Below the pieces are notes generated by a model. The model saw nothing but the letters and a program-made list of their open reading frames with translations. It had not been told where the DNA came from and ran no database searches. Made by a program: the position numbers and the translations under genes. Shown here piece by piece: positions 1-64,000 of a stretch of 64,000 bases of DNA. The stretch is from Bacteroidaceae bacterium. GTDB taxonomy: Bacteria > Bacteroidota > Bacteroidia > Bacteroidales > Bacteroidaceae. The number at the start of each line of letters is the position of its first letter. The first letter of the stretch is position 1. The stretch spans positions 36,324 through 100,323 of the forward strand of contig JAGCPY010000001.1 in assembly GCA_017965425.1 (NCBI GenBank), in the 5' to 3' direction.

Positions 1-1
1 C

Positions 2-805
2 AAGTACCACGTCTGGGCAGGTCCCAACGACCAGACCGGTAACGGCGGCGGTATCGACAACAACGTGCAGTTCTTCAACAACTACCGCTACACCGTCTTC
101 GTTCCGACCAACGAGGCCATTGAAGCAGCCGTTGCCAAAGGCCTGCCAACATGGGAAACCATTGAGGAAGACTACCATAGCCTCCCACACCCCCTCGTGG
201 ACAGCCTCTTTAAAGGAAAGCCCGTCCTCGATGAAAACGGTGACACCATCCGCGTGTACGACATGAATGCCTACATCCTCACCCGCGAAGACAGCCTCCG
301 CCTCCAGGCCAAGATCACCTACCTGAACAACTTCATCCGCGGACACTTCCTCGACAACAGTGTCTTCGCCGACAAGACAGCTTGGGATGAACCCGCAGAC
401 TTCGTCACATCCAGCTATAACAACGACCTCGGCATCTTCGTCAAGGTACACGTCATGCGCAACGGACAAGACCAGCTGCAGGTGTGGGACGACAACGGCG
501 GAGCTCCGCTCAACGTCACTGAACTCAAGAACATCATGGCACGCGACGTCGTTTGTACGCTCAACAACAAGAACACGTCGCCGACCTACGCACGTAACGG
601 TATGAACAATATCAAGATCCAAGGCTCCAGCTTCGCCGTCATCCACCAGATTCCCGGCGTGCTGAACCACATGCCACTCAACGCCGACGGCACCTATGGT
701 GTCAAATGGGATGACGCCAATGCGTGCAAGGCTTACCTCCAGAAATTCTCCATTCCCGAAACGGCTACCATGAATCGAATAAAAGCAAGACTATGGAAAA
801 GATAA
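2..805 (+). CDS. fasciclin (Fas1) domain protein, 5'-truncated
   Basis: The gene enters from outside the window; the open frame runs from base 2 and leaves 267 residues of C-terminal sequence. It carries the first Fas1 signature (TVFVPTNEAI, about residue 33 of the fragment) and, near the end, a second conserved Fas1 block (SSFAVIHQIPGVLNHM). Fas1 domains are small beta-sandwich adhesion modules; in Bacteroidetes such lipoproteins accompany SusC/SusD pairs, so a surface role in polymer binding is likely but inferred. The lipobox is not visible because the start is missing. Its last 13 bases overlap the start of the downstream SusC gene, which implies translational coupling. A GTG at 65 is only an internal codon, not a credible start. 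Confidence 0.8.
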   Translation, partial: KYHVWAGPNDQTGNGGGIDNNVQFFNNYRYTVFVPTNEAIEAAVAKGLPTWETIEEDYHSLPHPLVDSLFKGKPVLDENGDTIRVYDMNAYILTREDSLRLQAKITYLNNFIRGHFLDNSVFADKTAWDEPADFVTSSYNNDLGIFVKVHVMRNGQDQLQVWDDNGGAPLNVTELKNIMARDVVCTLNNKNTSPTYARNGMNNIKIQGSSFAVIHQIPGVLNHMPLNADGTYGVKWDDANACKAYLQKFSIPETATMNRIKARLWKR

Positions 806-3800
806 TCAAACTGATACTGCTTTGGGTCATCTGCTTCACCGCAACCACTGCCAGTGCCCAACGGCGCATCTCAGGTACCGTCTCGGATGATTTCGACGTG
901 GTACCCGGAGCAAACGTCGTCGAACGCGACAAGAACAACCGTATCGTTAGTGCCACCGTCACTGACATGAACGGTAACTTCACCTTAAATATTAAGGATC
1001 CCAACAACATGCTGTCTGTCACCTTCATCGGCATGAAGCCCTGGGCGCAGAAGATTGGGACACAGAACGTATTCAAAATCAAGCTACAGGACAACACCAA
1101 GCAAATCAAGGAAGTGACGGTCACGGCCAAGAAGAAGCAACAGTCCGGCGGCTTGAGCATCCCCGTCCGAGAACTGGCCGGTGCCACACAGACCTTCAAC
1201 ATGGATGAAATGGAAGGTATGGCTTTCGAGTCTGTCGATCAGGCACTGCAAGGACAGATTGCAGGTCTCGACATCGTGCAGAACTCCGGTAACCTCGGTT
1301 CGGGAACCACCATGCGCCTGCGCGGTACCTCTACCATTAACGGCAACGCCCAGCCGCTCATCGTCGTCAACGACCACATCTTCGAGTTACCGGAGGACGC
1401 ACAGAGCGTCAACTTCGAGGAGATGGACAACGAGGAACAGTTCTCCACCCTGCTGAACGTCAACCCCGAAGACATCGAGAGCATCGAAGTCCTGAAGGAT
1501 GCCTCCACGGCCAAGTGGGGTTCGCGCGGTGCCAACGGTGTCATCGAGATCAAACTCCGCCGTGGTCACCGTGGTCCCACCAACGTCACCTTCTCCTACC
1601 GCTTCAACGGCACTTGGCAGCCCGACGGCTACAAGATGCTCGATGGTGACGGTTACACCATGATGCTGAAGGAAGCTTACTACAATCCACAGCAAATTGC
1701 CACCAACATCTTGGAACTTGACTACAATACCGAGTATCCTTACATCTACAACCACTTCACACACAACACCGATTGGCTCAACGAAGTGAAGCAGTTCGGT
1801 AAAGAACACAAGTATTACGTCACCCTCTCCGGTGGTGGAGAAAAGGCCACCTTCCGCGTCAGTGCGGGTTACGACAAATCCACAGGTTCCGTCATCGGAC
1901 AGAAGATGGACCGCTTCACCACACAGACAGCTCTCGACTACTGGGTCAGCGACCGCATCAAGTTCCAGTCGAACATCAGCCTGACGTTCACCACCAACTA
2001 CAAGAACTACGGCAACGACATCATGGCACGTGCCTACAAAGCCATGCCGAACATGAGCGTCATGGAGTATGACGCACGCGGACAGCTCACAGGCAACTAC
2101 TTCAACATGCTACCCCTGGCTATGAGAGTCACCAACAACGAAGCATCTGCAGATGTCAACGACGGAACAAAGACCAGCTGGCTGCTCCGCGACATGTTCC
2201 TCAACGGAAACCCTGTCGCACGTGCCATGAAAGCATGGAACAAGGAACACCAGTACAACCTCAACCCACAGTTCAACATCGAATACAAGCTGCTTGGCAA
2301 GGACGACGACCACACCCAGTTGAACTATAAGGGCGACGTCCAGTTGAACATTTACAACACTTCCAGCGATGAGTATATCCCCGCAGAGCTGACCACCATG
2401 GACTGGGAGTTCGGCGGTGATTATGGCCTCAGATGGGATAATGCAGGACACTCCAACCAGCGTAACCAAGTGGGTAACTCTGAATACAAGAGCATGGAGT
2501 TCACCACCCGCCATGACTTGCAGTTCTATCCTAAGTTCAAGAATGAGGATCACAGCGTCAGCGCCCTCCTGCGTTGGGAAATGGCCAGCGGACAGTCCAG
2601 CAACCAGAATACGGGGCTCTGGAACGTTCCTAATGGCATCACCGACCCCACCGTCGTGGCGCTGTTGACTTCTGCCGGAGCCAGCAACAACGAATGGCGC
2701 AGCACCAGCTTCTTCGGACAAGTCCACTACTCCTATAAGAGTAAGTACAACCTCGATGCTTCTGTCCGCGCCGACGGCTCCACCGCTTTCGGTGCCGGTA
2801 ACAAGTTCGGCTACTTCCCCTTCATCGGTGCTCGCTGGAACATCATCGACGAGCCGTGGATGAAATGGTCCAAGAGTTGGCTGAGCATGTTGGCCGTACG
2901 TCCCACATGGGGTGTCACCGGTAACACAGGCGGTGGTGGCTACAACCAGTACAACAAGTATGGTTCCAGCGGCTACTACAACGGACACTCTGTCGTCCGC
3001 CCCGAGAACCTCTCCCTCACCCAAATCCGTTGGGAGAAGACACGTAAGATCAACCTCGGCTTCAACCTCGGACTCTTCGACGACCTCCTGGGCTTCGAGT
3101 TGGATATTTATGACCACAAGACCACCGACCTCATCATGAACAACCTCCGCATTGCATCGGCCAACGGCTTCAGCAGTCTCTCCAAGGTCAATGCAGGCGT
3201 GATGAGGAATAAGGGTTGGGACTTGAACTTCCACAGTGGCTGGTTCGCCAAGGTAGGCAAATTCCAGATGAAAGTGCGTGCCAACATCGCCCAGAACTTC
3301 AACGAAGTAGAGGAAATGGATCCTCTGATCTTGGCAGAACTGAACGGTTCCGAGACTTACCAGCCAGAAAACCTCTCTTACAACCAACGCGTACAAATTG
3401 GCAATGCACTCGGTTCCATCTATGGTCTGAAGTACAAGGGCGTTTACAGGTACGACTACGAGCACAATGGCTACACCACCACGTCCATCAATGCTTATGG
3501 TTATGCCGAAGTCAACAACACGGGCTATGATGCAAAGGGTAACCCCATCAACACCGCAGCTGCTGCACGCCGCCGTGGCGAAAACTTCACCTGCCCCGTC
3601 GCCTACGACGCTACTGGTGAAATGCTCACCGACAAACAAGGCAACCCCCTGCCCATGTATTACTGCTACAATGAAGGCAACAAGTACAAGTTCCAGGGTG
3701 GTGATGCCATCTATGAAGACATCAACCACGATGGTCAGATCGACCGCTATGACATGGTCTATCTCGGCAACTCCAATCCGAAGTGCAACGGCGGTTTCGG

Positions 3801-4275
3801 CTTCACCCTGAAATGGGAACGTCTCCAGCTCGTGACCGGCTTCAACTTCCGTGTAGGCAATCAAATTGTCAACCTCGCACGCATGACTGCAGAGAGTATG
3901 TTGGAAAATAAGAACCAGAGCTTTGCTACCACTTGGCGCTGGCGCAAGAACGGTGACGAGACCAGCATCCCACGAGCCCTCAACAACTCCAGCTTCAGGA
4001 GCTATAACTCACTGCCCAGCGATCGCTACGTAGAAGATGGAGACTACCTCCGTCTGCAATACATTCAGCTCAGCTACGACATCGACCCGAAGATACTGAA
4101 GAAGTTCCATATCCGCACCCTGAAGTTCTTCGCGTCAATCAACAACCTCTGGTGCTGGACCAAATACACGGGTGTTGACCCCGACGTCAGCCCGAAGGGT
4201 TATGCCGTCAGCTCCGACGGAGCACAGACACCGCGTTCACGCTCATTTACTGCAAGTGTTAACCTTGGATTCTAA
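793..4275 (+). CDS. SusC/RagA-type TonB-linked outer-membrane transporter
   Basis: This 1160-residue protein matches the SusC family in length and architecture. A signal peptide (residues 1-22, ending TTASAQ) is followed by a carboxypeptidase-regulatory-like beta domain (about 24-115), a plug domain with the family motif NPEDIESIEVLKDASTAKWG near residue 230, and a long 22-strand-type barrel rich in aromatic residues, ending in a terminal Phe (ASVNLGF). SusC proteins form the TonB-powered pore that pulls glycans captured by SusD across the outer membrane. I chose ATG 793 because it places the signal peptide at the N-terminus; the frame is open further upstream without a plausible leader. The SusD partner starts 14 bp downstream. 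The substrate cannot be read from the sequence. Confidence 0.95.
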   Translation: MEKIIKLILLWVICFTATTASAQRRISGTVSDDFDVVPGANVVERDKNNRIVSATVTDMNGNFTLNIKDPNNMLSVTFIGMKPWAQKIGTQNVFKIKLQDNTKQIKEVTVTAKKKQQSGGLSIPVRELAGATQTFNMDEMEGMAFESVDQALQGQIAGLDIVQNSGNLGSGTTMRLRGTSTINGNAQPLIVVNDHIFELPEDAQSVNFEEMDNEEQFSTLLNVNPEDIESIEVLKDASTAKWGSRGANGVIEIKLRRGHRGPTNVTFSYRFNGTWQPDGYKMLDGDGYTMMLKEAYYNPQQIATNILELDYNTEYPYIYNHFTHNTDWLNEVKQFGKEHKYYVTLSGGGEKATFRVSAGYDKSTGSVIGQKMDRFTTQTALDYWVSDRIKFQSNISLTFTTNYKNYGNDIMARAYKAMPNMSVMEYDARGQLTGNYFNMLPLAMRVTNNEASADVNDGTKTSWLLRDMFLNGNPVARAMKAWNKEHQYNLNPQFNIEYKLLGKDDDHTQLNYKGDVQLNIYNTSSDEYIPAELTTMDWEFGGDYGLRWDNAGHSNQRNQVGNSEYKSMEFTTRHDLQFYPKFKNEDHSVSALLRWEMASGQSSNQNTGLWNVPNGITDPTVVALLTSAGASNNEWRSTSFFGQVHYSYKSKYNLDASVRADGSTAFGAGNKFGYFPFIGARWNIIDEPWMKWSKSWLSMLAVRPTWGVTGNTGGGGYNQYNKYGSSGYYNGHSVVRPENLSLTQIRWEKTRKINLGFNLGLFDDLLGFELDIYDHKTTDLIMNNLRIASANGFSSLSKVNAGVMRNKGWDLNFHSGWFAKVGKFQMKVRANIAQNFNEVEEMDPLILAELNGSETYQPENLSYNQRVQIGNALGSIYGLKYKGVYRYDYEHNGYTTTSINAYGYAEVNNTGYDAKGNPINTAAAARRRGENFTCPVAYDATGEMLTDKQGNPLPMYYCYNEGNKYKFQGGDAIYEDINHDGQIDRYDMVYLGNSNPKCNGGFGFTLKWERLQLVTGFNFRVGNQIVNLARMTAESMLENKNQSFATTWRWRKNGDETSIPRALNNSSFRSYNSLPSDRYVEDGDYLRLQYIQLSYDIDPKILKKFHIRTLKFFASINNLWCWTKYTGVDPDVSPKGYAVSSDGAQTPRSRSFTASVNLGF

Positions 4276-4289
4276 ACAACAAGACTGAC

Positions 4290-6149
4290 ATGAAAAGAAT
4301 TCAAAATATTTCCAACATAGCACTGGGATGCCTTATGCTACTCGGTGCCACCTCCTGTACGGACTTCCTGACGCTGTACCCCCAGGACCGCATCGTCGAA
4401 GAGAATTTCTGGGAGGACAAGAATGACCTCAATGGTGTCCGCTATGCTGCCTACCAACAGATGGGTAGCACAATCAATAAGTTCATCATCTGGGGCGACG
4501 TGCGCTCGGACAATTACCAAATCAACCGTGTGCAGACCAATGCTCAAGGCTCGCGCGACACCTACATGAAGATGGTGGAAGCCAAGCTCGATACCACCAT
4601 GTCGGAATTTGACTGGGGAGGTGTCTATACCACCATCAACTATTGCAATAAGGTACTCGCGCACGGAGAAGAAGTACTGGCTAAAGACCCTCAATTCACG
4701 AGTTCAGAATGGGCTCAGATGAAAGCGGAGATGATTGCCTTGCGTGCCATGAACTATTTCTATCTCCTCCGTGCCTTCAAGGACATTCCATACTCCACGA
4801 AGGTCATCAACACGGATGAAGAAGTAGAAGCATTCCCCGCTACTAATCAGCTCGCCGTACTCGACACGCTGATTCATGACGTCAGAGCCATCGCCGGCAA
4901 GGCCGTGAACCGTTACCCCTCCAGCAGTGACTCGCATGGCATGTTGACCAACTCCGCCATCTACGCCCTGTTGGCCGAGATGTATCTTTGGAGAAATGCC
5001 TTACGTGAAGGACGCGGCTTGGATGACCTGGCTATTCAAGATTGTGACAGCGTCATCGAATTCGGACAGCGTGCCATTGATGTACTGGCCAATGTCAACC
5101 AGCTGACACAAACTTCCAGCATGGGACTCACCGGCACCACAAAAACCAGCACCTTCGACAGCGGAATCAGTAACGCTTTGATGATCACTAACGAGGACAT
5201 GACGGGACAATACAACGCTGAAACGGCTCCCGACGTGGACAGCTACGACGCCATCTTCTCCACATCGGGAAACAGCCTCGAAAGTATCTTCGAATTGCAG
5301 TACTCGATGTCTGACAACCGCAAGAGCGATTACATCTACAGCTTCTACGGTCACAGTAATGGCACCCATTTCGAAGTCAGCAACAATGCCATCAGCAAAA
5401 TCTACCCCGATGACAATACAATGAAGAAAGACAGCCGTACATGGTACAGCTGCCAGAACTATGTCACCGAATCCACACGACCGTTGGATGCTCCTTACAT
5501 GCTGAAGTGGAACAATTGTGAGTTCTTAATGGCAGACAAGACAACCGTCAGGGCTGACTACTCCTCTTCGGAGTATCACAATTGGATCTTCTACCGTCTG
5601 ACTGACGTCATGCTCATGATGGCCGAGGCATACGCCGCCAAGGCAAAGGGTAACACGGTCAACGATGCTGACGTAAAAGCCTGCAAGGCCATTGTCGATG
5701 CCGTCCACAAACGCTCCACCGTGGGTGAAATGAAGTTGAGCAGCAACGACCACAAAGACAAGAACTCGTGTATCAAGTTGGTCATGGATGAACGGCAGAT
5801 TGAGTTCCTGGGCGAAGGAAAGCGCTGGTTCGATCTCGTCCGCTACGCCGAACGCTATGCTATGGATAAAATCAAGGTGGACGATAATGGCGACTTCGCA
5901 AAAACCGACGCAAAGGATGCCGACATCATCATCCAGCCAGACCCACGCGAGCCACAATATGTGGACGGCACGATGGGAGTGCGCAAGATGATCACCGACT
6001 ACCTTGTTAATGCCTATCCCAGCTACGAATCGGCCTACAAGAGCCGCATCAAGAACCGCTACGGACTTTATTGCCCTGTCTATTACATGGAAATACGGGC
6101 CAATAGAGGAAAAATTGAACAGAACCCTGTCTGGAACCGTGAGAAGTAA
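4290..6149 (+). CDS. SusD/RagB family nutrient-binding lipoprotein
   Basis: This 619-residue lipoprotein has its lipobox cysteine at residue 23 (GATSC). The N-terminal segment (TDFLTLYPQDRIVEENFW) and the C-terminal WFDLVRYAERY and MEIRANRGKIEQNPVW blocks are characteristic of SusD. SusD proteins form the hinged lid of the SusC pore and bind the incoming glycan through TPR-like helices. The gene follows its SusC by 14 bp and precedes the first full Fas1 lipoprotein by 26 bp, so the genes are almost certainly one transcript. No regulatory gene (hybrid two-component, ECF sigma) is visible in this part of the window. Confidence 0.95.
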   Translation: MKRIQNISNIALGCLMLLGATSCTDFLTLYPQDRIVEENFWEDKNDLNGVRYAAYQQMGSTINKFIIWGDVRSDNYQINRVQTNAQGSRDTYMKMVEAKLDTTMSEFDWGGVYTTINYCNKVLAHGEEVLAKDPQFTSSEWAQMKAEMIALRAMNYFYLLRAFKDIPYSTKVINTDEEVEAFPATNQLAVLDTLIHDVRAIAGKAVNRYPSSSDSHGMLTNSAIYALLAEMYLWRNALREGRGLDDLAIQDCDSVIEFGQRAIDVLANVNQLTQTSSMGLTGTTKTSTFDSGISNALMITNEDMTGQYNAETAPDVDSYDAIFSTSGNSLESIFELQYSMSDNRKSDYIYSFYGHSNGTHFEVSNNAISKIYPDDNTMKKDSRTWYSCQNYVTESTRPLDAPYMLKWNNCEFLMADKTTVRADYSSSEYHNWIFYRLTDVMLMMAEAYAAKAKGNTVNDADVKACKAIVDAVHKRSTVGEMKLSSNDHKDKNSCIKLVMDERQIEFLGEGKRWFDLVRYAERYAMDKIKVDDNGDFAKTDAKDADIIIQPDPREPQYVDGTMGVRKMITDYLVNAYPSYESAYKSRIKNRYGLYCPVYYMEIRANRGKIEQNPVWNREK

Positions 6150-6175
6150 CAAAACCATCCTCATTCATAACCTCT

Positions 6176-8398
6176 ATGAGATTACGAAACTTCTATAGAA
6201 TTATAGGCTGTTTGCTTCTGCTGACCATCATGGGCGGTGGACTCATGGGTTGTACGGAGGAAATCGACGAGTCAAACCGTTACACCTTTACTGAGGAGAC
6301 GGTTCTCAGTTATCTGGAAAAGCAACCAGAATACAGTGACTACGTCAGGCTCCTTCGTGCTGTACCCATCAGCGACTACTCGGACTCCAACGTAGCCCAG
6401 TTGTTGTCGGCGCGCGGTCACTTCACGTGCTTCGTGCCCACCAACGACGCCATCCAGCTCTATCTGGACAGCTTGCAGCGGAAAGGCATCATCAACGCTG
6501 CCAGTTGGGAAGGTTTTCCCAACGATGGTGGACGAACACTGGACTCTATCCAGAGGGTGATTGTCTATAACAGCATAATTGATGGTGGTGATGTGAAGTA
6601 TTACGAAACGACGGATTTCCCAAAGACGAACGACGAAGAGTTCGACATTGCCAACATGAATGATCGCAAGCTGAGTGTCGTCCGTGGTCAGGTGAACAGC
6701 GACAGTATCTTCATCAACGGCGAGGCTCCCCTCTCCATGAAGAACCGCGACATCGAAGCCATCAACGGTCGCATTCACGAAGTAGCAGCGGTCATCGCTC
6801 CCAGTAACGACACGATGTTTGACATCATGCGCCGCTGGATCGAAGATGGCAATAGTGGCTACACCGTCATGGCCAAACTACTGTTGGCCTGCGGACTTGG
6901 CGATACGTTGAAAGCTTACCGCGACGAGACATGGGAACATCTGTACCTCACGGGTGTTGTTGAAGACCTGCCGAGTCACAATACATTTGGCCAAATCGGT
7001 TCCCTGCCGGCACACCGCAAATTCGGCTTCACGGTCTTTGCAGAGACAGATGACGTATGGCGAGAGCTGTTCCCGAATGTGGAAGACATCAAGGACATCA
7101 CTCCCGAGATGGTGCGCGACTATCTGGAGACGACCCAATGGTTCCCAGAAGCTGATAAAGCCAAGCGTATGAAATTCGAGGACGAAGACAACATCCTCAA
7201 CCAGTTCGTCACCTATCACGTGCTGCCAGAACGCATCAGCCGCAACTGCCTGGTCGTACACTTCCGTGAGAAGGGTTACGATTACCTCAACCCCACCATG
7301 GCCTTCACCATTCCTATCTCCGACTTTTATACGACAATGGGCAAGCCCCGCCTGCTGAAAGTCTATGAGAGCCGCGAAAGCAATGGAATCTACCTGAACC
7401 GCTTCCCTGTCCTGCGCAACGGACGTGGCAAATTCTCCATAGAGAATGCACCCGACGACCGCAACCGCAACGACTATCATGAGAGCGGCGAATTCAAGCC
7501 CATCTTTGGTACAGCCGTTGATGCTGACGAGAACCAAGGTATTGCTGTGCTCACTGCCTCCGAAGCCGGTGTCAGCAACGAGTCATTCCTCAATGGCCTG
7601 TTCTACCCCATCCGCAAGTTGCTTGTCTGCACCGAAAACGTGCGTCGGCAGATGAAGAATCAACGCATCCGCATCGATGCAGCTACCCTCTTCCCCGAAA
7701 TGATGAGCAACGACCTGCGTGGCATCAAGTCGTTCTACACAGAAGGTTCCAATAACTGCCGGGCGTTCCCCGTCAATTATCAATACCTGGCCAATGTAGA
7801 AATGAAGGCCGGCACACAGTTCTACTACCTACCTGGCTTCCAACGCAACTGGTGCAACAATGAGGGCGATGAGTTCAACGTCATCGGTCGCTATGAGTTC
7901 ACCATGAAGCTGCCGCCCGTCCCAGAAGAGGGGCACTACGAACTGCGCTTCGGCGTAGCTACAGGTACGCAATGGCGCGGTATGTGCCAGGTTTACTGGG
8001 GTACCGACAAGAACAATCTACCTGCCAGAGGCATTCCAATGGACTTGCGCATAGGTGGCCAGTACCGCAGACTCGTAGGCTTGACACAACCCTCCATCGT
8101 CGGATGGGAAGAAGACACGGATGACGAAGAGTATAACGACGAAGTCACAAAGAAGATGCGCAACATCGGCTTCATGAAAGGACCTGAATCGTGGACCGAC
8201 GGGACAGTATCTGTTCGTCAACGCGAATACGTCACACGCCGTATCCTCATAAGCGAAGACATGAAGCCCAACACGGACTATTATATTAAGTTCAAGTCTG
8301 TGCTTGATGACAAACTGAAGGAATTCTTCATGGACTACATCGAGTACTGCGCGAAAGAAGTATATGATAATCCTAATGAAAGCGAAGACATCTGGTAA
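6176..8398 (+). CDS. fasciclin-domain surface lipoprotein (tandem copy 1)
   Basis: This 740-residue lipoprotein has its lipobox cysteine at residue 26 (GLMGC). Fas1 features include SARGHFTCFVPTNDAI near residue 80, an N-terminal domain to about residue 210, and a second domain starting near residue 220 (GYTVMAKLLLACGL, FGFTVFAETDDVW, later LNQFVTYHVLP). The last 300 residues contain no family I recognise but include a likely beta-sandwich region (GRYEFTMKLPPVPEEGHYELRF as two adjacent strands). It is closely related to the next gene along its full length, down to the ending YDNPNESEDIW, so the pair arose by tandem duplication. The position between two SusCD pairs suggests a surface glycan-binding or adhesion role; that is inference. 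Confidence 0.85.
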   Translation: MRLRNFYRIIGCLLLLTIMGGGLMGCTEEIDESNRYTFTEETVLSYLEKQPEYSDYVRLLRAVPISDYSDSNVAQLLSARGHFTCFVPTNDAIQLYLDSLQRKGIINAASWEGFPNDGGRTLDSIQRVIVYNSIIDGGDVKYYETTDFPKTNDEEFDIANMNDRKLSVVRGQVNSDSIFINGEAPLSMKNRDIEAINGRIHEVAAVIAPSNDTMFDIMRRWIEDGNSGYTVMAKLLLACGLGDTLKAYRDETWEHLYLTGVVEDLPSHNTFGQIGSLPAHRKFGFTVFAETDDVWRELFPNVEDIKDITPEMVRDYLETTQWFPEADKAKRMKFEDEDNILNQFVTYHVLPERISRNCLVVHFREKGYDYLNPTMAFTIPISDFYTTMGKPRLLKVYESRESNGIYLNRFPVLRNGRGKFSIENAPDDRNRNDYHESGEFKPIFGTAVDADENQGIAVLTASEAGVSNESFLNGLFYPIRKLLVCTENVRRQMKNQRIRIDAATLFPEMMSNDLRGIKSFYTEGSNNCRAFPVNYQYLANVEMKAGTQFYYLPGFQRNWCNNEGDEFNVIGRYEFTMKLPPVPEEGHYELRFGVATGTQWRGMCQVYWGTDKNNLPARGIPMDLRIGGQYRRLVGLTQPSIVGWEEDTDDEEYNDEVTKKMRNIGFMKGPESWTDGTVSVRQREYVTRRILISEDMKPNTDYYIKFKSVLDDKLKEFFMDYIEYCAKEVYDNPNESEDIW

Positions 8399-8432
8399 CG
8401 TCAGTATTAAATCAACATCAATCATATAAATC

Positions 8433-10676
8433 ATGATGACATATTATTTAAAACATATCTTTCAGAAAGGACTGATTCTTATGGCAGGTCTTGTGATGCT
8501 GCATGCCTGCACAGAGGAAGTCGATACCAGCAACCGCTACACCTTCACGGAAGAAACGGTGCTCAGCTATCTGGAAAAGAATGAGCAGTACTCTGAATAT
8601 GTGAAACTGCTGAGAGCTGTCAATATCAGCGACTACTCAGAATCCAACGTGGCTCAATTGCTGTCGGCACGTGGCTACTTCACCTGCTTTGCCCCCAACA
8701 ACGATGCTATACAAGATTATTTGGACACCCTTTATAGAAAGGGAATCATCTCGGAAGCCAGTTGGGAAGGTTTTCCGAAAGATGATGAAGGCCACACTTT
8801 AGACTCCATCCAAAAGGTGATTGTCTATAACAGCATCATTGATGGCGGCGACGTCAAGTATTACGAAACCTCCGACTTCCCACAAAAGGACAACGGCGAG
8901 TTCGACATTGCCAACATGAACGACCGAAAGCTCACCATCGTCAAGGGTAAAGTGAACACGGACAGCATCTTCATCAATGGAGAATATCCTTTGAGCATGA
9001 AGAACCGCGACATCGAGGCAATCAACGGTCGCATCCACGAGATGATGAAGGTGATTGCACCCAGCAATGACACCATGGCCGACATCTTCCACCAGTGGGC
9101 TAAAGAGGGACATACCCAGTTCACCGTCCTGGCCAAGCTCATCGTCGCTTGCGGTCTCAGCGACACACTCAGCAAAACCCGCGACGAACAATGGGAGTAT
9201 ATCTATCTGAACAAGACCTATGAAGATATTGGCCTCTTCAAAGGAGAGGCTGGTTCCAACCTTCCACCCGAGCATCGCAAGTATGGTTTCACCATCTTCG
9301 GAGAAACCGATGCCGTTTGGGAATCCGAGTTGGACAAGCCTGCCAAGGAAATTACCCCCGAAGACGTGGAACAATATCTTGAGCAGAAAGCGGTCTATCC
9401 CAACGCAAAGCCGAGAAAGCCTGGTGAGAAAGAAGATGTATATAAAAATACAGATAACCTCTTGAACCAGTTTGTGACCTACCACATCATTCCCGCTCGC
9501 ATCAGCCGCAACCAGTTGGTTGTACACTACAACGAGAAAGGCTACAACTACTCCATCCCCACCCAACAGCCCACCGTGGCCACCGAAGAGTTCTATACCA
9601 CAATGGGCAAGCGCCGACTGTTGAAAGTTTTCGAAAGCTTCGAGAGCAAAGGTGTCTATTTGAACCGCTTCCCCGTGCTCCGCAACGGGCGTGGACGTTT
9701 CTCGGAAGAAAACGAAAACATCAACGACTACCACGAGAGCGGTGACTTCTTTGAAGAGTCTGGCAACGTCTTTAGGATGAAGGATTACATGCCAAAGGAT
9801 GAGAACAGAGGTATCAAGGTGGAAGAGGAATCCGACACCACGTCCACGAAGATGGGCACCAACGGCATCATCTATCCCATCCGCAAGATGCTGGCCTACA
9901 CAGAGAACGTGCAGAACCAACTGCACAACCAACGTATCCGCATCGACATTGCCTCCATCCTCACCGAGATGATGACCAACGATGTGCGCCGTCCGTTGGT
10001 GTCCTATACCATCGGTCACGCCACCTATCGTGCGTTCCCCACCAACTATCAATATTTCAACGACCTTGAAATCAAGAAAGGCACCCGTTTCTACTATCTA
10101 AACGGTCTGGGCTACAACTGGTTCAACTGGCAGGGTGACGAGTTCAACATCAAAGGACGTTATGAATTCACACTTCGCCTGCCGCCAGTGCCAACGGAAG
10201 GACAATACGAACTTCGCCTGAAAGTGCAAAGCAACTCCAACCTGCGAGGCATGTGTCAGGTGTATTGGGGATCAGATAAGAACAACCTTCCCGCCATTGG
10301 CATTCCTCTTGACATGCGTATGGGCGGTGTTGAGCGTCACCTGTATAGCACCAACCAACCCTCTATCGTCGGTTGGAAAGAAGATACCGGTGACCGTGAG
10401 ACCGACGACGAAGTGGACAAGAAAATGCGCAACAACGGTTTCATGAAAGGCCCCGAACACTACTGCAACGTACCTGGCGGTTCAGAGACCATCAGGACCA
10501 AGCCCGATGCCATCCGACGCATCATGGTCAGTGCCTGGATGAAACCTGACGTCACTTATTATCTGAAGTTTAAATCGGTACTCGACGACGTGGAGAAAGA
10601 GCACTATTTGGACTACATAGAGTACTGCTCCAAGGAAGTTTATGACAACCCCAATGAGAGCGAAGACATCTGGTAA
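8433..10676 (+). CDS. fasciclin-domain surface lipoprotein (tandem copy 2)
   Basis: This 747-residue paralogue of the preceding gene has its lipobox cysteine also at residue 26 (LHAC). The opening after the cysteine (TEEVDTSNRYTFTEETVLSY) and the ending (YDNPNESEDIW) are nearly the same in both copies. The Fas1 motif reads FTCFAPNNDAI. The middle is more divergent, including a charged insertion around residues 325-345 (NAKPRKPGEKEDVY) absent from copy 1. That pattern of conserved framework with variable insertions fits diversification of a binding surface. ATG 8433 is followed at once by a second ATG at 8436; either could initiate. The next gene starts 20 bp downstream. Confidence 0.85.
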   Translation: MMTYYLKHIFQKGLILMAGLVMLHACTEEVDTSNRYTFTEETVLSYLEKNEQYSEYVKLLRAVNISDYSESNVAQLLSARGYFTCFAPNNDAIQDYLDTLYRKGIISEASWEGFPKDDEGHTLDSIQKVIVYNSIIDGGDVKYYETSDFPQKDNGEFDIANMNDRKLTIVKGKVNTDSIFINGEYPLSMKNRDIEAINGRIHEMMKVIAPSNDTMADIFHQWAKEGHTQFTVLAKLIVACGLSDTLSKTRDEQWEYIYLNKTYEDIGLFKGEAGSNLPPEHRKYGFTIFGETDAVWESELDKPAKEITPEDVEQYLEQKAVYPNAKPRKPGEKEDVYKNTDNLLNQFVTYHIIPARISRNQLVVHYNEKGYNYSIPTQQPTVATEEFYTTMGKRRLLKVFESFESKGVYLNRFPVLRNGRGRFSEENENINDYHESGDFFEESGNVFRMKDYMPKDENRGIKVEEESDTTSTKMGTNGIIYPIRKMLAYTENVQNQLHNQRIRIDIASILTEMMTNDVRRPLVSYTIGHATYRAFPTNYQYFNDLEIKKGTRFYYLNGLGYNWFNWQGDEFNIKGRYEFTLRLPPVPTEGQYELRLKVQSNSNLRGMCQVYWGSDKNNLPAIGIPLDMRMGGVERHLYSTNQPSIVGWKEDTGDRETDDEVDKKMRNNGFMKGPEHYCNVPGGSETIRTKPDAIRRIMVSAWMKPDVTYYLKFKSVLDDVEKEHYLDYIEYCSKEVYDNPNESEDIW

Positions 10677-10696
10677 AATCAATAAAACAATACAAT

Positions 10697-12550
10697 ATGG
10701 CTAACAAAAAGATTTTCAGAATCATTCAGGCAGGACTCTTAGGAGCAGTCTTGGCATTGTCCTTCCCTGCCTGCACTGATGACAACCACTTCGACGTCAA
10801 GAGTGGCGGCGAGGCGGGTGCCAATGCGACCCTGACGCTTTGGGAGCAGATCTCTTCTAATCCAGATTTGAGCCGTTTCGCTGCCATCGTAGAAAAGACA
10901 CCCTATTTCAAGGACGAGACCCATCCTGTGAAAGAATATACTTTCAAGGATGTACTCAACGGCACGCAAATCCTAACCGTGTTTGCTCCTACCAATGACG
11001 CTTTCACTGAGAGCGAGTATCAGGACTTGTTAAAGCTTTGCGAGACAGCTCCCTACGATGTCTTCCTGCGCATTGTGGGTAACCACATTGCTTGCAACAA
11101 GTACAACGCTACGGGTACTGGCGTGGAAAAGCTGGTCATGATCAATAACAAGAAGGGCATGTTCGACCGTCAGGCAAAGACATTTAAAGGCATCTCTCTT
11201 GTAAAGACCAATATCCCCGCCGTCAATGGCACCCTGCACACCATGTCAGTGTGTTCACCTTTCGCGTACAACATCTATGAATACATCAAAGCCAATGGCG
11301 ACCAATTCAGTCACTTAAAGGATTGGATTACGTCCCACGACACCATCTTTTTTAACGCTTCAGCCAGTATTCAAGGTGGTACGGATGCAGACGGAAATCC
11401 CATCTATGTTGACAGCGTTTACTACCGCCAGAACAACCTCTTCAGATACAACTACACCAAGACAGGGGAAGAATGGGTTATGCCTATTAAAGGCTTCAAC
11501 GGAGATTTGGAAGAAGAAGATAGCACTTATGCGATGATTCTTCCGACAGACCAAGCGTGGGAAGAGGCCATCGACTCCATCGAACGCTTCTACAACTATT
11601 GTGAGCTCTATGTTGATAAGCGTCGCGAGGACGAAGGTGTTGTCGGCAAGACATTCGGTGCCAGCCCCGACTCTCTGAAACAGTTGGCCATTCAAATGGA
11701 TATCACTTCTCCCCTGCTCTACAACATCCACATGCAGCCCGAGTCCAAGACACACATCGGTTTCTGGAGCGCAGAAGATTTCAAGAACTCTCCCCTTCCA
11801 AAGATGTTCAACATGCGCCGCGATACCATCAAGCACATCGACGGCGGCGATATCAAGGAATGGCTGACCAATGGAGCAGATCCAATCGAGGTCTCCAACG
11901 GACTTGTCTATCCCGTCAACACCTGGAGATACAAAGACTTGAACAACTTCAAAGATGTAAACATCAAGCTCCAGTCCAATGTCATTTTCCAAAACAAGGA
12001 GCTGGGAACGACCTCTGCCGAGTGGATTTCCTTCGACAACAGTAGCAGCAAATTGGTTACAGACAGCCTGCTCGGAAGCATCAGTTCCAACAACAACAAC
12101 ACGACTGGTTACATGGTCTTTGAAAACGGATTGTCCGCCCCCACCGTCCAAATCAAGTTAATCGACCAGGAACAAGACAAGCAGGTGCTCAGCGGTGTTG
12201 AATACGATGTCTATCTTGTCATGGTTCCCGACTTCTATCGCTACGACCCAAACAGCATCTTAACTCCTGCATACAAGAACCGAATCAATGCCCGCATCAA
12301 GTATAACACGGGCACCGTCAATAAAGGCTCCGTCAAAGAACAGGAAAACAAACAGATGACTTTGGAGTATGAAGGAACGAAGGTTGACACCCTCCTGCTT
12401 GGAAACATCACATTCCCTGTATCCTACAAGAACATCCAGAACTCCTATCCTGTCATCACTCTCACTTCAGGTGCTAAGAAGACGGAAGTGACAAGTGGAG
12501 AATACAGTCACGGGTTCAGCATTGACCGGATTATCCTGAAGGCCAAATGA
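10697..12550 (+). CDS. fasciclin-domain surface lipoprotein
   Basis: This 617-residue protein has its lipobox cysteine at residue 26 (FPAC). The first Fas1 domain starts with TLWEQISSNPDLSRFAAIVE near residue 47 and has the motif ILTVFAPTNDAF near residue 94 and VNGTLHTM at about 176. A second, more degenerate Fas1-like segment (DSTYAMILPTDQAWEEAIDS) begins near residue 270. The C-terminal third (LGTTSAEWISFDN onward) looks like a beta-rich carbohydrate-binding or jelly-roll region, but I cannot name a family. It is only distantly related to the two upstream tandem copies. It closes the Fas1 group and leads 37 bp later into a second SusC gene. Confidence 0.82.
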   Translation: MANKKIFRIIQAGLLGAVLALSFPACTDDNHFDVKSGGEAGANATLTLWEQISSNPDLSRFAAIVEKTPYFKDETHPVKEYTFKDVLNGTQILTVFAPTNDAFTESEYQDLLKLCETAPYDVFLRIVGNHIACNKYNATGTGVEKLVMINNKKGMFDRQAKTFKGISLVKTNIPAVNGTLHTMSVCSPFAYNIYEYIKANGDQFSHLKDWITSHDTIFFNASASIQGGTDADGNPIYVDSVYYRQNNLFRYNYTKTGEEWVMPIKGFNGDLEEEDSTYAMILPTDQAWEEAIDSIERFYNYCELYVDKRREDEGVVGKTFGASPDSLKQLAIQMDITSPLLYNIHMQPESKTHIGFWSAEDFKNSPLPKMFNMRRDTIKHIDGGDIKEWLTNGADPIEVSNGLVYPVNTWRYKDLNNFKDVNIKLQSNVIFQNKELGTTSAEWISFDNSSSKLVTDSLLGSISSNNNNTTGYMVFENGLSAPTVQIKLIDQEQDKQVLSGVEYDVYLVMVPDFYRYDPNSILTPAYKNRINARIKYNTGTVNKGSVKEQENKQMTLEYEGTKVDTLLLGNITFPVSYKNIQNSYPVITLTSGAKKTEVTSGEYSHGFSIDRIILKAK

Positions 12551-12587
12551 AGAAAAAACTAATGTTGACCTCTAAAAACCTGAAGAC

Positions 12588-15500
12588 ATGAATAAGAGAT
12601 TCACAAAATCTATCATAGAAAGAGCCTTCTGCCCAGCGCTCTGCCTGACCTTCATCATTGGCATGGGCACATCTACGGCAATGGCCCAGGAGGATGTGAC
12701 GGACGAAGAAGAAAGCACGCCCGCCACAGAACGCCGTATCGTCAAGAAGGAGAAGAAGAACTACCCGACCAAGCCTGTCAGTGGCATTGTCACCGATGGT
12801 GCCACAGGCCAACCGATGGGCGGCGTGCGTGTGCAGGCTCTTCAACTTCCCCAATATTCCACGCTGACTGAGGAAAACGGTTCCTATTCACTGCAAGTGC
12901 CCACCTTCTGTGATGTGCTGGTGTTCGACGCCCCTGGCTACAACCTCATCCAGCAACCCATCAAGGACTTTCGCGGTCAAGACGTAGCACTGATTGCCAA
13001 CAAGTTCCGCAGCTTCTATGCCGATGGAACCAGCATCACGTCACAACGCAAGGTGACCATCAACGAAAGCAGTTCGCTGAGCATCGAAACCGATATGCAG
13101 AACCTGCTCGAAGGCGACCTTCGTTCCGTGAACCGCAGTGCGCAGCCGGCACAAGGAGCCTACTTCACCATCCGTGGTGTCAACTCCATCAACGCCAACG
13201 CCCAGCCGCTCATCATCCTCGACGGCAACATGATTGACCCCGAATACGAACGTACCAGCTTGCATGAAGGATACTATAATAACATCCTCTCCGGCATCGA
13301 TCCCGAAAACATCGAGAGCGTTCAGGTGTTAAAGAATGCCACCGCCCTCTACGGAGCAAAAGGCGCAAATGGTGTGATCATCATCACCACCAAGCGTGGC
13401 CACAGCATGGCGACCAAGATTAACGTCCGCGTCTATGGCGGCGTTGAACTGGCACCAGACAAGATTAGCATGATGGACGGCTCTGCCTACAAACGCTATC
13501 TGGGCGAATTGTCAGGAACCATCAAGGATATCCGCGAGTCCAAGTACGGAAAGCTGGATATGTTTGCCTTCCTCGACAACAGCCCCAGCAACTACTACCA
13601 ACCCGTTTACTCCAACAACACCGACTGGCAAAAGGACATGTATCGCACGGCCTTCACCCAGAACTATAAGGTGAGTGTGGAAGGTGGTGACGACATCGGC
13701 ATGTACGCTCTCTCTCTTGGCTACACCAGTGGACAGTCCACGCTGAAAGGCAATGACTTCAGTCGCCTGAATCTGCGCTTCAACACCGACATTAAGGTGT
13801 TTGAAAAGCTACATGCCGGACTCGACATCGCCTACAACCAGACAAGCTACAACGTCCTGGACAATGGATGGAGCGAGAACTATGAGATGCAGAACATTGG
13901 CTCGACAAACGTCTTGGGCTTGATTCAAGCTCCGTTCTTGTCGCCTTATGCCTATTTCCACAATGAGAACACGGGACGTTTGGCTCTTTCCAATGACTAC
14001 GCCGGAAAGTATGCCAGCACCAACCTCTCTGGCCGCTGGATCCAGAATCCCTTTGTATTCCCTCGCAGCTTGGGTATCAACGAGAGCCTGCGCAACCCGT
14101 ATTGGATTATTGAAAACGGTAAAGGCAAGAACAAGAACTATGCCGAGCTCACACAGATCAGCATCAACTTCGCACCCCGCTATCAGGTGACGAAACAATT
14201 TGCCATCTCAGACCGTTTCAACTACACGCTGAACCGCAACAACGAGAAGTACTTCCTGCCCATCAACGGTGCAACGCCCTACCAGCTGACCGACCTTGGC
14301 ATGATCACCTCCGTCCTCAAGTCGCAGTTCACCAAGGAGACAACCATCAACAACGACCTCCGCATAGAATGGGGCAATAATTATGGTGCCCACACCATCA
14401 ATGCCTTTGCCGGCTGGCGCTACAACAACTACAGCTACAGCTACTCCTTCATGCGTGGCTACAACAACGAGAACGACAAACTGCCCAACATCTCAAAGAA
14501 CATGCAGTATGTCAACTACGGCGGTACGAAGGACAACTGGATAGACATGGCCTACTATGCAAATGTTGACTACAACTACAAGAACCGCTACTTCGTTCAG
14601 GCCACAGCTTCTGCTCAAGCCAGCAGCCGCTTCGGCCACGAGACAAAAGGCGGCTTCAAGTTGGCCGGTGTCAGTTGGGGCTTCTTCCCGAGCTTGCAAC
14701 TGGGTTGGCTCATCAGCAGCGAACCGTGGTTCGAAACCGGTCGAGGCATCCAGTATCTGAAGCTGACGGCTGGTGTCGATAAGAGTGGTAACGACGGCAT
14801 CGACTACTACGCCGCCCGCACCTACTGGGAGAGCCAGCAGATGAGTGAAAACACCGTCGGTCTGGTCTTGAAAAACATCGAGAACACCAGCATCCAGTGG
14901 GAAACAACAACCCGCTATAACGTGGCTCTGGAAGGCTCGTTCCTGAACAACCGCCTGAACGCCGGCATCGACCTCTTCTGGAGCAAGACCGACGACCTGT
15001 TGACGATGAAAGACCTTGACTATATTGCCGGTGTAGGCAAGTATTGGACCAACGACGGCCAGCTGAAGAACCACGGTTTTGAATTTCATGCCAGCGCCGC
15101 CCTCATCAACACGAAAGACTGGAAATGGGAACTCGGTGCCAGCGTCGGACATTATAACAATGAAATCACCAAGCTTCCGAGCACCAACATCATCACTTTG
15201 AAGAACAGCGTAACAGGCGAGACCAATCAGGTCATCAACGGTTACACGAGCAGTGTCTATGGCACAGACAACGTGCTCACAGCCGTCGGCTATGCTGCCG
15301 GCTCGTTCTTCGGATGGCAGACCAACGGTGTCCTGGCCGATGATCAAGCAGCCAAGACAGCAGGTGTACAGGGCTACCTCAAATATCCCACAGGTATTAA
15401 GGACGACCCCTACCGCAACTTCCAGGCCGGCGATGTCCGCTTTGTTGACCAGAACAACGACGGCGTCATCGACGAGAACGACAAAGTCGTCATCGGCAAT

Positions 15501-16004
15501 CCCAACCCCGAGGTTTATGGCAACATCTTCACGAGCCTCAACTGGAAGAACCTCCGTCTGGACATGAACTTCAAGTATTCTCTGGGTAACGACGTGTTCA
15601 ACTACCAGCGCTCCATCATCGAAGGCGGCAACACGACTTACAACCAGACGACCGCCTTGCAGAACCGCTGGACCTACGAGGGACAGCAGACCGACGTGCC
15701 CAAAGCCTGCTACATCGACAGCGAAGACTGGCGCAACAACGAGCGCATGTCCGACCGTTGGATCGAGGATGGCAGCTACCTGAAACTGAAGAACGTCCGC
15801 CTCACCTACACCGTGCCCGTCCACAGCGACTGGCTGCAAGGGCTGAGAGTCTGGGGCGAAGCCAACAACCTATTCACCATCACCCGCTACCTCGGTGTTG
15901 ACCCCGAGATGTCTTCCCGCAACAGCACCCTCTACCAGGGCATCGACACGGGCTTGCTCTCCTTCGGTCGCAGCTTCAACGTGGGTGTATCTATCAACCT
16001 CTAA
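12588..16004 (+). CDS. SusC/RagA-type TonB-linked outer-membrane transporter
   Basis: This 1138-residue protein has a signal peptide (residues 1-34, ending STAMAQ), then an acidic and lysine-rich linker (EDVTDEEES, VKKEKKNYPTK) before the carboxypeptidase-regulatory domain (PVSGIVTDGATGQPMGGVRV, about 60-140). The plug domain has FTIRGVNSINANAQPLIILD and the motif DPENIESVQVLKNATALYGA. The barrel ends in RSFNVGVSINL. It is the second SusC of the window and differs strongly in sequence from the first, so the block probably handles two substrates or two forms of one. Its SusD partner follows after only 9 bp. Confidence 0.95.
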   Translation: MNKRFTKSIIERAFCPALCLTFIIGMGTSTAMAQEDVTDEEESTPATERRIVKKEKKNYPTKPVSGIVTDGATGQPMGGVRVQALQLPQYSTLTEENGSYSLQVPTFCDVLVFDAPGYNLIQQPIKDFRGQDVALIANKFRSFYADGTSITSQRKVTINESSSLSIETDMQNLLEGDLRSVNRSAQPAQGAYFTIRGVNSINANAQPLIILDGNMIDPEYERTSLHEGYYNNILSGIDPENIESVQVLKNATALYGAKGANGVIIITTKRGHSMATKINVRVYGGVELAPDKISMMDGSAYKRYLGELSGTIKDIRESKYGKLDMFAFLDNSPSNYYQPVYSNNTDWQKDMYRTAFTQNYKVSVEGGDDIGMYALSLGYTSGQSTLKGNDFSRLNLRFNTDIKVFEKLHAGLDIAYNQTSYNVLDNGWSENYEMQNIGSTNVLGLIQAPFLSPYAYFHNENTGRLALSNDYAGKYASTNLSGRWIQNPFVFPRSLGINESLRNPYWIIENGKGKNKNYAELTQISINFAPRYQVTKQFAISDRFNYTLNRNNEKYFLPINGATPYQLTDLGMITSVLKSQFTKETTINNDLRIEWGNNYGAHTINAFAGWRYNNYSYSYSFMRGYNNENDKLPNISKNMQYVNYGGTKDNWIDMAYYANVDYNYKNRYFVQATASAQASSRFGHETKGGFKLAGVSWGFFPSLQLGWLISSEPWFETGRGIQYLKLTAGVDKSGNDGIDYYAARTYWESQQMSENTVGLVLKNIENTSIQWETTTRYNVALEGSFLNNRLNAGIDLFWSKTDDLLTMKDLDYIAGVGKYWTNDGQLKNHGFEFHASAALINTKDWKWELGASVGHYNNEITKLPSTNIITLKNSVTGETNQVINGYTSSVYGTDNVLTAVGYAAGSFFGWQTNGVLADDQAAKTAGVQGYLKYPTGIKDDPYRNFQAGDVRFVDQNNDGVIDENDKVVIGNPNPEVYGNIFTSLNWKNLRLDMNFKYSLGNDVFNYQRSIIEGGNTTYNQTTALQNRWTYEGQQTDVPKACYIDSEDWRNNERMSDRWIEDGSYLKLKNVRLTYTVPVHSDWLQGLRVWGEANNLFTITRYLGVDPEMSSRNSTLYQGIDTGLLSFGRSFNVGVSINL

Positions 16005-16013
16005 TTCGACATC

Positions 16014-18290
16014 ATGATGAAAAAGAATATTATTTCCATTCTCCTCCTCGCTCTTGTAGCGAGTTTCGGCCTCTCCTCCTGCGAGGACATGCTGACACCT
16101 GACATGGACCGTCACGATGAAGTTGACGAGATTGCCAGCGACACCCTCTACTCCTACTGGGGCATCTTGAAGAGCTTGCAGAACATTGCAGAGCGCTATG
16201 TCATCTTAGGCGAATGCCGTGGTGATTTGGTCAATGGCACAGCTTATGTGAGCGACTCCATCCACTCCATCCTCGACTTTGGACGAACGGGCGACATCAG
16301 CGACGGTGCCTGCCGCTATCTGAAGGCCAGCGACTTCTACCATGTCATCAACTCCTGCAACACCTACATGGCACAGTGCGACACGCTGATCAAAACAGGT
16401 ACCAACCAAAGCGTCATGCTCAAAGAGTATGCACAAGTGGCCAGCATCCGTGCATGGGTTTACATGCAGCTCGTGTTGGCCTACGGAGAAGTGCCTTATT
16501 TTGAAGAGCCTATGCTGTCCACCGCCAGCATCGACCACTTCTGGAGCGAGGTCAAGACGACCGTCAATGCCGACCGACTCGCAGAATCCGGTGTCGTCAA
16601 GAAGCTGGAGGAAGTGCGCAACGTGGACACACCCGACTACGGCAGCTATGGACGCACCATCAAGATTGCCGATGCCACACAATGTCTCTTCCCGCAGAAC
16701 ATTGTCCTCGGCGACATCTATCTGCTCAGAGCCAAGCAGGGCGACGAAGCTTCCTACAGACAGGCGGCACAGTACTACTATGACTTCCTGAACACCAACG
16801 TAGGCGGCACCATCAATCCACAGAATTACTATGGATTGCAGGTGCGCAGTCGTCTGAACGACCAGATGTCTCCGACAACCGCTGGAATCTATTGGCTCCA
16901 GATGTTCACCAGCACCAATCCCGTGAACTACAACAATGAGAAGGTGACGGTGATTCCAAGTTCCGTGAACAAATTGTGGGGCACAGTCCTCCGTGGCGTC
17001 AACGACCTCTTCGGCGCAACGACAAAGATTGCCGTGTCCACCAATTCCGAGGACACCGTGACAAACGTCAGCATCAGCCTCTCACTCAACTACGAGCACG
17101 AGCTCGGACCTTCACCTCTGTACAAGAACCTCTGCACGTCGCAGAATTATGAGGCATACATTGGCACCGACACCCTCACCACCGTGGTGGAAGGAGGCGG
17201 CGACACGCGCTACAAGCTGTGCGTCCAGAACTACATCAACGAAGACCAGGGAACCGACGAGGCCGTACCTTTCGTCGTGAAGCAGAATGCACCTTCCAAC
17301 CTGTTGGCCTTCCCTATGTTCTGCACCTCCTACCCCATCATCTACCGCAAGGGCACCATCTGGTTGCACTTCGCCGAGGCGCTCAACGGAGCAGGTTTCC
17401 CCGGCTACGCCTTCGCGATCCTGAAGAGCGGGTTGTGCGGCAATTCCAGCTGGCTCCCGACATCCATCACCCAGTATGACTCCGAGGGCAGCAACTACTT
17501 CATCGAAGACGAAATCGCCGTCACCTATTTTGAAGAGAACGACAGCACCGCGCGCGACACCACGTTCTATCCCAAGACCAGCGACCTCGTCCGCCATCTG
17601 CGCCAACGTGCATTCACTGAAGGTGTGTCCATCAACACAGACGACGACCTCCTCAAATACATGACGGAACTCAGCACCAAGACCACGGTTCATCCTGCCC
17701 TTCCGTCGTGGAAAGAATGGCCGTCCGCAGACGAGCAGACGCTGGTGTGCTACCACATCCCACAGCGCGAGATGAAGAATGCCAAGAGCGCTCCGTTCCT
17801 TAACTTCCAGACCCTTTACCTGCGCGGTCAAAGCCTGTACACCTACATCGCCGGCGGCGACACCCCCTACCAGCTCAGAGAAAGTTTATACCCTGTCAAC
17901 ACCAGCGAACCCGTCACAATGGGTATTCACAACAGGGGTTGCGGCATGATTAAGTACGACGAACGCTTCACAACGTTCAACTACATCGACCAAATCAACA
18001 AGATGCTGGCCACGATGAACGAGGAAGCTTTGACCAAGGAAGAAATCTACGAAGAAGCCAACCTGGAAAAGGTGAAGAAAGCCATTGCCACCCTCATCCT
18101 TGACGAGATGGCGTTGGAAACCAGCTTCGAGGGCAACCGCTTCTTTGACCTCCTGTGCTACTCCCGTTTCTGTGGCAACAACGACGAACTGGCCAAACGC
18201 ATCGCCAACCGCAGCGGTGTCGAGGACGGTGCACTCCGCAGCTACCTCCAGAACAGCAGCAACTGGTATTTCAAGCTTCCGCAGAAGTAA
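16014..18290 (+). CDS. SusD/RagB family lipoprotein, unusually long
   Basis: This 758-residue lipoprotein has its lipobox cysteine at residue 23 (LSSC). SusD features are the N-terminal CEDMLTPDMDRH segment, the helical repeat around residues 115-170 (YHVINSCNTYMAQCDTLIK, ASIRAWVYMQLVLAYGEVPYF) and the C-terminal ALETSFEGNRFFDLLCYSRF. At 758 residues it is 100-200 longer than most family members; the extra length lies in the middle (about 290-560), where loops with many Ser/Thr/Asp occur. ATG 16014 and 16017 are adjacent alternatives. It is the last gene of the block; a strong hairpin follows 21 bp after the stop. Confidence 0.9.
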   Translation: MMKKNIISILLLALVASFGLSSCEDMLTPDMDRHDEVDEIASDTLYSYWGILKSLQNIAERYVILGECRGDLVNGTAYVSDSIHSILDFGRTGDISDGACRYLKASDFYHVINSCNTYMAQCDTLIKTGTNQSVMLKEYAQVASIRAWVYMQLVLAYGEVPYFEEPMLSTASIDHFWSEVKTTVNADRLAESGVVKKLEEVRNVDTPDYGSYGRTIKIADATQCLFPQNIVLGDIYLLRAKQGDEASYRQAAQYYYDFLNTNVGGTINPQNYYGLQVRSRLNDQMSPTTAGIYWLQMFTSTNPVNYNNEKVTVIPSSVNKLWGTVLRGVNDLFGATTKIAVSTNSEDTVTNVSISLSLNYEHELGPSPLYKNLCTSQNYEAYIGTDTLTTVVEGGGDTRYKLCVQNYINEDQGTDEAVPFVVKQNAPSNLLAFPMFCTSYPIIYRKGTIWLHFAEALNGAGFPGYAFAILKSGLCGNSSWLPTSITQYDSEGSNYFIEDEIAVTYFEENDSTARDTTFYPKTSDLVRHLRQRAFTEGVSINTDDDLLKYMTELSTKTTVHPALPSWKEWPSADEQTLVCYHIPQREMKNAKSAPFLNFQTLYLRGQSLYTYIAGGDTPYQLRESLYPVNTSEPVTMGIHNRGCGMIKYDERFTTFNYIDQINKMLATMNEEALTKEEIYEEANLEKVKKAIATLILDEMALETSFEGNRFFDLLCYSRFCGNNDELAKRIANRSGVEDGALRSYLQNSSNWYFKLPQK

Positions 18291-18311
18291 ACAGTTGAAT
18301 CACTTCTTGAA

Positions 18312-18351
18312 AACACGTCCACACGTTACTGACAAAACGTGTGGACGTGTT
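18312..18351. terminator. 16-bp perfect hairpin after the SusD gene, likely terminator
   Basis: Bases 18312-18327 (AACACGTCCACACGTT) and 18336-18351 are exact reverse complements separated by 8 nt (ACTGACAA). The hairpin lies 21 bp after the SusD stop. No run of T follows, so termination may be structure-only, or the hairpin may protect the 3' end of the transcript. Its half-site resembles the nearby dispersed GTACACGTT/GCACACGTT motifs, so it may also be part of a repeat family. Confidence 0.6.
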
Positions 18352-18377
18352 GCCGTTTACGTCCATACCTTCTTGCC

Positions 18378-18394
18378 GAAGGTGTACACGTTCC
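18378..18394 (+). repeat. dispersed intergenic motif GAAGGTGTACACGTTCC, copy 1
   Basis: The 17-mer GAAGGTGTACACGTTCC occurs here and again exactly at 34195-34211. Close variants lie at 34217-34233 (GAAAGTGCACACGTTCC) and 45441-45458 (GAAGGTGTATATGTTTTG). All copies are intergenic and on the plus strand. Function unknown. Confidence 0.7.
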
Positions 18395-18449
18395 ACGACC
18401 AAGCCTCTGTTCAACAACGCCCCCACTCCACACCCAAGAAATCAACCCA

Positions 18450-18815
18450 AAAGCCTCAATCCCTCACCTTTCAACACATCCAACTGTGAATCAACCGCCT
18501 GCAGGTGAGGGATAGGTGAGGGATAGGTGAGGAATGGTGAGGGATTATTTACAGGTGAAACATAAGCAACTGAATGACAATCAGATACTAAATCCCATAT
18601 CCACTCCCCGTTTTTTCGAGAACAATGGCAGAGGTTCAGGCGATGGCCTTCTCTCAGAAAGCACAGAAATAGCAGAAAGAGGCTTCATCTGCAATGCTTT
18701 CTGCGATTTCAGCGGGACAATCCCTCACCATCCCTCACCTATCCCTCACCCATCCCTCACCCGCAAACGGCTCATTGACAAGGCCGTATCTAAGAAGGTG
18801 AGGGATTGAGGCTTT
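18450..18815. repeat. 366-bp intergenic element with 21-bp terminal inverted repeats
   Basis: Bases 18450-18470 and 18795-18815 are perfect reverse complements (core CCTCAATCCCTCACC). Inside lie 10-11 bp direct repeats of GGTGAGGGATA type at 18504-18545, and the same unit in opposite orientation (ATCCCTCACC) at 18720-18761. A central inverted repeat pairs 18655-18663 (CAGAAAGCA) with 18695-18703. The whole could fold into one long multi-armed structure. No credible gene is inside. It fills most of the 617-bp gap between the SusD gene and the GH2 gene. It resembles a MITE or a REP-like palindromic unit; a shorter relative is at 45243-45338. Confidence 0.75.
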
Positions 18816-18840
18816 GTTTGCAAAAAAACAAGGAAAAGAG

Positions 18841-18871
18841 TTGGACGGTGCCGCTTTTATTCGTATCTTTG
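18841..18871 (+). promoter_or_regulatory. Bacteroidetes-type promoter for the GH2 operon
   Basis: TTGG (18841-18844) is separated by 19 nt from TATCTTTG (18864-18871), matching the Bacteroidetes consensus TTTG-N19-21-TAnnTTTG. It ends 36 bp before the GH2 start codon, and it lies just outside the 366-bp repeat element. Confidence 0.7.
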
Positions 18872-18895
18872 CGCCACAAAACAACTCAATACTAA

Positions 18896-22090
<3,195 letters not shown>

Positions 22091-22117
22091 TTAAGGAGAA
22101 GCCTCGCCCCAACAAAC

Positions 22118-24178
22118 ATGAAACCAATAAGAAATAAGCTCAGTCAAGGACAGCCCTCTACCTCCGCCACTTCTGCTCCCCTTCCTAAAAAGGAGGGGCA
22201 GAGTGGTGGCTTTCATTCCATCTCTTGTCCTCGGCTTTGGAATTGGAATGTATTCATTGTCTTGGTTCTTCTCGCATCTGGGTTGGTGTTATTAAAACAG
22301 GAAACCGAGACCCTGCTGCGTGCACAGGAACTGAATCTCTGGCTTCCAACAGGTCTTTACTGGAAGACCCTCATGCAGTATCCTGGCGGCGCAGTCTCAT
22401 GGCTGGGCACTTACCTGACACAATACTTCTTCTATCCGCAACTTGGCGTGAGCATCCTTTGCGTCCTTTGGCTCATCATCTGTTTGTTGCTGGTGTGGGT
22501 TTATCGTCTTAAAGGAGCATGGCGCGCGCTGACCTTTCTCGTTCCTGCCGCTTTGATGGCCTGCTTTGTTCAGACGGGCTACTGGCTCTTCTATCAAAAA
22601 CTGCAAGGTCATCTTTTCGTGCCCACCGTCGGCGTGCTCTTTTCCGTTCTTTGCCTCGTCGTCCAGCGGTTGTTCGACAATGGGCTGAATGACAAAGCTG
22701 CTCGCTGGACACGCTTGGGATGGATGGCGCTCGTCTGCATCGTCGGCTATCCATTCTTCGGTGCCTGGGCACTTGGAGCTACGGGGCTGTTGGGTATCTA
22801 CTGCCTGATCACACCTGTCTCCCCAAAAGAGATTCCCTCTTCCGATTCGGGCATCCTTCCTTTCTGGAAAAGATGGGAATGGGTTCCCCTTCTCCTCGCT
22901 CTCATCCTCATTGCTGTCATCCCGCAAATCTATTACCAGCGATGGTTCGAAATGACAGAGCGTCCGTATGTCTATCTTGCCGCCCTGCCTTCCATGCACT
23001 ATGGCCAAGAGAGCTTTGAGCAGTTCCGCATTCCTTATTACGCCATCATTCTGGCCTTCCTTGTCGTCAACACAGTGAGTGTATGCGAAGGTTTAACCTT
23101 CGCCAAACGCCTGAAATCCTGGACGAAAGGCGTTGCCGTCGTTCTCCTGCTCGCACTCGCCATCTTCGGCGTCAGCAAAGCGTGGTACCACGATGTCAAC
23201 TTCCAAAAAGAGCTGGCCATGAACCGTGCCATCGAGGAATGCGACTGGGAACGTGTCCTCGACATTGCCCGTGACGGAAGCAGCGAAGTCAAGCCGACAC
23301 GACAGATGGTGATGTACAAGAACCTCGCACTCTTCCGTCTCGGACGTGCAGGAAACGAGATGTTCACTTACCCTGAAGGTTCCACGCCTCAGAATGCCCC
23401 GTGGAAGGTGCACATGACACAAGTGGGCGGTAAACTCATCTATTACCACTACGGCAAGGAGAATTTCTGCTACCGTTGGTGCATGGAGGACGGAGTGGAA
23501 TTTGGTTGGAAGGCAGAGACCTTGAAATTCATGGCACGTACCTGTCTGCTCAACCAAGAATGGGAAGTCGCTCGCAAGTATCTCGATTTACTGAAAAAGA
23601 CCACCTTCCACCACCAGTGGGCCGAACGCTATGCCCGTTTGTTGGATACGCCAGACGCTTTCGACCTCAAGACTTTGGAAGCCACGGCTAAGGCTGGTGC
23701 ACCCATCATGGACGAACAGATGACACGCGAGTTCGCTCCCATCATGCACATGATGACCTACCCAGACCGCCTCGACGGTGACAACACGCTTGTCGAGATG
23801 TACCTTCTCCAAACCTTTGCCCACGGCAATGGTGACGACCCGCTCTTCCAAGAGATGACCCTCATTTGTGCTCTCATCATGAAAGACATCGATATTTTCT
23901 GGCCGCGATTCATGAAATATGCGACCATGAATCCCAATATCCACATGCCACGCCATTATCAGGAAGCCGCCTATCTCTATGGACATCTTGAAAATAAGGT
24001 GGACATCTCACACATGCCTTTCGACCCCGTTGTCAAAGACACATACGAACGCTTCATGAAATTCAATGAGCAATGCGGCCCCATGACTGAGGAACAGAAA
24101 GCCATCGCCTTCTATCCACAGTTCGGCAGCACCTTCTATTATTTCTATTTCCTCGTGCGCAACCAGAAGACCAATTAA
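22118..24178 (+). CDS. DUF6057-like polytopic membrane protein
   Basis: This 686-residue protein has an N-terminal half with about ten hydrophobic segments (first at about residues 45-62, VFIVLVLLASGLVLLK; last near 335-350, VAVVLLLALAIFGVSKAW), followed by a soluble helical C-terminal half resembling TPR-type repeats (CDWERVLDIARDGS, NQEWEVARKYLDLLKK). I think it belongs to the Bacteroidetes family DUF6057, from its layout and its neighbour, a PD40/haem-motif protein; this is recollection, not a search. Function is unknown. The N-terminal 45 residues are polar and contain an in-frame palindromic insertion (see 22176-22210). It starts 27 bp after the GH2 stop and ends 4 bp before the next gene. 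Confidence 0.6.
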   Translation: MKPIRNKLSQGQPSTSATSAPLPKKEGQSGGFHSISCPRLWNWNVFIVLVLLASGLVLLKQETETLLRAQELNLWLPTGLYWKTLMQYPGGAVSWLGTYLTQYFFYPQLGVSILCVLWLIICLLLVWVYRLKGAWRALTFLVPAALMACFVQTGYWLFYQKLQGHLFVPTVGVLFSVLCLVVQRLFDNGLNDKAARWTRLGWMALVCIVGYPFFGAWALGATGLLGIYCLITPVSPKEIPSSDSGILPFWKRWEWVPLLLALILIAVIPQIYYQRWFEMTERPYVYLAALPSMHYGQESFEQFRIPYYAIILAFLVVNTVSVCEGLTFAKRLKSWTKGVAVVLLLALAIFGVSKAWYHDVNFQKELAMNRAIEECDWERVLDIARDGSSEVKPTRQMVMYKNLALFRLGRAGNEMFTYPEGSTPQNAPWKVHMTQVGGKLIYYHYGKENFCYRWCMEDGVEFGWKAETLKFMARTCLLNQEWEVARKYLDLLKKTTFHHQWAERYARLLDTPDAFDLKTLEATAKAGAPIMDEQMTREFAPIMHMMTYPDRLDGDNTLVEMYLLQTFAHGNGDDPLFQEMTLICALIMKDIDIFWPRFMKYATMNPNIHMPRHYQEAAYLYGHLENKVDISHMPFDPVVKDTYERFMKFNEQCGPMTEEQKAIAFYPQFGSTFYYFYFLVRNQKTN
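22176..22210 (+). repeat. in-frame palindromic repeat inside the DUF6057-like gene
   Basis: CCCCTTCCT then AGGAGGGG with a 4-nt loop gives a hairpin with one unpaired base, followed by a G-rich tail. It is translated as PLPKKEGQSGG (residues 21-31). The same unit, read in the same frame, occurs in nrnA (28102-28151) and tolC (40370-40412). Confidence 0.65.
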
Positions 24179-24182
24179 AAAC

Positions 24183-25868
24183 ATGATGTTTCCACTATTC
24201 AACCACATAAAGAACGTCCTGTATGTTGCGATTCTATCGCAACTACTATTGTTCTCATCCTGCACCTCGCCTTCTGCCCCGACCTCCTTCACAGAAGACA
24301 AGGACCTACCCACCATCTACCCTGACTATATTGGCGTCACCGTCCCCTGCAACATTGCTCCCCTGCATTTCCACATCGACCACGAAGCCGAGGCTACAGA
24401 CTTCGTCACTCGTTTCACAGCCGGCGGCCAGCAGTGGACACTCGATGGAGAGGATGTCTGCACAGGCATGAAGAAATGGCAGAAAATGAAAGATGCAGCC
24501 TTGGCTGCTGACGGAAAGATTTCCGTTGAAGTCTTCGTCAAGAATGAAAAGACATGGCAGCGACAGCAACCCTTCAGCATCACAGTTTCCAAGGACAGCA
24601 TCGACCCCTACATTTCCTACCGCCTCATTTCGCCTTCATACGTAACCTACGAAGACCTGACACTGAACCAACGTTGCCTCGAGAACTTCGACGAAAGTCT
24701 TATTTACGGGAACATGATTAACAGCGACGAGAAGAACGGACAGTGTATCAACTGCCATCACGCTCAATGGTACAATCCTCAACGCATCCAGTTTCATGTT
24801 CGTCAGCACTTAGGCGGTACTGTCATCGCCTATGATGGTAAGCTACAGAAGATCAACCTCAAGACCGACAGCACCATTTCCGCTGGAGTCTATCCAACTT
24901 GGCATCCCAGTAAACCGTGGATTGTCTATTCCACCAACATGACAGGGCAGAGTTTCCACACGCGCGACATCAATAAGATAGAGGTGCAGGATACCAAGAG
25001 CAACCTCATCTTCTATGACCTTGAGCATAACGAGGTAACACCCATCACGCGTGACACTACGTGGTTTGACTGTTTCCCCTTCTGGTCACCCGACGGAAAG
25101 TATATCTATTACGTCAGCGCCCATTGGGAGCGTCGCGACACGGTGAACATGGATTTTGAACTCATCAAAAACTATAAGGAGGTACAGTACAACCTCTATC
25201 GCAAGCCCTTCGACGAGCAGACCCGTACCTTTGGCCCTCGTGAACTCATCTACGATGCCGTGGCACGCAACCGCAGCGTCACCCTGCCACGCGTCTCCCC
25301 CGATGGGCGCTGGCTGATGTTCACCGAAGGACAATATGGTGTCTTCCATATCTGGCATGGCGATGCCGACCTCTTCCTCATGGACCTGACACAGGCCGCA
25401 CCCGTAGAACCTACGCCCGTCGCTATCTTTACCCCCGACGCCCTGCCCGCTGGGGCTGTTCCCCCGACGGCTAACAATGTGGAACGCGAAGCAGCGGCCG
25501 ACAGCCTGCGGGAGGCACAAGGCCTGCGCACCCCTCTTCCCTGCCATATCCGTAACATCACTGAACTCAACTCGCCCGACGTGGAGAGCTATCACTCCTG
25601 GTCCAGCAACGGTTGCTGGGTCATCTTCTCCAGCCGACGCACCGACGGCAACTTCACGCGCCCCTTCATCGCTCACCATGACGGCAACGGTCGTTTTTCC
25701 CGTCCCTTCGAGTTACCGCAGAACAACCCGCAGTACCATCGAGAGTTCCTCCGCAGTTTCAATATTCCCGAATTTCTTTCTGGCCCTGTCACCATCCGAC
25801 CTCAAGAGTTCGCCAACATCATTAAAAAAGATCCGATACCAGCCCAACTGAAGATGAAAAGACAATGA
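24183..25868 (+). CDS. PD40/TolB-like lipoprotein with a CxxCH haem motif
   Basis: This 561-residue lipoprotein has its lipobox cysteine at residue 27 (LFSSC). An Ig-like N-terminal region (about 45-155) precedes a single c-type haem motif CINCHH (Cys188, Cys191, His192). From about 225 to 480 there are WD40-like PD40 repeats (YPTWHPSKPWIVYSTN, FPFWSPDGKYIYYVS, LPRVSPDGRWLMF, YHSWSSNGCWVIFSS), consistent with a beta-propeller. The combination of a propeller and one haem site suggests an electron-transfer or protein-binding scaffold in the periplasm. It overlaps the next gene by 4 bp (ATGA), a strong sign of translational coupling with the S9 peptidase. Covalent haem attachment is inferred from the motif only; some Bacteroidetes proteins of this kind may use the motif otherwise. 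Confidence 0.75.
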   Translation: MMFPLFNHIKNVLYVAILSQLLLFSSCTSPSAPTSFTEDKDLPTIYPDYIGVTVPCNIAPLHFHIDHEAEATDFVTRFTAGGQQWTLDGEDVCTGMKKWQKMKDAALAADGKISVEVFVKNEKTWQRQQPFSITVSKDSIDPYISYRLISPSYVTYEDLTLNQRCLENFDESLIYGNMINSDEKNGQCINCHHAQWYNPQRIQFHVRQHLGGTVIAYDGKLQKINLKTDSTISAGVYPTWHPSKPWIVYSTNMTGQSFHTRDINKIEVQDTKSNLIFYDLEHNEVTPITRDTTWFDCFPFWSPDGKYIYYVSAHWERRDTVNMDFELIKNYKEVQYNLYRKPFDEQTRTFGPRELIYDAVARNRSVTLPRVSPDGRWLMFTEGQYGVFHIWHGDADLFLMDLTQAAPVEPTPVAIFTPDALPAGAVPPTANNVEREAAADSLREAQGLRTPLPCHIRNITELNSPDVESYHSWSSNGCWVIFSSRRTDGNFTRPFIAHHDGNGRFSRPFELPQNNPQYHREFLRSFNIPEFLSGPVTIRPQEFANIIKKDPIPAQLKMKRQ

Positions 25869-28060
25869 AAAAAACTTTCTTCTTTCTTATTTATCATTTC
25901 TTTATCATTTCTATCGCAGCCCAAGGCACTCTCGAAGATTATAATCGTGCCTATGCCTTACAACGCTCCTTCTCTTGGTCGAAGGTCAAGAACCACGTCG
26001 ATGATGCCCGCTGGATGTCTGACGACCGCTTTCAATATCATCTCACCGACGGCGACAAAGGCGTTTGGCACTTCGGACAGGTGAACCCTGACGGCTCCAT
26101 CACCCTTGCTGACAGTACAGCCGACCGTCCCTTAGAGAGTTCATCTTCGGTTCGTGCCCGACGTTTTCCCCGTCGTGACAATGCCAACCCTATTCGCTTT
26201 GTCACCAACCCTTCCAAACGTCGTCATGAGCGCCATTGGATGGAAACCGACGACGAACGCAGTGGCGACCCCGTTTTCTCTCCGGATTCCTCTCTCGTGG
26301 CCTTCATCCGAAACGACAACGTCTATGTGGCCAAGCCCGATGGTTCGGAAACTCGTGCCATCTCCACAGAAGGAACCCTCAGCCACTACTTCAGTAGCTA
26401 CATCCAGTGGAGCCCAGACGGCCATTACTTGGCCGTCAACCGCATCCGTCCCATTGAAAAGCGTTACGTCTATTATGTGGAATCCTCCCCTTCCGACCAA
26501 CTTCAACCCATCCTTCATAAACAGGAATATGCCAAGCCTGGCGACGAATTAGCTCAGAAGACACCCTATATCTTCGAAGTTGCTTCGGGTCGAGCTGTTT
26601 GCCCGGCCCCTGAACTTATTGCCAACCAGTATGACCTTTCACGCTTAGAGTGGTGCAACGACTCCCACTCCATCCGTTTCGAGTACAACCAACGCGGCCA
26701 CCACTTATACCGTGTTTACGAGATGGCTGTGACAGGGAATGTGCGCACTCTTATAGAAGAGCGCGAAGTGAAGTATGTCCGCTACTCCAACAACTACCGT
26801 CACGACCTTTACGGAGACAGCCTCATCCTCTGGTTGAGCGAACGTGACGGTTTCCCTCACCTCTACCTCTTCGACACCACTCGCCCCGTCCCCAAGAAAA
26901 AGAAAGGAACTTCCCCCACGGAATGCCTGTCACGGCAGTTGACTCGCGGAAACTGGTGTGTCCGCCGTGTCCTCCACATCGACGAGGAAAAAGGCATCAT
27001 TTTCTTCTCGGCCAACGGCATACACCCCGAGGAAGATCCATATCACATCCATTATTGCCGTGTCAAGCTTGACGGCACTGGTTTCACAGACCTCACTCCT
27101 GAGCCCGCCAATCACAACGCTCGCTTTAACGACGATTTCTCTGCACTCATCGACACCTATTCGACGCAAAACACGCCTCCTACCACCAAAATAAGAGTGT
27201 TCGGCGATTCAGTCGCCGAGAAGACCCTCGCCAGTGCAGACATCACCGACCTTATTTCGTCAGGTTGGACAGCACCTGAAATCTTCGTGGCATCCGGTCG
27301 CGATGGAAAGACACCCATGTGGGGTATCATCCAGCGCCCCTCCCACTTTGATCCATCTAAGAAATATCCCGTCATCGAATACATCTATGCAGGACCAGGT
27401 GACAGCTACACGCCCAAGTCCTTCCAGCCCTACAACTACTACACATCCTCTTTGGCAGAGCTCGGCTTCATCGTCGTGCAACTCGATGCCATGGGTACCA
27501 GCAACCGCGGCAAGGCCTTCGAAGAAGTATGCTACAAGAACCTCAAGGACGCAGGCTTCCCCGACCGCATCGCGTGGATAAAAGCCGCTGCAGAGAAATA
27601 CCCCTACATGGATATCAGCCGCGTAGGTATTTATGGATGTTCGGCAGGCGGCCAGGAAAGCACAGGAGCCGTCCTCTTCCATGGCGACTTCTACAAAGCG
27701 GCTTACAGCGCCTGCGGATGCCATGACAACCGCATGGACAAGATTTGGTGGAATGAACAATGGATGAGCTATCCCGTTGATTCCTCCTATATCGAGTGCT
27801 CCAACGTCGAGAACGCCTATCGTCTGGAGCGGCCTCTCATGCTCGTCGTCGGCGAATTAGACGACAATGTAGATCCTGCCAGCACCATGCAGGTTGCCGA
27901 TGCACTTATCAAGGCCAATAAGCCTTTCGAGCTCGTTGTCATCCCCGGTGCACATCACACCGTCGGTGAACGCTTCGGTGAACATAAGCGCTTCGACTTT
28001 TTTGTCAAGAATCTCCTCGGCGTAGAGCCGCCTGCATGGAGTGAGGTGCAGAGCAAATGA
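25865..28060 (+). CDS. S9 family prolyl oligopeptidase / dipeptidyl-peptidase IV
   Basis: This 731-residue exported peptidase has a hydrophobic N-terminus (residues 4-20, ending SIAAQ), a DPP IV-type beta-propeller (about 35-470, with RWMSDDRFQYHL and HYFSSYIQWSPDGHYLAVNR), and a C-terminal alpha/beta hydrolase. The catalytic serine is Ser593 in GIYGCSAGGQ; the aspartate is 666 or 667 in GELDDNVDP; the histidine is 697 or 698 in PGAHHTVGE. DPP IV enzymes remove X-Pro or X-Ala dipeptides in the periplasm. It starts inside the stop codon of the haem/PD40 lipoprotein, so the two products are probably made in equal amounts and may act together. Confidence 0.9.
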   Translation: MKKTFFFLIYHFFIISIAAQGTLEDYNRAYALQRSFSWSKVKNHVDDARWMSDDRFQYHLTDGDKGVWHFGQVNPDGSITLADSTADRPLESSSSVRARRFPRRDNANPIRFVTNPSKRRHERHWMETDDERSGDPVFSPDSSLVAFIRNDNVYVAKPDGSETRAISTEGTLSHYFSSYIQWSPDGHYLAVNRIRPIEKRYVYYVESSPSDQLQPILHKQEYAKPGDELAQKTPYIFEVASGRAVCPAPELIANQYDLSRLEWCNDSHSIRFEYNQRGHHLYRVYEMAVTGNVRTLIEEREVKYVRYSNNYRHDLYGDSLILWLSERDGFPHLYLFDTTRPVPKKKKGTSPTECLSRQLTRGNWCVRRVLHIDEEKGIIFFSANGIHPEEDPYHIHYCRVKLDGTGFTDLTPEPANHNARFNDDFSALIDTYSTQNTPPTTKIRVFGDSVAEKTLASADITDLISSGWTAPEIFVASGRDGKTPMWGIIQRPSHFDPSKKYPVIEYIYAGPGDSYTPKSFQPYNYYTSSLAELGFIVVQLDAMGTSNRGKAFEEVCYKNLKDAGFPDRIAWIKAAAEKYPYMDISRVGIYGCSAGGQESTGAVLFHGDFYKAAYSACGCHDNRMDKIWWNEQWMSYPVDSSYIECSNVENAYRLERPLMLVVGELDDNVDPASTMQVADALIKANKPFELVVIPGAHHTVGERFGEHKRFDFFVKNLLGVEPPAWSEVQSK

Positions 28061-28066
28061 AGAATA

Positions 28067-29200
28067 ATGATACAAGAGACACCTATTAGCAACAGTAACT
28101 ACTTCCTTCCTCACAGGGAGGGCAGGGGCTGGGTCTCCCTCCTCTCCCCTTCCGACAAAGCCCTTTGGCTGCAGCTCCTCTCCGCTGCACGCCATATCGT
28201 CATCACCTGCCATCGCGGACCTGACGGCGATGCCATCGGTTCCACAACAGCCTTGGCTTCCTGGTTGCGACGTCACTACCCTGAGGCCGACATCCGCGTT
28301 GTGGCTCCTACCATTTTCCCGGACTTCCTCAAATGGATGCCAGGAGCTGAGGACATTCTTATTTACGAGAAGCACGAGGACGAGGTGCGCCCGATTATTG
28401 AACATTCCGACCTCGTCATCCTATGCGACCACGGCGAGCTCAAACGCATGTGGACTCTTGGCGATGTCGTCCGCGACCACCCCACCCCGCGCATCATGAT
28501 CGACCATCATCTCGATCCCGAACAAGGCATCGCCGATCTGGTCATCTCACATCCTGACCTCTCCTCTACCTGTGAGGTACTGCTGCGCGTCATACTTGAA
28601 CTGGAGCCTTTGTTGGCAGATGGCTGTCCTGCCAGCTCCCTTCCCCTCCTCACTCACGACGAAGCCGTGTCCCTCTATACCGGCATGATGACGGACACCG
28701 GCGCCTTCACCTACGCCAGCACACGACCGGAAATCTACGAGCTCATCAGCATCCTCCTACAGCACGGCATCGACAAGGATAAGATCTATCGCAACGTCTT
28801 CTTTACCTACAGCCCTAATCGCCTGAAGCTTCAAGGCTATATGCTCTATGCCAAGCTTGACGTTTGGAAAAAGGCTCACACCTCCATCATGACCTTTACC
28901 AATGCAGAGCGTCGCCGCTTCGGCACCCTTAATGGCGACACCGAAGGACTTGTCAATCTGCCACTGCAGATTCTCGGCATGAAGCTCTCCATCTTCCTCC
29001 GCGAAGACACCGAGCACCCCTGCATCCGCGTCTCGCTCCGCTCTGTAGATGACTTCCCCTGCAACGAGATGGCAGCAGAGTTCTTCGGCGGCGGCGGACA
29101 CAAGAACGCTGCCGGCGGTGAGATTTGGGGCACCATGGACGACGCCGTCGCCATCGCCAAGAAAGCCGTTCAGAAATTCCTCCCTCTCCTGAAAGAATGA
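28067..29200 (+). CDS. nrnA: DHH/DHHA1 phosphoesterase, NrnA-like (nanoRNase / pAp phosphatase)
   Basis: This 377-residue cytosolic protein has DHH-superfamily motifs in order: CHRGPDGDAIGST (about residue 46), VILCDHGELKR (about 121), DHHLD at 146-150, GMMTDTGAFTYAST (about 205) and the DHHA1 glycine loop GGGGHKNAAGG (about 342). NrnA degrades RNA fragments of 2-5 nt and dephosphorylates 3'-phosphoadenosine 5'-phosphate. The first 30 residues are not typical of the family and come largely from an in-frame palindromic insertion (28102-28151). A housekeeping enzyme within a run of exported proteins is odd; it starts 6 bp after the S9 stop and may simply ride on the transcript. Confidence 0.85.
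   Translation: MIQETPISNSNYFLPHREGRGWVSLLSPSDKALWLQLLSAARHIVITCHRGPDGDAIGSTTALASWLRRHYPEADIRVVAPTIFPDFLKWMPGAEDILIYEKHEDEVRPIIEHSDLVILCDHGELKRMWTLGDVVRDHPTPRIMIDHHLDPEQGIADLVISHPDLSSTCEVLLRVILELEPLLADGCPASSLPLLTHDEAVSLYTGMMTDTGAFTYASTRPEIYELISILLQHGIDKDKIYRNVFFTYSPNRLKLQGYMLYAKLDVWKKAHTSIMTFTNAERRRFGTLNGDTEGLVNLPLQILGMKLSIFLREDTEHPCIRVSLRSVDDFPCNEMAAEFFGGGGHKNAAGGEIWGTMDDAVAIAKKAVQKFLPLLKE
28102..28151 (+). repeat. in-frame palindromic repeat at the start of nrnA
   Basis: The G/C-rich unit (CTTCCTCACAGGGAGGGC followed by GGGTCTCC) is translated as FLPHREGRGWVS, residues 13-24. It aligns with the tolC copy over most of its length, with a 1-base difference in a G run, and with the DUF6057 copy over its first half. 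All three are read in the same frame as L-P-x-x-E-G. Confidence 0.65.
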
Positions 29201-29222
29201 AACAATAATAATATTTCCTTAT

Positions 29223-31724
29223 ATGAAAAAGCTACTTATCCTCCTCGTCATGTTTGTTGCTGTGATGCAGCAAGCCCTCATGGCCTCCCCTGCCATCGGA
29301 GGCACCGACTACACCGAAGCTACTCAGCGCTCTGGCGTCGTCCTCGACCAAATCATCAAGGTCAATAACTACTGGCAGGCCCACAACACGCCCTACGTCC
29401 GTTCCTTCTGGGATCACGCCGCCTACCACACGGGCAACATGGAAGCCTATCGCCTTACGGGACGTGCCGACTGGTATGCCTATACCGACAAATGGTGTCG
29501 CCACAACGAGTGGAAAGGTGCCAAGAGCGACGACAGGAAGAACTGGAAATACAAGACCTACGGCGAGGGGCAGGACTTTGTCCTCTTCGGCGACTGGCAG
29601 ATCTGTTTCCAGACCTATATAGATATGTATAACCTTGTCCCTGCACCCTATAAGGTAGCACGCGCCATCGAGGTCATGAGCCATGAATGTTCCATGGAGG
29701 ACACCCACTTCTGGTGGTGGGCCGATGCCCTTTACATGGTGATGCCCGTCATGACCAAGATGTACCTGCTCACGGGCGAGGTCAAATACCTCGAAAAGCT
29801 CTATGAGAACTTCCTCTGGAGCGACAGCCTGATGTACGACAAGGATGAACAGCTCTACTACCGCGATGCCAAGTACATCTACCCGAAGGTGAAGACCGCC
29901 TGCAACGGTGGCAAGAGCTTCTGGGCACGCGGCGACGGATGGGTGCTCGCAGGCCTGGCTAAGGTACTGGCCGACATGCCGCAGGACTACAAGAACCGTC
30001 CTATCTTCGTTCAGCGCTTCCGCGAGCTGGCCGAGGGCGTCGCACGCGTGCAACGGCCAGGCGGTTATTGGAGCCGTTCCATGCTCTGCGAGGATGATGC
30101 TCCTGGTCCCGAGACCTCCGGCACGGCCTTCTTTACCTACGGTATGCTGTGGGGCGTCAACCACGGCTACCTCGACAAGGCCACCTTTGAGCCCGTCATC
30201 ATGAAAGCTTGGAAGTACCTCTCTGAGACGGCCCTGCAGCCCGACGGCAGCATCGGTTTCGTACAGCCCATCGGCGAGAAGCCCGACCCCACGAAGACCG
30301 TAGATGCTCACTCCCAAGCCCCCTTTGGCACGGGTGCATGGCTCCTCGCCGCCTGTGAGATGGTGCGCTACATCAATGCCGACCCGCTCATCCCTGCACC
30401 GAACCCCGATGCCATCACCAACTCCATCTACCACCACACTCCCGGAACCCCCACCGTCTCAGGCCCCATTAACGGTGGCGCAGCAGCCTACACTGGCGGT
30501 GCCCGTGCCATCCGTCCCATTGACCGAGGCCATGAGAGCTTCTGGTTCACGGAAGTCAAGAACCCCACAAAGGAAAATATCTCTCAGGTCATTGAAATTG
30601 CCACGATGGAAGAACTGAAGAAAGGTAACTGCGCCGTCGCCCGCGAGTTCATTGTCCTGGACTCCGACAACAACGAGGTACCCTATCAGATCACCCACGA
30701 CGGCCGCGTCCTCGTCTTCTGCAACGTGCGCCCAGAAAGCAGCATCGGCCTTTCCATGATCAAAGGGCAGCCACAGGACTACGAACTCACCTGCAACGGC
30801 CGCATCTATCCCAACCGTTGGGACGACCTCGTATGGGAGAATGACCGCTGCGCCTGGCGCTTCTACGGTCCCGGTGCTCACAAGAACATGAAGAACAACG
30901 CCTACGGCTTCGACACCTTCGTCAAGAACACGCCGCATCCCATGCAGGATCAGCTCTACCATAACGAACTTACGTCCTACGGCGTCAACAGCCGTATGCA
31001 AAAGAATAAGAGTTCCCTCAACTGGAACGAGGTGCACCGCGGTTACACCTACCACCGCAACCACGGTGCCGGCATGGATGCATACACCGTCGGCGCCACC
31101 CTCGGTGCCGGGGCTGCAGCCTTGATGGCAAAGGACGGCTCCCTCGTCTATCCGCTTTATTATGAGAAAGCCGAGATTCTCGACAATGGCCCCCTCCGCT
31201 TCACCGTACGTATGACCATGCCCAAACGCGAGCTTAATGGTGACAGCATCCGCGAGATCCGCCTTATCACTCAGGACTGCGGCAGCCATTTCGCTCGTGT
31301 AGAGATTACCTACGAAGGACTCGACCGCCCCACCCCCGTCTGTACAGGCATCGTCGTCCACGAATCCGCCCCAAAAGCTTATACCTTAAATAATAAAGAA
31401 GGCTTCGTCACATACGCCGAACCCCTCGACCTTGCCGACAAACGCATGAACGGGGAGCACTACCTCGGCATCTTCATACCTCAGGCAAAGGAGCAGAAGA
31501 GCAAGGCCAAGACAGAAGTAAAATACCTTCCTCTGTCCGAAAAACGTGCTGGAGGCATCGGCCATGCCCTCATCCAGACCACCTACACACCCGGCCAGCC
31601 ATTCATCTACTACACAGGTTCAGCCTGGAGTCTCTACGATGTGCCTACCCACGCCATTTGGCAAGAGACGCTACGCCACGAAGCACGCATCCTCTTCAAC
31701 GGCCTCCAGTTAGTAGCACATTAA
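29223..31724 (+). CDS. secreted GH88/GH105 unsaturated glycuronyl hydrolase with DUF4861 domain
   Basis: This 833-residue protein has a signal peptide (1-21) and two parts. Residues about 35-395 form the alpha/alpha barrel of GH88/GH105 (YteR/Ugl type), with the likely catalytic Asp168 in WWWADALYMV and the conserved FWARGDGWVLAGL. Residues about 425-833 match the DUF4861 domain that commonly follows GH105 (YPNRWDDLVWENDRCAWRFY, GAGMDAYTVGATLGAGAAAL). GH105 removes unsaturated galacturonate or glucuronate left by polysaccharide lyases, such as those acting on rhamnogalacturonan; DUF4861 is uncharacterised. It is the last gene of the GH2 operon and converges on leuD. No lyase gene is in the window, so the substrate remains open. 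Confidence 0.87.
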   Translation: MKKLLILLVMFVAVMQQALMASPAIGGTDYTEATQRSGVVLDQIIKVNNYWQAHNTPYVRSFWDHAAYHTGNMEAYRLTGRADWYAYTDKWCRHNEWKGAKSDDRKNWKYKTYGEGQDFVLFGDWQICFQTYIDMYNLVPAPYKVARAIEVMSHECSMEDTHFWWWADALYMVMPVMTKMYLLTGEVKYLEKLYENFLWSDSLMYDKDEQLYYRDAKYIYPKVKTACNGGKSFWARGDGWVLAGLAKVLADMPQDYKNRPIFVQRFRELAEGVARVQRPGGYWSRSMLCEDDAPGPETSGTAFFTYGMLWGVNHGYLDKATFEPVIMKAWKYLSETALQPDGSIGFVQPIGEKPDPTKTVDAHSQAPFGTGAWLLAACEMVRYINADPLIPAPNPDAITNSIYHHTPGTPTVSGPINGGAAAYTGGARAIRPIDRGHESFWFTEVKNPTKENISQVIEIATMEELKKGNCAVAREFIVLDSDNNEVPYQITHDGRVLVFCNVRPESSIGLSMIKGQPQDYELTCNGRIYPNRWDDLVWENDRCAWRFYGPGAHKNMKNNAYGFDTFVKNTPHPMQDQLYHNELTSYGVNSRMQKNKSSLNWNEVHRGYTYHRNHGAGMDAYTVGATLGAGAAALMAKDGSLVYPLYYEKAEILDNGPLRFTVRMTMPKRELNGDSIREIRLITQDCGSHFARVEITYEGLDRPTPVCTGIVVHESAPKAYTLNNKEGFVTYAEPLDLADKRMNGEHYLGIFIPQAKEQKSKAKTEVKYLPLSEKRAGGIGHALIQTTYTPGQPFIYYTGSAWSLYDVPTHAIWQETLRHEARILFNGLQLVAH

Positions 31725-31779
31725 ATAATACTGCCCGCTAAAGTCGGACACCAATATCTTTTACAGATGAACGACCTGT

Positions 31780-32379
31780 TCACGCTGGCAGGTTATCGAT
31801 GTTTTTGAGAAGGAAGTCGATGTCGTCAAGGCCATTCATGAGGCAGTATTTCTTGTAGCCGTTAATGGGAAAATGCTCTGAGTGGCCTGTGGCGATGTTG
31901 GTGACGGTTTGTGAAGGCAGGTCGATGAGAACTTGCGTCTGTGGGTCTTCGGCAATGCTTTGGAAGAGTTCTTGCTGGAAAGAGGGGCTGACGACAACGG
32001 GAAGAATGAAGCAGTTGAGGAGATTGTTGCGGTGAATGTCGGCAAAAGAGCTGCTGATGACGGCGCGCACGCCGTAGCCGGCAATGGCCCAGGCCGCATG
32101 TTCGCGGCTGCTGCCGCTGCCCCAGTTTTGTCCTGCCACGATGATTTCGTGCACACCTTGTCGGGGTGCCTCGCTGAAATCTTTTTGGTTCATGATGAAA
32201 TCATGAATCGCCTGGCCGTCTGCATCATATCGCAGGTCGTGCATAAAGGCGTCGCCAAAGAACTTGGGGTCGCGTGTCGTGCTGGCCAGATAACGGGCAG
32301 GAATAATGAGGTCTGTATTGCAGTTGTCGATGGCGATGGGGATGCAGGTGGACTGCACCTTATTGAATTTCTGTCTCAT
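31780..32379 (-). CDS. leuD: 3-isopropylmalate dehydratase small subunit
   Basis: This 199-residue protein has the usual LeuD length. It starts [10 protein letters not shown] and has the swivelling-domain hallmarks DLIIPARYL (about residue 24) and [19 protein letters not shown] (about residue 80), which contribute substrate-binding residues. With LeuC it isomerises 2-isopropylmalate to 3-isopropylmalate in leucine synthesis, in the cytosol. The start at 32379 overlaps the leuC stop by 4 bp (ATGA), so the subunits are translationally coupled. An upstream extension of the frame is only the antisense-free readthrough inside leuC and lacks similarity. Confidence 0.95.
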
Positions 32380-33785
32380 AGCATTTCTCTTGGGTCTGTA
32401 ATTACTCCTGTTACGGCAGTGGCGGCCACGGTCAGAGGACTGGCCAAGATGGTGCGTGCGCCAGGACCTTGTCGCCCGACGAAATTGCGGTTGGAGGTGG
32501 AAACACAAAGCTTGCCGGCAGGCACCTTATCGGGGTTCATGGCCAGACAGGCGGAGCAGGATGGCAGACGGAGTTCAAAACCAGCCTCTTCGAGAATCTC
32601 GTCGATGCCCTCGTCTATGATCTGCTGACGCACCACCCACGAGCCTGGCACAAGCCAGGCCACCACGTTGGGCGCTTTTTTCCTGCCCTTCACCACGGAT
32701 GCGAAGGCACGGAAATCCTCGATGCGCCCGTTGGTACATGCTCCGAGGAAGACGTAATCGACGGGGGTGCCAAGCAGACGCTGGCCTGGGGTAAACTGCA
32801 TATATTGAAGTTGAGCAAGGAAATCGGCTTCATCCGCTTGCCCCCTCTTGTCCGGGATGCACTCGTCCACGGCCATCCCCTCGCCGGGGTTGGTGCCGTA
32901 GGTGATGCGAGGTGCAATGTCCTGTGCATTGAAAGTCACCTCTTTGTCAAAGACGGCATCGTCGTCGGAACGCAGTTGGCGCCATGCTTCCACGGCCTTG
33001 TCCCATGCCTCGCCCTTTGGAGCGTACTCACGCCCTTTGAGGTAGGCAAAAGTGATGTCATCCGGTGCTATCAGCCCTGCACGCGACCCCATCTCGATGG
33101 AAAGATTCGAGAGCGTGAGGCGACCTTCCATCGACATGTTACGGATGGCAGAACCGGCATATTCCACGGCATAACCTGTGGCGCCACCGGTTGTCATCTT
33201 TGCCATGATGTAAAGCGCTACATCCTTCGCCGTCACGCCCTTGCATAATTCGCCTTCGATGTTGATGCGCATCGTCTTTGGCTTCTGTTGGAGAATGCAC
33301 TGCGAGGCCAGCACCTGAGCGACTTCGCTCGTACCAATTCCCATCGCGACGGCTCCGACAGCTCCGTGGGTGCTCGTATGCGAGTCGCCACAGACGATGG
33401 TCATCCCCGGCAGAGAAAGTCCTTTCTCGGGACCTACGACATGGATGATGCCATTGTCCTTCGTGCCCATATCGAAGTGGCTGATACCGAACTCCTTGCA
33501 GTTGCGTTTCAAGGCCTCCATTTGCCTGACTCCTACTGGAAGCGGCTCGCTGGCAGTGCTGGGTGTATTGTGGTCGGGCATGGCGAAAATCTGTTTGGGT
33601 CTCAGCACTTTCAAGCCCTTGTCGCGAAGTGTGTCGAACGCCTGCGGCGAAGTCACCTCGTGGAGGTAGAGGCGGTCGATGTACAACTGTGTAGGGCCGT
33701 CCTCTACGTTTTGCACGACATGGGCATCCCAGATTTTGTCAAAAAGTGTGCGCCCTCTCGGTTCTTGTTGTCGAAATGTGCTCAT
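32376..33785 (-). CDS. leuC: 3-isopropylmalate dehydratase large subunit
   Basis: This 469-residue member of the aconitase family has its [4Fe-4S] ligands intact: Cys350 in GACTNGR, and Cys410 and Cys413 in [12 protein letters not shown]. Other family blocks are MPDHNTPST (about residue 69) and [19 protein letters not shown] (about 130). It pairs with LeuD for the second step of leucine synthesis. The usual companions leuA and leuB are not adjacent, so this is a two-gene operon here. A -7 box (TACCTTTG) lies about 30 bp upstream of the start. Confidence 0.96.
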
Positions 33786-33814
33786 TGATTATATTACTTC
33801 ATCGAATTTGGGGA

Positions 33815-33822
33815 CAAAGGTA
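33815..33822 (-). promoter_or_regulatory. -7 box of the leuCD promoter
   Basis: On the minus strand the sequence reads TACCTTTG, matching TAnnTTTG, 30 bp before the leuC ATG. No clear TTTG -33 box is found at the expected distance, so only the -7 part is supported. Confidence 0.55.
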
Positions 33823-33945
33823 AAAAAAAGATAGAAAAGGAGCGAAAGGAAAAGCGAAAATCTTTATCCATGCACTCAGAAAAACACATGACGGCATATA
33901 AAAACGGTTTCGCCAACGTCCCTGTTACGGCTTAGAAATTGCACA

Positions 33946-34233
33946 TTTTTTGCTGTAGGATAAGCAAAAAACAGACCCTATTTTTACATTTTGTTCAAAT
34001 ATTATCTACATATAACAAAAATCATCTTCCTAATTGAATATTTGTATTTCAATGATTTAAATGTAATAGGTAGAGGAGTAGATAATTTATATCAAACAAT
34101 AGGAAGAAGAATGTTAGTTTTGCTCCCATCAGCTGTTCAGCCAAACACCTTTTGCCGTACACGGCAAAGGTAGAAGGTGCACACAAAACAAGGCGAAGGT
34201 GTACACGTTCCTGTGAGAAAGTGCACACGTTCC
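33946..34233. other. gene-free leuC upstream region with hairpins and dispersed motifs
   Basis: The 464 bp between leuC and the Nudix gene holds no credible gene. It contains a hairpin TTTTTTGCT/AGCAAAAAA (33946-33954 with 33963-33971, 8-nt loop) that could terminate in either direction, an A+T-rich stretch (34000-34110), a hairpin TTTGCCG/CGGCAAA (34151-34157 with 34162-34168), and three copies of the dispersed motif: a partial GAAGGTGCACAC near 34173, the exact GAAGGTGTACACGTTCC at 34195-34211, and a variant at 34217-34233. These lie just beyond the Nudix stop codon. Confidence 0.6.
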
Positions 34234-34249
34234 GCTGAAACGGTAAAGA

Positions 34250-34789
34250 TCAGAAGTGGGAAAAGTATTTGTAGAGGGGAGCCATCATGGAAACCTGCAT
34301 GAAGTCTCCCTGAAGCAGCATCTCCTTGACGCGTTCCTGTGGAAAGGTATAGACTTCAATGTCCTCAGTGTCATCGAGATGCTGTGTGGCCGTTTTCTCC
34401 ACTCCGATGGCGAGGAAGCTGTGAGTGATGTTGTTCATAGAGCTGGCGTTGCAGGTAAACTGCATGACTTCCTGCCACTGGCCACCGGTGTATCCTGTCT
34501 CCTCCATCAGTTCGCGTTTGGCGGCGTCCATAGGGTCTTCCCCAGGTTCGACGCAGCCGGCGACGATTTCGAAGCAAGTGCGTCCGAGGCCGTGGCGATA
34601 TTGCCTGATGATGACCATTTCGCCGTCGGTGGTGATGGCAATGACGTTGATCCAGGTTGGGTATTCAAGTACGTAGTATTCGTCGTTGATGCGCCCGTCG
34701 GGCAGCTGACAAGTGTCGCGCCTTGCGGTCAGCCACGGGCGACGGAAGAGGTATTCCGAAGAGAGCGTTTTCCAGTTGAGGTCCTTCAT
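34250..34789 (-). CDS. Nudix hydrolase, ADP-sugar pyrophosphatase type
   Basis: This 179-residue protein has an intact Nudix box at residues 78-100: G78, E84, then REL-x-EE-x-GY from Arg92 to Tyr100. The surrounding sequence (VIIRQYRHGLGRTCFEIVAG) is typical of the ADP-ribose/ADP-sugar pyrophosphatase branch. It would hydrolyse a nucleoside diphosphate linked to another group in the cytosol; the exact substrate is unknown. I place the start at ATG 34789, which gives the normal family length; the frame is open upstream only as readthrough of the rhamnulokinase region. It lies 37 bp after the rhamnulokinase stop and is probably the last gene of that transcript. Confidence 0.87.
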   Translation of the reverse strand: MKDLNWKTLSSEYLFRRPWLTARRDTCQLPDGRINDEYYVLEYPTWINVIAITTDGEMVIIRQYRHGLGRTCFEIVAGCVEPGEDPMDAAKRELMEETGYTGGQWQEVMQFTCNASSMNNITHSFLAIGVEKTATQHLDDTEDIEVYTFPQERVKEMLLQGDFMQVSMMAPLYKYFSHF

Positions 34790-34826
34790 AATGAGAGAGG
34801 AAGAGATGGTGATGGAGAAGGAGAAA

Positions 34827-36281
34827 TTACCGCGGGCGATATTCTTGAATATCAATGCTTCTGGCGATGAGCGCCCGCATGTCAGAGAGCGTGTTGACAA
34901 GGCCATTGGCGCGCACCTGCACGAGGACGTTCCCGAGGGCAGTTCCCTCTTGTGGTCCGGCAATGACGGGCAGTTGAAGGGCGTCTGCGGTGAACTGCAT
35001 GAGATATTGATTTCGAGAGCCTCCGCCGATGACGTGCAGACGCTGGATGTCGATGTCTGTGAGGTTCCTCAAGAGTCCGATGACGTCACGATAACGGGCT
35101 GCGAGCGAGCGGAAGATGACGCGAACAAAATCGGCTGGAGTCTGCGGCAGAGGCTGGTGTGTCTCGGTGAGGTATTCGCAGATGGCGGCCGTCATGGAAG
35201 CCGGATGGGCGAAGCGCGGGTCGTCGGGGTTGATGATGCTATCGCAGGAAGATGTGAGACAGAGTGCGTTGAGTTCGTTGACGTCGGCGGGAACGGTGGC
35301 AGTTGTGACGTCGCCTGCGGGAAGAGAAGAGGCCGCAGCCATCCACTCCTTTCGACATTGTTCGAAAATCCAGAGGCCGGTGATGTTTTTGAGGAAGCGT
35401 GTCGTGTGGTCGAGCCCGCCTTCGTTGGTGAAGTTCTCGGCGAAGCTGTCTTTGTTGATGATGGGCGTCGCCGATTCCACACCGAGCAGGCTCCACGTGC
35501 CGCAGCTGAGGTAGGCGAAATGCGCGTCTTCGGCAGGCACAGCGGCTACGGCAGAGGCGGTGTCGTGAGAGGCGACGGCAACAACGGGAACGGCTCCGAG
35601 ACCGGTCGCAGCTTGCACTTGAGGCAATAGCGTCCCCACGTGCTGTCCGGGTTGCACAAGACGCCCGAAGTGATGCCGTTCGAGCCCTACGGTCTTCAGC
35701 AGTTCGGGGTCGAGGTCGCCCGTGCGCGGATTGAGCATCTGGGACGTGGAGGCGACGGTGAACTCACAGACGGCCTCGCCCGTGAGCATGTAGATGAGCG
35801 CGTCTGGAATGAAGAGGATTTTGTCGGCATCCTGAAGAGCCACACAGCCCTCCCTTCGCAGGGTGTCGAGTTGGAAGAGGGTGTTGAACGGCATGAACTG
35901 GATTCCGGTGCGTTCATAGACTTCCTGCTGCGGCATTCGGTTGGCGAAAAAGTGCTGCATAGCTCCGTCGGTATGCGGGTCACGATAACAATAAGGAAGT
36001 CCAAGCAGCTGGCCGTCTTTACCAAAGAATGCGACGTCGCATCCCCAGGTGTCGATGCCGATGCTCTTCAGTTCCACGCCCTCGGCCTTTACTTTCTGCA
36101 AAGCCTTGATAATCTCACCATAGAGGTGGGGCAGATTCCAGAAGATGTGTCCGCCGACAGGCAGCTGCGGATTCTCGAAACGGGTGAATTCTCGCATTTG
36201 AACACGCTGTCCGTCAAAGGTGGAGAGGACGGTGCGGCCGCTGGTGGCTCCCAAGTCCACGGCAAGATAAGTAGAAGGCAT
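34827..36281 (-). CDS. rhaB: rhamnulokinase (FGGY family)
   Basis: This 484-residue protein is close to the usual 489 of RhaB. It begins with the sugar-kinase phosphate loop LAVDLGATSGR and has GIDTWGCDVAF (about residue 75), the catalytic base Asp240 in VASHDTASAVAA, LSCGTWSLLG and the C-terminal adenosine loop VIGGGSRNQYLMQ. RhaB phosphorylates L-rhamnulose in the cytosol. No rhaA, rhaD, transporter or RhaR gene is in the window, so it is away from a canonical rhamnose operon; 28 bp separate it from the upstream ABC permease. A GH88/GH105 gene, a family often acting on rhamnogalacturonan, lies 3 kb away, which fits rhamnose use but does not prove it. Confidence 0.9.
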   Translation of the reverse strand: MPSTYLAVDLGATSGRTVLSTFDGQRVQMREFTRFENPQLPVGGHIFWNLPHLYGEIIKALQKVKAEGVELKSIGIDTWGCDVAFFGKDGQLLGLPYCYRDPHTDGAMQHFFANRMPQQEVYERTGIQFMPFNTLFQLDTLRREGCVALQDADKILFIPDALIYMLTGEAVCEFTVASTSQMLNPRTGDLDPELLKTVGLERHHFGRLVQPGQHVGTLLPQVQAATGLGAVPVVAVASHDTASAVAAVPAEDAHFAYLSCGTWSLLGVESATPIINKDSFAENFTNEGGLDHTTRFLKNITGLWIFEQCRKEWMAAASSLPAGDVTTATVPADVNELNALCLTSSCDSIINPDDPRFAHPASMTAAICEYLTETHQPLPQTPADFVRVIFRSLAARYRDVIGLLRNLTDIDIQRLHVIGGGSRNQYLMQFTADALQLPVIAGPQEGTALGNVLVQVRANGLVNTLSDMRALIARSIDIQEYRPR

Positions 36282-36309
36282 AGCAGATATGATAAGAGTG
36301 AAACAATAA

Positions 36310-37494
36310 TCAATTGAAGATGGAACGTCCGACCGCCTTACGGATTTCAAACATATAGATGAGGCAGGACAGGAGGAAGTAGATGGCGGCAAGAATCCAC
36401 AATGCCATGATTTCCGTCTGGCAATCGCCCAAAGACGCGCCCATGCCTTGAATGCGCACATAGGCGTTCAAGCCCCAAGTAGAAGGGAAGACGGCTCCCA
36501 CGGCTTTCCAGAGGGGCGGAATGGCACTTCCCGGCCAGCTGACACCGCTCAGGAACAGCAACGGAATGGACATGAAGACAAAGAGTAGAATGCAGTCCTC
36601 GCGCCGGTAGATGAAGCTGGAATAGAAGATGGCCATGTAGGTGCAAGCCAGCAGATACGGCACGAAGAAGCTGAACAAGTCCCAGAAGTGGCCCAACTGG
36701 GGCAGACCGAACCAACGCGTCACGCAGACGGCCATGTAGAACCCCATTAGCAGGAAGAGCAGGAAGTAAACAAGACCTTTGCCGAGCACAATCGCCAAAG
36801 TGCTCTTGTAGTACTTCGACGGAGGAATGACGAGCCCACGGAAGCGCTCACGCGAACGCCCCATCGACATGCCAACGCCCAAGCACAGAGCCTGTTGCAG
36901 AATGAGCATCAGGACTGGCGGAATGAGGAAAGCGGCAAAACCTCCAGCAGAATTATAGAGTTTCACTTCCTCGAAACGAATCGGCCAACGTGCAACCTCT
37001 TCCTCTCGTGCCGTGGTGTTGGCCTGACGCTCAATCACCTTGATGTTGCGGTTCAGTTCCTGAGCCACATTGATGATGCCGAGGTAGGCCACTTTATAAT
37101 AGAGCATCGAGGTGAGGTCACTGTATAACCCGACAACCGTTTGCTGCCCACGCCAAAGTCGCAAGTCGAACTCACGAGGTATGAGCAAGATGCCATAGAC
37201 ATCTCGACGTCGCATGAGTTCCTGCGCTTCAGCCATGCTGGTGCAATGGGCCGCAATCTGCACCTCCGGTGTAGCATCCACACGTCGGATGAAATCGCGG
37301 CTTCGGTCGCTCATGTTTTCATCGACGACACAGACAGGCAACTCGCGCTGCGTCTCGGTGTCATAGATCATGGCATAGAGCAACGGATATGCCAATGGCA
37401 GGAGCACGACGAAGATGAGGATGCCTTCGTCCTTGACCAACTCGCAAAGTTCGTCCCACCAAACGTGAATAATCGGAAACTTGGGCTTTCTCAT
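36310..37494 (-). CDS. ABC-2 type transporter permease
   Basis: This 394-residue membrane protein has one N-terminal transmembrane segment (about 25-44, ILIFVVLLPLAYPLLYAMIY), a large extracytoplasmic domain (about 45-170) and five or six further segments from residue 175 on (AAFLIPPVLMLILQQAL, YFLLFLLMGFYMAVC, LLFVFMSIPLLFLSGVSWPG, IMALWILAAIYFLLSCLIY). This is the YbhR/YhiN-like ABC-2 layout. It starts inside the stop codon of the paralogous permease (4-bp ATGA overlap), so the two probably form a heterodimer. With the HlyD and TolC proteins it would make a trans-envelope exporter. No ATPase gene is in the cluster. Confidence 0.88.
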   Translation of the reverse strand: MRKPKFPIIHVWWDELCELVKDEGILIFVVLLPLAYPLLYAMIYDTETQRELPVCVVDENMSDRSRDFIRRVDATPEVQIAAHCTSMAEAQELMRRRDVYGILLIPREFDLRLWRGQQTVVGLYSDLTSMLYYKVAYLGIINVAQELNRNIKVIERQANTTAREEEVARWPIRFEEVKLYNSAGGFAAFLIPPVLMLILQQALCLGVGMSMGRSRERFRGLVIPPSKYYKSTLAIVLGKGLVYFLLFLLMGFYMAVCVTRWFGLPQLGHFWDLFSFFVPYLLACTYMAIFYSSFIYRREDCILLFVFMSIPLLFLSGVSWPGSAIPPLWKAVGAVFPSTWGLNAYVRIQGMGASLGDCQTEIMALWILAAIYFLLSCLIYMFEIRKAVGRSIFN

Positions 37495-38732
37495 TCTTTA
37501 TATTCTTTATTGAGTAACGCATCCTCCAGGCGGAAGGCAAAAAACTGAGGCAAGAGATAAATGGCTACCAATGCCACCACGCTTGTCCATACATAGCTGA
37601 TGGAGTAGCCGTTCAAAGCCTGATTGACGTAGATGAGGAAGTAATGGTGAAGGGGGAAAATATTCGACAGCCATTGGAAAGGCAAAGCCATAGCAGACAC
37701 GGGGAAGGAGAATCCTGCCAGCGAGAACTGCATCACGCCCAAGAGCGAACAGGCAGACATGGCCATGCGCATCTGTCCCGGAAAGGCCTCAAACATCAGC
37801 AGGCCGAAGCCCTGAGAGGACAGCACAGCGAGAAATCCCCAAAGCATCATGCGTGGGACGCCACATGCACACGGGAACTGTAGATAGCTGTAGAAGACAA
37901 GGTCGATAAGCCAGAAGATGATGGTGTAGAGCATTGTTTGCGGCAGCAACTTCCCTAAAATGATGATGCCGATGTTGCCTTTTCCCATGTTGTAGAGTTT
38001 CTTCTGCTTCCCTCGTTTCCATTCGTTGCCGAAGGTATAGCTGGTCGTGAGCATGATAACAATCATCAAGAGCCCCGGCACGATGAGGTTTGACAAGACC
38101 ACGGAATAGTTCAGATAAGCGTTGCCCAGGGGATGAGCCTCAATGACGATTGGCTGAAGTGTTCCCATGATTTGGTCGTCTCGAAAACCTTTCGCACGCA
38201 TCGTGGCGCGAGTCATGGCCAAGCCGGCCATCTCGCCCATCTTTCTCATGTCCTTCATCAGCAAGGATGCAGGTACGTAGTAGGAGTCATTGGTATAGAA
38301 CGAGATGACGGGCTGACGCTGTGTCAGCGCTTTCTCGGTCGTTCCTTTGGGTATGCAGAAGATGGCATAGACTTCTCCCCGTTGCATAGCTTCACGCGCC
38401 TCGGTGAAGCTCTTTGTCTGGACGACGAAGTTCGTTTCTTCCATCGTTCCCAAGATGCGGGTGAGCTGTCTCGTCACATGCGTGTCGTCCTCGTCCACCA
38501 AGGCTGCTGGCAGTTTGGTGGGCAGTCCCGCCTGCATCAGGCTTGTGAACATCCACAAGAACCCGAGGGGTGCGACGAACATGATGATCAGGAAGATGGG
38601 TCGTTGTCCGAACGTGCGCAGTTCCCGCCGTGTGATGTGCCAGAGCGCTCTGATGGCAGCAGCGATTCCCCGCTCATGTTCTTGCCGTGAGGAGTCGTAT
38701 GCCAGAGGCTGATTGTGATTTGTTTCTTTCAT
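37491..38732 (-). CDS. ABC-2 type transporter permease
   Basis: This 413-residue protein has the same layout as the next permease: cytosolic N-terminus (1-45), a transmembrane segment (about 46-66, LIIMFVAPLGFLWMF), a periplasmic domain, and several C-terminal segments (SNLIVPGLLMIVIMLTTSYT, MLYTIIFWLIDLVFYSYL, MLWGFLAVLSSQGFGLLMF, SVVALVAIYLLPQFFAF). The motif SFPVSAMALPFQWLSNIFPL is typical of ABC-2 permeases. Substrates of such Bacteroidetes systems include drugs and lipids, but none is known here. It follows the HlyD gene by 23 bp. Confidence 0.88.
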   Translation of the reverse strand: MKETNHNQPLAYDSSRQEHERGIAAAIRALWHITRRELRTFGQRPIFLIIMFVAPLGFLWMFTSLMQAGLPTKLPAALVDEDDTHVTRQLTRILGTMEETNFVVQTKSFTEAREAMQRGEVYAIFCIPKGTTEKALTQRQPVISFYTNDSYYVPASLLMKDMRKMGEMAGLAMTRATMRAKGFRDDQIMGTLQPIVIEAHPLGNAYLNYSVVLSNLIVPGLLMIVIMLTTSYTFGNEWKRGKQKKLYNMGKGNIGIIILGKLLPQTMLYTIIFWLIDLVFYSYLQFPCACGVPRMMLWGFLAVLSSQGFGLLMFEAFPGQMRMAMSACSLLGVMQFSLAGFSFPVSAMALPFQWLSNIFPLHHYFLIYVNQALNGYSISYVWTSVVALVAIYLLPQFFAFRLEDALLNKEYKE

Positions 38733-38755
38733 GAGTTGTGGAAGCGGTGCATCCT

Positions 38756-39742
38756 TTATTTGATGATGGCAGTCATACCCGCCAGCACATCCTTGATGTC
38801 AGCTTGGTTCAGAGGCATTGCAGTCACCTCAAATGTCTTGAGGTCATACTGATCCAGCGCTTTCGTAGCCTTCCACGTGGCATAGCTTCCCATGACATTG
38901 ATGGCGGTAATGCGCACCTTCAGTTCACGGTCGAGAGCCGGCATGTACACCATCAATTCAGTACCCACGGTCATTCCGGGCAGGTAGTCTTCCCGCACGT
39001 TGAAAATGAATCTGACGTCGTCTGTGCGTGCAATGTTCATGATGGGTGCTCCTTGTCCAACGAGCTCGCCGACTTTCGGGAAAACCTCGGTGACGGTTCC
39101 GTCCGCGGTGGCCAGAAGCACCGTTTCTTTCATGTATCCCTCTACTTCGCTGATGGCACCTTTCGCTCTCTGCACCTGCGCACGTGCGGCAGCCTTGTCT
39201 TCGTTTCTTGCACCTTCTTTGGCCATCTCATACTGGCTATGTGCGGCCTTTTCGGTGGCTTGCATCGCTTTCAACTGCGCCTCTGCCTCATCTCGTTTCT
39301 GTGCAGGAATCACTCCTTCGTCGAACAGGCGTGCCACGCGGTCGTATGTCTTCTGAGCCACCTCCAGGCCAGCCAGCGCCTTCTGCCAGAGTTCGAAAGC
39401 ACCTTGAATCTCCTGCTGCCGTGCTCCGTTCTGAGCCTTTTGCTCGATAGCTCTGGCAGCCGCTTCCGCCGCCTCAGCCTGTTGCATCTTCGCCATCACT
39501 TCGGGCGAATCCATGATGACCAGTGTGTCACCAGCCTTGACCTTGTCGCCGGTCTTAACCTTCAGTTCCTTCACCCTGCTTGGCACCTTGCTCGAGATGC
39601 GGTAATCCGATGTTTCCGCCTGCCCTTGCAACACCTCTTTAGGTTTGGGCAGGAAGATTCCGACGAGGATGACAAGCGCCATGACGCCCACCAGCACGAG
39701 TGCAATGATGAGCAGATTGTTCAGTTTCGTTTTTTTCGCCAT
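38756..39742 (-). CDS. HlyD-type membrane fusion protein
   Basis: This 328-residue periplasmic adaptor has a signal anchor (about 8-29, NLLIIALVLVGVMALVILVG), a first lipoyl half (VKAGDTLVIMDSPEV), a long alanine/glutamine/glutamate-rich coiled coil (about 75-195, QAEAAEAAARAIEQKAQNGA), the second lipoyl half (LATADGTVTEVFPKVGELVG) and a beta barrel to the end. It would join the inner-membrane permeases to the TolC channel. The start at ATG 39742 (MAKKTKLNN) is preferred; a few more upstream codons are open. It begins 64 bp after the TolC stop. Confidence 0.9.
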   Translation of the reverse strand: MAKKTKLNNLLIIALVLVGVMALVILVGIFLPKPKEVLQGQAETSDYRISSKVPSRVKELKVKTGDKVKAGDTLVIMDSPEVMAKMQQAEAAEAAARAIEQKAQNGARQQEIQGAFELWQKALAGLEVAQKTYDRVARLFDEGVIPAQKRDEAEAQLKAMQATEKAAHSQYEMAKEGARNEDKAAARAQVQRAKGAISEVEGYMKETVLLATADGTVTEVFPKVGELVGQGAPIMNIARTDDVRFIFNVREDYLPGMTVGTELMVYMPALDRELKVRITAINVMGSYATWKATKALDQYDLKTFEVTAMPLNQADIKDVLAGMTAIIK

Positions 39743-39806
39743 AATATACACGGCCGGAGCCGCTGTTTTAAGTTGTTATCTATTGTTTAAGAGTTATCTT
39801 ATTCAT

Positions 39807-41441
39807 TTAATGAAGCGTTCCCAAAGCCCGTTTGAGGTAGAGGTCAGCCAGTCTGACATCAATCTCGGCTTCGACGAGCGTGGAGTGTGCCGCAAGCCAC
39901 GCCGTCTGTGCCTGCAAGACGTTAGCGACAGGTATCACGCCCTCCTTCATACCTAAATTAGCCATTCTGAGATTCTCGTCAGCCTGTTCCTGCGAGCGCA
40001 TGGCCGCAGACATCCGCTGCTGTGCCTCTTGGAATTTCTGCTGCGTCTGGTGCACCTGCAAGGTAATCTTCTCCCGGACTTCCTCGACGCGCGTCTGTGC
40101 AATCTGCGCCTCCGCTTTTGCCTGTCGCACCTTATAGATACGGTCTCCCCACGTTAAGATGGGCACCTTGAGGACGAGACCGACGCTCCACATTCCGTTG
40201 AACTTTTTCTGAAAGCCATTGAACACGTTAGGATTAGAAACCAGATATCCAGCCGTCAGCGCCAGATTGGGCATGTATTCAGCCCGCGCCACTTTCACCT
40301 CTTCGCGTTTCACCTGTGCGGCCACATCCAGTGCCTGCAGCTCAGGACGGTTGGAGAGGGCAGTGGAGACCAGAGGAGACCCAGTCCCTTGCCCCTCCCC
40401 ATCAGGAAGGGTGGCGACTGTCTCTGGTTCGGTTCTGCTTTCGTCCTCCAGCTGGAAGTCAGCATCGAGTGGCAATCCGCAGACCTGCGCGAGTGCCATG
40501 CGCGAAAGAGCCAACCCGTTCTGCACCTGAATCATGGCCAGCTCCGCCTCATTCAATTTCACCTTGACAGACAATCCGTCAGCTTTGGTCGCCATGCCTT
40601 CTGCAATCACCTTCTCCACGTCTGCATCGAGTTTCTTGACCGTTTCAAGAAAACCCTCAGCCAACCTCTTCTTGCTTTCCAAGGCCACGATGCGCCAGTA
40701 GGCTTCGTCAACACTGACCATCAAGTCCTGCTCCTCCATCGTATGTTGCGCTCCTGCGGCCTGCTCTGCCAACCGCGTTATGCGGTCGTACGCACGAATC
40801 TTGCCACCCATGTAGAGAGGTTGCGTCAGCATCACAGCTGCCCCCGTCATGTTGCGCGTGTCTGTTCGGAAAGCATCCACGATATTCTGCCCGACGCCAT
40901 CCACGAGCTGCCCCATACTTGTGAGCATACTGTTGAAAGCTGTTGAAGCCTGCTGGAGATAAGGCGCCGTCAGTTGCTGGAGCGCCTGTGGATTCGCCAT
41001 CATCTGCGCCAGCTGAGGATTCTGCGCCAAAAGCGCCTGCATCTGTGGGTCCTGCATCATCGCCGCGAACTCGGGGCTCTGCATGAACGCTCCCATCTGC
41101 TGCTGGAAACCCGTGAAGCTTTGTTGTGCCCACGATCCAATGCCGTTCGCCATCAGCGAGCCAGCGTGAGAGAGCTTAGTTTTCTGGTCGTCGCTCAACA
41201 GCGACACCTCCTTAGACGTTCGCTGATAGGTGCCGACGGCAGAGATTTTCGGCAGGTAATTCGTCAAGACACTCTTATGCTGCCAGTGAGCGGCGTCCGC
41301 TTTGAGTGAGCTCATCTGCAAACCCTTGTTGTTGCGCAAAGCCAATGCACGGCAGGAGTCGAGCGTGAGCCTTTCCTGCCCCTGTGCAGACAACGTCACA
41401 AGCCAGCAAGTCATTAAAAAAAAGTAAAGTCTTTTCATCAT
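39807..41441 (-). CDS. TolC-family outer-membrane efflux protein
   Basis: This 544-residue protein starts MMKRLYFFLM and has a signal peptide (1-21, LSAQG). The two halves of the TolC fold are visible (LTLDSCRALALRNNKGLQ near the start; YLVSNPNVFNGFQKKFNGMW and LKVPILTWGDRIYKVRQAKA in the second half). It is longer than the usual 430-480 for two reasons: a Met/Gln/Pro-rich insertion at about residues 110-160 (MQDPQMQALLAQNPQLAQMM), seen in some Bacteroidetes TolC proteins, and an in-frame palindromic repeat at about 343-358. It is the first gene of the exporter operon; ATG 41438 directly follows and could also start it. Confidence 0.9.
   Translation of the reverse strand: MMKRLYFFLMTCWLVTLSAQGQERLTLDSCRALALRNNKGLQMSSLKADAAHWQHKSVLTNYLPKISAVGTYQRTSKEVSLLSDDQKTKLSHAGSLMANGIGSWAQQSFTGFQQQMGAFMQSPEFAAMMQDPQMQALLAQNPQLAQMMANPQALQQLTAPYLQQASTAFNSMLTSMGQLVDGVGQNIVDAFRTDTRNMTGAAVMLTQPLYMGGKIRAYDRITRLAEQAAGAQHTMEEQDLMVSVDEAYWRIVALESKKRLAEGFLETVKKLDADVEKVIAEGMATKADGLSVKVKLNEAELAMIQVQNGLALSRMALAQVCGLPLDADFQLEDESRTEPETVATLPDGEGQGTGSPLVSTALSNRPELQALDVAAQVKREEVKVARAEYMPNLALTAGYLVSNPNVFNGFQKKFNGMWSVGLVLKVPILTWGDRIYKVRQAKAEAQIAQTRVEEVREKITLQVHQTQQKFQEAQQRMSAAMRSQEQADENLRMANLGMKEGVIPVANVLQAQTAWLAAHSTLVEAEIDVRLADLYLKRALGTLH
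40370..40412 (-). repeat. in-frame palindromic repeat inside tolC
   Basis: On the coding strand this reads CTTCCTGATGGGGAGGGG then CAAGGGACTGGGTCTCC, translated as LPDGEGQGTGSPL. It lies between the two TolC repeats (after LEDESRTEPETVA), where an extra loop would be tolerated. It is the closest relative of the nrnA copy, sharing the GACTGGGTCTCC / GGCTGGGTCTCC tail. Confidence 0.7.
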
Positions 41442-41468
41442 TTTGTATGTCCTTTCTTTTTGCGGCTG

Positions 41469-41500
41469 CAAAGGTCGTGAGTTTTGAGGAAAACGTCAAA
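41469..41500 (-). promoter_or_regulatory. candidate promoter of the tolC operon
   Basis: On the minus strand TTTG (41497-41500) is followed after 20 nt by GACCTTTG (41469-41476), an imperfect match to TAnnTTTG at the right spacing, 27 bp before the tolC start. Confidence 0.5.
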
Positions 41501-41615
41501 AGAAAAAGGGGAAAAGAATGTTTGAAAATCCTTTTTTTGTTATCAAAAAGTCAGAAAGTTCATCCCCTTATGTCGAAAAAAAGGGAAAAACAACTTTCGT
41601 TTGACAGAAAACCCC

Positions 41616-41623
41616 TATTTTTG
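41616..41623 (+). promoter_or_regulatory. -7 box of the first CotH gene
   Basis: TATTTTTG matches TAnnTTTG, 44 bp before the start codon. A TTTG at 41600-41603 is too close (12 nt) to be the usual -33 box. Confidence 0.5.
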
Positions 41624-41667
41624 CCCCGCGAAAACATTCCCTCAAATTCATCCTCATCTCCACAATT

Positions 41668-44600
41668 ATGAAAACCCACCTTACCACCCTCATCATCACA
41701 TCTATCCTCTCCACCTTTGCTACCTTAGCACTGGCCTCCCCCGCACCCATCGATATCCAAGACGGCACCTACACCATCTCATGCATCGAACGTACTGGAT
41801 ACCTCGCACTCGGGAGCTTCCACAGCGCCGATCCATACATCTACTATCTCACCAATACCGACGAGATTCCACAAGATGCATATTGGCTCGTTAAAAACGA
41901 AAACAACGCATATTCTTTCCAGAACCTCGCCTCCGGACAATACCTCGTCTATACCACCGACCGCGTAGATCAATACTACAAATACATGACACTCGCCGAC
42001 GACAAGCCCGACGACAACACACACCTGTGGCAAATATTTGACAACAACGACGGAACCATCTCCATCGCCAGCATCACCAACAACCGATATTATTGGAATC
42101 TGCGAACCAACAACCTGCTTGGAACCTATGCAGGATCCAATCGAACCAACAACGAACGATTCAACCTCCAACTGACGACCTCCCCCGTTCTTCCTGATGA
42201 CCCTACCGACATCCTCGACCCCGCAACCTTCCCTCAAGCCCTTCACATCTATCTAAAAGGCGACCGCATAGAAGCATACCCTCTCACCTACGTCACCAAC
42301 TACACTGAATCCGACGCACAACTCATCATCTACACCAACATCGGCAAAACCTTCTCATACGACCTTCAAGAAATTGACTCCATCAGCCAATACCCTCCCA
42401 CCAACCTACCAAGCTTCCTCTCTTTCAAGTTTAACAACAAGTTCAATGACCAACTCTTCACCGACTGCATCGGTCAAATCATTCAAGACACCGTCTTCCT
42501 CACCGTACCAGCCATCGGTAAACGTCTGACGCCATCATTTAAAATGCCTGACGAAAACACACAAGTCTATCAGAACGGCATCAGACAGGACAGCAAAGTC
42601 TCACGACTGCGATTCGACAAGGACATCTATTACGTCGTCACACGAGCTGGCATCACCATTCTCCTGCCCACAACCGCCACTGACAACACTCGAGACTACT
42701 CCATGCAACCATACGGACGTATCGTCAGAGTGCATGTCGATTTCCTCACAGACCATGCCACTTCCGTGCCACGCATCGACATCAACACCTCCGATGGACA
42801 ACCCATCACCAGCAAGGAAATCTACAAAGATGCCCAGATTATCATTGACGGAGCCGGAGTCTTCCCATCCATGACAGACTCCGTACAAATTCGAGGACGA
42901 GGCAACACCAGCTGGGGTTGGGAGAAAAAACCATATCGGCTCAAGTTCGACAAGAAGGTTAAACCTTTTGGAATGACGAAAGGAAAGAGTTGGGTACTTC
43001 TCTCCAACGGTCAGACGGGTTCTTTGATGGCCAATGCCATTGGCATGAAAGCCGCCAACCTCATTCAAGCCGCAGCATCCAACCACATTATACCCGTGGA
43101 GCTCTATCTTAATGGAGAATACAGAGGGAACTACAACTTCACCGAAAAAATTGGCTTTGCCAACAACAGCATTGAATTGGCCGACGAGAGCGCTGCCGCC
43201 TTACTCGAGCTGGACACTTATTATGACGAACCCGAAGGACAGAAATTCCGTTCCATCCTCTACAACCTACCCATCAACATCAAAGAGCCTGATTTTTCAG
43301 AAGGAACTTCTCAAATTTCGTTACAAATCGTGGAGGACGACTTCAATGACTTCCTTACGACGGTCTATACCGGACGCGATCTCAGTCGGCATGTCGATGA
43401 GGAGCAGCTCATTCGTTATTTGATGGTTAATGAGCTCATCTGCAACTATGAATTCTACCATCCCAAAAGTACGTTCTGCTATCGTGAAAGCTTCCTCAGC
43501 GACACGAGCAAATATGTCTTCGGCCCTGTTTGGGATTTAGACTGGTCGTTCGGATATGAAAAAAACAGGAACTATTTCAAAAAAGACGCCACGTCCAACT
43601 ATTGGATAGACATGCCCTCCTTCGAAGCTAAGACTTTTATTCAAGAGCTCCGTTTCAAGAGCGGAAGACTCGACGAAACTTACCAAGCGCTATGGGAGAA
43701 GTTTATGGACGAAGATTTGGCAGAGCTGAAAGAATTCTGCAAAGATTACTATGACTATGCGCGTACTTCTATTGAGCATAACAGAGAGAAATGGGGAGAC
43801 GGGACCAACTACCAACAGCAAGCCACAGAGGCGGCGAATTGGCTGCAGCAAAGAGCCGACCAAATCTACGAAGACATGCTGAATGGCGTCAAGCCCGCAA
43901 TCAGTACCCCTGTCGTTTTCGACAACAACAAGCTCTACACGATCACGTGTCGTCGTGGAGAAATGGTTCTAAATGACGATGCAACCGGTTTGGCCGCTGG
44001 CAACATCAGAACCGACGCCACCAGCGAGGAGAAGCAATTCGCCATCGTTGAGGTTGAAGGGAACCACTATTTATACAGCCCAGTGAACAAGATGTTCTTG
44101 GCATCCGACGGCACGTTTGTAGATAAACTTGGCTCCGCTCTTGTTTTCGACATCTCTCAAGCAGATGGTCAGTACCGCTACATGATATCAACAAGAGACA
44201 ACAGTGGGAACGTCCTCTACATCAATCATAATTCAAAAAAAATCGTCATCAACACCTACGACACACCGGATGCCGGCAACAGATGGATGGTGACGGAGGT
44301 GGGTGACTTCGACCCGACGGAAGCTCTTGCCGTGGCCAACAGGAGCCTCTTCGACGTCACGTTCAACGTCCTTTTCAACAACGAGGTCGTTGCCTCGGAG
44401 ACGGTGAAAGCGACCGAGGGCAGCTTGTTACCAGAACCTCCCTCGTCTTTGTACACCGATTTCATAGATTTAGAGAAAAGAGGCACCCCTCCGTCTGTCG
44501 TCACGGAGCCTGTGAGCGTGGATTACGAAGCCGTGTGGAATGGCCCCTTTGCTCTCACCACCAATCCGGCCTACATTCAATGGTATCAAATGACGATACG

Positions 44601-45153
44601 TTCGAACTATTACGTGGGCAAGCAGGAAACGGAACCTTATCGCCCTGTTGATGCCGATGGCGCCCCTCTGGAAGCCGCAGAATATCAATGGGCTTTTGGT
44701 GGCGACCCCTACCACATCAAAGTCTTTAACCGTTCGACAGGCCTGGATGAGGTTTTGACCTTAGAAGGCAGCAATGTGGTGATGCGCCCTGGAGAATACA
44801 CTTGGGACATTCTCAAGAATAACGACGGCTTCGTGCTGCGCATTCACGATACGGACTATTCTTGCATCAATCAGATTGGAGGAAGTGGCGGAGAACTACA
44901 AATCTGGACAGATTCAAACAGCCCGAAGGACAACGGCTCGACGTTCAGGGTGGAAGCGTGTGATGCGGAGTTCCTGGTGGGTGATGCGAACTTAGACGGT
45001 AAAGTGGGCATCGCGGATGTGACGGCGGTTGTTAATTATATTCTTCAGAAACCTGTTTCGATGTTCTGCAAAGAAGCGGCGGACGCGAATGGGGATGGCG
45101 TGATTACCATTGCGGATGTGACGTCCATTGTGAACATCATTCTGGGAAGGTGA
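41668..45153 (+). CDS. secreted CotH-kinase-domain protein with C-terminal dockerin
   Basis: This 1161-residue protein has a signal peptide (1-23). Residues about 25-175 form a module of unknown family, possibly beta-trefoil-like (GTYTISCIERTGYLALGSF, YYWNLRTNNLLGTYAGSN). The CotH domain spans about 370-740, with the glycine loop LNGEYRGNYNFTEK near 480 and the catalytic-type GPVWDLDWSFGYEK near 620. A second module (about 750-890, KLYTITCRRGEMVL to INTYDTPDAGNRWM) recurs in the protein at 48196. The last 60 residues are a type I dockerin with two calcium loops (GDANLDGKVGIADVTAVVNY and DANGDGVITIADVTSIVNII). CotH proteins are secreted protein kinases in spores; bacterial non-spore roles are unknown. 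The dockerin implies non-covalent assembly onto a cohesin partner. Confidence 0.88.
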   Translation: MKTHLTTLIITSILSTFATLALASPAPIDIQDGTYTISCIERTGYLALGSFHSADPYIYYLTNTDEIPQDAYWLVKNENNAYSFQNLASGQYLVYTTDRVDQYYKYMTLADDKPDDNTHLWQIFDNNDGTISIASITNNRYYWNLRTNNLLGTYAGSNRTNNERFNLQLTTSPVLPDDPTDILDPATFPQALHIYLKGDRIEAYPLTYVTNYTESDAQLIIYTNIGKTFSYDLQEIDSISQYPPTNLPSFLSFKFNNKFNDQLFTDCIGQIIQDTVFLTVPAIGKRLTPSFKMPDENTQVYQNGIRQDSKVSRLRFDKDIYYVVTRAGITILLPTTATDNTRDYSMQPYGRIVRVHVDFLTDHATSVPRIDINTSDGQPITSKEIYKDAQIIIDGAGVFPSMTDSVQIRGRGNTSWGWEKKPYRLKFDKKVKPFGMTKGKSWVLLSNGQTGSLMANAIGMKAANLIQAAASNHIIPVELYLNGEYRGNYNFTEKIGFANNSIELADESAAALLELDTYYDEPEGQKFRSILYNLPINIKEPDFSEGTSQISLQIVEDDFNDFLTTVYTGRDLSRHVDEEQLIRYLMVNELICNYEFYHPKSTFCYRESFLSDTSKYVFGPVWDLDWSFGYEKNRNYFKKDATSNYWIDMPSFEAKTFIQELRFKSGRLDETYQALWEKFMDEDLAELKEFCKDYYDYARTSIEHNREKWGDGTNYQQQATEAANWLQQRADQIYEDMLNGVKPAISTPVVFDNNKLYTITCRRGEMVLNDDATGLAAGNIRTDATSEEKQFAIVEVEGNHYLYSPVNKMFLASDGTFVDKLGSALVFDISQADGQYRYMISTRDNSGNVLYINHNSKKIVINTYDTPDAGNRWMVTEVGDFDPTEALAVANRSLFDVTFNVLFNNEVVASETVKATEGSLLPEPPSSLYTDFIDLEKRGTPPSVVTEPVSVDYEAVWNGPFALTTNPAYIQWYQMTIRSNYYVGKQETEPYRPVDADGAPLEAAEYQWAFGGDPYHIKVFNRSTGLDEVLTLEGSNVVMRPGEYTWDILKNNDGFVLRIHDTDYSCINQIGGSGGELQIWTDSNSPKDNGSTFRVEACDAEFLVGDANLDGKVGIADVTAVVNYILQKPVSMFCKEAADANGDGVITIADVTSIVNIILGR

Positions 45154-45242
45154 ACTGAGAATTATTGAAGTATTTATTATAGTTAGTAAGATTGGCTGCT
45201 TATAGCCACATAGGATGCGGTCATCGCCTTGATTTTACATAC

Positions 45243-45338
45243 AAAAGCCTCAAGTCCTCACCTTTTTCGATAATGGCCTGTAGGAAAACGTTTTGCAGGT
45301 GAGGGATTGGTGAGGGATTGGTGAGGGATTGAGGGTTT
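45243..45338. repeat. short relative of the 366-bp intergenic element
   Basis: The left end (45243-45265, AAAAGCCTCAAGTCCTCACC...) and right end (45320-45338, GGTGAGGGATTGAGGGTTT) are inverted and closely match the termini of the element at 18450-18815. Three 11-bp tandem units GGTGAGGGATT occupy 45298-45330. The interior is much shorter than in the first copy. Followed at 45359-45379 by a perfect hairpin (TCCGCCGG, 5-nt loop, CCGGCGGA) and at 45441 by a variant of the dispersed motif. The 439-bp gap holds no gene. Confidence 0.7.
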
Positions 45339-45358
45339 GGAGAGGCAGAACAGTAGAT

Positions 45359-45379
45359 TCCGCCGGGGAAACCGGCGGA
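45359..45379. other. GC-rich hairpin in the CotH intergenic region
   Basis: TCCGCCGG (45359-45366) and CCGGCGGA (45372-45379) are exact reverse complements with a GGAAA loop. It may terminate transcription from the first CotH gene, although no T run follows. Confidence 0.5.
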
Positions 45380-45561
45380 CACAATGATGAGGGAGGATGT
45401 GTATTGACGGTTAGCTTGGAAGGCGCATAAGTTCCGGGTGGAAGGTGTATATGTTTTGGGAATGAAGAGGTGAAAGGCGCTGTTTTTGATAAAAACAGCT
45501 AAAAGTGATGGTTTTTTCATTAAAAAACCAAGAAAAAATGAACCGTGTCGGAAAAGTTGCT

Positions 45562-45569
45562 TATCTTTG
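45562..45569 (+). promoter_or_regulatory. -7 box of the second CotH gene
   Basis: TATCTTTG lies 23 bp before the ATG at 45593. The -33 region is not clear. The very short leader supports the choice of ATG 45593 as the start. Confidence 0.6.
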
Positions 45570-45592
45570 CGCCGATTTATAGAGTCATTATC

Positions 45593-48187
45593 ATGAAACC
45601 CTTTTTCTCTTTCTTTTCTTCCCTTTGCCTCTTCACGCTGTGCGCGATGAACGCGCAAGCTCAACAAACCATCATTCCAGACGGGGTCTATTACATCTCT
45701 TGTATTTCCACGGAGGGCTACGTCGGCCTGGGCGCGTATCACAATGACTTTGCTCAGATTTTCTACGTCACGGACGGACAGCCAAAGACGGTTGACGCTT
45801 ATTGGGAGGTGAGGAACACGCCAGAGGGGGCGACGTTCAGGAACGAGGCCACGGGACAGTATCTTGTGTTCACCTACGACCGCGACGACCTGTTCTATAA
45901 GTACTTGACGCTGGCCAGCGAGGTGCCGACGGACAACAAGCACTTTTGGTCGATTGAGCCCTACGATGGCGATGTCGTCTGCGTGCGCAGCATTGCCGAC
46001 CCCAGTTACTTTTGGAACCTCCGAAACAGTTCGAGACTCCTTGGCGCCTATGCGGGTTCGTCAAGGGCGACGAACGAAATGTTTGTGTTTCACAAGAAAG
46101 GCGACGACGGCAGCGACCCTGTTGACCCCGTGGAGCCGGTGAAGCCCGAAACCCTGAAAGCCTTTCCAGAGGCGCTGCACGTGTTCATGAAGGATGGACG
46201 CGTCGAGGCTTACCCCCTGGAATATGTCGTCAGCCACTCGCAGGACGAGCGGCAGGTCATCATAGAAACGACGTTCGGCGAGACATTGTTCTACCCGCTT
46301 GCGCAAGTGGATTCCATCAGCACGTGCAAGCCGGAGTACCCGACGTTCACGTCCTTCAAGTTCAACAACAAGTTCAACGACCAGCTGTTCACGGACTGCG
46401 TCGGAGAAATCCAGGGCGACACGGTGTGGGCGAACGTGGGCGCGATTGGCAAACGTCTGACGCCGTCGTTCAAGGTGTCTGACACGCGAACGGAGGTGTA
46501 TCAGGAAGGTTTGGCTCAGGACAGCAAGGTGTCACGCCTGCGATTCGACAAGGACATCTACTATGTTCTGTCGCTGCCTGGCCACCAAATCCTCTTGCCC
46601 ACAGTTGACGAGAAAGATACCGTCTATACGATGCAGCCCTACGGAAGAATGGTGCGTGTGCATGTTGATTGGCTCACCGACCACAGCGAGAACGTCCCAC
46701 GAATCGACATCAACACGGAGAACGAGGAATGGATCACGAGCAAAGAATACTATCTGAATGCCGAGATCACGATCGACGGCGCGGGCGTCTTCCCCTCCAT
46801 GCCAACCACCCCCGTGCAAATCAAAGGGCGTGGCAACAGCAGCTGGGGGGGCAGCAGCCGTTGGACGAAGAACCCCTACCGCCTGAAATTCCCGGAGAAG
46901 GTAAAGCCTTTCGGAATGCCGAAAGGAAGGAGTTGGGTGTTGTTGGCTAACAAAATAGGCGGGTCTATCCTGTCCAACGCCGTTGGCATGAAGATCGCCA
47001 CCATGGTTGAAACGTCTGCAGCGAACCACATCATACCCGTGGAGCTCTACATCAACGGCGACTACCGAGGGAACTATAATTTCACAGAGAAGACAGGGTT
47101 CAGCAACAACAGCGTGGATATCGAGGACGAGACGGCAGCCGCTTTCCTGGAACTGGACAGCTACTATGACGAACCAGCAGGACAGAAATTCCGCACCAAC
47201 GCCTACAACCTGCCCATCAATGTCAAGCAACCCGACTTCAGCGAAGACTCGACGCTACTGACACTGAAGATCGTCAGGGACGAGTTCAACGAATTTACCG
47301 ATGCCCTGCAAGACTTGGGCGACATCTCCAGCTATGTAGATATTGAATCGCTGGCACGATTCCTCATGGTCAACGACCTCATCTGCAATTATGAACTCTA
47401 TCACCCGAAGAGCACCTTCTGCTACCGAGAGGACTTCCTCAACGACAGCAGCAAATTCGTCTTCGGACCCGTCTGGGATTTAGACTGGGCATTCGGATAT
47501 GAGAGAAACCACAACTATTTTGAAGCAGGAGCTACAGACAACTACTTCAAATACAACGGCATGGAAGTTCCCAAGTTCATCCACGACCTAAGAGGGAGAG
47601 ACCAACAAGTAGATAGAGCATACTACTTCATCTGGAAAGACTTCATGGAGAATCATCTGGAGGAACTTCTGGAATACTGTCAAGATTACTACGACTACGC
47701 CCGCCCCTCATTGGAGAACAACCGAGACCTATGGGGCGACTGGACAGACTATGAGAAGCAGGTCGGCAAAGCCCAAGACTGGCTTGCGACACGCGCCAAC
47801 CACATCTTCAACCAGCTCACCGTCTATGACGTGCCCGCCGGCAAACGAGGCGATGTCAACGGAGACGAACAGGTTGATATGGCGGACATCATGGCCATCA
47901 TAGACATCATCTCCGAACAGACTGCGGGCTCCATTGCTGCCGACGTGAATGGAGACAGAGAAGTGAACGTGGCAGACATCATGGCCGTCATCGAAATCAT
48001 CGGAGACCTCGACTCTTCGAAGGTACAGGAGATTCTAGACCTCGTCGATGCCATCAGGCCTCTACGTGCAACCGAAATGGCCAAACCGCACATCTACCGA
48101 CTGGACGGCACACGGGTCAACGGTGACGCTTCATCCCTCCAAAAAGGCATCTACATCATCAATGGTCGCAAAGTACTCGTCAAATAA
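45593..48187 (+). CDS. secreted CotH-kinase-domain protein with dockerin-like C-terminus
   Basis: This 864-residue paralogue of the upstream CotH protein has a signal peptide (1-20, NAQAQ) and the same N-terminal module (about 25-175, GVYYISCISTEGYVGLGAYH to LLGAYAGSS). The CotH domain has INGDYRGNYNFTEK near 487 and GPVWDLDWAFGYER near 624. It lacks the second module of its neighbour and goes directly into two dockerin-type loops (GDVNGDEQVDMADIMAIIDI and DVNGDREVNVADIMAVIEII, about 755-810), then a short tail ending KGIYIINGRKVLVK, which resembles C-terminal tails of secreted Prevotella proteins (possibly type IX secretion; inference). ATG 45593 is chosen because it starts the signal peptide and follows a promoter box. 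Confidence 0.88.
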   Translation: MKPFFSFFSSLCLFTLCAMNAQAQQTIIPDGVYYISCISTEGYVGLGAYHNDFAQIFYVTDGQPKTVDAYWEVRNTPEGATFRNEATGQYLVFTYDRDDLFYKYLTLASEVPTDNKHFWSIEPYDGDVVCVRSIADPSYFWNLRNSSRLLGAYAGSSRATNEMFVFHKKGDDGSDPVDPVEPVKPETLKAFPEALHVFMKDGRVEAYPLEYVVSHSQDERQVIIETTFGETLFYPLAQVDSISTCKPEYPTFTSFKFNNKFNDQLFTDCVGEIQGDTVWANVGAIGKRLTPSFKVSDTRTEVYQEGLAQDSKVSRLRFDKDIYYVLSLPGHQILLPTVDEKDTVYTMQPYGRMVRVHVDWLTDHSENVPRIDINTENEEWITSKEYYLNAEITIDGAGVFPSMPTTPVQIKGRGNSSWGGSSRWTKNPYRLKFPEKVKPFGMPKGRSWVLLANKIGGSILSNAVGMKIATMVETSAANHIIPVELYINGDYRGNYNFTEKTGFSNNSVDIEDETAAAFLELDSYYDEPAGQKFRTNAYNLPINVKQPDFSEDSTLLTLKIVRDEFNEFTDALQDLGDISSYVDIESLARFLMVNDLICNYELYHPKSTFCYREDFLNDSSKFVFGPVWDLDWAFGYERNHNYFEAGATDNYFKYNGMEVPKFIHDLRGRDQQVDRAYYFIWKDFMENHLEELLEYCQDYYDYARPSLENNRDLWGDWTDYEKQVGKAQDWLATRANHIFNQLTVYDVPAGKRGDVNGDEQVDMADIMAIIDIISEQTAGSIAADVNGDREVNVADIMAVIEIIGDLDSSKVQEILDLVDAIRPLRATEMAKPHIYRLDGTRVNGDASSLQKGIYIINGRKVLVK

Positions 48188-48195
48188 TCACCACT

Positions 48196-49755
48196 ATGAA
48201 CACCTTTAAATATATCCTCTTCTCAGCGTTGCTACAGTTCGCGATTGCCACCCATGCCATCGAACTGACCGTTGAGCCCATCGCCGTGACCGACGAGACA
48301 CCAGATGCCATGCTCATCATTGGACTCAACCAGACCGAAACAAACCTCAGCGGCTTCCAGTTCCGCCTCTTCCTCCCAGAGGGTGTTGACCTCACCCGAG
48401 ATGAGAACGGCACCATCGTCTGCCAACTGGGGGAACGCATCGCCAACCACACCGTCACCATCATCCCACTGGACAATAGCTCTTACCAGCTGATTGGCTA
48501 TTCCATGAACCAGCAACCCATCGAGGGCACCTCCGGAACGCTGCTGTCCCTCCCCCTTACCATCGCCGACGGCACAAGAGGCAGCTTGCTTTGCAGCATC
48601 TCCAGCGTGGTCTTCGCCGACCTTGAGCTGACGGCCTATAAGACCAGCGGACTCTCTTTCGAAATGCTCGTGCAGACGGGAGAGAGCCCCATCGTCACAC
48701 AAGCTCAGTATCTGGCCGCACTCGAAGCCATTGAAACACAAGTCCACTACCACATCTTCACCACCTTCAACGGATTCGCTGAAGGCGACGAACGCTATTA
48801 CCTCACCGATGAAGGCTATCTGACCGACGACGAAGCGCTGGCTGGGGACTTTGTATTTCACACCACAACAGGCGACCAGCTGTTCCGCTCTCCGGGCTGG
48901 AAGCTCAATGTAGATTTCACCAATCCCACTCTCAGCGGTGGCTCATGGGGTGACCTCGTCCCACACGGGCACATCGATGTCAGCAGAGAATATAACCGCG
49001 ACGAGTGGGAAGGTCAAGTGTGGTTCAAGGAAGGCGACCGCTATGCCGTGCGATCTACCAATTCCAAGAGAAACGACTGGGGAGCCAGCACCTTCTGGGC
49101 GGTCGAAGGAAACGAAGATACCCTGCTGCCCGAAGCTGAATATAGCTGGGATCCTGCCTTCGTCTGGCAGCTCGAAAAGTTTGAGAAAGCCGAATTCCGA
49201 TTCAGCAACGACAAGCTATACACCTTCTCCTGTCAACGTGGCTTCCTTGTGACAACAGAGGACCGAACGGGAGTGACAGCCGACATCGCCCGTGAAGATG
49301 AGATACCCGAAGAGGACTTCCTGTTTGCTATTCTCGACATCGAAGGCAGTTACTATCTTTACAGCCCCAGTGCACAAGGTTTCCTTCATTACAGCAATAC
49401 CTTTGTCCATGAGCTGGGGTCGCCTTGGACATTCGACGAAACGCACCCCGACGGCCGGTTCCGCTTTATGTTGAGCACGGTAACAGAAGAGGATAAAGTC
49501 TTCTTCATCAACCACAACACGGAGAGGATTGTGATCAACACATGGGACAAACCCGATGACGGTAACCGCTGGCTCATCGAACCTGTTGCCGACTTCGACC
49601 CGACCGAAGTCATTCAAATAGCTACGGATATCAAGAAAGTCGTGGCGAAGGAGGCTTCCGCCTCGTTCATCCACGACCTCTATGGACGACGCATCACCCA
49701 TCCACGGCAACCCGGTGTTTATCTCATCAATCGCCGCAAGGTAATGGTCAAGTAA
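48196..49755 (+). CDS. secreted protein with N-terminal cohesin-like domain
   Basis: This 519-residue protein has a signal peptide (1-21). Residues about 22-165 look like a cohesin/dockerin-binding beta-sandwich (LSGFQFRLFLPEGVDL, followed by YQLIGYSMNQQPIEGTSGTL and LLSLPLTIADGTRGSLLCSI), a pattern typical of cohesins; this is pattern recognition without a search. Residues about 335-475 are the module also present in the 41668 protein (KLYTFSCQRGFLVTTEDRTG, INTWDKPDDGNRWLIEPV). The tail GVYLINRRKVMVK resembles that of the upstream CotH protein. It starts 8 bp after the second CotH gene, so the dockerin protein and the candidate cohesin are co-transcribed. The middle (165-335) is unassigned. 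Confidence 0.7.
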   Translation: MNTFKYILFSALLQFAIATHAIELTVEPIAVTDETPDAMLIIGLNQTETNLSGFQFRLFLPEGVDLTRDENGTIVCQLGERIANHTVTIIPLDNSSYQLIGYSMNQQPIEGTSGTLLSLPLTIADGTRGSLLCSISSVVFADLELTAYKTSGLSFEMLVQTGESPIVTQAQYLAALEAIETQVHYHIFTTFNGFAEGDERYYLTDEGYLTDDEALAGDFVFHTTTGDQLFRSPGWKLNVDFTNPTLSGGSWGDLVPHGHIDVSREYNRDEWEGQVWFKEGDRYAVRSTNSKRNDWGASTFWAVEGNEDTLLPEAEYSWDPAFVWQLEKFEKAEFRFSNDKLYTFSCQRGFLVTTEDRTGVTADIAREDEIPEEDFLFAILDIEGSYYLYSPSAQGFLHYSNTFVHELGSPWTFDETHPDGRFRFMLSTVTEEDKVFFINHNTERIVINTWDKPDDGNRWLIEPVADFDPTEVIQIATDIKKVVAKEASASFIHDLYGRRITHPRQPGVYLINRRKVMVK

Positions 49756-49783
49756 AGTCCTTACTCACACTTTTTCAAAAAAC

Positions 49784-49859
49784 ATCCATCACATCCATCA
49801 CTTTTGACGTAAGCTGCAGAATAACAGACCGTCAGGAGTGATGGATGGGTGTGATGGAT
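49784..49859. repeat. facing direct repeats ATCCATCAC / GTGATGGAT
   Basis: Two tandem 9-mers ATCCATCAC (49784-49792, 49793-49801) face two copies of the complement GTGATGGAT (49838-49846, 49851-49859) across a 36-nt centre. The design matches the elements at 18450 and 45243, but the unit sequence differs. It lies 28 bp after the cohesin-like gene and could act as its terminator. Confidence 0.65.
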
Positions 49860-50095
49860 ATGATAGATTATTTTGGAAAAACATGAGAAGACAAAGTCCA
49901 ATCCGACCCACCATAATGGCTCATTCTGAAAAAAGTTCCTGATTTCATTTCCTCTGCTCATTCTCACCAAACATTTCTGTCATTTTCATTCCTGAAACAT
50001 TGTTTTTAAGTGCTGTTTGAAAGGAAATGCACCGACTTTGACCCCTAAGCTGAAAAAAGTTAGGTCTTCTTGATACTTCATTCAATCCTTTTTAC

Positions 50096-50103
50096 TATCT
50101 TTG
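50096..50103 (+). promoter_or_regulatory. -7 box before a gene-free transcribed-looking region
   Basis: TATCTTTG matches TAnnTTTG exactly. No convincing coding region starts within 600 bp, so it may drive a non-coding transcript or a long leader. Confidence 0.5.
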
Positions 50104-50605
50104 CCCCGACTCTTGAAGTCTTGTGCAGATTTGGCACTGCAGACGTGCTCTGAAACGCCTTATCACCAAGACAGCCTACGCCGAGCCAAGGGTATCTGTA
50201 GGGTCTTATCCCCGTGTATGACCGTTCACCCCGAAGCGGGAAAAAGGGAAAACGGACATCCGTCCGCATCGAAGAGACAGATTCCATCTGTCCCCCTGTG
50301 AGGTGGGAAAGAGAGTCGCTATATATAGAAAGGCGTTTACTTAGGCGCTTGTTCTTTGACGTTGAGAAACTTCGCAACTTTCTGGTATTGTCAAGAACAT
50401 AGCAACAGTAGATGCTCATGGGATGTTTTTATAAGCATTCCTTTCTTCCGCCTATCATTTACACTTTGTGTAGTGTGAGCGTTTGATTGGGATATTATAT
50501 AATAAACATCGGCGTGGGTTTCGTGTTGCTCGTTCAACAATACCGGGCAATGCGAAGGCCTCTCAACGTGGAGCGAGTAACGAAGTACGGATCTCCACGC
50601 TTTTT
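50104..50605 (+). ncRNA. candidate structured RNA or long leader of the accessory island
   Basis: About 500 nt between a good -7 box and an intrinsic terminator hold no credible gene. Several hairpins are visible, such as GACAGAT/ATCTGTC near 50275-50292, and a boxA-like TTGTTCTTTGAC at 50349-50360 of the kind seen in rRNA leaders and antiterminated operons. A 25-codon frame starts at ATG 50412 (MLMGCFYKHSFLPPIIYTLC...) and stops before the terminator; it could be a leader peptide or chance. I do not recognise an established RNA family. Not 16S, tmRNA or RNase P by their usual core sequences. Confidence 0.35.
50567..50605 (+). terminator. intrinsic terminator
   Basis: CGTGGAG (50567-50573) pairs with CTCCACG (50593-50599), and five T follow one base later (50601-50605). 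The loop is 19 nt. It would stop transcription from the 50096 promoter before the first lipoprotein gene, unless read through. Confidence 0.6.
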
Positions 50606-50712
50606 GTATATAGGTAGATATAGTAACTTTTCACTCTTGCAGGAGATCGCAGGAGCCAAATAATCAAGAAATAGCCTTATAAGGCTGTTACACAAGAACT
50701 GAGAATTGCAAG

Positions 50713-51258
50713 ATGAGAATGAAAAGTTTTTTTATCAGATTTGTTTGCATGGGTCTTCTTATGACTTGTTTGCAAAGTTGCTGTCATGAAGATGAAAAAA
50801 GTAAGGCGAGTATTATGTATAAATGGCATGGTACAGAAGACCTGCTTAAGTTGACTCATCCTATTGTAACATGGTGGAACTATCCTCATACTGTTGATGG
50901 CGAAACGATAACATCCGTCTCATGGGAGAAAAGACTTAACTATGAAGACTTTGATTCTATTATGGTGTATGCCGTTGTCACCTACCCTCGAATTGAGCAG
51001 CTGCCAGACACGGTCGGCAAGTTCTTTATACTCGGACAAATCCTCACAGCTGCCGTTACCGCTGAAGGTGAAAGCGGACAAATTTCCCAGATTACTGCTA
51101 TTGATGGTATTGATTCCAACAGATTAGTAAGAGGGGGCTATCTGAAAACCTATTTGGACAGTCTCGGCGGCGTCACCGATCAAATCGGTTTTGTCATCTA
51201 TCGTAACGGACAAGTTCGAAATAAAGAAAAGTATGAAGAACTAAATTGGAAAAAGTAG
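50713..51258 (+). CDS. hypothetical lipoprotein
   Basis: This 181-residue protein has its lipobox cysteine at residue 23 (LQSCC, with a second cysteine beside it). No family is recognised. The mature part is acidic to neutral with a mixed alpha/beta look and repeated YP/WW aromatic pairs early on (THPIVTWWNYPHTVDGE). It opens the A+T-richer island, whose codon use differs visibly from the flanking Sus and CotH genes. It stands alone: 266 bp follow before the next gene. A surface or periplasmic location follows from the lipobox. Confidence 0.7.
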   Translation: MRMKSFFIRFVCMGLLMTCLQSCCHEDEKSKASIMYKWHGTEDLLKLTHPIVTWWNYPHTVDGETITSVSWEKRLNYEDFDSIMVYAVVTYPRIEQLPDTVGKFFILGQILTAAVTAEGESGQISQITAIDGIDSNRLVRGGYLKTYLDSLGGVTDQIGFVIYRNGQVRNKEKYEELNWKK

Positions 51259-51369
51259 TAGGGTTATCCAGTATCCCTTCATCAGAATCAGCTCTGTAGA
51301 AAAGGGCGCAGGGGGAAAAGTAACCTTTTAAGTAACTAAACAGAATTACATGAATACATTTTTTCTTTT

Positions 51370-51453
51370 ACACGAATGTCCATAAATGGTTCCATATAAT
51401 TGTCCATAAATTATTTATGATAAATTCGTGAATACATTTATGGTTATTCGTGT
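51370..51453. repeat. 19-bp imperfect inverted repeat, possible MITE end or terminator
   Basis: Bases 51370-51388 (ACACGAATGTCCATAAATG) pair with 51435-51453 at 17 of 19 positions. A smaller exact palindrome, CATAAAT-T-ATTTATG, sits inside at 51405-51419. The 266-bp gap between two small lipoprotein genes contains nothing else recognisable. Confidence 0.5.
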
Positions 51454-51524
51454 TAGAAAATATAGACAACTATTTGTGTTCACCTACTTAATTTAAATGA
51501 ATCTACTATAACGATATTAAAGAA

Positions 51525-51881
51525 ATGAATACTATTAAAAAAAATTGTTTGGGCTGTCTATTCATACTGTTATTTAATTCATGTGGAGGAAATGGACCAA
51601 AGGGGACTTTTTCTCAACCAGAAAAATCAATGGATGAAATTGTTGAAGAAACATTCAATGCTGTTGAAAACGACACTTATGTGTATATGGGATCCGTCGA
51701 ACTTCATTACTATGATAATGGATGGCGTTCAGCAGGAATGCATTATTTGTATAATTATCCCAATGGCAATAAGAACTATGTTTTGTTTGGTAGTTCTGAT
51801 TACATGCCCGTTTATACAGGTTCCTACAAAGGGAACTATAACCATTGTGTAAAATATATGGGAACCAATTATTATTATTAA
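51525..51881 (+). CDS. small hypothetical lipoprotein
   Basis: This 118-residue protein has its lipobox cysteine at residue 20 (LFNSCGG). The mature part is rich in Tyr, Asn and Gly and ends in aromatic repeats (YTGSYKGNYNHCVKYMG, then four residues N-Y-Y-Y-Y type). No family is recognised. The tyrosine-rich composition suggests a beta-rich surface protein, which is inference. It is followed at 42 bp by a small membrane protein gene, then a secreted protein gene, all in the same direction. Confidence 0.65.
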   Translation: MNTIKKNCLGCLFILLFNSCGGNGPKGTFSQPEKSMDEIVEETFNAVENDTYVYMGSVELHYYDNGWRSAGMHYLYNYPNGNKNYVLFGSSDYMPVYTGSYKGNYNHCVKYMGTNYYY

Positions 51882-51923
51882 AATTAAAAGGTTGCGCCCG
51901 ACACGAATGAAAGGGATACTATT

Positions 51924-52214
51924 ATGAAAGGATCGCAATTCGCTTATTTAATGCGTAAGATTTATGATTCCAATCAATTCCTATTTTGGATTATTCTGCC
52001 TGCAGCTATTATCTCAGTCATCGCTCATGTAATATCTGAGAACAATAACTACTCGACTAATGACTTCTTAATTGCTTTGTCATCACTTTGTCCCATACTG
52101 GGTTTTATTTGCTATTTTGCAAGAAGGGATGAGGATAGTGATGCAGCAAATATGTATTTAGGTTGTGCTATAGCCAGTTTTATGGTGTGGTTTCTGATAC
52201 TAATTATCCTTTAA
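51924..52214 (+). CDS. small three-helix membrane protein
   Basis: This 96-residue protein has three hydrophobic segments (about 20-38, FWIILPAAIISVIAHVI; 47-65, FLIALSSLCPILGFICYF; 78-96, LGCAIASFMVWFLILIIL) separated by short charged loops (RRDEDSD). No family is recognised. It starts 42 bp after the preceding lipoprotein gene and ends 10 bp before the next gene. Similar short integral membrane proteins occur further along the island (dispanins, DUF2752), so membrane function seems a theme of this region. Confidence 0.65.
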   Translation: MKGSQFAYLMRKIYDSNQFLFWIILPAAIISVIAHVISENNNYSTNDFLIALSSLCPILGFICYFARRDEDSDAANMYLGCAIASFMVWFLILIIL

Positions 52215-52224
52215 AAATAAGATT

Positions 52225-52692
52225 ATGAAACGCATTTTACTTATATTTTGTGGACTTATAATGAGTATTTTTATTCAATCTCAAGTAACAGCCCAGTTTG
52301 AGGTTCTTAATGATGGTAATAATTACTGTGTAGTTAGAAATTACAACAGATATGTTACAACTATCTCATGGGCAGCCGTTAACACCGCTTTGGGACAGCA
52401 GAAGAATGGCCAATATAACATGCAGCCAGGAGAAATTGCCTATTTTGGCCCTTCTACAATTGGTTGGATATGGCAAAAAGGAGAAGTGTTCTATTATTCA
52501 ACTGCAGGAGGAAATTATAGCGTGTCATTCAGGGGAAATCAGACCGGTTATACAGGTCCTTGTAAAGAATATATTATTGATAAGCAAGGTAATAAAGTAC
52601 GTTGTCCATGTAAAGGGGAAGCGGCAAGAACTGCAACAGGAATGTGTTCTAAATGTCCACATCCCAGAACTAATCACACATGGCATAATTAA
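52225..52692 (+). CDS. secreted protein with C-terminal cysteine cluster
   Basis: This 155-residue protein has a signal peptide (1-23, QVTAQ). The mature part has a compact domain with many aromatic and glycine residues (GPSTIGWIWQKGEVFYYSTA, about 85-105). The last 40 residues carry a Cys/His pattern: C-P-C, then C-S-K-C-P-H-P and H-x3-H (about 125-155), suggesting a zinc or other metal site. No family is recognised. A metal-binding ribbon in an exported protein is uncommon. Confidence 0.65.
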   Translation: MKRILLIFCGLIMSIFIQSQVTAQFEVLNDGNNYCVVRNYNRYVTTISWAAVNTALGQQKNGQYNMQPGEIAYFGPSTIGWIWQKGEVFYYSTAGGNYSVSFRGNQTGYTGPCKEYIIDKQGNKVRCPCKGEAARTATGMCSKCPHPRTNHTWHN

Positions 52693-52778
52693 ACACATGC
52701 TCTATAAAAGTATTTTGTAGAGGAAGTTGCCAAAGATTTATTGAATAGCTATTTGAAAGAACATGTATAAAAACTAGA

Positions 52779-54443
52779 ATGTTTATGAAAAGTATAAGAA
52801 GTATTGCATTAATGGTCATCATTGCGGGATTGGCATCTTGTGAAAACAAAAATCGTATTAATGCCTATCAGGACGGTGATGAATTCACGGCACAGACTAT
52901 TGAGGGAATAGATATGCTTTTCAAAGTTATTAGTGCAGCAGACAAAATTGTACAAGTTGGAAATGGTGACTCCAAGGAACATCCATTGTTAAATGAACTT
53001 GCTGCGATAGATCAACAGTTCGAAGGAAAAGTTACAATACCACAGGAAGTGAATGGCTTTCGCGTTACACGTATATCCAAGTGCGCTTTCTTCAAATGCA
53101 AAATAGCAAAAGCAGAAATTCCCGAAGGAATAATAATTCTCAATGAAGATGCTTTCTTCGATTGTGAAAACTTGAAAGAAATAGTGCTACCAAACTCGTT
53201 GACAACTATAGAAGGAGGAGCTTTCTACAACTGCAAGGAGTTAGCATCCATTCATATTCCACAAAATGTAGATTTCTTGTCCACAGACGCATTTTACCGT
53301 ACTGCTTTACGTTTTATTTCTGTTGATCAGAAAAACAAGAAATATAATTCCCCCAATAATAGTAATGCCATAATAGAGACATCCACCAAAACTTTGATAA
53401 AAGGTTGTTGTAATACTATTATACCAGAAGATATTGAGGCTATAGGTGATAAAGCGTTTTATGGCTGTGTGGACTTGACATCCATACAAATTCCATCAAG
53501 TGTCAAAACTATTGGGAAATCCGCCTTTGCCGAATGCAAACTTACCAAAATACAAATACCGGAAAATGTAATAAAAATTGCTGAAAACGCCTTTTATGGA
53601 AATACGTTACTTAAAGAGATTGCAGTAGATGAAAATAATCCAAATTTCGATTCTCGAAATAACTCCAATGCTATCGTAGAGACTTTAACAAATACTCTTG
53701 TGTTGGGATGTAAGAACTCAAAGATACCCAATGACATTAAGGCTATCGGTGATAATGCGTTTCATGGTTGCTCTGATTTGAAAAACATTATTATACCATG
53801 TAGTGTTGAATCCATCAGGAAAAATGCTTTTTCAGGTTGTGGTCTGGTATCTGTTACTATTCCATCTAATGTAAAGGATATTGGGGAATTTGCCTTTGCT
53901 TACTGTTTTCATCTGGAAAAGATTCTTCTGTCAGAAGGTGTAGAACACATTGGGGACCAGGCTTTTGAAAGTACTAATATACAAAGAATACTAATACCTG
54001 CCAGTGTTGGAATAATTGGTAATGGAGTCTTTAAAGACTGTTTTGTGCTTGAATCGATAATAGTGGATAGCAGGAACACACGATTTGACTCTCGTCACAA
54101 TTGCAATGCTATTATTCTTTCAAACACCAATAGTTTACGTGCTGGATGCATGAATACCATTATTCCCGACGATGTAACTAAAATTGAGGAAGATGCTTTT
54201 GGGGGATTTGCTCCTTCACACATAGTCATTCCAAGTGCTGTAACAGAAATAGGGGAACATGCCTTGGGTGGTGGCGGAAATGTTGTCATATCTTTGATTC
54301 TTGAGCCTTTTGATGTTCCTGAAATCACAATTACCCCAATCGATACTTTATATGTGCCCCAAGGAACCAAAGAAAAATATGAAAAATATTGGGGAAGGAA
54401 AAGAGCGAAAAATATTGTTGAATTAAAAGAGTCGTTCATGTAA
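52779..54443 (+). CDS. BspA-type leucine-rich-repeat (LRR_5) lipoprotein
   Basis: This 554-residue lipoprotein has its lipobox cysteine at residue 21 (LASC). From about residue 90 to 520 it is built of about 15 LRR_5 units with the pattern IP-x-x-V-x-x-I-x-x-x-AF-x-x-C (SVKTIGKSAFAECKLTKIQI is one). Three longer inserts share the motif DSRNNSNAIVE-TLTNTL (about 285, with related forms near 200 and 440), which marks a higher-order repeat. BspA-like LRR proteins mediate adhesion to host proteins or other bacteria. ATG 52785 is an alternative start. The gene stands 86 bp from its neighbours on the left and 58 bp on the right. Confidence 0.88.
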   Translation: MFMKSIRSIALMVIIAGLASCENKNRINAYQDGDEFTAQTIEGIDMLFKVISAADKIVQVGNGDSKEHPLLNELAAIDQQFEGKVTIPQEVNGFRVTRISKCAFFKCKIAKAEIPEGIIILNEDAFFDCENLKEIVLPNSLTTIEGGAFYNCKELASIHIPQNVDFLSTDAFYRTALRFISVDQKNKKYNSPNNSNAIIETSTKTLIKGCCNTIIPEDIEAIGDKAFYGCVDLTSIQIPSSVKTIGKSAFAECKLTKIQIPENVIKIAENAFYGNTLLKEIAVDENNPNFDSRNNSNAIVETLTNTLVLGCKNSKIPNDIKAIGDNAFHGCSDLKNIIIPCSVESIRKNAFSGCGLVSVTIPSNVKDIGEFAFAYCFHLEKILLSEGVEHIGDQAFESTNIQRILIPASVGIIGNGVFKDCFVLESIIVDSRNTRFDSRHNCNAIILSNTNSLRAGCMNTIIPDDVTKIEEDAFGGFAPSHIVIPSAVTEIGEHALGGGGNVVISLILEPFDVPEITITPIDTLYVPQGTKEKYEKYWGRKRAKNIVELKESFM

Positions 54444-54501
54444 GTTTGTTAAAGAATTTTCCACTAATGTCTAATAATATTCATTAAAAAAATCAAAAAT
54501 T

Positions 54502-54756
54502 ATGGAAAACAATCAGAAGCCCGACAATTACTTGGTATGGGCAATTTTATCAACCGTTATGTGCTGTCTTCCCTGTGGGATTGTGGCTGTCGTCTATTCT
54601 AACAAAGTTGATTCCTTGTGGTTCGCAGGTAATCATCAAGAAGCTCTGGACGCTGCGAAAAATGCCCGTATGTGGACATTTATAACCGTTGGAGTCGGAG
54701 TCGTTTTATATGTTATTCTCGGAATCATCGGCTGCGCTGCAGCGATGTTTGGATAA
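54502..54756 (+). CDS. CD225/dispanin family membrane protein
   Basis: This 84-residue protein has the dispanin layout: a conserved start (QKPDNYLVWAILSTVMCCLP), a re-entrant or first membrane helix with paired cysteines, the CD225 loop AVVYSNKVDSLWFAGNHQEA, then NARMWTFITVGVGVVLYVIL as the second helix. Eukaryotic relatives (IFITM) block virus entry by changing membrane fusion; bacterial members are uncharacterised. A second dispanin gene is at 56205. A terminator-like hairpin follows 14 bp after the stop. Confidence 0.88.
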   Translation: MENNQKPDNYLVWAILSTVMCCLPCGIVAVVYSNKVDSLWFAGNHQEALDAAKNARMWTFITVGVGVVLYVILGIIGCAAAMFG

Positions 54757-54770
54757 TTTATTTGTCATCT

Positions 54771-54809
54771 GGGCTGATTGACTCTTTCTGATAGGTTAAT
54801 CAGCCCTTT
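54771..54809 (+). terminator. intrinsic terminator after the first dispanin gene
   Basis: GGGCTGATT (54771-54779) pairs with AATCAGCCC (54798-54806), followed by TTT. It sits between the dispanin stop and the next gene, which starts at 54826, so the two may be separate transcripts or partly uncoupled. Confidence 0.65.
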
Positions 54810-54825
54810 ACAAATCTCAGAAACA

Positions 54826-55824
54826 ATGAAAAAGACCATTATCATAATATTCTCCATATTGTTTGTCGTCCTATTTTTCATCATAGGAATGTTTTTCTGG
54901 CCATTAACGGCATATATGGTGGGATGGTATGTATATATCCCTCCTTTGATTATCGCAGTAGTGTCATTCATAGCTTTAATATTATGCTTCCGTAAGAGTA
55001 AAGTTGGAATAATGATTTTTGTTCCTCTATTGATATGCAATCTTTTGGACTTTTCTTTCTGTATGTATCGCTATCGGGATTGCAAATTCCACGGCAAGGC
55101 AATTATAGTGAGAAGTCTTTCGATTCATAATAAAGAAGGTTTGGCCAATCCGTTAGGTATCAATATTCTGACACCTGATTATAGTGATGTACAATTTTGT
55201 TCGTACAATGATGAATTAGTTGAAGTTTTTAAGTATGGTCAGGGAAAAGCCTTGTTTTCGATAGAACAAAAAGCTATCGTGTTGCCTTTTGGGCAGTCCT
55301 TATTGACATTCGCAGAGGTTTTTGAAGACTATGGGCTCTATGGCATTATGACAAAAAAAGGTGATGTAATCATTGAACCTAAATATGAGATGATTGAACA
55401 ATTGCCAGGTTGTTTCATTGTAAAATACAACAATAAATATGGAACCCTCACAGGAGAAGGTCAAATAAAGGAGAAGCCCCAATATGATTCTTATTCAAAT
55501 GAGGGATCATTTATTTTTGTAGAGAAAAATAGAGAATGGGGAATTCTGGATAATGAGGGAAAAGAAATTGTTAGTCCGAAATATAGTGCAATAAAGAAAA
55601 TTGTAAGAGACGATCGTTTTATAATTCGAAGTGGGGATAAATATGGCGTAATTGATGAAAAAGGACATACAATAATAGATACAAACTATGATGCAATCTA
55701 TTATGATTCAGGATATGGATTCAGGTGTTATTACAACTGGGAAGATATAAATATATATGATAAGATAAAGCGCGATATAAATGGTAAATATTTAGAAGAA
55801 GAAACGTATGATGGTCATTGGTAA
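54826..55824 (+). CDS. membrane protein with WG repeats
   Basis: This 332-residue protein has three N-terminal membrane segments (about 3-27, 33-55 and 65-85) and then a soluble part with WG-type beta repeats from about residue 165 (GLYGIMTKKGDVIIEPKYEM, KYGTLTGEGQIKEKPQYDSY, EWGILDNEGKEIVSPKYSAI, KYGVIDEKGHTIIDTNYDAI). WG repeats are short beta hairpins found in bacterial surface and effector proteins. The start at ATG 54826 is chosen because the upstream part of the frame crosses the terminator stem. It overlaps the next gene by 17 bp. Confidence 0.8.
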   Translation: MKKTIIIIFSILFVVLFFIIGMFFWPLTAYMVGWYVYIPPLIIAVVSFIALILCFRKSKVGIMIFVPLLICNLLDFSFCMYRYRDCKFHGKAIIVRSLSIHNKEGLANPLGINILTPDYSDVQFCSYNDELVEVFKYGQGKALFSIEQKAIVLPFGQSLLTFAEVFEDYGLYGIMTKKGDVIIEPKYEMIEQLPGCFIVKYNNKYGTLTGEGQIKEKPQYDSYSNEGSFIFVEKNREWGILDNEGKEIVSPKYSAIKKIVRDDRFIIRSGDKYGVIDEKGHTIIDTNYDAIYYDSGYGFRCYYNWEDINIYDKIKRDINGKYLEEETYDGHW

Positions 55825-56191
55825 AAGTAAATTGATATTGTGCATGTTGTCAGGGATTGTGGGAATGGCATATACCATTTCCCTATTCTTGTTCAATCCC
55901 GAAAGCAATTCCTTTTTCCCTAAGTGTCCATTCTATCTGATAACTCATCTGCAATGTCCCGCCTGTGGAAGCCAAAGAGCACTATATTCTTTGTTTCATG
56001 GAGAGATTGCAAAAGCCTTCTCTTATAACCAATTCCTTGTAGTTTCTCTTCCTTATCTTGCAATAATCATATTTTCAACCTTTCATCATAATAATTTCGC
56101 TGTGCGTCTCAGACAGGTCTTTCAGAATAAATACGCCGTAAACATGTATGTTGTTTTGTTCTTTGCATGGTGGATAATAAGAAATTTTTAA
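55808..56191 (+). CDS. DUF2752 membrane protein
   Basis: This 127-residue protein has the DUF2752 hallmark KCPFYLITHLQCPACGSQRA (about residues 39-58) with CPxCGxQR and the following helix LFHGEIAKAFSYNQFLVV. Three hydrophobic segments flank it (about 9-29, 70-90, 108-124). The function of DUF2752 is unknown; the paired cysteines could bind metal. The gene overlaps the WG-repeat gene by 17 bp and precedes a dispanin gene by 13 bp, which suggests a linked function. Adjacent starts ATG 55808 and 55811 are equivalent. Confidence 0.85.
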   Translation: MMVIGKSKLILCMLSGIVGMAYTISLFLFNPESNSFFPKCPFYLITHLQCPACGSQRALYSLFHGEIAKAFSYNQFLVVSLPYLAIIIFSTFHHNNFAVRLRQVFQNKYAVNMYVVLFFAWWIIRNF

Positions 56192-56204
56192 CAACTAAGA
56201 TATT

Positions 56205-56612
56205 ATGAATACTCTCAACTCCCAACAAAAGCCAGACAATTTCTTGGTCTGGGCTATCTTATCAACCTTTTTTTGTTGCCTGTTTACAGGTTTCGTAGCA
56301 ATTTATCATGCCAACAGAGTGGACACTCTTTGGTATGAGGGAAAGAAACAAGAATCGATAGAGGCAATGCAGGATGCTCGCAAATGGACATTTATAACTG
56401 CTGGCATAGGTGTCGTCGGATATATAACATTTTTGCTATTTGGAATATCTGGCTTTATGTTTTATTATTCACTCCTTTTGCTTCTTTGGTTCACTTATCA
56501 ATTAGTTAATGCTATTGCAACGATGATAGGCCTGACTCCTTTATTAGCAAATCTTCTATTGATTGGACTTCTTTGTTGGCTTGTCCCTATTCTTTATAAC
56601 TGGTTCTTTTAG
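56205..56612 (+). CDS. CD225/dispanin family membrane protein with extra C-terminal helices
   Basis: This 135-residue protein has the CD225 core in residues 1-75 (QKPDNFLVWAILSTFFCCLF, YHANRVDTLWYEGKKQESIE, ARKWTFITAGIGVVGYITF) closely similar to the 54502 protein. It then continues with about 50 residues of hydrophobic sequence (LLLLLWFTYQLVNAIATMIG and LLANLLLIGLLCWLVPILYN), giving at least two more membrane segments than a typical dispanin. It directly follows the DUF2752 gene. Confidence 0.85.
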   Translation: MNTLNSQQKPDNFLVWAILSTFFCCLFTGFVAIYHANRVDTLWYEGKKQESIEAMQDARKWTFITAGIGVVGYITFLLFGISGFMFYYSLLLLLWFTYQLVNAIATMIGLTPLLANLLLIGLLCWLVPILYNWFF

Positions 56613-56707
56613 AAAGATTGTTAAACAAGAAGTGGTAAAAAGCCATATTTACTCAAATCACTGATTATTCTCTTTTCTATATAGACTAACTATTAGCAGG
56701 CATTGAC

Positions 56708-57604
56708 ATGAATAAAAGACCTTTGAAGAATAGGACCTTAGTGTACCGACTCTTGCTATATTTTGCTGTTATGTTTTTATCATACGGCTGCAATAGTGGG
56801 GATAGGCAGCAAGCGGATTCGTTACCTGAATTCATGGAGTTCTCCCCTATTGCTGAATTTGAACTGGATAGTATATGGAATGCGATAGATACAGCGAAAC
56901 AGCGAATGGATGATTCTCTCTATGTCAATGAGGAGTGGATTTACAGATTACATCTTAAGGCATACGATGCGATTTGCTTGATGCTGCACATGAGAACCTG
57001 CTATAATGGAGACTTGCAAGCTGAATTTGATTGGATTTGGCATTCCAAAGTTATGGAGCTCAATCCAGATCTTGATTCAATATACAGCATTCTTAATGAA
57101 TATGCAGGTGGAAATCAACCAGAGATGAACTTTGCATGGGAGGTTAAGAGTTCACTTGCTTGGCTACAATTGATGGGTAAATATAAGGAGATGATAAGTC
57201 TCATCGATGATGCAGAAGCAAAGAAAACATATCTGGATGATTATAGGCTTTGGGAAAGGGCTAGCGAAGATTTAATAGCACAGAATTGTTATGGATATGG
57301 ATATAGCTCATGGCCAATGGATGTGGCTGGAAGTAGAATATGTATTGCAGAGACGCGATTAGAGTTCCTGCAAAAAGAAATCGGATATTTAAAAGGTGAT
57401 AGTGTCTTTGACAGGTATGAACACCCACAATCGTTTGTTTTTGACAACACAGATTGGGCACTTGAGCAATGGTACGACAATCGAATGAAAGCGAGACACA
57501 AAATAGAAGACAAACTGGAAATGGATTGGTATGGAAAAGTATCCCGCAATATTGCTCTCAAGGGCATACAAACGTCACATGAACTATGGAAATTTTCCAA
57601 TTAG
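56708..57604 (+). CDS. hypothetical lipoprotein
   Basis: This 298-residue protein has its lipobox cysteine at residue 28 (SYGCNSG), which would lie after a hydrophobic stretch (14-27). The mature part is acidic, mostly helical in appearance and rich in Trp (AEFDWIWHSKVMELNPDLDS, SSLAWLQLMGKYKEMISLID). No family is recognised. It is the last gene of the island on this strand. The region that follows (57605-57928) contains a gene remnant on the other strand. Confidence 0.7.
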   Translation: MNKRPLKNRTLVYRLLLYFAVMFLSYGCNSGDRQQADSLPEFMEFSPIAEFELDSIWNAIDTAKQRMDDSLYVNEEWIYRLHLKAYDAICLMLHMRTCYNGDLQAEFDWIWHSKVMELNPDLDSIYSILNEYAGGNQPEMNFAWEVKSSLAWLQLMGKYKEMISLIDDAEAKKTYLDDYRLWERASEDLIAQNCYGYGYSSWPMDVAGSRICIAETRLEFLQKEIGYLKGDSVFDRYEHPQSFVFDNTDWALEQWYDNRMKARHKIEDKLEMDWYGKVSRNIALKGIQTSHELWKFSN

Positions 57605-57718
57605 TATTGCAATGCTTTTACGGCATAACAGGTTCGTTATAGGACTTCCGAAAAATGCATTGTAAGGGTGACATAAATACTTAACAAACCAATAATGCTT
57701 TTAAATCTAATTCCTGTC

Positions 57719-57862
57719 TCACTTCCACAGCGGTTCATCCTTCCATCCAGCAGGGAAGCCCATTGCTGACGTATCGACATTGGGATACTTTACAAGGAGG
57801 GCCTCGAAGTCTGATACAAATGTGTTGCTCTATTCCATTAGAAAGTCGGGGTGTATTTTGGT
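57719..57862 (-). pseudogene. remnant of an Abi_2-type abortive-infection gene (3' end only)
   Basis: On the minus strand this decodes to KIHPDFLME, an in-frame TAG stop (57830-57832), then SNTFVSDFEALLVKYPNVDT, then SAMGFPAGWKDEPLWK and a TGA. The ending MGFPxxWxxEPLW is what I associate with the C-terminus of Bacteroidetes Abi-family proteins, which are linked to phage resistance; this is recollection. Upstream the frame loses all similarity, so only about 50 codons remain and they are broken by a stop. The rest of the 324-bp gap between the lipoprotein gene and hisS shows nothing recognisable. Confidence 0.5.
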
Positions 57863-57928
57863 AAGAAATGCCCTTTTTTTGCCCCCTCTTTTGGTTTTGG
57901 GTAGTATTTTGGAGAATTCTCCCAGATT

Positions 57929-59332
57929 TTATTTGGTGGCAACGGCAGCGATGAGCTGTTCCACAGTGACCGTCTGCTGTTCGCCCGTCACCATATTCTT
58001 GAGGGTGAACACACCAGCCCCCATCTCCGTCTCACCCGCCAATGCCACAAACGGTATCTGGCGGGCGTTGGCGTAGGCCATCTGCTTCTTCATTTTCGTA
58101 GCATCGGGGTATATTTCGGTACGGATACCCGCCTTGCGACACGCTGCCACGGCAGGCAGGGCGTAGGTGGCCTCTGCCTCACCAAAATTGACGAAGAGCA
58201 GTTGCGTGGCCGTCGTGATTTCCTGGGGATACAGCTCCAGTTGATTCAGCACATCATAGATGCGGTCGGCACCGAAGGAGATGCCCACTCCGGACAAGCC
58301 GGGCATTCCGAAGATGCCGGTGAGGTTATCATAACGGCCACCACCTGTGATGCTTCCGATTTCCACATCCAAGGCTTTCACCTCGAAGATGCAGCCTGTG
58401 TAGTAGTTCAGGCCGCGTGCCAAGGTGAGGTCCAGTTCCAGCACGGAGCTTCCTTGATAGAGGTTCAGCACAAACTCCACCTCTTCTATACCCTTGAGGC
58501 CGGTTTCGCTATCCTTTAGCACCTCCTTCATGGTGGCGAGTTTCTCTTCGTTCGACCCACTTAGCTTGATGATGGGTTGCAGCCGTTCGATGGCTTCGGC
58601 AGGAAGACCGTCCTCTGCCAACTCGGCATTCACGGCATCCAGCCCGATCTTGTCCAATTTGTCGATGGCTACGGTGATGTCTACGATTTTGTCGGCCTGA
58701 CCAATCATCTCTGCGATGCCGGTGAGAATCTTGCGGTTGTTGATCTTGATGCATACACGAATACCGAAACGACGGAATACCTCGTCGATAATCTGCATCA
58801 GCTCCACCTCGTTCAGCAATGAGTCTGAACCCACGATGTCGGCGTCACATTGGTAGAACTCGCGGTAGCGGCCTTTCTGTGGACGGTCGGCACGCCAAAC
58901 GGGTTGAATCTGGTAGCGGCGGAACGGCAGCGTCAGCTCCTCACGGTGCTGCACCACATAGCGGGCAAAAGGTACTGTCAGGTCATAGCGCAGTCCCTTT
59001 TCACAGATTTTGGCGGCTAAGCGGGCAGCCCCCTGTGACCCCCCGGTGGGGGGCAATCCAAAAGGCTGATGAGAGGATGTATCGCCCTCCGCCGGGGGGC
59101 AAAGGGGGGCCAGGAAGTCACCACTGTTCAGTATCTTGAACAACAATTTGTCTCCCTCTTCACCATACTTGCCCATCAGCGTCGAGAGATTCTCCATCGC
59201 AGGCGTCTCAATTTGGCGGAAGCCGTAAAGAGCATAAACACTGCGGATGGTATCGAAGATATAATTGCGACGCGCCATCTCGGCAGGTCCGAAGTCACGC
59301 GTTCCTTTAGGTATTCCTGGTTTCTGTGCCAT
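57929..59332 (-). CDS. hisS: histidyl-tRNA synthetase
   Basis: This 467-residue class II synthetase charges tRNA-His in the cytosol. Family blocks are present: [12 protein letters not shown] near the start, motif 2 with the histidine-binding region ([31 protein letters not shown]), [15 protein letters not shown] and [10 protein letters not shown], and motif 3 ([13 protein letters not shown]). The start at ATG 59332 fits homologues; earlier codons are in frame but lie across the promoter. It is about 13 residues longer than the Bacteroides enzymes I recall (about 454), and the extra length lies at residues 75-104, which a palindromic repeat encodes. Confidence 0.96.
59029..59112 (-). repeat. 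in-frame double-palindrome element inside hisS
   Basis: Two G/C-rich palindromes (GCCCTCC-GCC-GGGGGGC type at about 59083-59100 and ACCCCCC-GGT-GGGGGG at about 59039-59053) flank a unique core. On the coding strand it gives [16 protein letters not shown] then [10 protein letters not shown] (residues 76-101). In normal HisRS this position is a surface loop between the SGDFL block and [10 protein letters not shown]. It differs in sequence from the three LPxxEG repeats but belongs to the same kind of in-frame palindromic unit. Confidence 0.65.
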
Positions 59333-59356
59333 ACATGTTTCTCTTTTTTGCGGCCA

Positions 59357-59364
59357 CAAAGGTA
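59357..59364 (-). promoter_or_regulatory. -7 box of the hisS promoter
   Basis: On the minus strand TACCTTTG matches TAnnTTTG, 25 bp before the hisS ATG. A TTTG at 59377-59380 is too close (12 nt) for a normal -33 box. Confidence 0.55.
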
Positions 59365-59467
59365 CTGCTTTATTTACAAACAGCGATACCATAAAGACGT
59401 TTTGAGCCCAAAATCCGTCGCTTTAACATTCTTTAGCTCTAATCATTCATCCCAGACACCCCACTCA

Positions 59468-62317
59468 TCAGAAACGAGTGCCAAAGAGGTTGAAGCGATA
59501 AGTGAAAGAGAGCATCGCATAGCTGACCACACGTTCGCTGTCAGAGTCCGTTCGAGACGTCGCGCTGATGCTACGGCTCACCATGTCACGCTGATGCAGG
59601 ATATCGTTCCAGCGAAGCGTAACAATAGCACGCCGATTCTTCAGAAACGAGAAAGCCGCCTGCGCATTCCAGATCCATTGGTTGGTGTTCATCGCAGCGT
59701 CGCTGTAACCACGTCTGCTATTCTGGTTGATGTCTGTGCTCAGGTTCAGGCCGAACCAGAAATTAAAAATAGCACTAGCTCCATAAGAATAAGTGTAAGT
59801 ATCCAAATTCGTGGCTGCAGTTGCCGTCGAACGAGAAGCATTATAGCCAAAGCTGCCGCGAAGGTTCAACTCAAAGGTGTTCTTTAGATAAGAAGAGGGC
59901 TCGTCTGAATCTTCGTCTTCATAAAGAGGATGCGTATCATACTCCTCACGGAACGTCAGACGCAAACCCTGCTGGGCATGATTACTGGTCGTCGTATTCT
60001 TCTCTGTGTTCTTCTCTTCGGAACGATAGACATAACCGTTGGCAGTCGTATGGTTGAAAGAAGTATTCGTGTTGATGCGGAAACGTTGATCACGAAAAGC
60101 TGTGTTGAAATTGAAATTTCCACCAGCATTCCAATTGCCGTTGATGTTCACAGGCATTGTCACCCTCCCTCCCGTTTGCTCATTATACTCTGTCCATGAA
60201 GCAGTAGCATTCTGTGTAGAACGGAAGTTGGCATTAAAGTTGAACGAGCGTTGTAAGTCTGGGATAGAAAGCCGCCACTCCACACGAGCATTGTGCGTGA
60301 AGCTCGGCTTCAAGTCTGGATTACCCAACCTAATGGCCAACGGGTTTGCGTTGCTCAACGTATCGGGTATGAGGTCTGTGATGCTCGGTTGACCGCTCTG
60401 GCCGCCATAGCGTGCCTCCAGCTGATGCTGACGAGAGAAGCGGTAACGGAAATTCAGTGTCGGCGACCAATTGATCACAGAACGATGCACATCATAATGC
60501 TTACCACCTTTATTATAATCCACACTATTCAGCTGAGGCTGAACATTCAGCCCCACGTTCAGCCTAACCTTCGAGTTAATCAACCGATATTGCAAACGCA
60601 CATCATGATTCTGGTAACGGTTCTCCGTGTAGTTGCACTGAGCAATATCCTCGGTAGCCAACTCCTGATGACCTTCATAGCTGCCAATTCCTAAAGAATG
60701 ACGAGCCACCATAGGATCAAAGATACTCGCCACATCCCGCCGACGGTCATTATATCGGAAACTATAGTTATAACTGAATTGAAGAAATTGACCAACACCG
60801 ATGGGTTCGCTATAGGAAAAACGTGCAGAAACACTACGCCCCACATTTCGCGAATCGTCATACTGAATCTTATGGTAAATGCTGTCACCTCCCAAGAAAG
60901 CCAGAATCTGGTAGTAATCAATTTGAGAGTAACTGCTACTGTTGCCCTCGTTCTCATTCAGATTTCCATTCAAGTTGAAAGTCACGTTACGCCCCTTTTT
61001 CCGCAACCGACGGTTCACTTGCACAGACAGACTGCCGCTGATGTTGTCGGAAGAGTTAGAGTTTGCGTTCTGATTATGGTTCACCGCTATCGTGCGCAAA
61101 GGAGACCCTGACGCCAAACCGCCATTCATTCCGAACGCAGAAAGCGGGTCCGCCGTCAGCGCGTATGGATCATCGTTGAACGTACCTGATTCACTCTCGC
61201 TATGGCTCCCGCTGCCATTGATACTGAACTGAGGGCGAAACAATATGTTCGTCATCGTGTCCGGCTTCCATTCAATACGCCAGTTCGTGTCAAAGTTGTT
61301 ATTGTGGCTACCGTTGCTGTTCTTACGGTTGCTGTAAGCGGCATTCCTGTTTTCGAAATTCTGAGAATTGCTCCAGCTACTGCCCGAACTCTGGTTGAAG
61401 CGACCTGTCAATCCACCATTCAGTTCCAGCTTGTCCCATTCCAGGTTCAAACTCGCAGCTGCGTCCTGCGATTCCTGCATTCCATTTCCCCTAGTATTGT
61501 CGGCGTTAGCGATGACTCCAGCTTTCTGCTTGTCACGAAAATGATAGACATCACCGTGACCGTTGTAACGCTTCTCCGTACCATAGCCAGCAGTCAGACG
61601 TCCAAACCATCCACGCCGTTTGTCCTTTTTGATTTCTAAGTCCAAAACCGTCTGCTCCTCACCATCATCAATACCCGTGACCCTTGCCAAATCGCTCTGC
61701 TTGTCATACGCCTTCACCTTATCCACAATCTCCGCAGGAATATTCTTCAACACCAACTGCTGGTTCCTACCGAAGAACTCCTTACCGTCCACCAAAATCT
61801 GCTTCACCTCCTTCCCATTGTGCGTGATCTTACCATTCTCGTCAATCACAATCCCCGGTAACTTCTTAATAAGTTCTTCTACCATCGCACCTGGAGGCAA
61901 CGAAAAAGATGCCGCATTATAGACCACCGTATCATCCACCACCGTCATCTCTGGCAACTTGCCCTCCACCACAGTTTCCTGCAACAACGTCGCATCCTCT
62001 TTTAATAAAACGTCCTGAACTTTCTTATTCCCACCCTTCCCTTTCAACTCCAACGCAAACGTCTGACGCTTGAAACCCACGAACGAAACCGACACCGTGT
62101 ACTTACCCGATGGAACACCAGGAATCAGATAGCCACCGTTCTCCATCGTCTGACGGCCAGCCACCAAACGGCCCGTCGAGTCATTCAACGCCACACTCGC
62201 ACCCGGCAAGCCCTTCAACGTACTGCTCTCATAAACCATACCACGTACATTGAACCACTGCGCAGCAGCTGGAGATACCACAAAAAACAACACTATCAAC
62301 ATCAAAAGCCTCCACAT
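59468..62317 (-). CDS. TonB-dependent-receptor-like outer-membrane beta-barrel protein
   Basis: This 949-residue protein has a signal peptide (1-19, SPAAAQ), a carboxypeptidase-regulatory-like domain (about 22-105, GMVYESSTLKGLPGASVALN) and a plug-like region (about 115-240, MVEELIKKLPGIVIDENGKI, VDGKEFFGRNQQLVLKNIPA). The rest is a barrel of the OMP_b-brl_3 type, rich in Asn and Ser (HNNNFDTNWRIEWKPDTMTN), ending YRFNLFGTRF. It lacks a SusD partner, so it is not a SusC. Substrate unknown. I chose ATG 62317 because it gives a clean signal peptide; an upstream start at 62413 would add 32 residues encoded partly by a hairpin repeat, which is less likely. Confidence 0.85.
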   Translation of the reverse strand: MWRLLMLIVLFFVVSPAAAQWFNVRGMVYESSTLKGLPGASVALNDSTGRLVAGRQTMENGGYLIPGVPSGKYTVSVSFVGFKRQTFALELKGKGGNKKVQDVLLKEDATLLQETVVEGKLPEMTVVDDTVVYNAASFSLPPGAMVEELIKKLPGIVIDENGKITHNGKEVKQILVDGKEFFGRNQQLVLKNIPAEIVDKVKAYDKQSDLARVTGIDDGEEQTVLDLEIKKDKRRGWFGRLTAGYGTEKRYNGHGDVYHFRDKQKAGVIANADNTRGNGMQESQDAAASLNLEWDKLELNGGLTGRFNQSSGSSWSNSQNFENRNAAYSNRKNSNGSHNNNFDTNWRIEWKPDTMTNILFRPQFSINGSGSHSESESGTFNDDPYALTADPLSAFGMNGGLASGSPLRTIAVNHNQNANSNSSDNISGSLSVQVNRRLRKKGRNVTFNLNGNLNENEGNSSSYSQIDYYQILAFLGGDSIYHKIQYDDSRNVGRSVSARFSYSEPIGVGQFLQFSYNYSFRYNDRRRDVASIFDPMVARHSLGIGSYEGHQELATEDIAQCNYTENRYQNHDVRLQYRLINSKVRLNVGLNVQPQLNSVDYNKGGKHYDVHRSVINWSPTLNFRYRFSRQHQLEARYGGQSGQPSITDLIPDTLSNANPLAIRLGNPDLKPSFTHNARVEWRLSIPDLQRSFNFNANFRSTQNATASWTEYNEQTGGRVTMPVNINGNWNAGGNFNFNTAFRDQRFRINTNTSFNHTTANGYVYRSEEKNTEKNTTTSNHAQQGLRLTFREEYDTHPLYEDEDSDEPSSYLKNTFELNLRGSFGYNASRSTATAATNLDTYTYSYGASAIFNFWFGLNLSTDINQNSRRGYSDAAMNTNQWIWNAQAAFSFLKNRRAIVTLRWNDILHQRDMVSRSISATSRTDSDSERVVSYAMLSFTYRFNLFGTRF

Positions 62318-62340
62318 CACACCACCTCTCACCACCCACT

Positions 62341-62370
62341 GTGCCATGCGGTTTTCCCGCATGGAAACAC
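62341..62370. repeat. CCATGCGG hairpin repeat, copy 1 of 3
   Basis: GTGCCATGCGGTTTTCCCGC continues with ATGGAAACAC. CCATGCGG (62344-62351) pairs with CCGCATGG (62357-62364). It lies 24 bp upstream of the outer-membrane protein start on the other strand. Confidence 0.8.
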
Positions 62371-62484
62371 ACCTCCACCTGCCGCTTTTCATTTTACATC
62401 TTCCATTTCCCATTTTACATTCTTCATTCTTTTTTTTCTTTTTGACACATCATCATACCAAAGGTTTAAAATCCCGCCCCCAAT

Positions 62485-62514
62485 GTGCCATGCGGTTTTC
62501 CCTCATGGAAACAC
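62485..62514. repeat. CCATGCGG hairpin repeat, copy 2 of 3
   Basis: Identical to copy 1 over GTGCCATGCGGTTTTCCC and the tail ATGGAAACAC, with one change in the right arm (CTCATGG for CGCATGG) that leaves one mismatch in the stem. It is 144 bp from copy 1. Confidence 0.8.
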
Positions 62515-62552
62515 CCTCATCACCGCCCTCAACCACATTTTCCACCTAAACA

Positions 62553-62584
62553 TTTGGGCATTCTGGAAATAACAACTATCTTTG
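62553..62584 (+). promoter_or_regulatory. Bacteroidetes-type promoter of the terminal secreted-protein gene
   Basis: TTTG (62553-62556), 20 nt, then TATCTTTG (62577-62584): a full match to TTTG-N19-21-TAnnTTTG. Copy 3 of the hairpin repeat (62617-62646) lies between this promoter and the ATG at 62681, so it would be in the 5' leader of the mRNA. Confidence 0.75.
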
Positions 62585-62616
62585 CCACCAAAATCATCTA
62601 AAAGCCACCACCTTCT

Positions 62617-62646
62617 GTGCCATGCGGTTTACCCGCATGGAAACAC
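62617..62646. repeat. CCATGCGG hairpin repeat, copy 3 of 3
   Basis: GTGCCATGCGGTTTACCCGC then ATGGAAACAC. The stem is perfect (CCATGCGG 62620-62627, CCGCATGG 62633-62640), and the loop differs from copy 1 by one base. It is 132 bp from copy 2 and sits in the 5' leader of the gene at 62681. Confidence 0.8.
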
Positions 62647-62680
62647 CCTTCCACCACCCACCTCAACCAACAGCAACAAC

Positions 62681-64000
62681 ATGAAACATAAAGCACACTT
62701 TTTGCTGACACTTTTGGGATTTATCCTCAGCCACACGGCATCACCACAGTCCTTAAATCAAGGTTGGGCCGTGGACCTCGACGACCCAATCATCACCGAT
62801 GCCAGCCAGCTCAGCAGCCCCTGGTCCGATCCCAGTGAGGGAGCTGATCTCGGTGCCCTCATTGACGACGACCCAAGTACATTCTGGCACACATCTTGGC
62901 ACAGCGATCCCCCTCACAACGTGATGGGTAGCCACTACCTTCAGGTTGAAATGCCCGACGGATATTACGACATAGAGAAATACAAGCAAATCGTCTTCAA
63001 GTTTACACGTCGCGACACCAACAACAACCACCCCACCCTTTGGTCTGTCTATGGCACGAACAAAACCATTGAAGATGCAGACGACGAGACTTTGGCTGCA
63101 TTCTATGCTGATCCAATGGCCGACCGAGACGAATGTACACTAATAGGACAATTCACGACTCCGCTGACCAGTGAATGGTATGCGTATAATGAAATCCACG
63201 TTAGTGACATATTTGATCCTCTGGGATTCAAGTACCTGCGTTTCTATGTTGATGAGACCGCAGGAAACGGCGAGGAATACAATGCTGTGTATTGGCACAC
63301 TGCTGAGTTCAACCTCTATCCCATCAAACATCTTGAAGAATGGGACGTCGCTTTCAACTCCTTGAACGAAACCATCGAGAAGTACAACTACTATTCCTTC
63401 GACACGGGCGACTATCCCGGTCAGTATAGTGACGACTTGGCCAATACTTTCTATGATGCTTTGGATAATGCAATCGGACTCATCAACGAAGGTACAGCCA
63501 CCATTGAGGAAATGCAAGCTGCTGAGAAGGCCATCATTGATGGCTATGAGGCTGTCATCGCATCGCGCGTACCATTTCCTATAAACATCACAGAAGGCTA
63601 CTACCGCATTCGTGGTGCCATGAAGTATGTCAACAATGTGGTTATTGATCATGATGAAGAAGGTAACGATATCACCGAGGAACAAGAAGTTGACAAGTAT
63701 CTGTACAGCGTCGTGGAAGGCGGTAAGATTTGGGGTCGTTGGAATACGCCGGCAGATCTCACCACCGACTGCCCCTCTTTGTGGAAGATTACTCCGCTGG
63801 AGAATGGCAACTTTGCCCTCGTGAACATGGCAACCGATGCTCGCTTCAACCCCGTCGGCAGAAGTGCTAATGCGGAGATGTCCATACAAGACACCACAGA
63901 GATCGTGATCGTTCCCGTGGGCTATGACATCGATGCAGAGCAGACCATCATGAATCTCCATGTCGCTCCTTTGGTTGAAGATGGTGATGACTATGAGTTC
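62681..64000 (+). CDS. large secreted protein, 3'-truncated, with discoidin-like N-terminal domain
   Basis: The frame runs to the window end, giving 440 residues. A signal peptide (1-22, HTASPQ) is followed by a region of about 150 residues resembling an F5/8 type C (discoidin) domain (LGALIDDDPSTFWHTSWHSD, SHYLQVEMPDGYYDIEKYKQ, KYLRFYVDETAG), a common carbohydrate-binding module. A helical linker (about 215-290, EEMQAAEKAIIDGYEAVIAS) of FIVAR-like character precedes a new beta-rich domain (GYYRIRGAMKYVNNVVIDHD). It has its own strong promoter. Its identity depends on sequence beyond the window; the style matches the CotH proteins upstream. Confidence 0.75.
   Translation, partial: MKHKAHFLLTLLGFILSHTASPQSLNQGWAVDLDDPIITDASQLSSPWSDPSEGADLGALIDDDPSTFWHTSWHSDPPHNVMGSHYLQVEMPDGYYDIEKYKQIVFKFTRRDTNNNHPTLWSVYGTNKTIEDADDETLAAFYADPMADRDECTLIGQFTTPLTSEWYAYNEIHVSDIFDPLGFKYLRFYVDETAGNGEEYNAVYWHTAEFNLYPIKHLEEWDVAFNSLNETIEKYNYYSFDTGDYPGQYSDDLANTFYDALDNAIGLINEGTATIEEMQAAEKAIIDGYEAVIASRVPFPINITEGYYRIRGAMKYVNNVVIDHDEEGNDITEEQEVDKYLYSVVEGGKIWGRWNTPADLTTDCPSLWKITPLENGNFALVNMATDARFNPVGRSANAEMSIQDTTEIVIVPVGYDIDAEQTIMNLHVAPLVEDGDDYEF

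Follow-up and report, generated by a model that had tools for sequence, protein, structure and literature searches.

REP-like palindromic arms within conserved genes of a Bacteroidaceae bacterium and their association with DUF559 endonuclease genes

Three segments lying within coding sequence of the window (the whole 64-kb stretch of DNA that was analysed) are degenerate copies of a palindromic, REP-like repeat family. They are probably the worn arms of a REP-DUF559-REP family that enters genes in frame and without splicing, and from which the gene-less units of the same genome would derive. The segments and their host genes, the latter assigned by Pfam family matches, are as follows:

22118 to 24178, plus strand: DUF6057 host gene (PF19529)
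22172 to 22215, plus strand: degenerate N-type REP arm; in-frame translation SAPLPKKEGQSGGFH (DUF6057 protein, residues 19-33; profile E 1e-4)
28067 to 29200, plus strand: nrnA host gene (DHH, DHHA1)
28095 to 28138, plus strand: degenerate N-type REP arm; in-frame translation SNYFLPHREGRGWVS (NrnA, residues 10-24; profile E 0.0018)
39807 to 41471, minus strand: tolC-like host gene (OEP)
40374 to 40410, minus strand: degenerate REP arm; in-frame translation TLPDGEGQGTGSP, part of a loop in the TolC-like outer membrane efflux protein (weak, profile E 0.18)

The profile was trained on 65 copies outside the window, and its E values refer to the window together with 51 stretches from the same genome. 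A hairpin pattern built from the three segments matched the 64-kb window at 22180, 28105 and 40393 (minus strand) only, which is where the first-pass annotation had placed them. The blocks it had described as common to nrnA and tolC (CTTCCT, the GGGGAGGG type and CTGGGTCTCC) were recovered, and it was correct in assigning all three segments to N-terminal tails or loops. In the DUF6057 gene, there is no start codon between the arm and the Pfam domain. Searches for known RNAs returned no Rfam match in positions 18000-64000 of the window and no tRNA within the window.

The proposal that the unit recurs across the genome, for which a genome-wide search had been suggested, was borne out. Allowing 3 mismatches at most, a 23-base pattern matched the genome 133 times, as compared to 5 with a reversed control. 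Within the window and the fetched stretches, 121 pattern matches represented 92 distinct places, because near-palindromic hairpins match on both strands. In the same DNA, the profile detected 92 strong copies (E<1e-3), or 120 when weak ones (E<0.2) were included. Neighbouring copies form inverted pairs with their tails outward in 41 of 43 pairs (30 of 31 when only strong copies were considered), and the consensus carries C[TC]AC 5' of the hairpin and GTGG 3' of it. This is a short palindromic repeat present in many copies and in inverted pairs at short distance, as REPs are.

When compared with genes called by codon use, the 120 copies were distributed (same/opposite strand) as 36/4 at 5' ends, 0/21 at 3' ends and 17/19 internally, with 23 outside; the corresponding values for the 92 strong copies were 31/2, 0/20 and 11/11, with 17 outside. 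Altogether, 97 of the 120 copies lie in or touch called genes and are not extragenic in the manner of REPs. Insertion into genes, as originally suggested, stands, with the correction that most copies belong to inverted pairs; moreover, 21 of the 120 occupy or touch the 3' end of an oppositely oriented gene. Within Pfam-verified genes (a Pfam family was present in 48 of 50 scanned host proteins), the arms lie in frame at three kinds of site: immediately after the initiation codon, at the termination codon, or in loops.

Presence and absence among orthologues, assigned by eye, are scattered. Of 16 aligned sequences, 2 carry an insert at the tolC site; the tolC arm alone is weak, but the loop of one relative (L254) carries a clean two-armed insert at the identical site, and the 14 others have nothing alike. 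At the nrnA N-terminus, a tree of 28 loci requires the filled or empty state to have changed 9 times, and several NrnA orthologues begin directly with M-x-P-[IL]-L. The same sites have been filled repeatedly. The segments had been expected to be absent from orthologues, and many orthologues do lack them; however, absence is not general at the nrnA and DUF6057 starts because many relatives likewise hold inserts there, often of different hairpin sequence. Losses and recombination may contribute to this pattern.

Inverted REP-like arms flank 28 of the 33 distinct DUF559 (Vsr-like endonuclease) genes tested in the genus (29 of 34 rows), as compared to 7 of 233 other genes used as a control. In 23 of the 29 flanked rows, there is an arm on either side no more than 75 bases away from the DUF559 match, and the two are mutually inverted. 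The same arm-gene-arm unit, leaders included, stands ahead of two genes at unrelated sites, one Formyl_trans_N (fmt) and the other MFS, the gene in each unit being DUF559. In three cases in this genome (fmt, MFS and argG), the DUF559 stop overlaps the restart ATG of the downstream gene. A homing-related endonuclease family (PF04480) is encoded within such inserts, which run straight into the host frame; by sequence comparison, DUF559 resembles the mobile intron protein 3r3p (E 0.0044), which we take to be of the I-Bth0305I type.

Several observations bear on the relationship between gene-bearing and gene-less copies. The 3' leader of the DUF559 unit is common to 8 of 84 other strong copies, all gene-less, above 99.9% of shuffles when a shift of up to 4 bases was allowed (3 gene-less copies exceeded the null in the ungapped comparison). 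Arms are alike in the two kinds of copies and most interiors are different; in most junction pairs the interiors are unlike beyond about 20 bases, so that many pairs may not be simple deletion derivatives. Over 61 genomes, DUF559 matches track REP hits (rho 0.53, p 1e-5, uncorrected for phylogeny and with gene pieces counted). At a threshold of 10 REP hits the association was not significant (15 of 19 versus 22 of 42 genomes, p 0.09), and the genome second-richest in REP hits (G018) has no DUF559 match.

These results suggest a model in which: the complete element would consist of a REP arm, a small DUF559 endonuclease gene and an inverted REP arm; REPIN-like units with two arms, which are common, and single arms would be gene-less derivatives of it; the left arm would abut, or itself supply, the stop of the upstream gene; an interior start codon, most often 7-11 codons 5' of the right arm, would restart the downstream gene; and, in loop insertions, translation would run across both arms, giving a linker of about 34-40 residues. 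The distance from start codon to arm is indeed 7-11 codons in 21 of 34 cases, and translation presumably begins at this upstream codon. Such an element could persist in a packed genome because its arms are readable in several frames, with a stop at the left arm and a restart codon in the interior. The element is probably mobile, with DUF559, rather than another enzyme, as its driver.

The chief alternative for the engine, possible but doubtful, is a REPIN system proper: a Y1 (HuH) REP-associated tyrosine transposase would mobilise the pairs in trans, with DUF559 as a passenger. Short G+C-rich hairpins, about a hundred copies and inverted pairs are shared with REP/REPIN/RAYT systems as portrayed in the available sections of two papers (PMC3116915, PMC6006769), and the candidate enzyme is a divergent, long RAYT-like family with matches in 38 of 61 genus genomes (frames of about 350-550 amino acids with an extra C-terminal part). 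These matches also follow REP hits (rho 0.48; found in 17 of 19 genomes with at least 10 hits, uncorrected for phylogeny), and one member matched NCBIfam REP_Tyr_transpos with E 6.9e-13, below the curated cut-off, the member in this genome giving 6.6e-5. However, at 35 long-RAYT loci (31 distinct genes), REP profile matches were present at just 2, all more than 400 bases away from the gene, in a scan with this genome's own REP profile that may miss other hairpins. The ordinary IS200-like Y1_Tnp (in 23 of 61 genus genomes) was rejected as the engine, as its distribution is uncorrelated with REP hits (rho 0.17, p 0.20) and the Y1 gene of this genome, at C21, is flanked by a different palindrome. 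Neither this gene nor the long-RAYT loci provided a RAYT gene flanked by its REPs; here it is DUF559 that lies between the arms. Moreover, PMC6006769 defines a REP by a GT[AG]G motif at the 5' foot of its hairpin, whereas in the consensus here the motif of that type follows the hairpin. The same paper reports in-frame REP inserts inside subclass 2.4 RAYT genes.

It is unlikely that the DUF559 genes are mere passengers, i.e. a repair or defence endonuclease settling in sites that REPs had already opened. A DUF559 protein is described, in the part of PMC12907096 available, as a Vsr-like repair endonuclease in Caulobacter, and the repeated filling of identical sites would fit. Yet the close, mutually inverted arms on both sides of DUF559, the scarcity of flanking arms at other genes and the occurrence of one unit, leaders included, at two unrelated sites argue against this reading.

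Very improbable is the explanation that the copies are intergenic RNA or DNA structures (terminators or mRNA stabilisers) combined with over-long 5' gene calls, even though 21 copies touch or overlap 3' gene ends and published REPs are, in the accessible text of PMC3733652, mostly intergenic and often near 3' ends, many N-terminal ones being thought extragenic. Here, arms or pairs are internal to glutamate synthase, asparagine synthase, glycerate kinase, MFS and TolC proteins, and in 19 of 21 selected N-terminal cases the stretch from arm to domain contains neither ATG nor GTG nor TTG; the lack of an Rfam match weighs neither way. The GTAG/CGTC REPs of that text otherwise behave similarly, occurring within ORFs singly or doubly, with REP ends giving stop codons and one case at similar places in related genes; an endonuclease partner, as found here, is not among the features it describes.

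Convergent low-complexity protein linkers can be dismissed: the copies do encode stretches rich in P, G, E, R and S at tolerant places, but the DNA unit takes all three frames on each strand and is also present where no gene is called. Among 49 same-strand in-gene copies, 23 use the L-P-x-x-E-G frame and 19 and 7 the other two; all three frames being in use, this reading, shared by the three segments, is not a rule, and a strict frame rule was rejected. The recurrence across the genome, the absence from many orthologues and the use of all frames support the original view of a DNA repeat entering genes rather than a protein motif.

The REP-DUF559-REP element shares features with other known systems. 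As in the Rickettsia palindromic elements (RPE), palindromic repeats lie inside genes and in frame, and the likeness in concept drawn by the first-pass annotation is one of behaviour; here, however, the arms are separable, a version that carries a gene exists, and arms at the junctions between genes come with stop and start. Expression of some RPE-bearing proteins has been reported (as cited in PMC3733652). Homing endonuclease genes and inteins likewise place an endonuclease gene inside conserved genes, and DUF559 is, by sequence, a distant relative of 3r3p, but the present insert is either kept in the protein or divides a junction, providing stop and start, and its sites are many and scattered. 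MITEs also have gene-less inverted-repeat forms alongside a gene-bearing one, whereas each arm here is itself a hairpin and target duplication was absent at the one site compared.

REPs have mostly been described as extragenic and RAYT-linked, N-terminal ones often being blamed on gene calls, whereas those reported here are largely coding, in conserved genes, and travel with an endonuclease. We consider the chances evenly balanced that they represent a Bacteroidota class of protein-invading elements, in which a DUF559 gene between REP arms enters conserved genes in frame and unspliced, ending either as a linker-embedded domain or as a junction-splitter with its own stop and start, while gene-less arms give rise to the REP fields of these genomes and keep supplying proteins with new tails and loops. 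If so, this would provide a testable engine for orphan palindromic repeats, a way for DNA parasites to add protein segments without splicing, and a caution for gene-start annotation in these bacteria. No description of DUF559 with inverted repeats was found in the open-licence literature. Outside the genus, 13 of 26 DUF559 loci passed the flank test; DUF559 is present in 8 genomes without this hairpin, among which arms with another hairpin accompany it at L280, L292 and L302. In the proposed class, the conserved genes entered would include those for leucyl-tRNA synthetase, methionine synthase, guanylate kinase and restriction subunits, among others.

The three palindromic segments that the first-pass annotation had described within genes of the window are present as described there, and all of them belong to one DNA family of degenerate REP-like arms, each arm being one copy of a palindromic hairpin:

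22172..22215, plus strand, arm within the DUF6057 gene
28095..28138, plus strand, arm within nrnA
40374..40410, minus strand, arm within the tolC-like gene

When the pattern CTCCCTNNNRGGGAGGGGCNGGG was searched with up to 3 mismatches, 133 matches were found in the same genome (GCA_017965425.1; 3.73 Mb in 96 contigs), compared to 5 for the reversed control. We retrieved 50 stretches around pattern matches and one around a Y1 gene from this genome; together with the window they hold 121 of the 133 matches (about nine in ten), at 92 distinct places. In this same material, a profile trained on 65 copies detected 120 distinct copies at E <0.2 and 92 at E <1e-3, and placed three copies inside the window. 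The arm consensus is C[CT]ACTCCCC-TCCCT-RCAA-GGGAGGGGCAGGGGGGTGGGTCT. Tails point outward in 41 of the 43 neighbouring pairs (arms no more than 200 bases apart), the other two being tandem; for strong copies only, the figures are 30 of 31, with one tandem.

Genes were called by codon use (own caller, longest starts), and the position classes used here include copies merely touching a gene. Among the 120 copies, those at 5' ends are on the gene's strand in 36 cases and on the opposite strand in 4, while all 21 at 3' ends are on the opposite strand and none on the gene's strand, several of them starting only a few bases from the stop codon. Of the copies internal to genes, 17 are on the same strand and 19 on the opposite one, and 23 copies lie beyond called genes. 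For arms fully within a gene near its start, the arm begins 7-11 codons from the called start in 21 of 34. Same-strand copies within genes are distributed over the three frames as 19, 23 and 7, the 23 being in the L-P-x-x-E-G frame, and opposite-strand copies as 11, 5 and 11.

A Pfam scan covered 49 of the 55 copy-bearing proteins plus TolC, and 48 of these 50 contain a Pfam family, after which the genes are named. Fmt, IspH, EtfA, Ddl, RibF and ArgG carry an arm one to five residues ahead of the domain, whereas UxaC, a class II tRNA synthetase and Cmk have it at the C-terminal end. Arms are internal to glutamate synthase (which has three), asparagine synthase, an MFS protein and glycerate kinase, and weaker copies to DapB and an amidohydrolase. 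Of 21 N-terminal cases hand-picked from the Pfam tables, two (a MatE and an OAD_beta protein) have a start codon between arm and domain. As no ATG, GTG or TTG occurs from arm to domain in the other 19, the arm would be translated with the gene in these cases, unless the start falls inside the arm or the domain. In four retrieved stretches (L058, L077, L043 and L057), arms directly follow apparent signal peptides (..LLPA-KVTAPSL, ..LLAQ-VTTPSL), and therefore the mature protein would start with the arm. At the level of sequence comparison, these data show a repeat family whose REP-like arms have evidently invaded genes in frame.

One scan yielded 80 nrnA loci, which, to judge from the assembly titles, come largely from Prevotellaceae and Bacteroidaceae of the ruminant gut; the 27 closest (L121-L147) were compared with the window. 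The nrnA start lacks the insert in L127-L130 and L133, reading directly M-x-P-[IL]-L, and carries one directly ahead of [FL]-L-[ST] in other loci, where the hairpin often differs (L122, L123, L125). On the tree (28 loci, 2641 columns), with 13 loci having the insert, 14 lacking it and one unclear, its distribution requires 9 changes, 8 of them forced by well-supported branches; this scatter equals that of shuffled labels (mean 9.6 changes; 202 of 500 shuffles as low). The DUF6057 start is filled in part of the relatives and empty in others. A loop of NrnA holds two-armed inserts (two inverted arms) in 7 of the 28 loci, with 6 changes on the tree. The short form GTAGACTCTTCCC of this loop in L144, compared to the filled form TTAGAC-CCACC...GGGGAGAG-TCTTCC in L123, suggests insertion without target duplication at this one site, though what L144 shows may instead be a scar. 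In an alignment of the 15 closest of 29 other tolC loci with the window, a two-armed insert is found in L254, a single arm in the window, and nothing similar in the remaining 14 of the 16 sequences. Of the 61 genus genomes, 35 contain the exact hairpin CTCCCTNNNAGGGAGGG, with as many as 73 forward matches and none for the reversed control; it was also found in 15 of 101 genomes sampled from the family (one control match). These counts are lower bounds because relatives also have other hairpins.

Comparison of arm surroundings in the same genome revealed one small gene enclosed by arms ahead of both fmt (L051) and an MFS gene (L065), whole in one and internally deleted in the other, which matches PF04480 (DUF559, a Vsr-like endonuclease family). 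Its stop overlaps the ATG restarting the downstream gene (fmt, MFS, also argG). DUF559 is present in 37 of 61 genus genomes and correlates with REP hits (rho 0.53, p 1e-5), occurring in 29 of 35 genomes with any REP hit versus 8 of 26 without (p 5e-5), and in 15 of 19 with 10 or more hits versus 22 of 42 others (p 0.09). We then scored 34 DUF559 loci (30 of some 90 genus matches plus 4 stretches of the same genome) for inverted repeats that flank the gene on both sides and exceed the best of 60 shuffles by a score of >6; 29 passed, or 28 of 33 distinct genes (L068 and L278 being one gene), and the repeats are REP arms by sight. Under the rule with 20 shuffles (laxer), 7 of 233 control genes in L121-L147 passed (Fisher p 4e-27 on row counts). 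The flanks of DUF559 were measured from the tblastn ends, those of the controls from gene ends. DUF559 is strongly associated with the REP element, as a form consisting of arm, DUF559 gene and inverted arm. The consulted parts of PMC3733652, PMC6006769, PMC3116915 and PMC12907096 hold no description of DUF559 between REP arms.

Of 84 other strong copies, 8 share with the DUF559 units a 3' leader of 24 bases, above 99.9% of shuffles; these include two-armed units within a GH35 gene and an MFS gene. As most other gene-less interiors are unlike one another, the remaining gene-less pairs have either diverged or, in some cases, arisen otherwise.

In the phylum draw, DUF559 occurs in 109 of 198 genomes. 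Of 29 new loci, 26 remained after removal of 3 with short flanks, and the flank test was passed by 7 of the 15 stand-alone loci and by 6 of the 11 in long frames. Open frames >250 aa contain 19 of the 75 strong DUF559 matches in the genus. Ten long frames were scanned, in which DUF559 shares the reading frame of host domains. Such domains lie on either side of it in a leucyl-tRNA synthetase, methionine synthase, a type I restriction subunit, a type ISP enzyme and an epimerase, and on one side in the remaining five, guanylate kinase included. Linkers such as SPLPLGEDLGEG resemble arms; neither leucyl-tRNA synthetase case passes the flank test. Loci L308, L311, L328 and L314, from other Bacteroidota, have DUF559 in frame within leucyl-tRNA synthetase (L311 by sequence only), methionine synthase and the type I restriction subunit.

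We infer that the REP element is mobile and that DUF559 would be its engine. The main rival engine, a long RAYT-like (REP-associated tyrosine transposase) family, is found in 38 of 61 genus genomes (the matches being gene pieces) and also correlates with REP hits (rho 0.48, p 8e-5); the REP of the present genome occurs in just two of 35 long-RAYT loci (31 distinct genes), the nearest >400 bases from the gene. Y1_Tnp, present in 23 of the 61 genomes, shows no relation to REP hits among them (rho 0.17, p 0.20). The divergent RAYT-like family (L205-L207, L211-L241) has a long C-terminal region in which no Pfam family scores above its cut-off, and some genomes carry several genes. Two IS200-like Y1 genes of the same genome (L042, 7194-7532, minus strand; L090, 3038-3259) adjoin CCCAGGGC..GCCCTGGG palindromes, which lie on both sides of the former, upstream of the latter, and also around a relative in L210.

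Other repeats were seen in the window. Intergenic inverted and tandem GGTGAGGGAT repeats occupy 18450-18815 and 45244-45329, with two ~62-base arms, 172 bases apart, upstream of a lacZ-like gene; a related arm lies at 45 kb, and a similar repeat is found next to a REP pair in L066. Around gene ends at 62330-62655, a unit of 50 bases that includes the palindrome CCATGCGGTTTTCCCGCATGG occurs in three copies within 330 bases; in relatives, similar GGCGGTTTCCCCGCC palindromes are found in a variable loop and in an intergenic stretch. Finally, 42421-43612 and 46352-47555, neighbouring stretches sharing 71-76% identity over several pieces, are probably two large genes in tandem.
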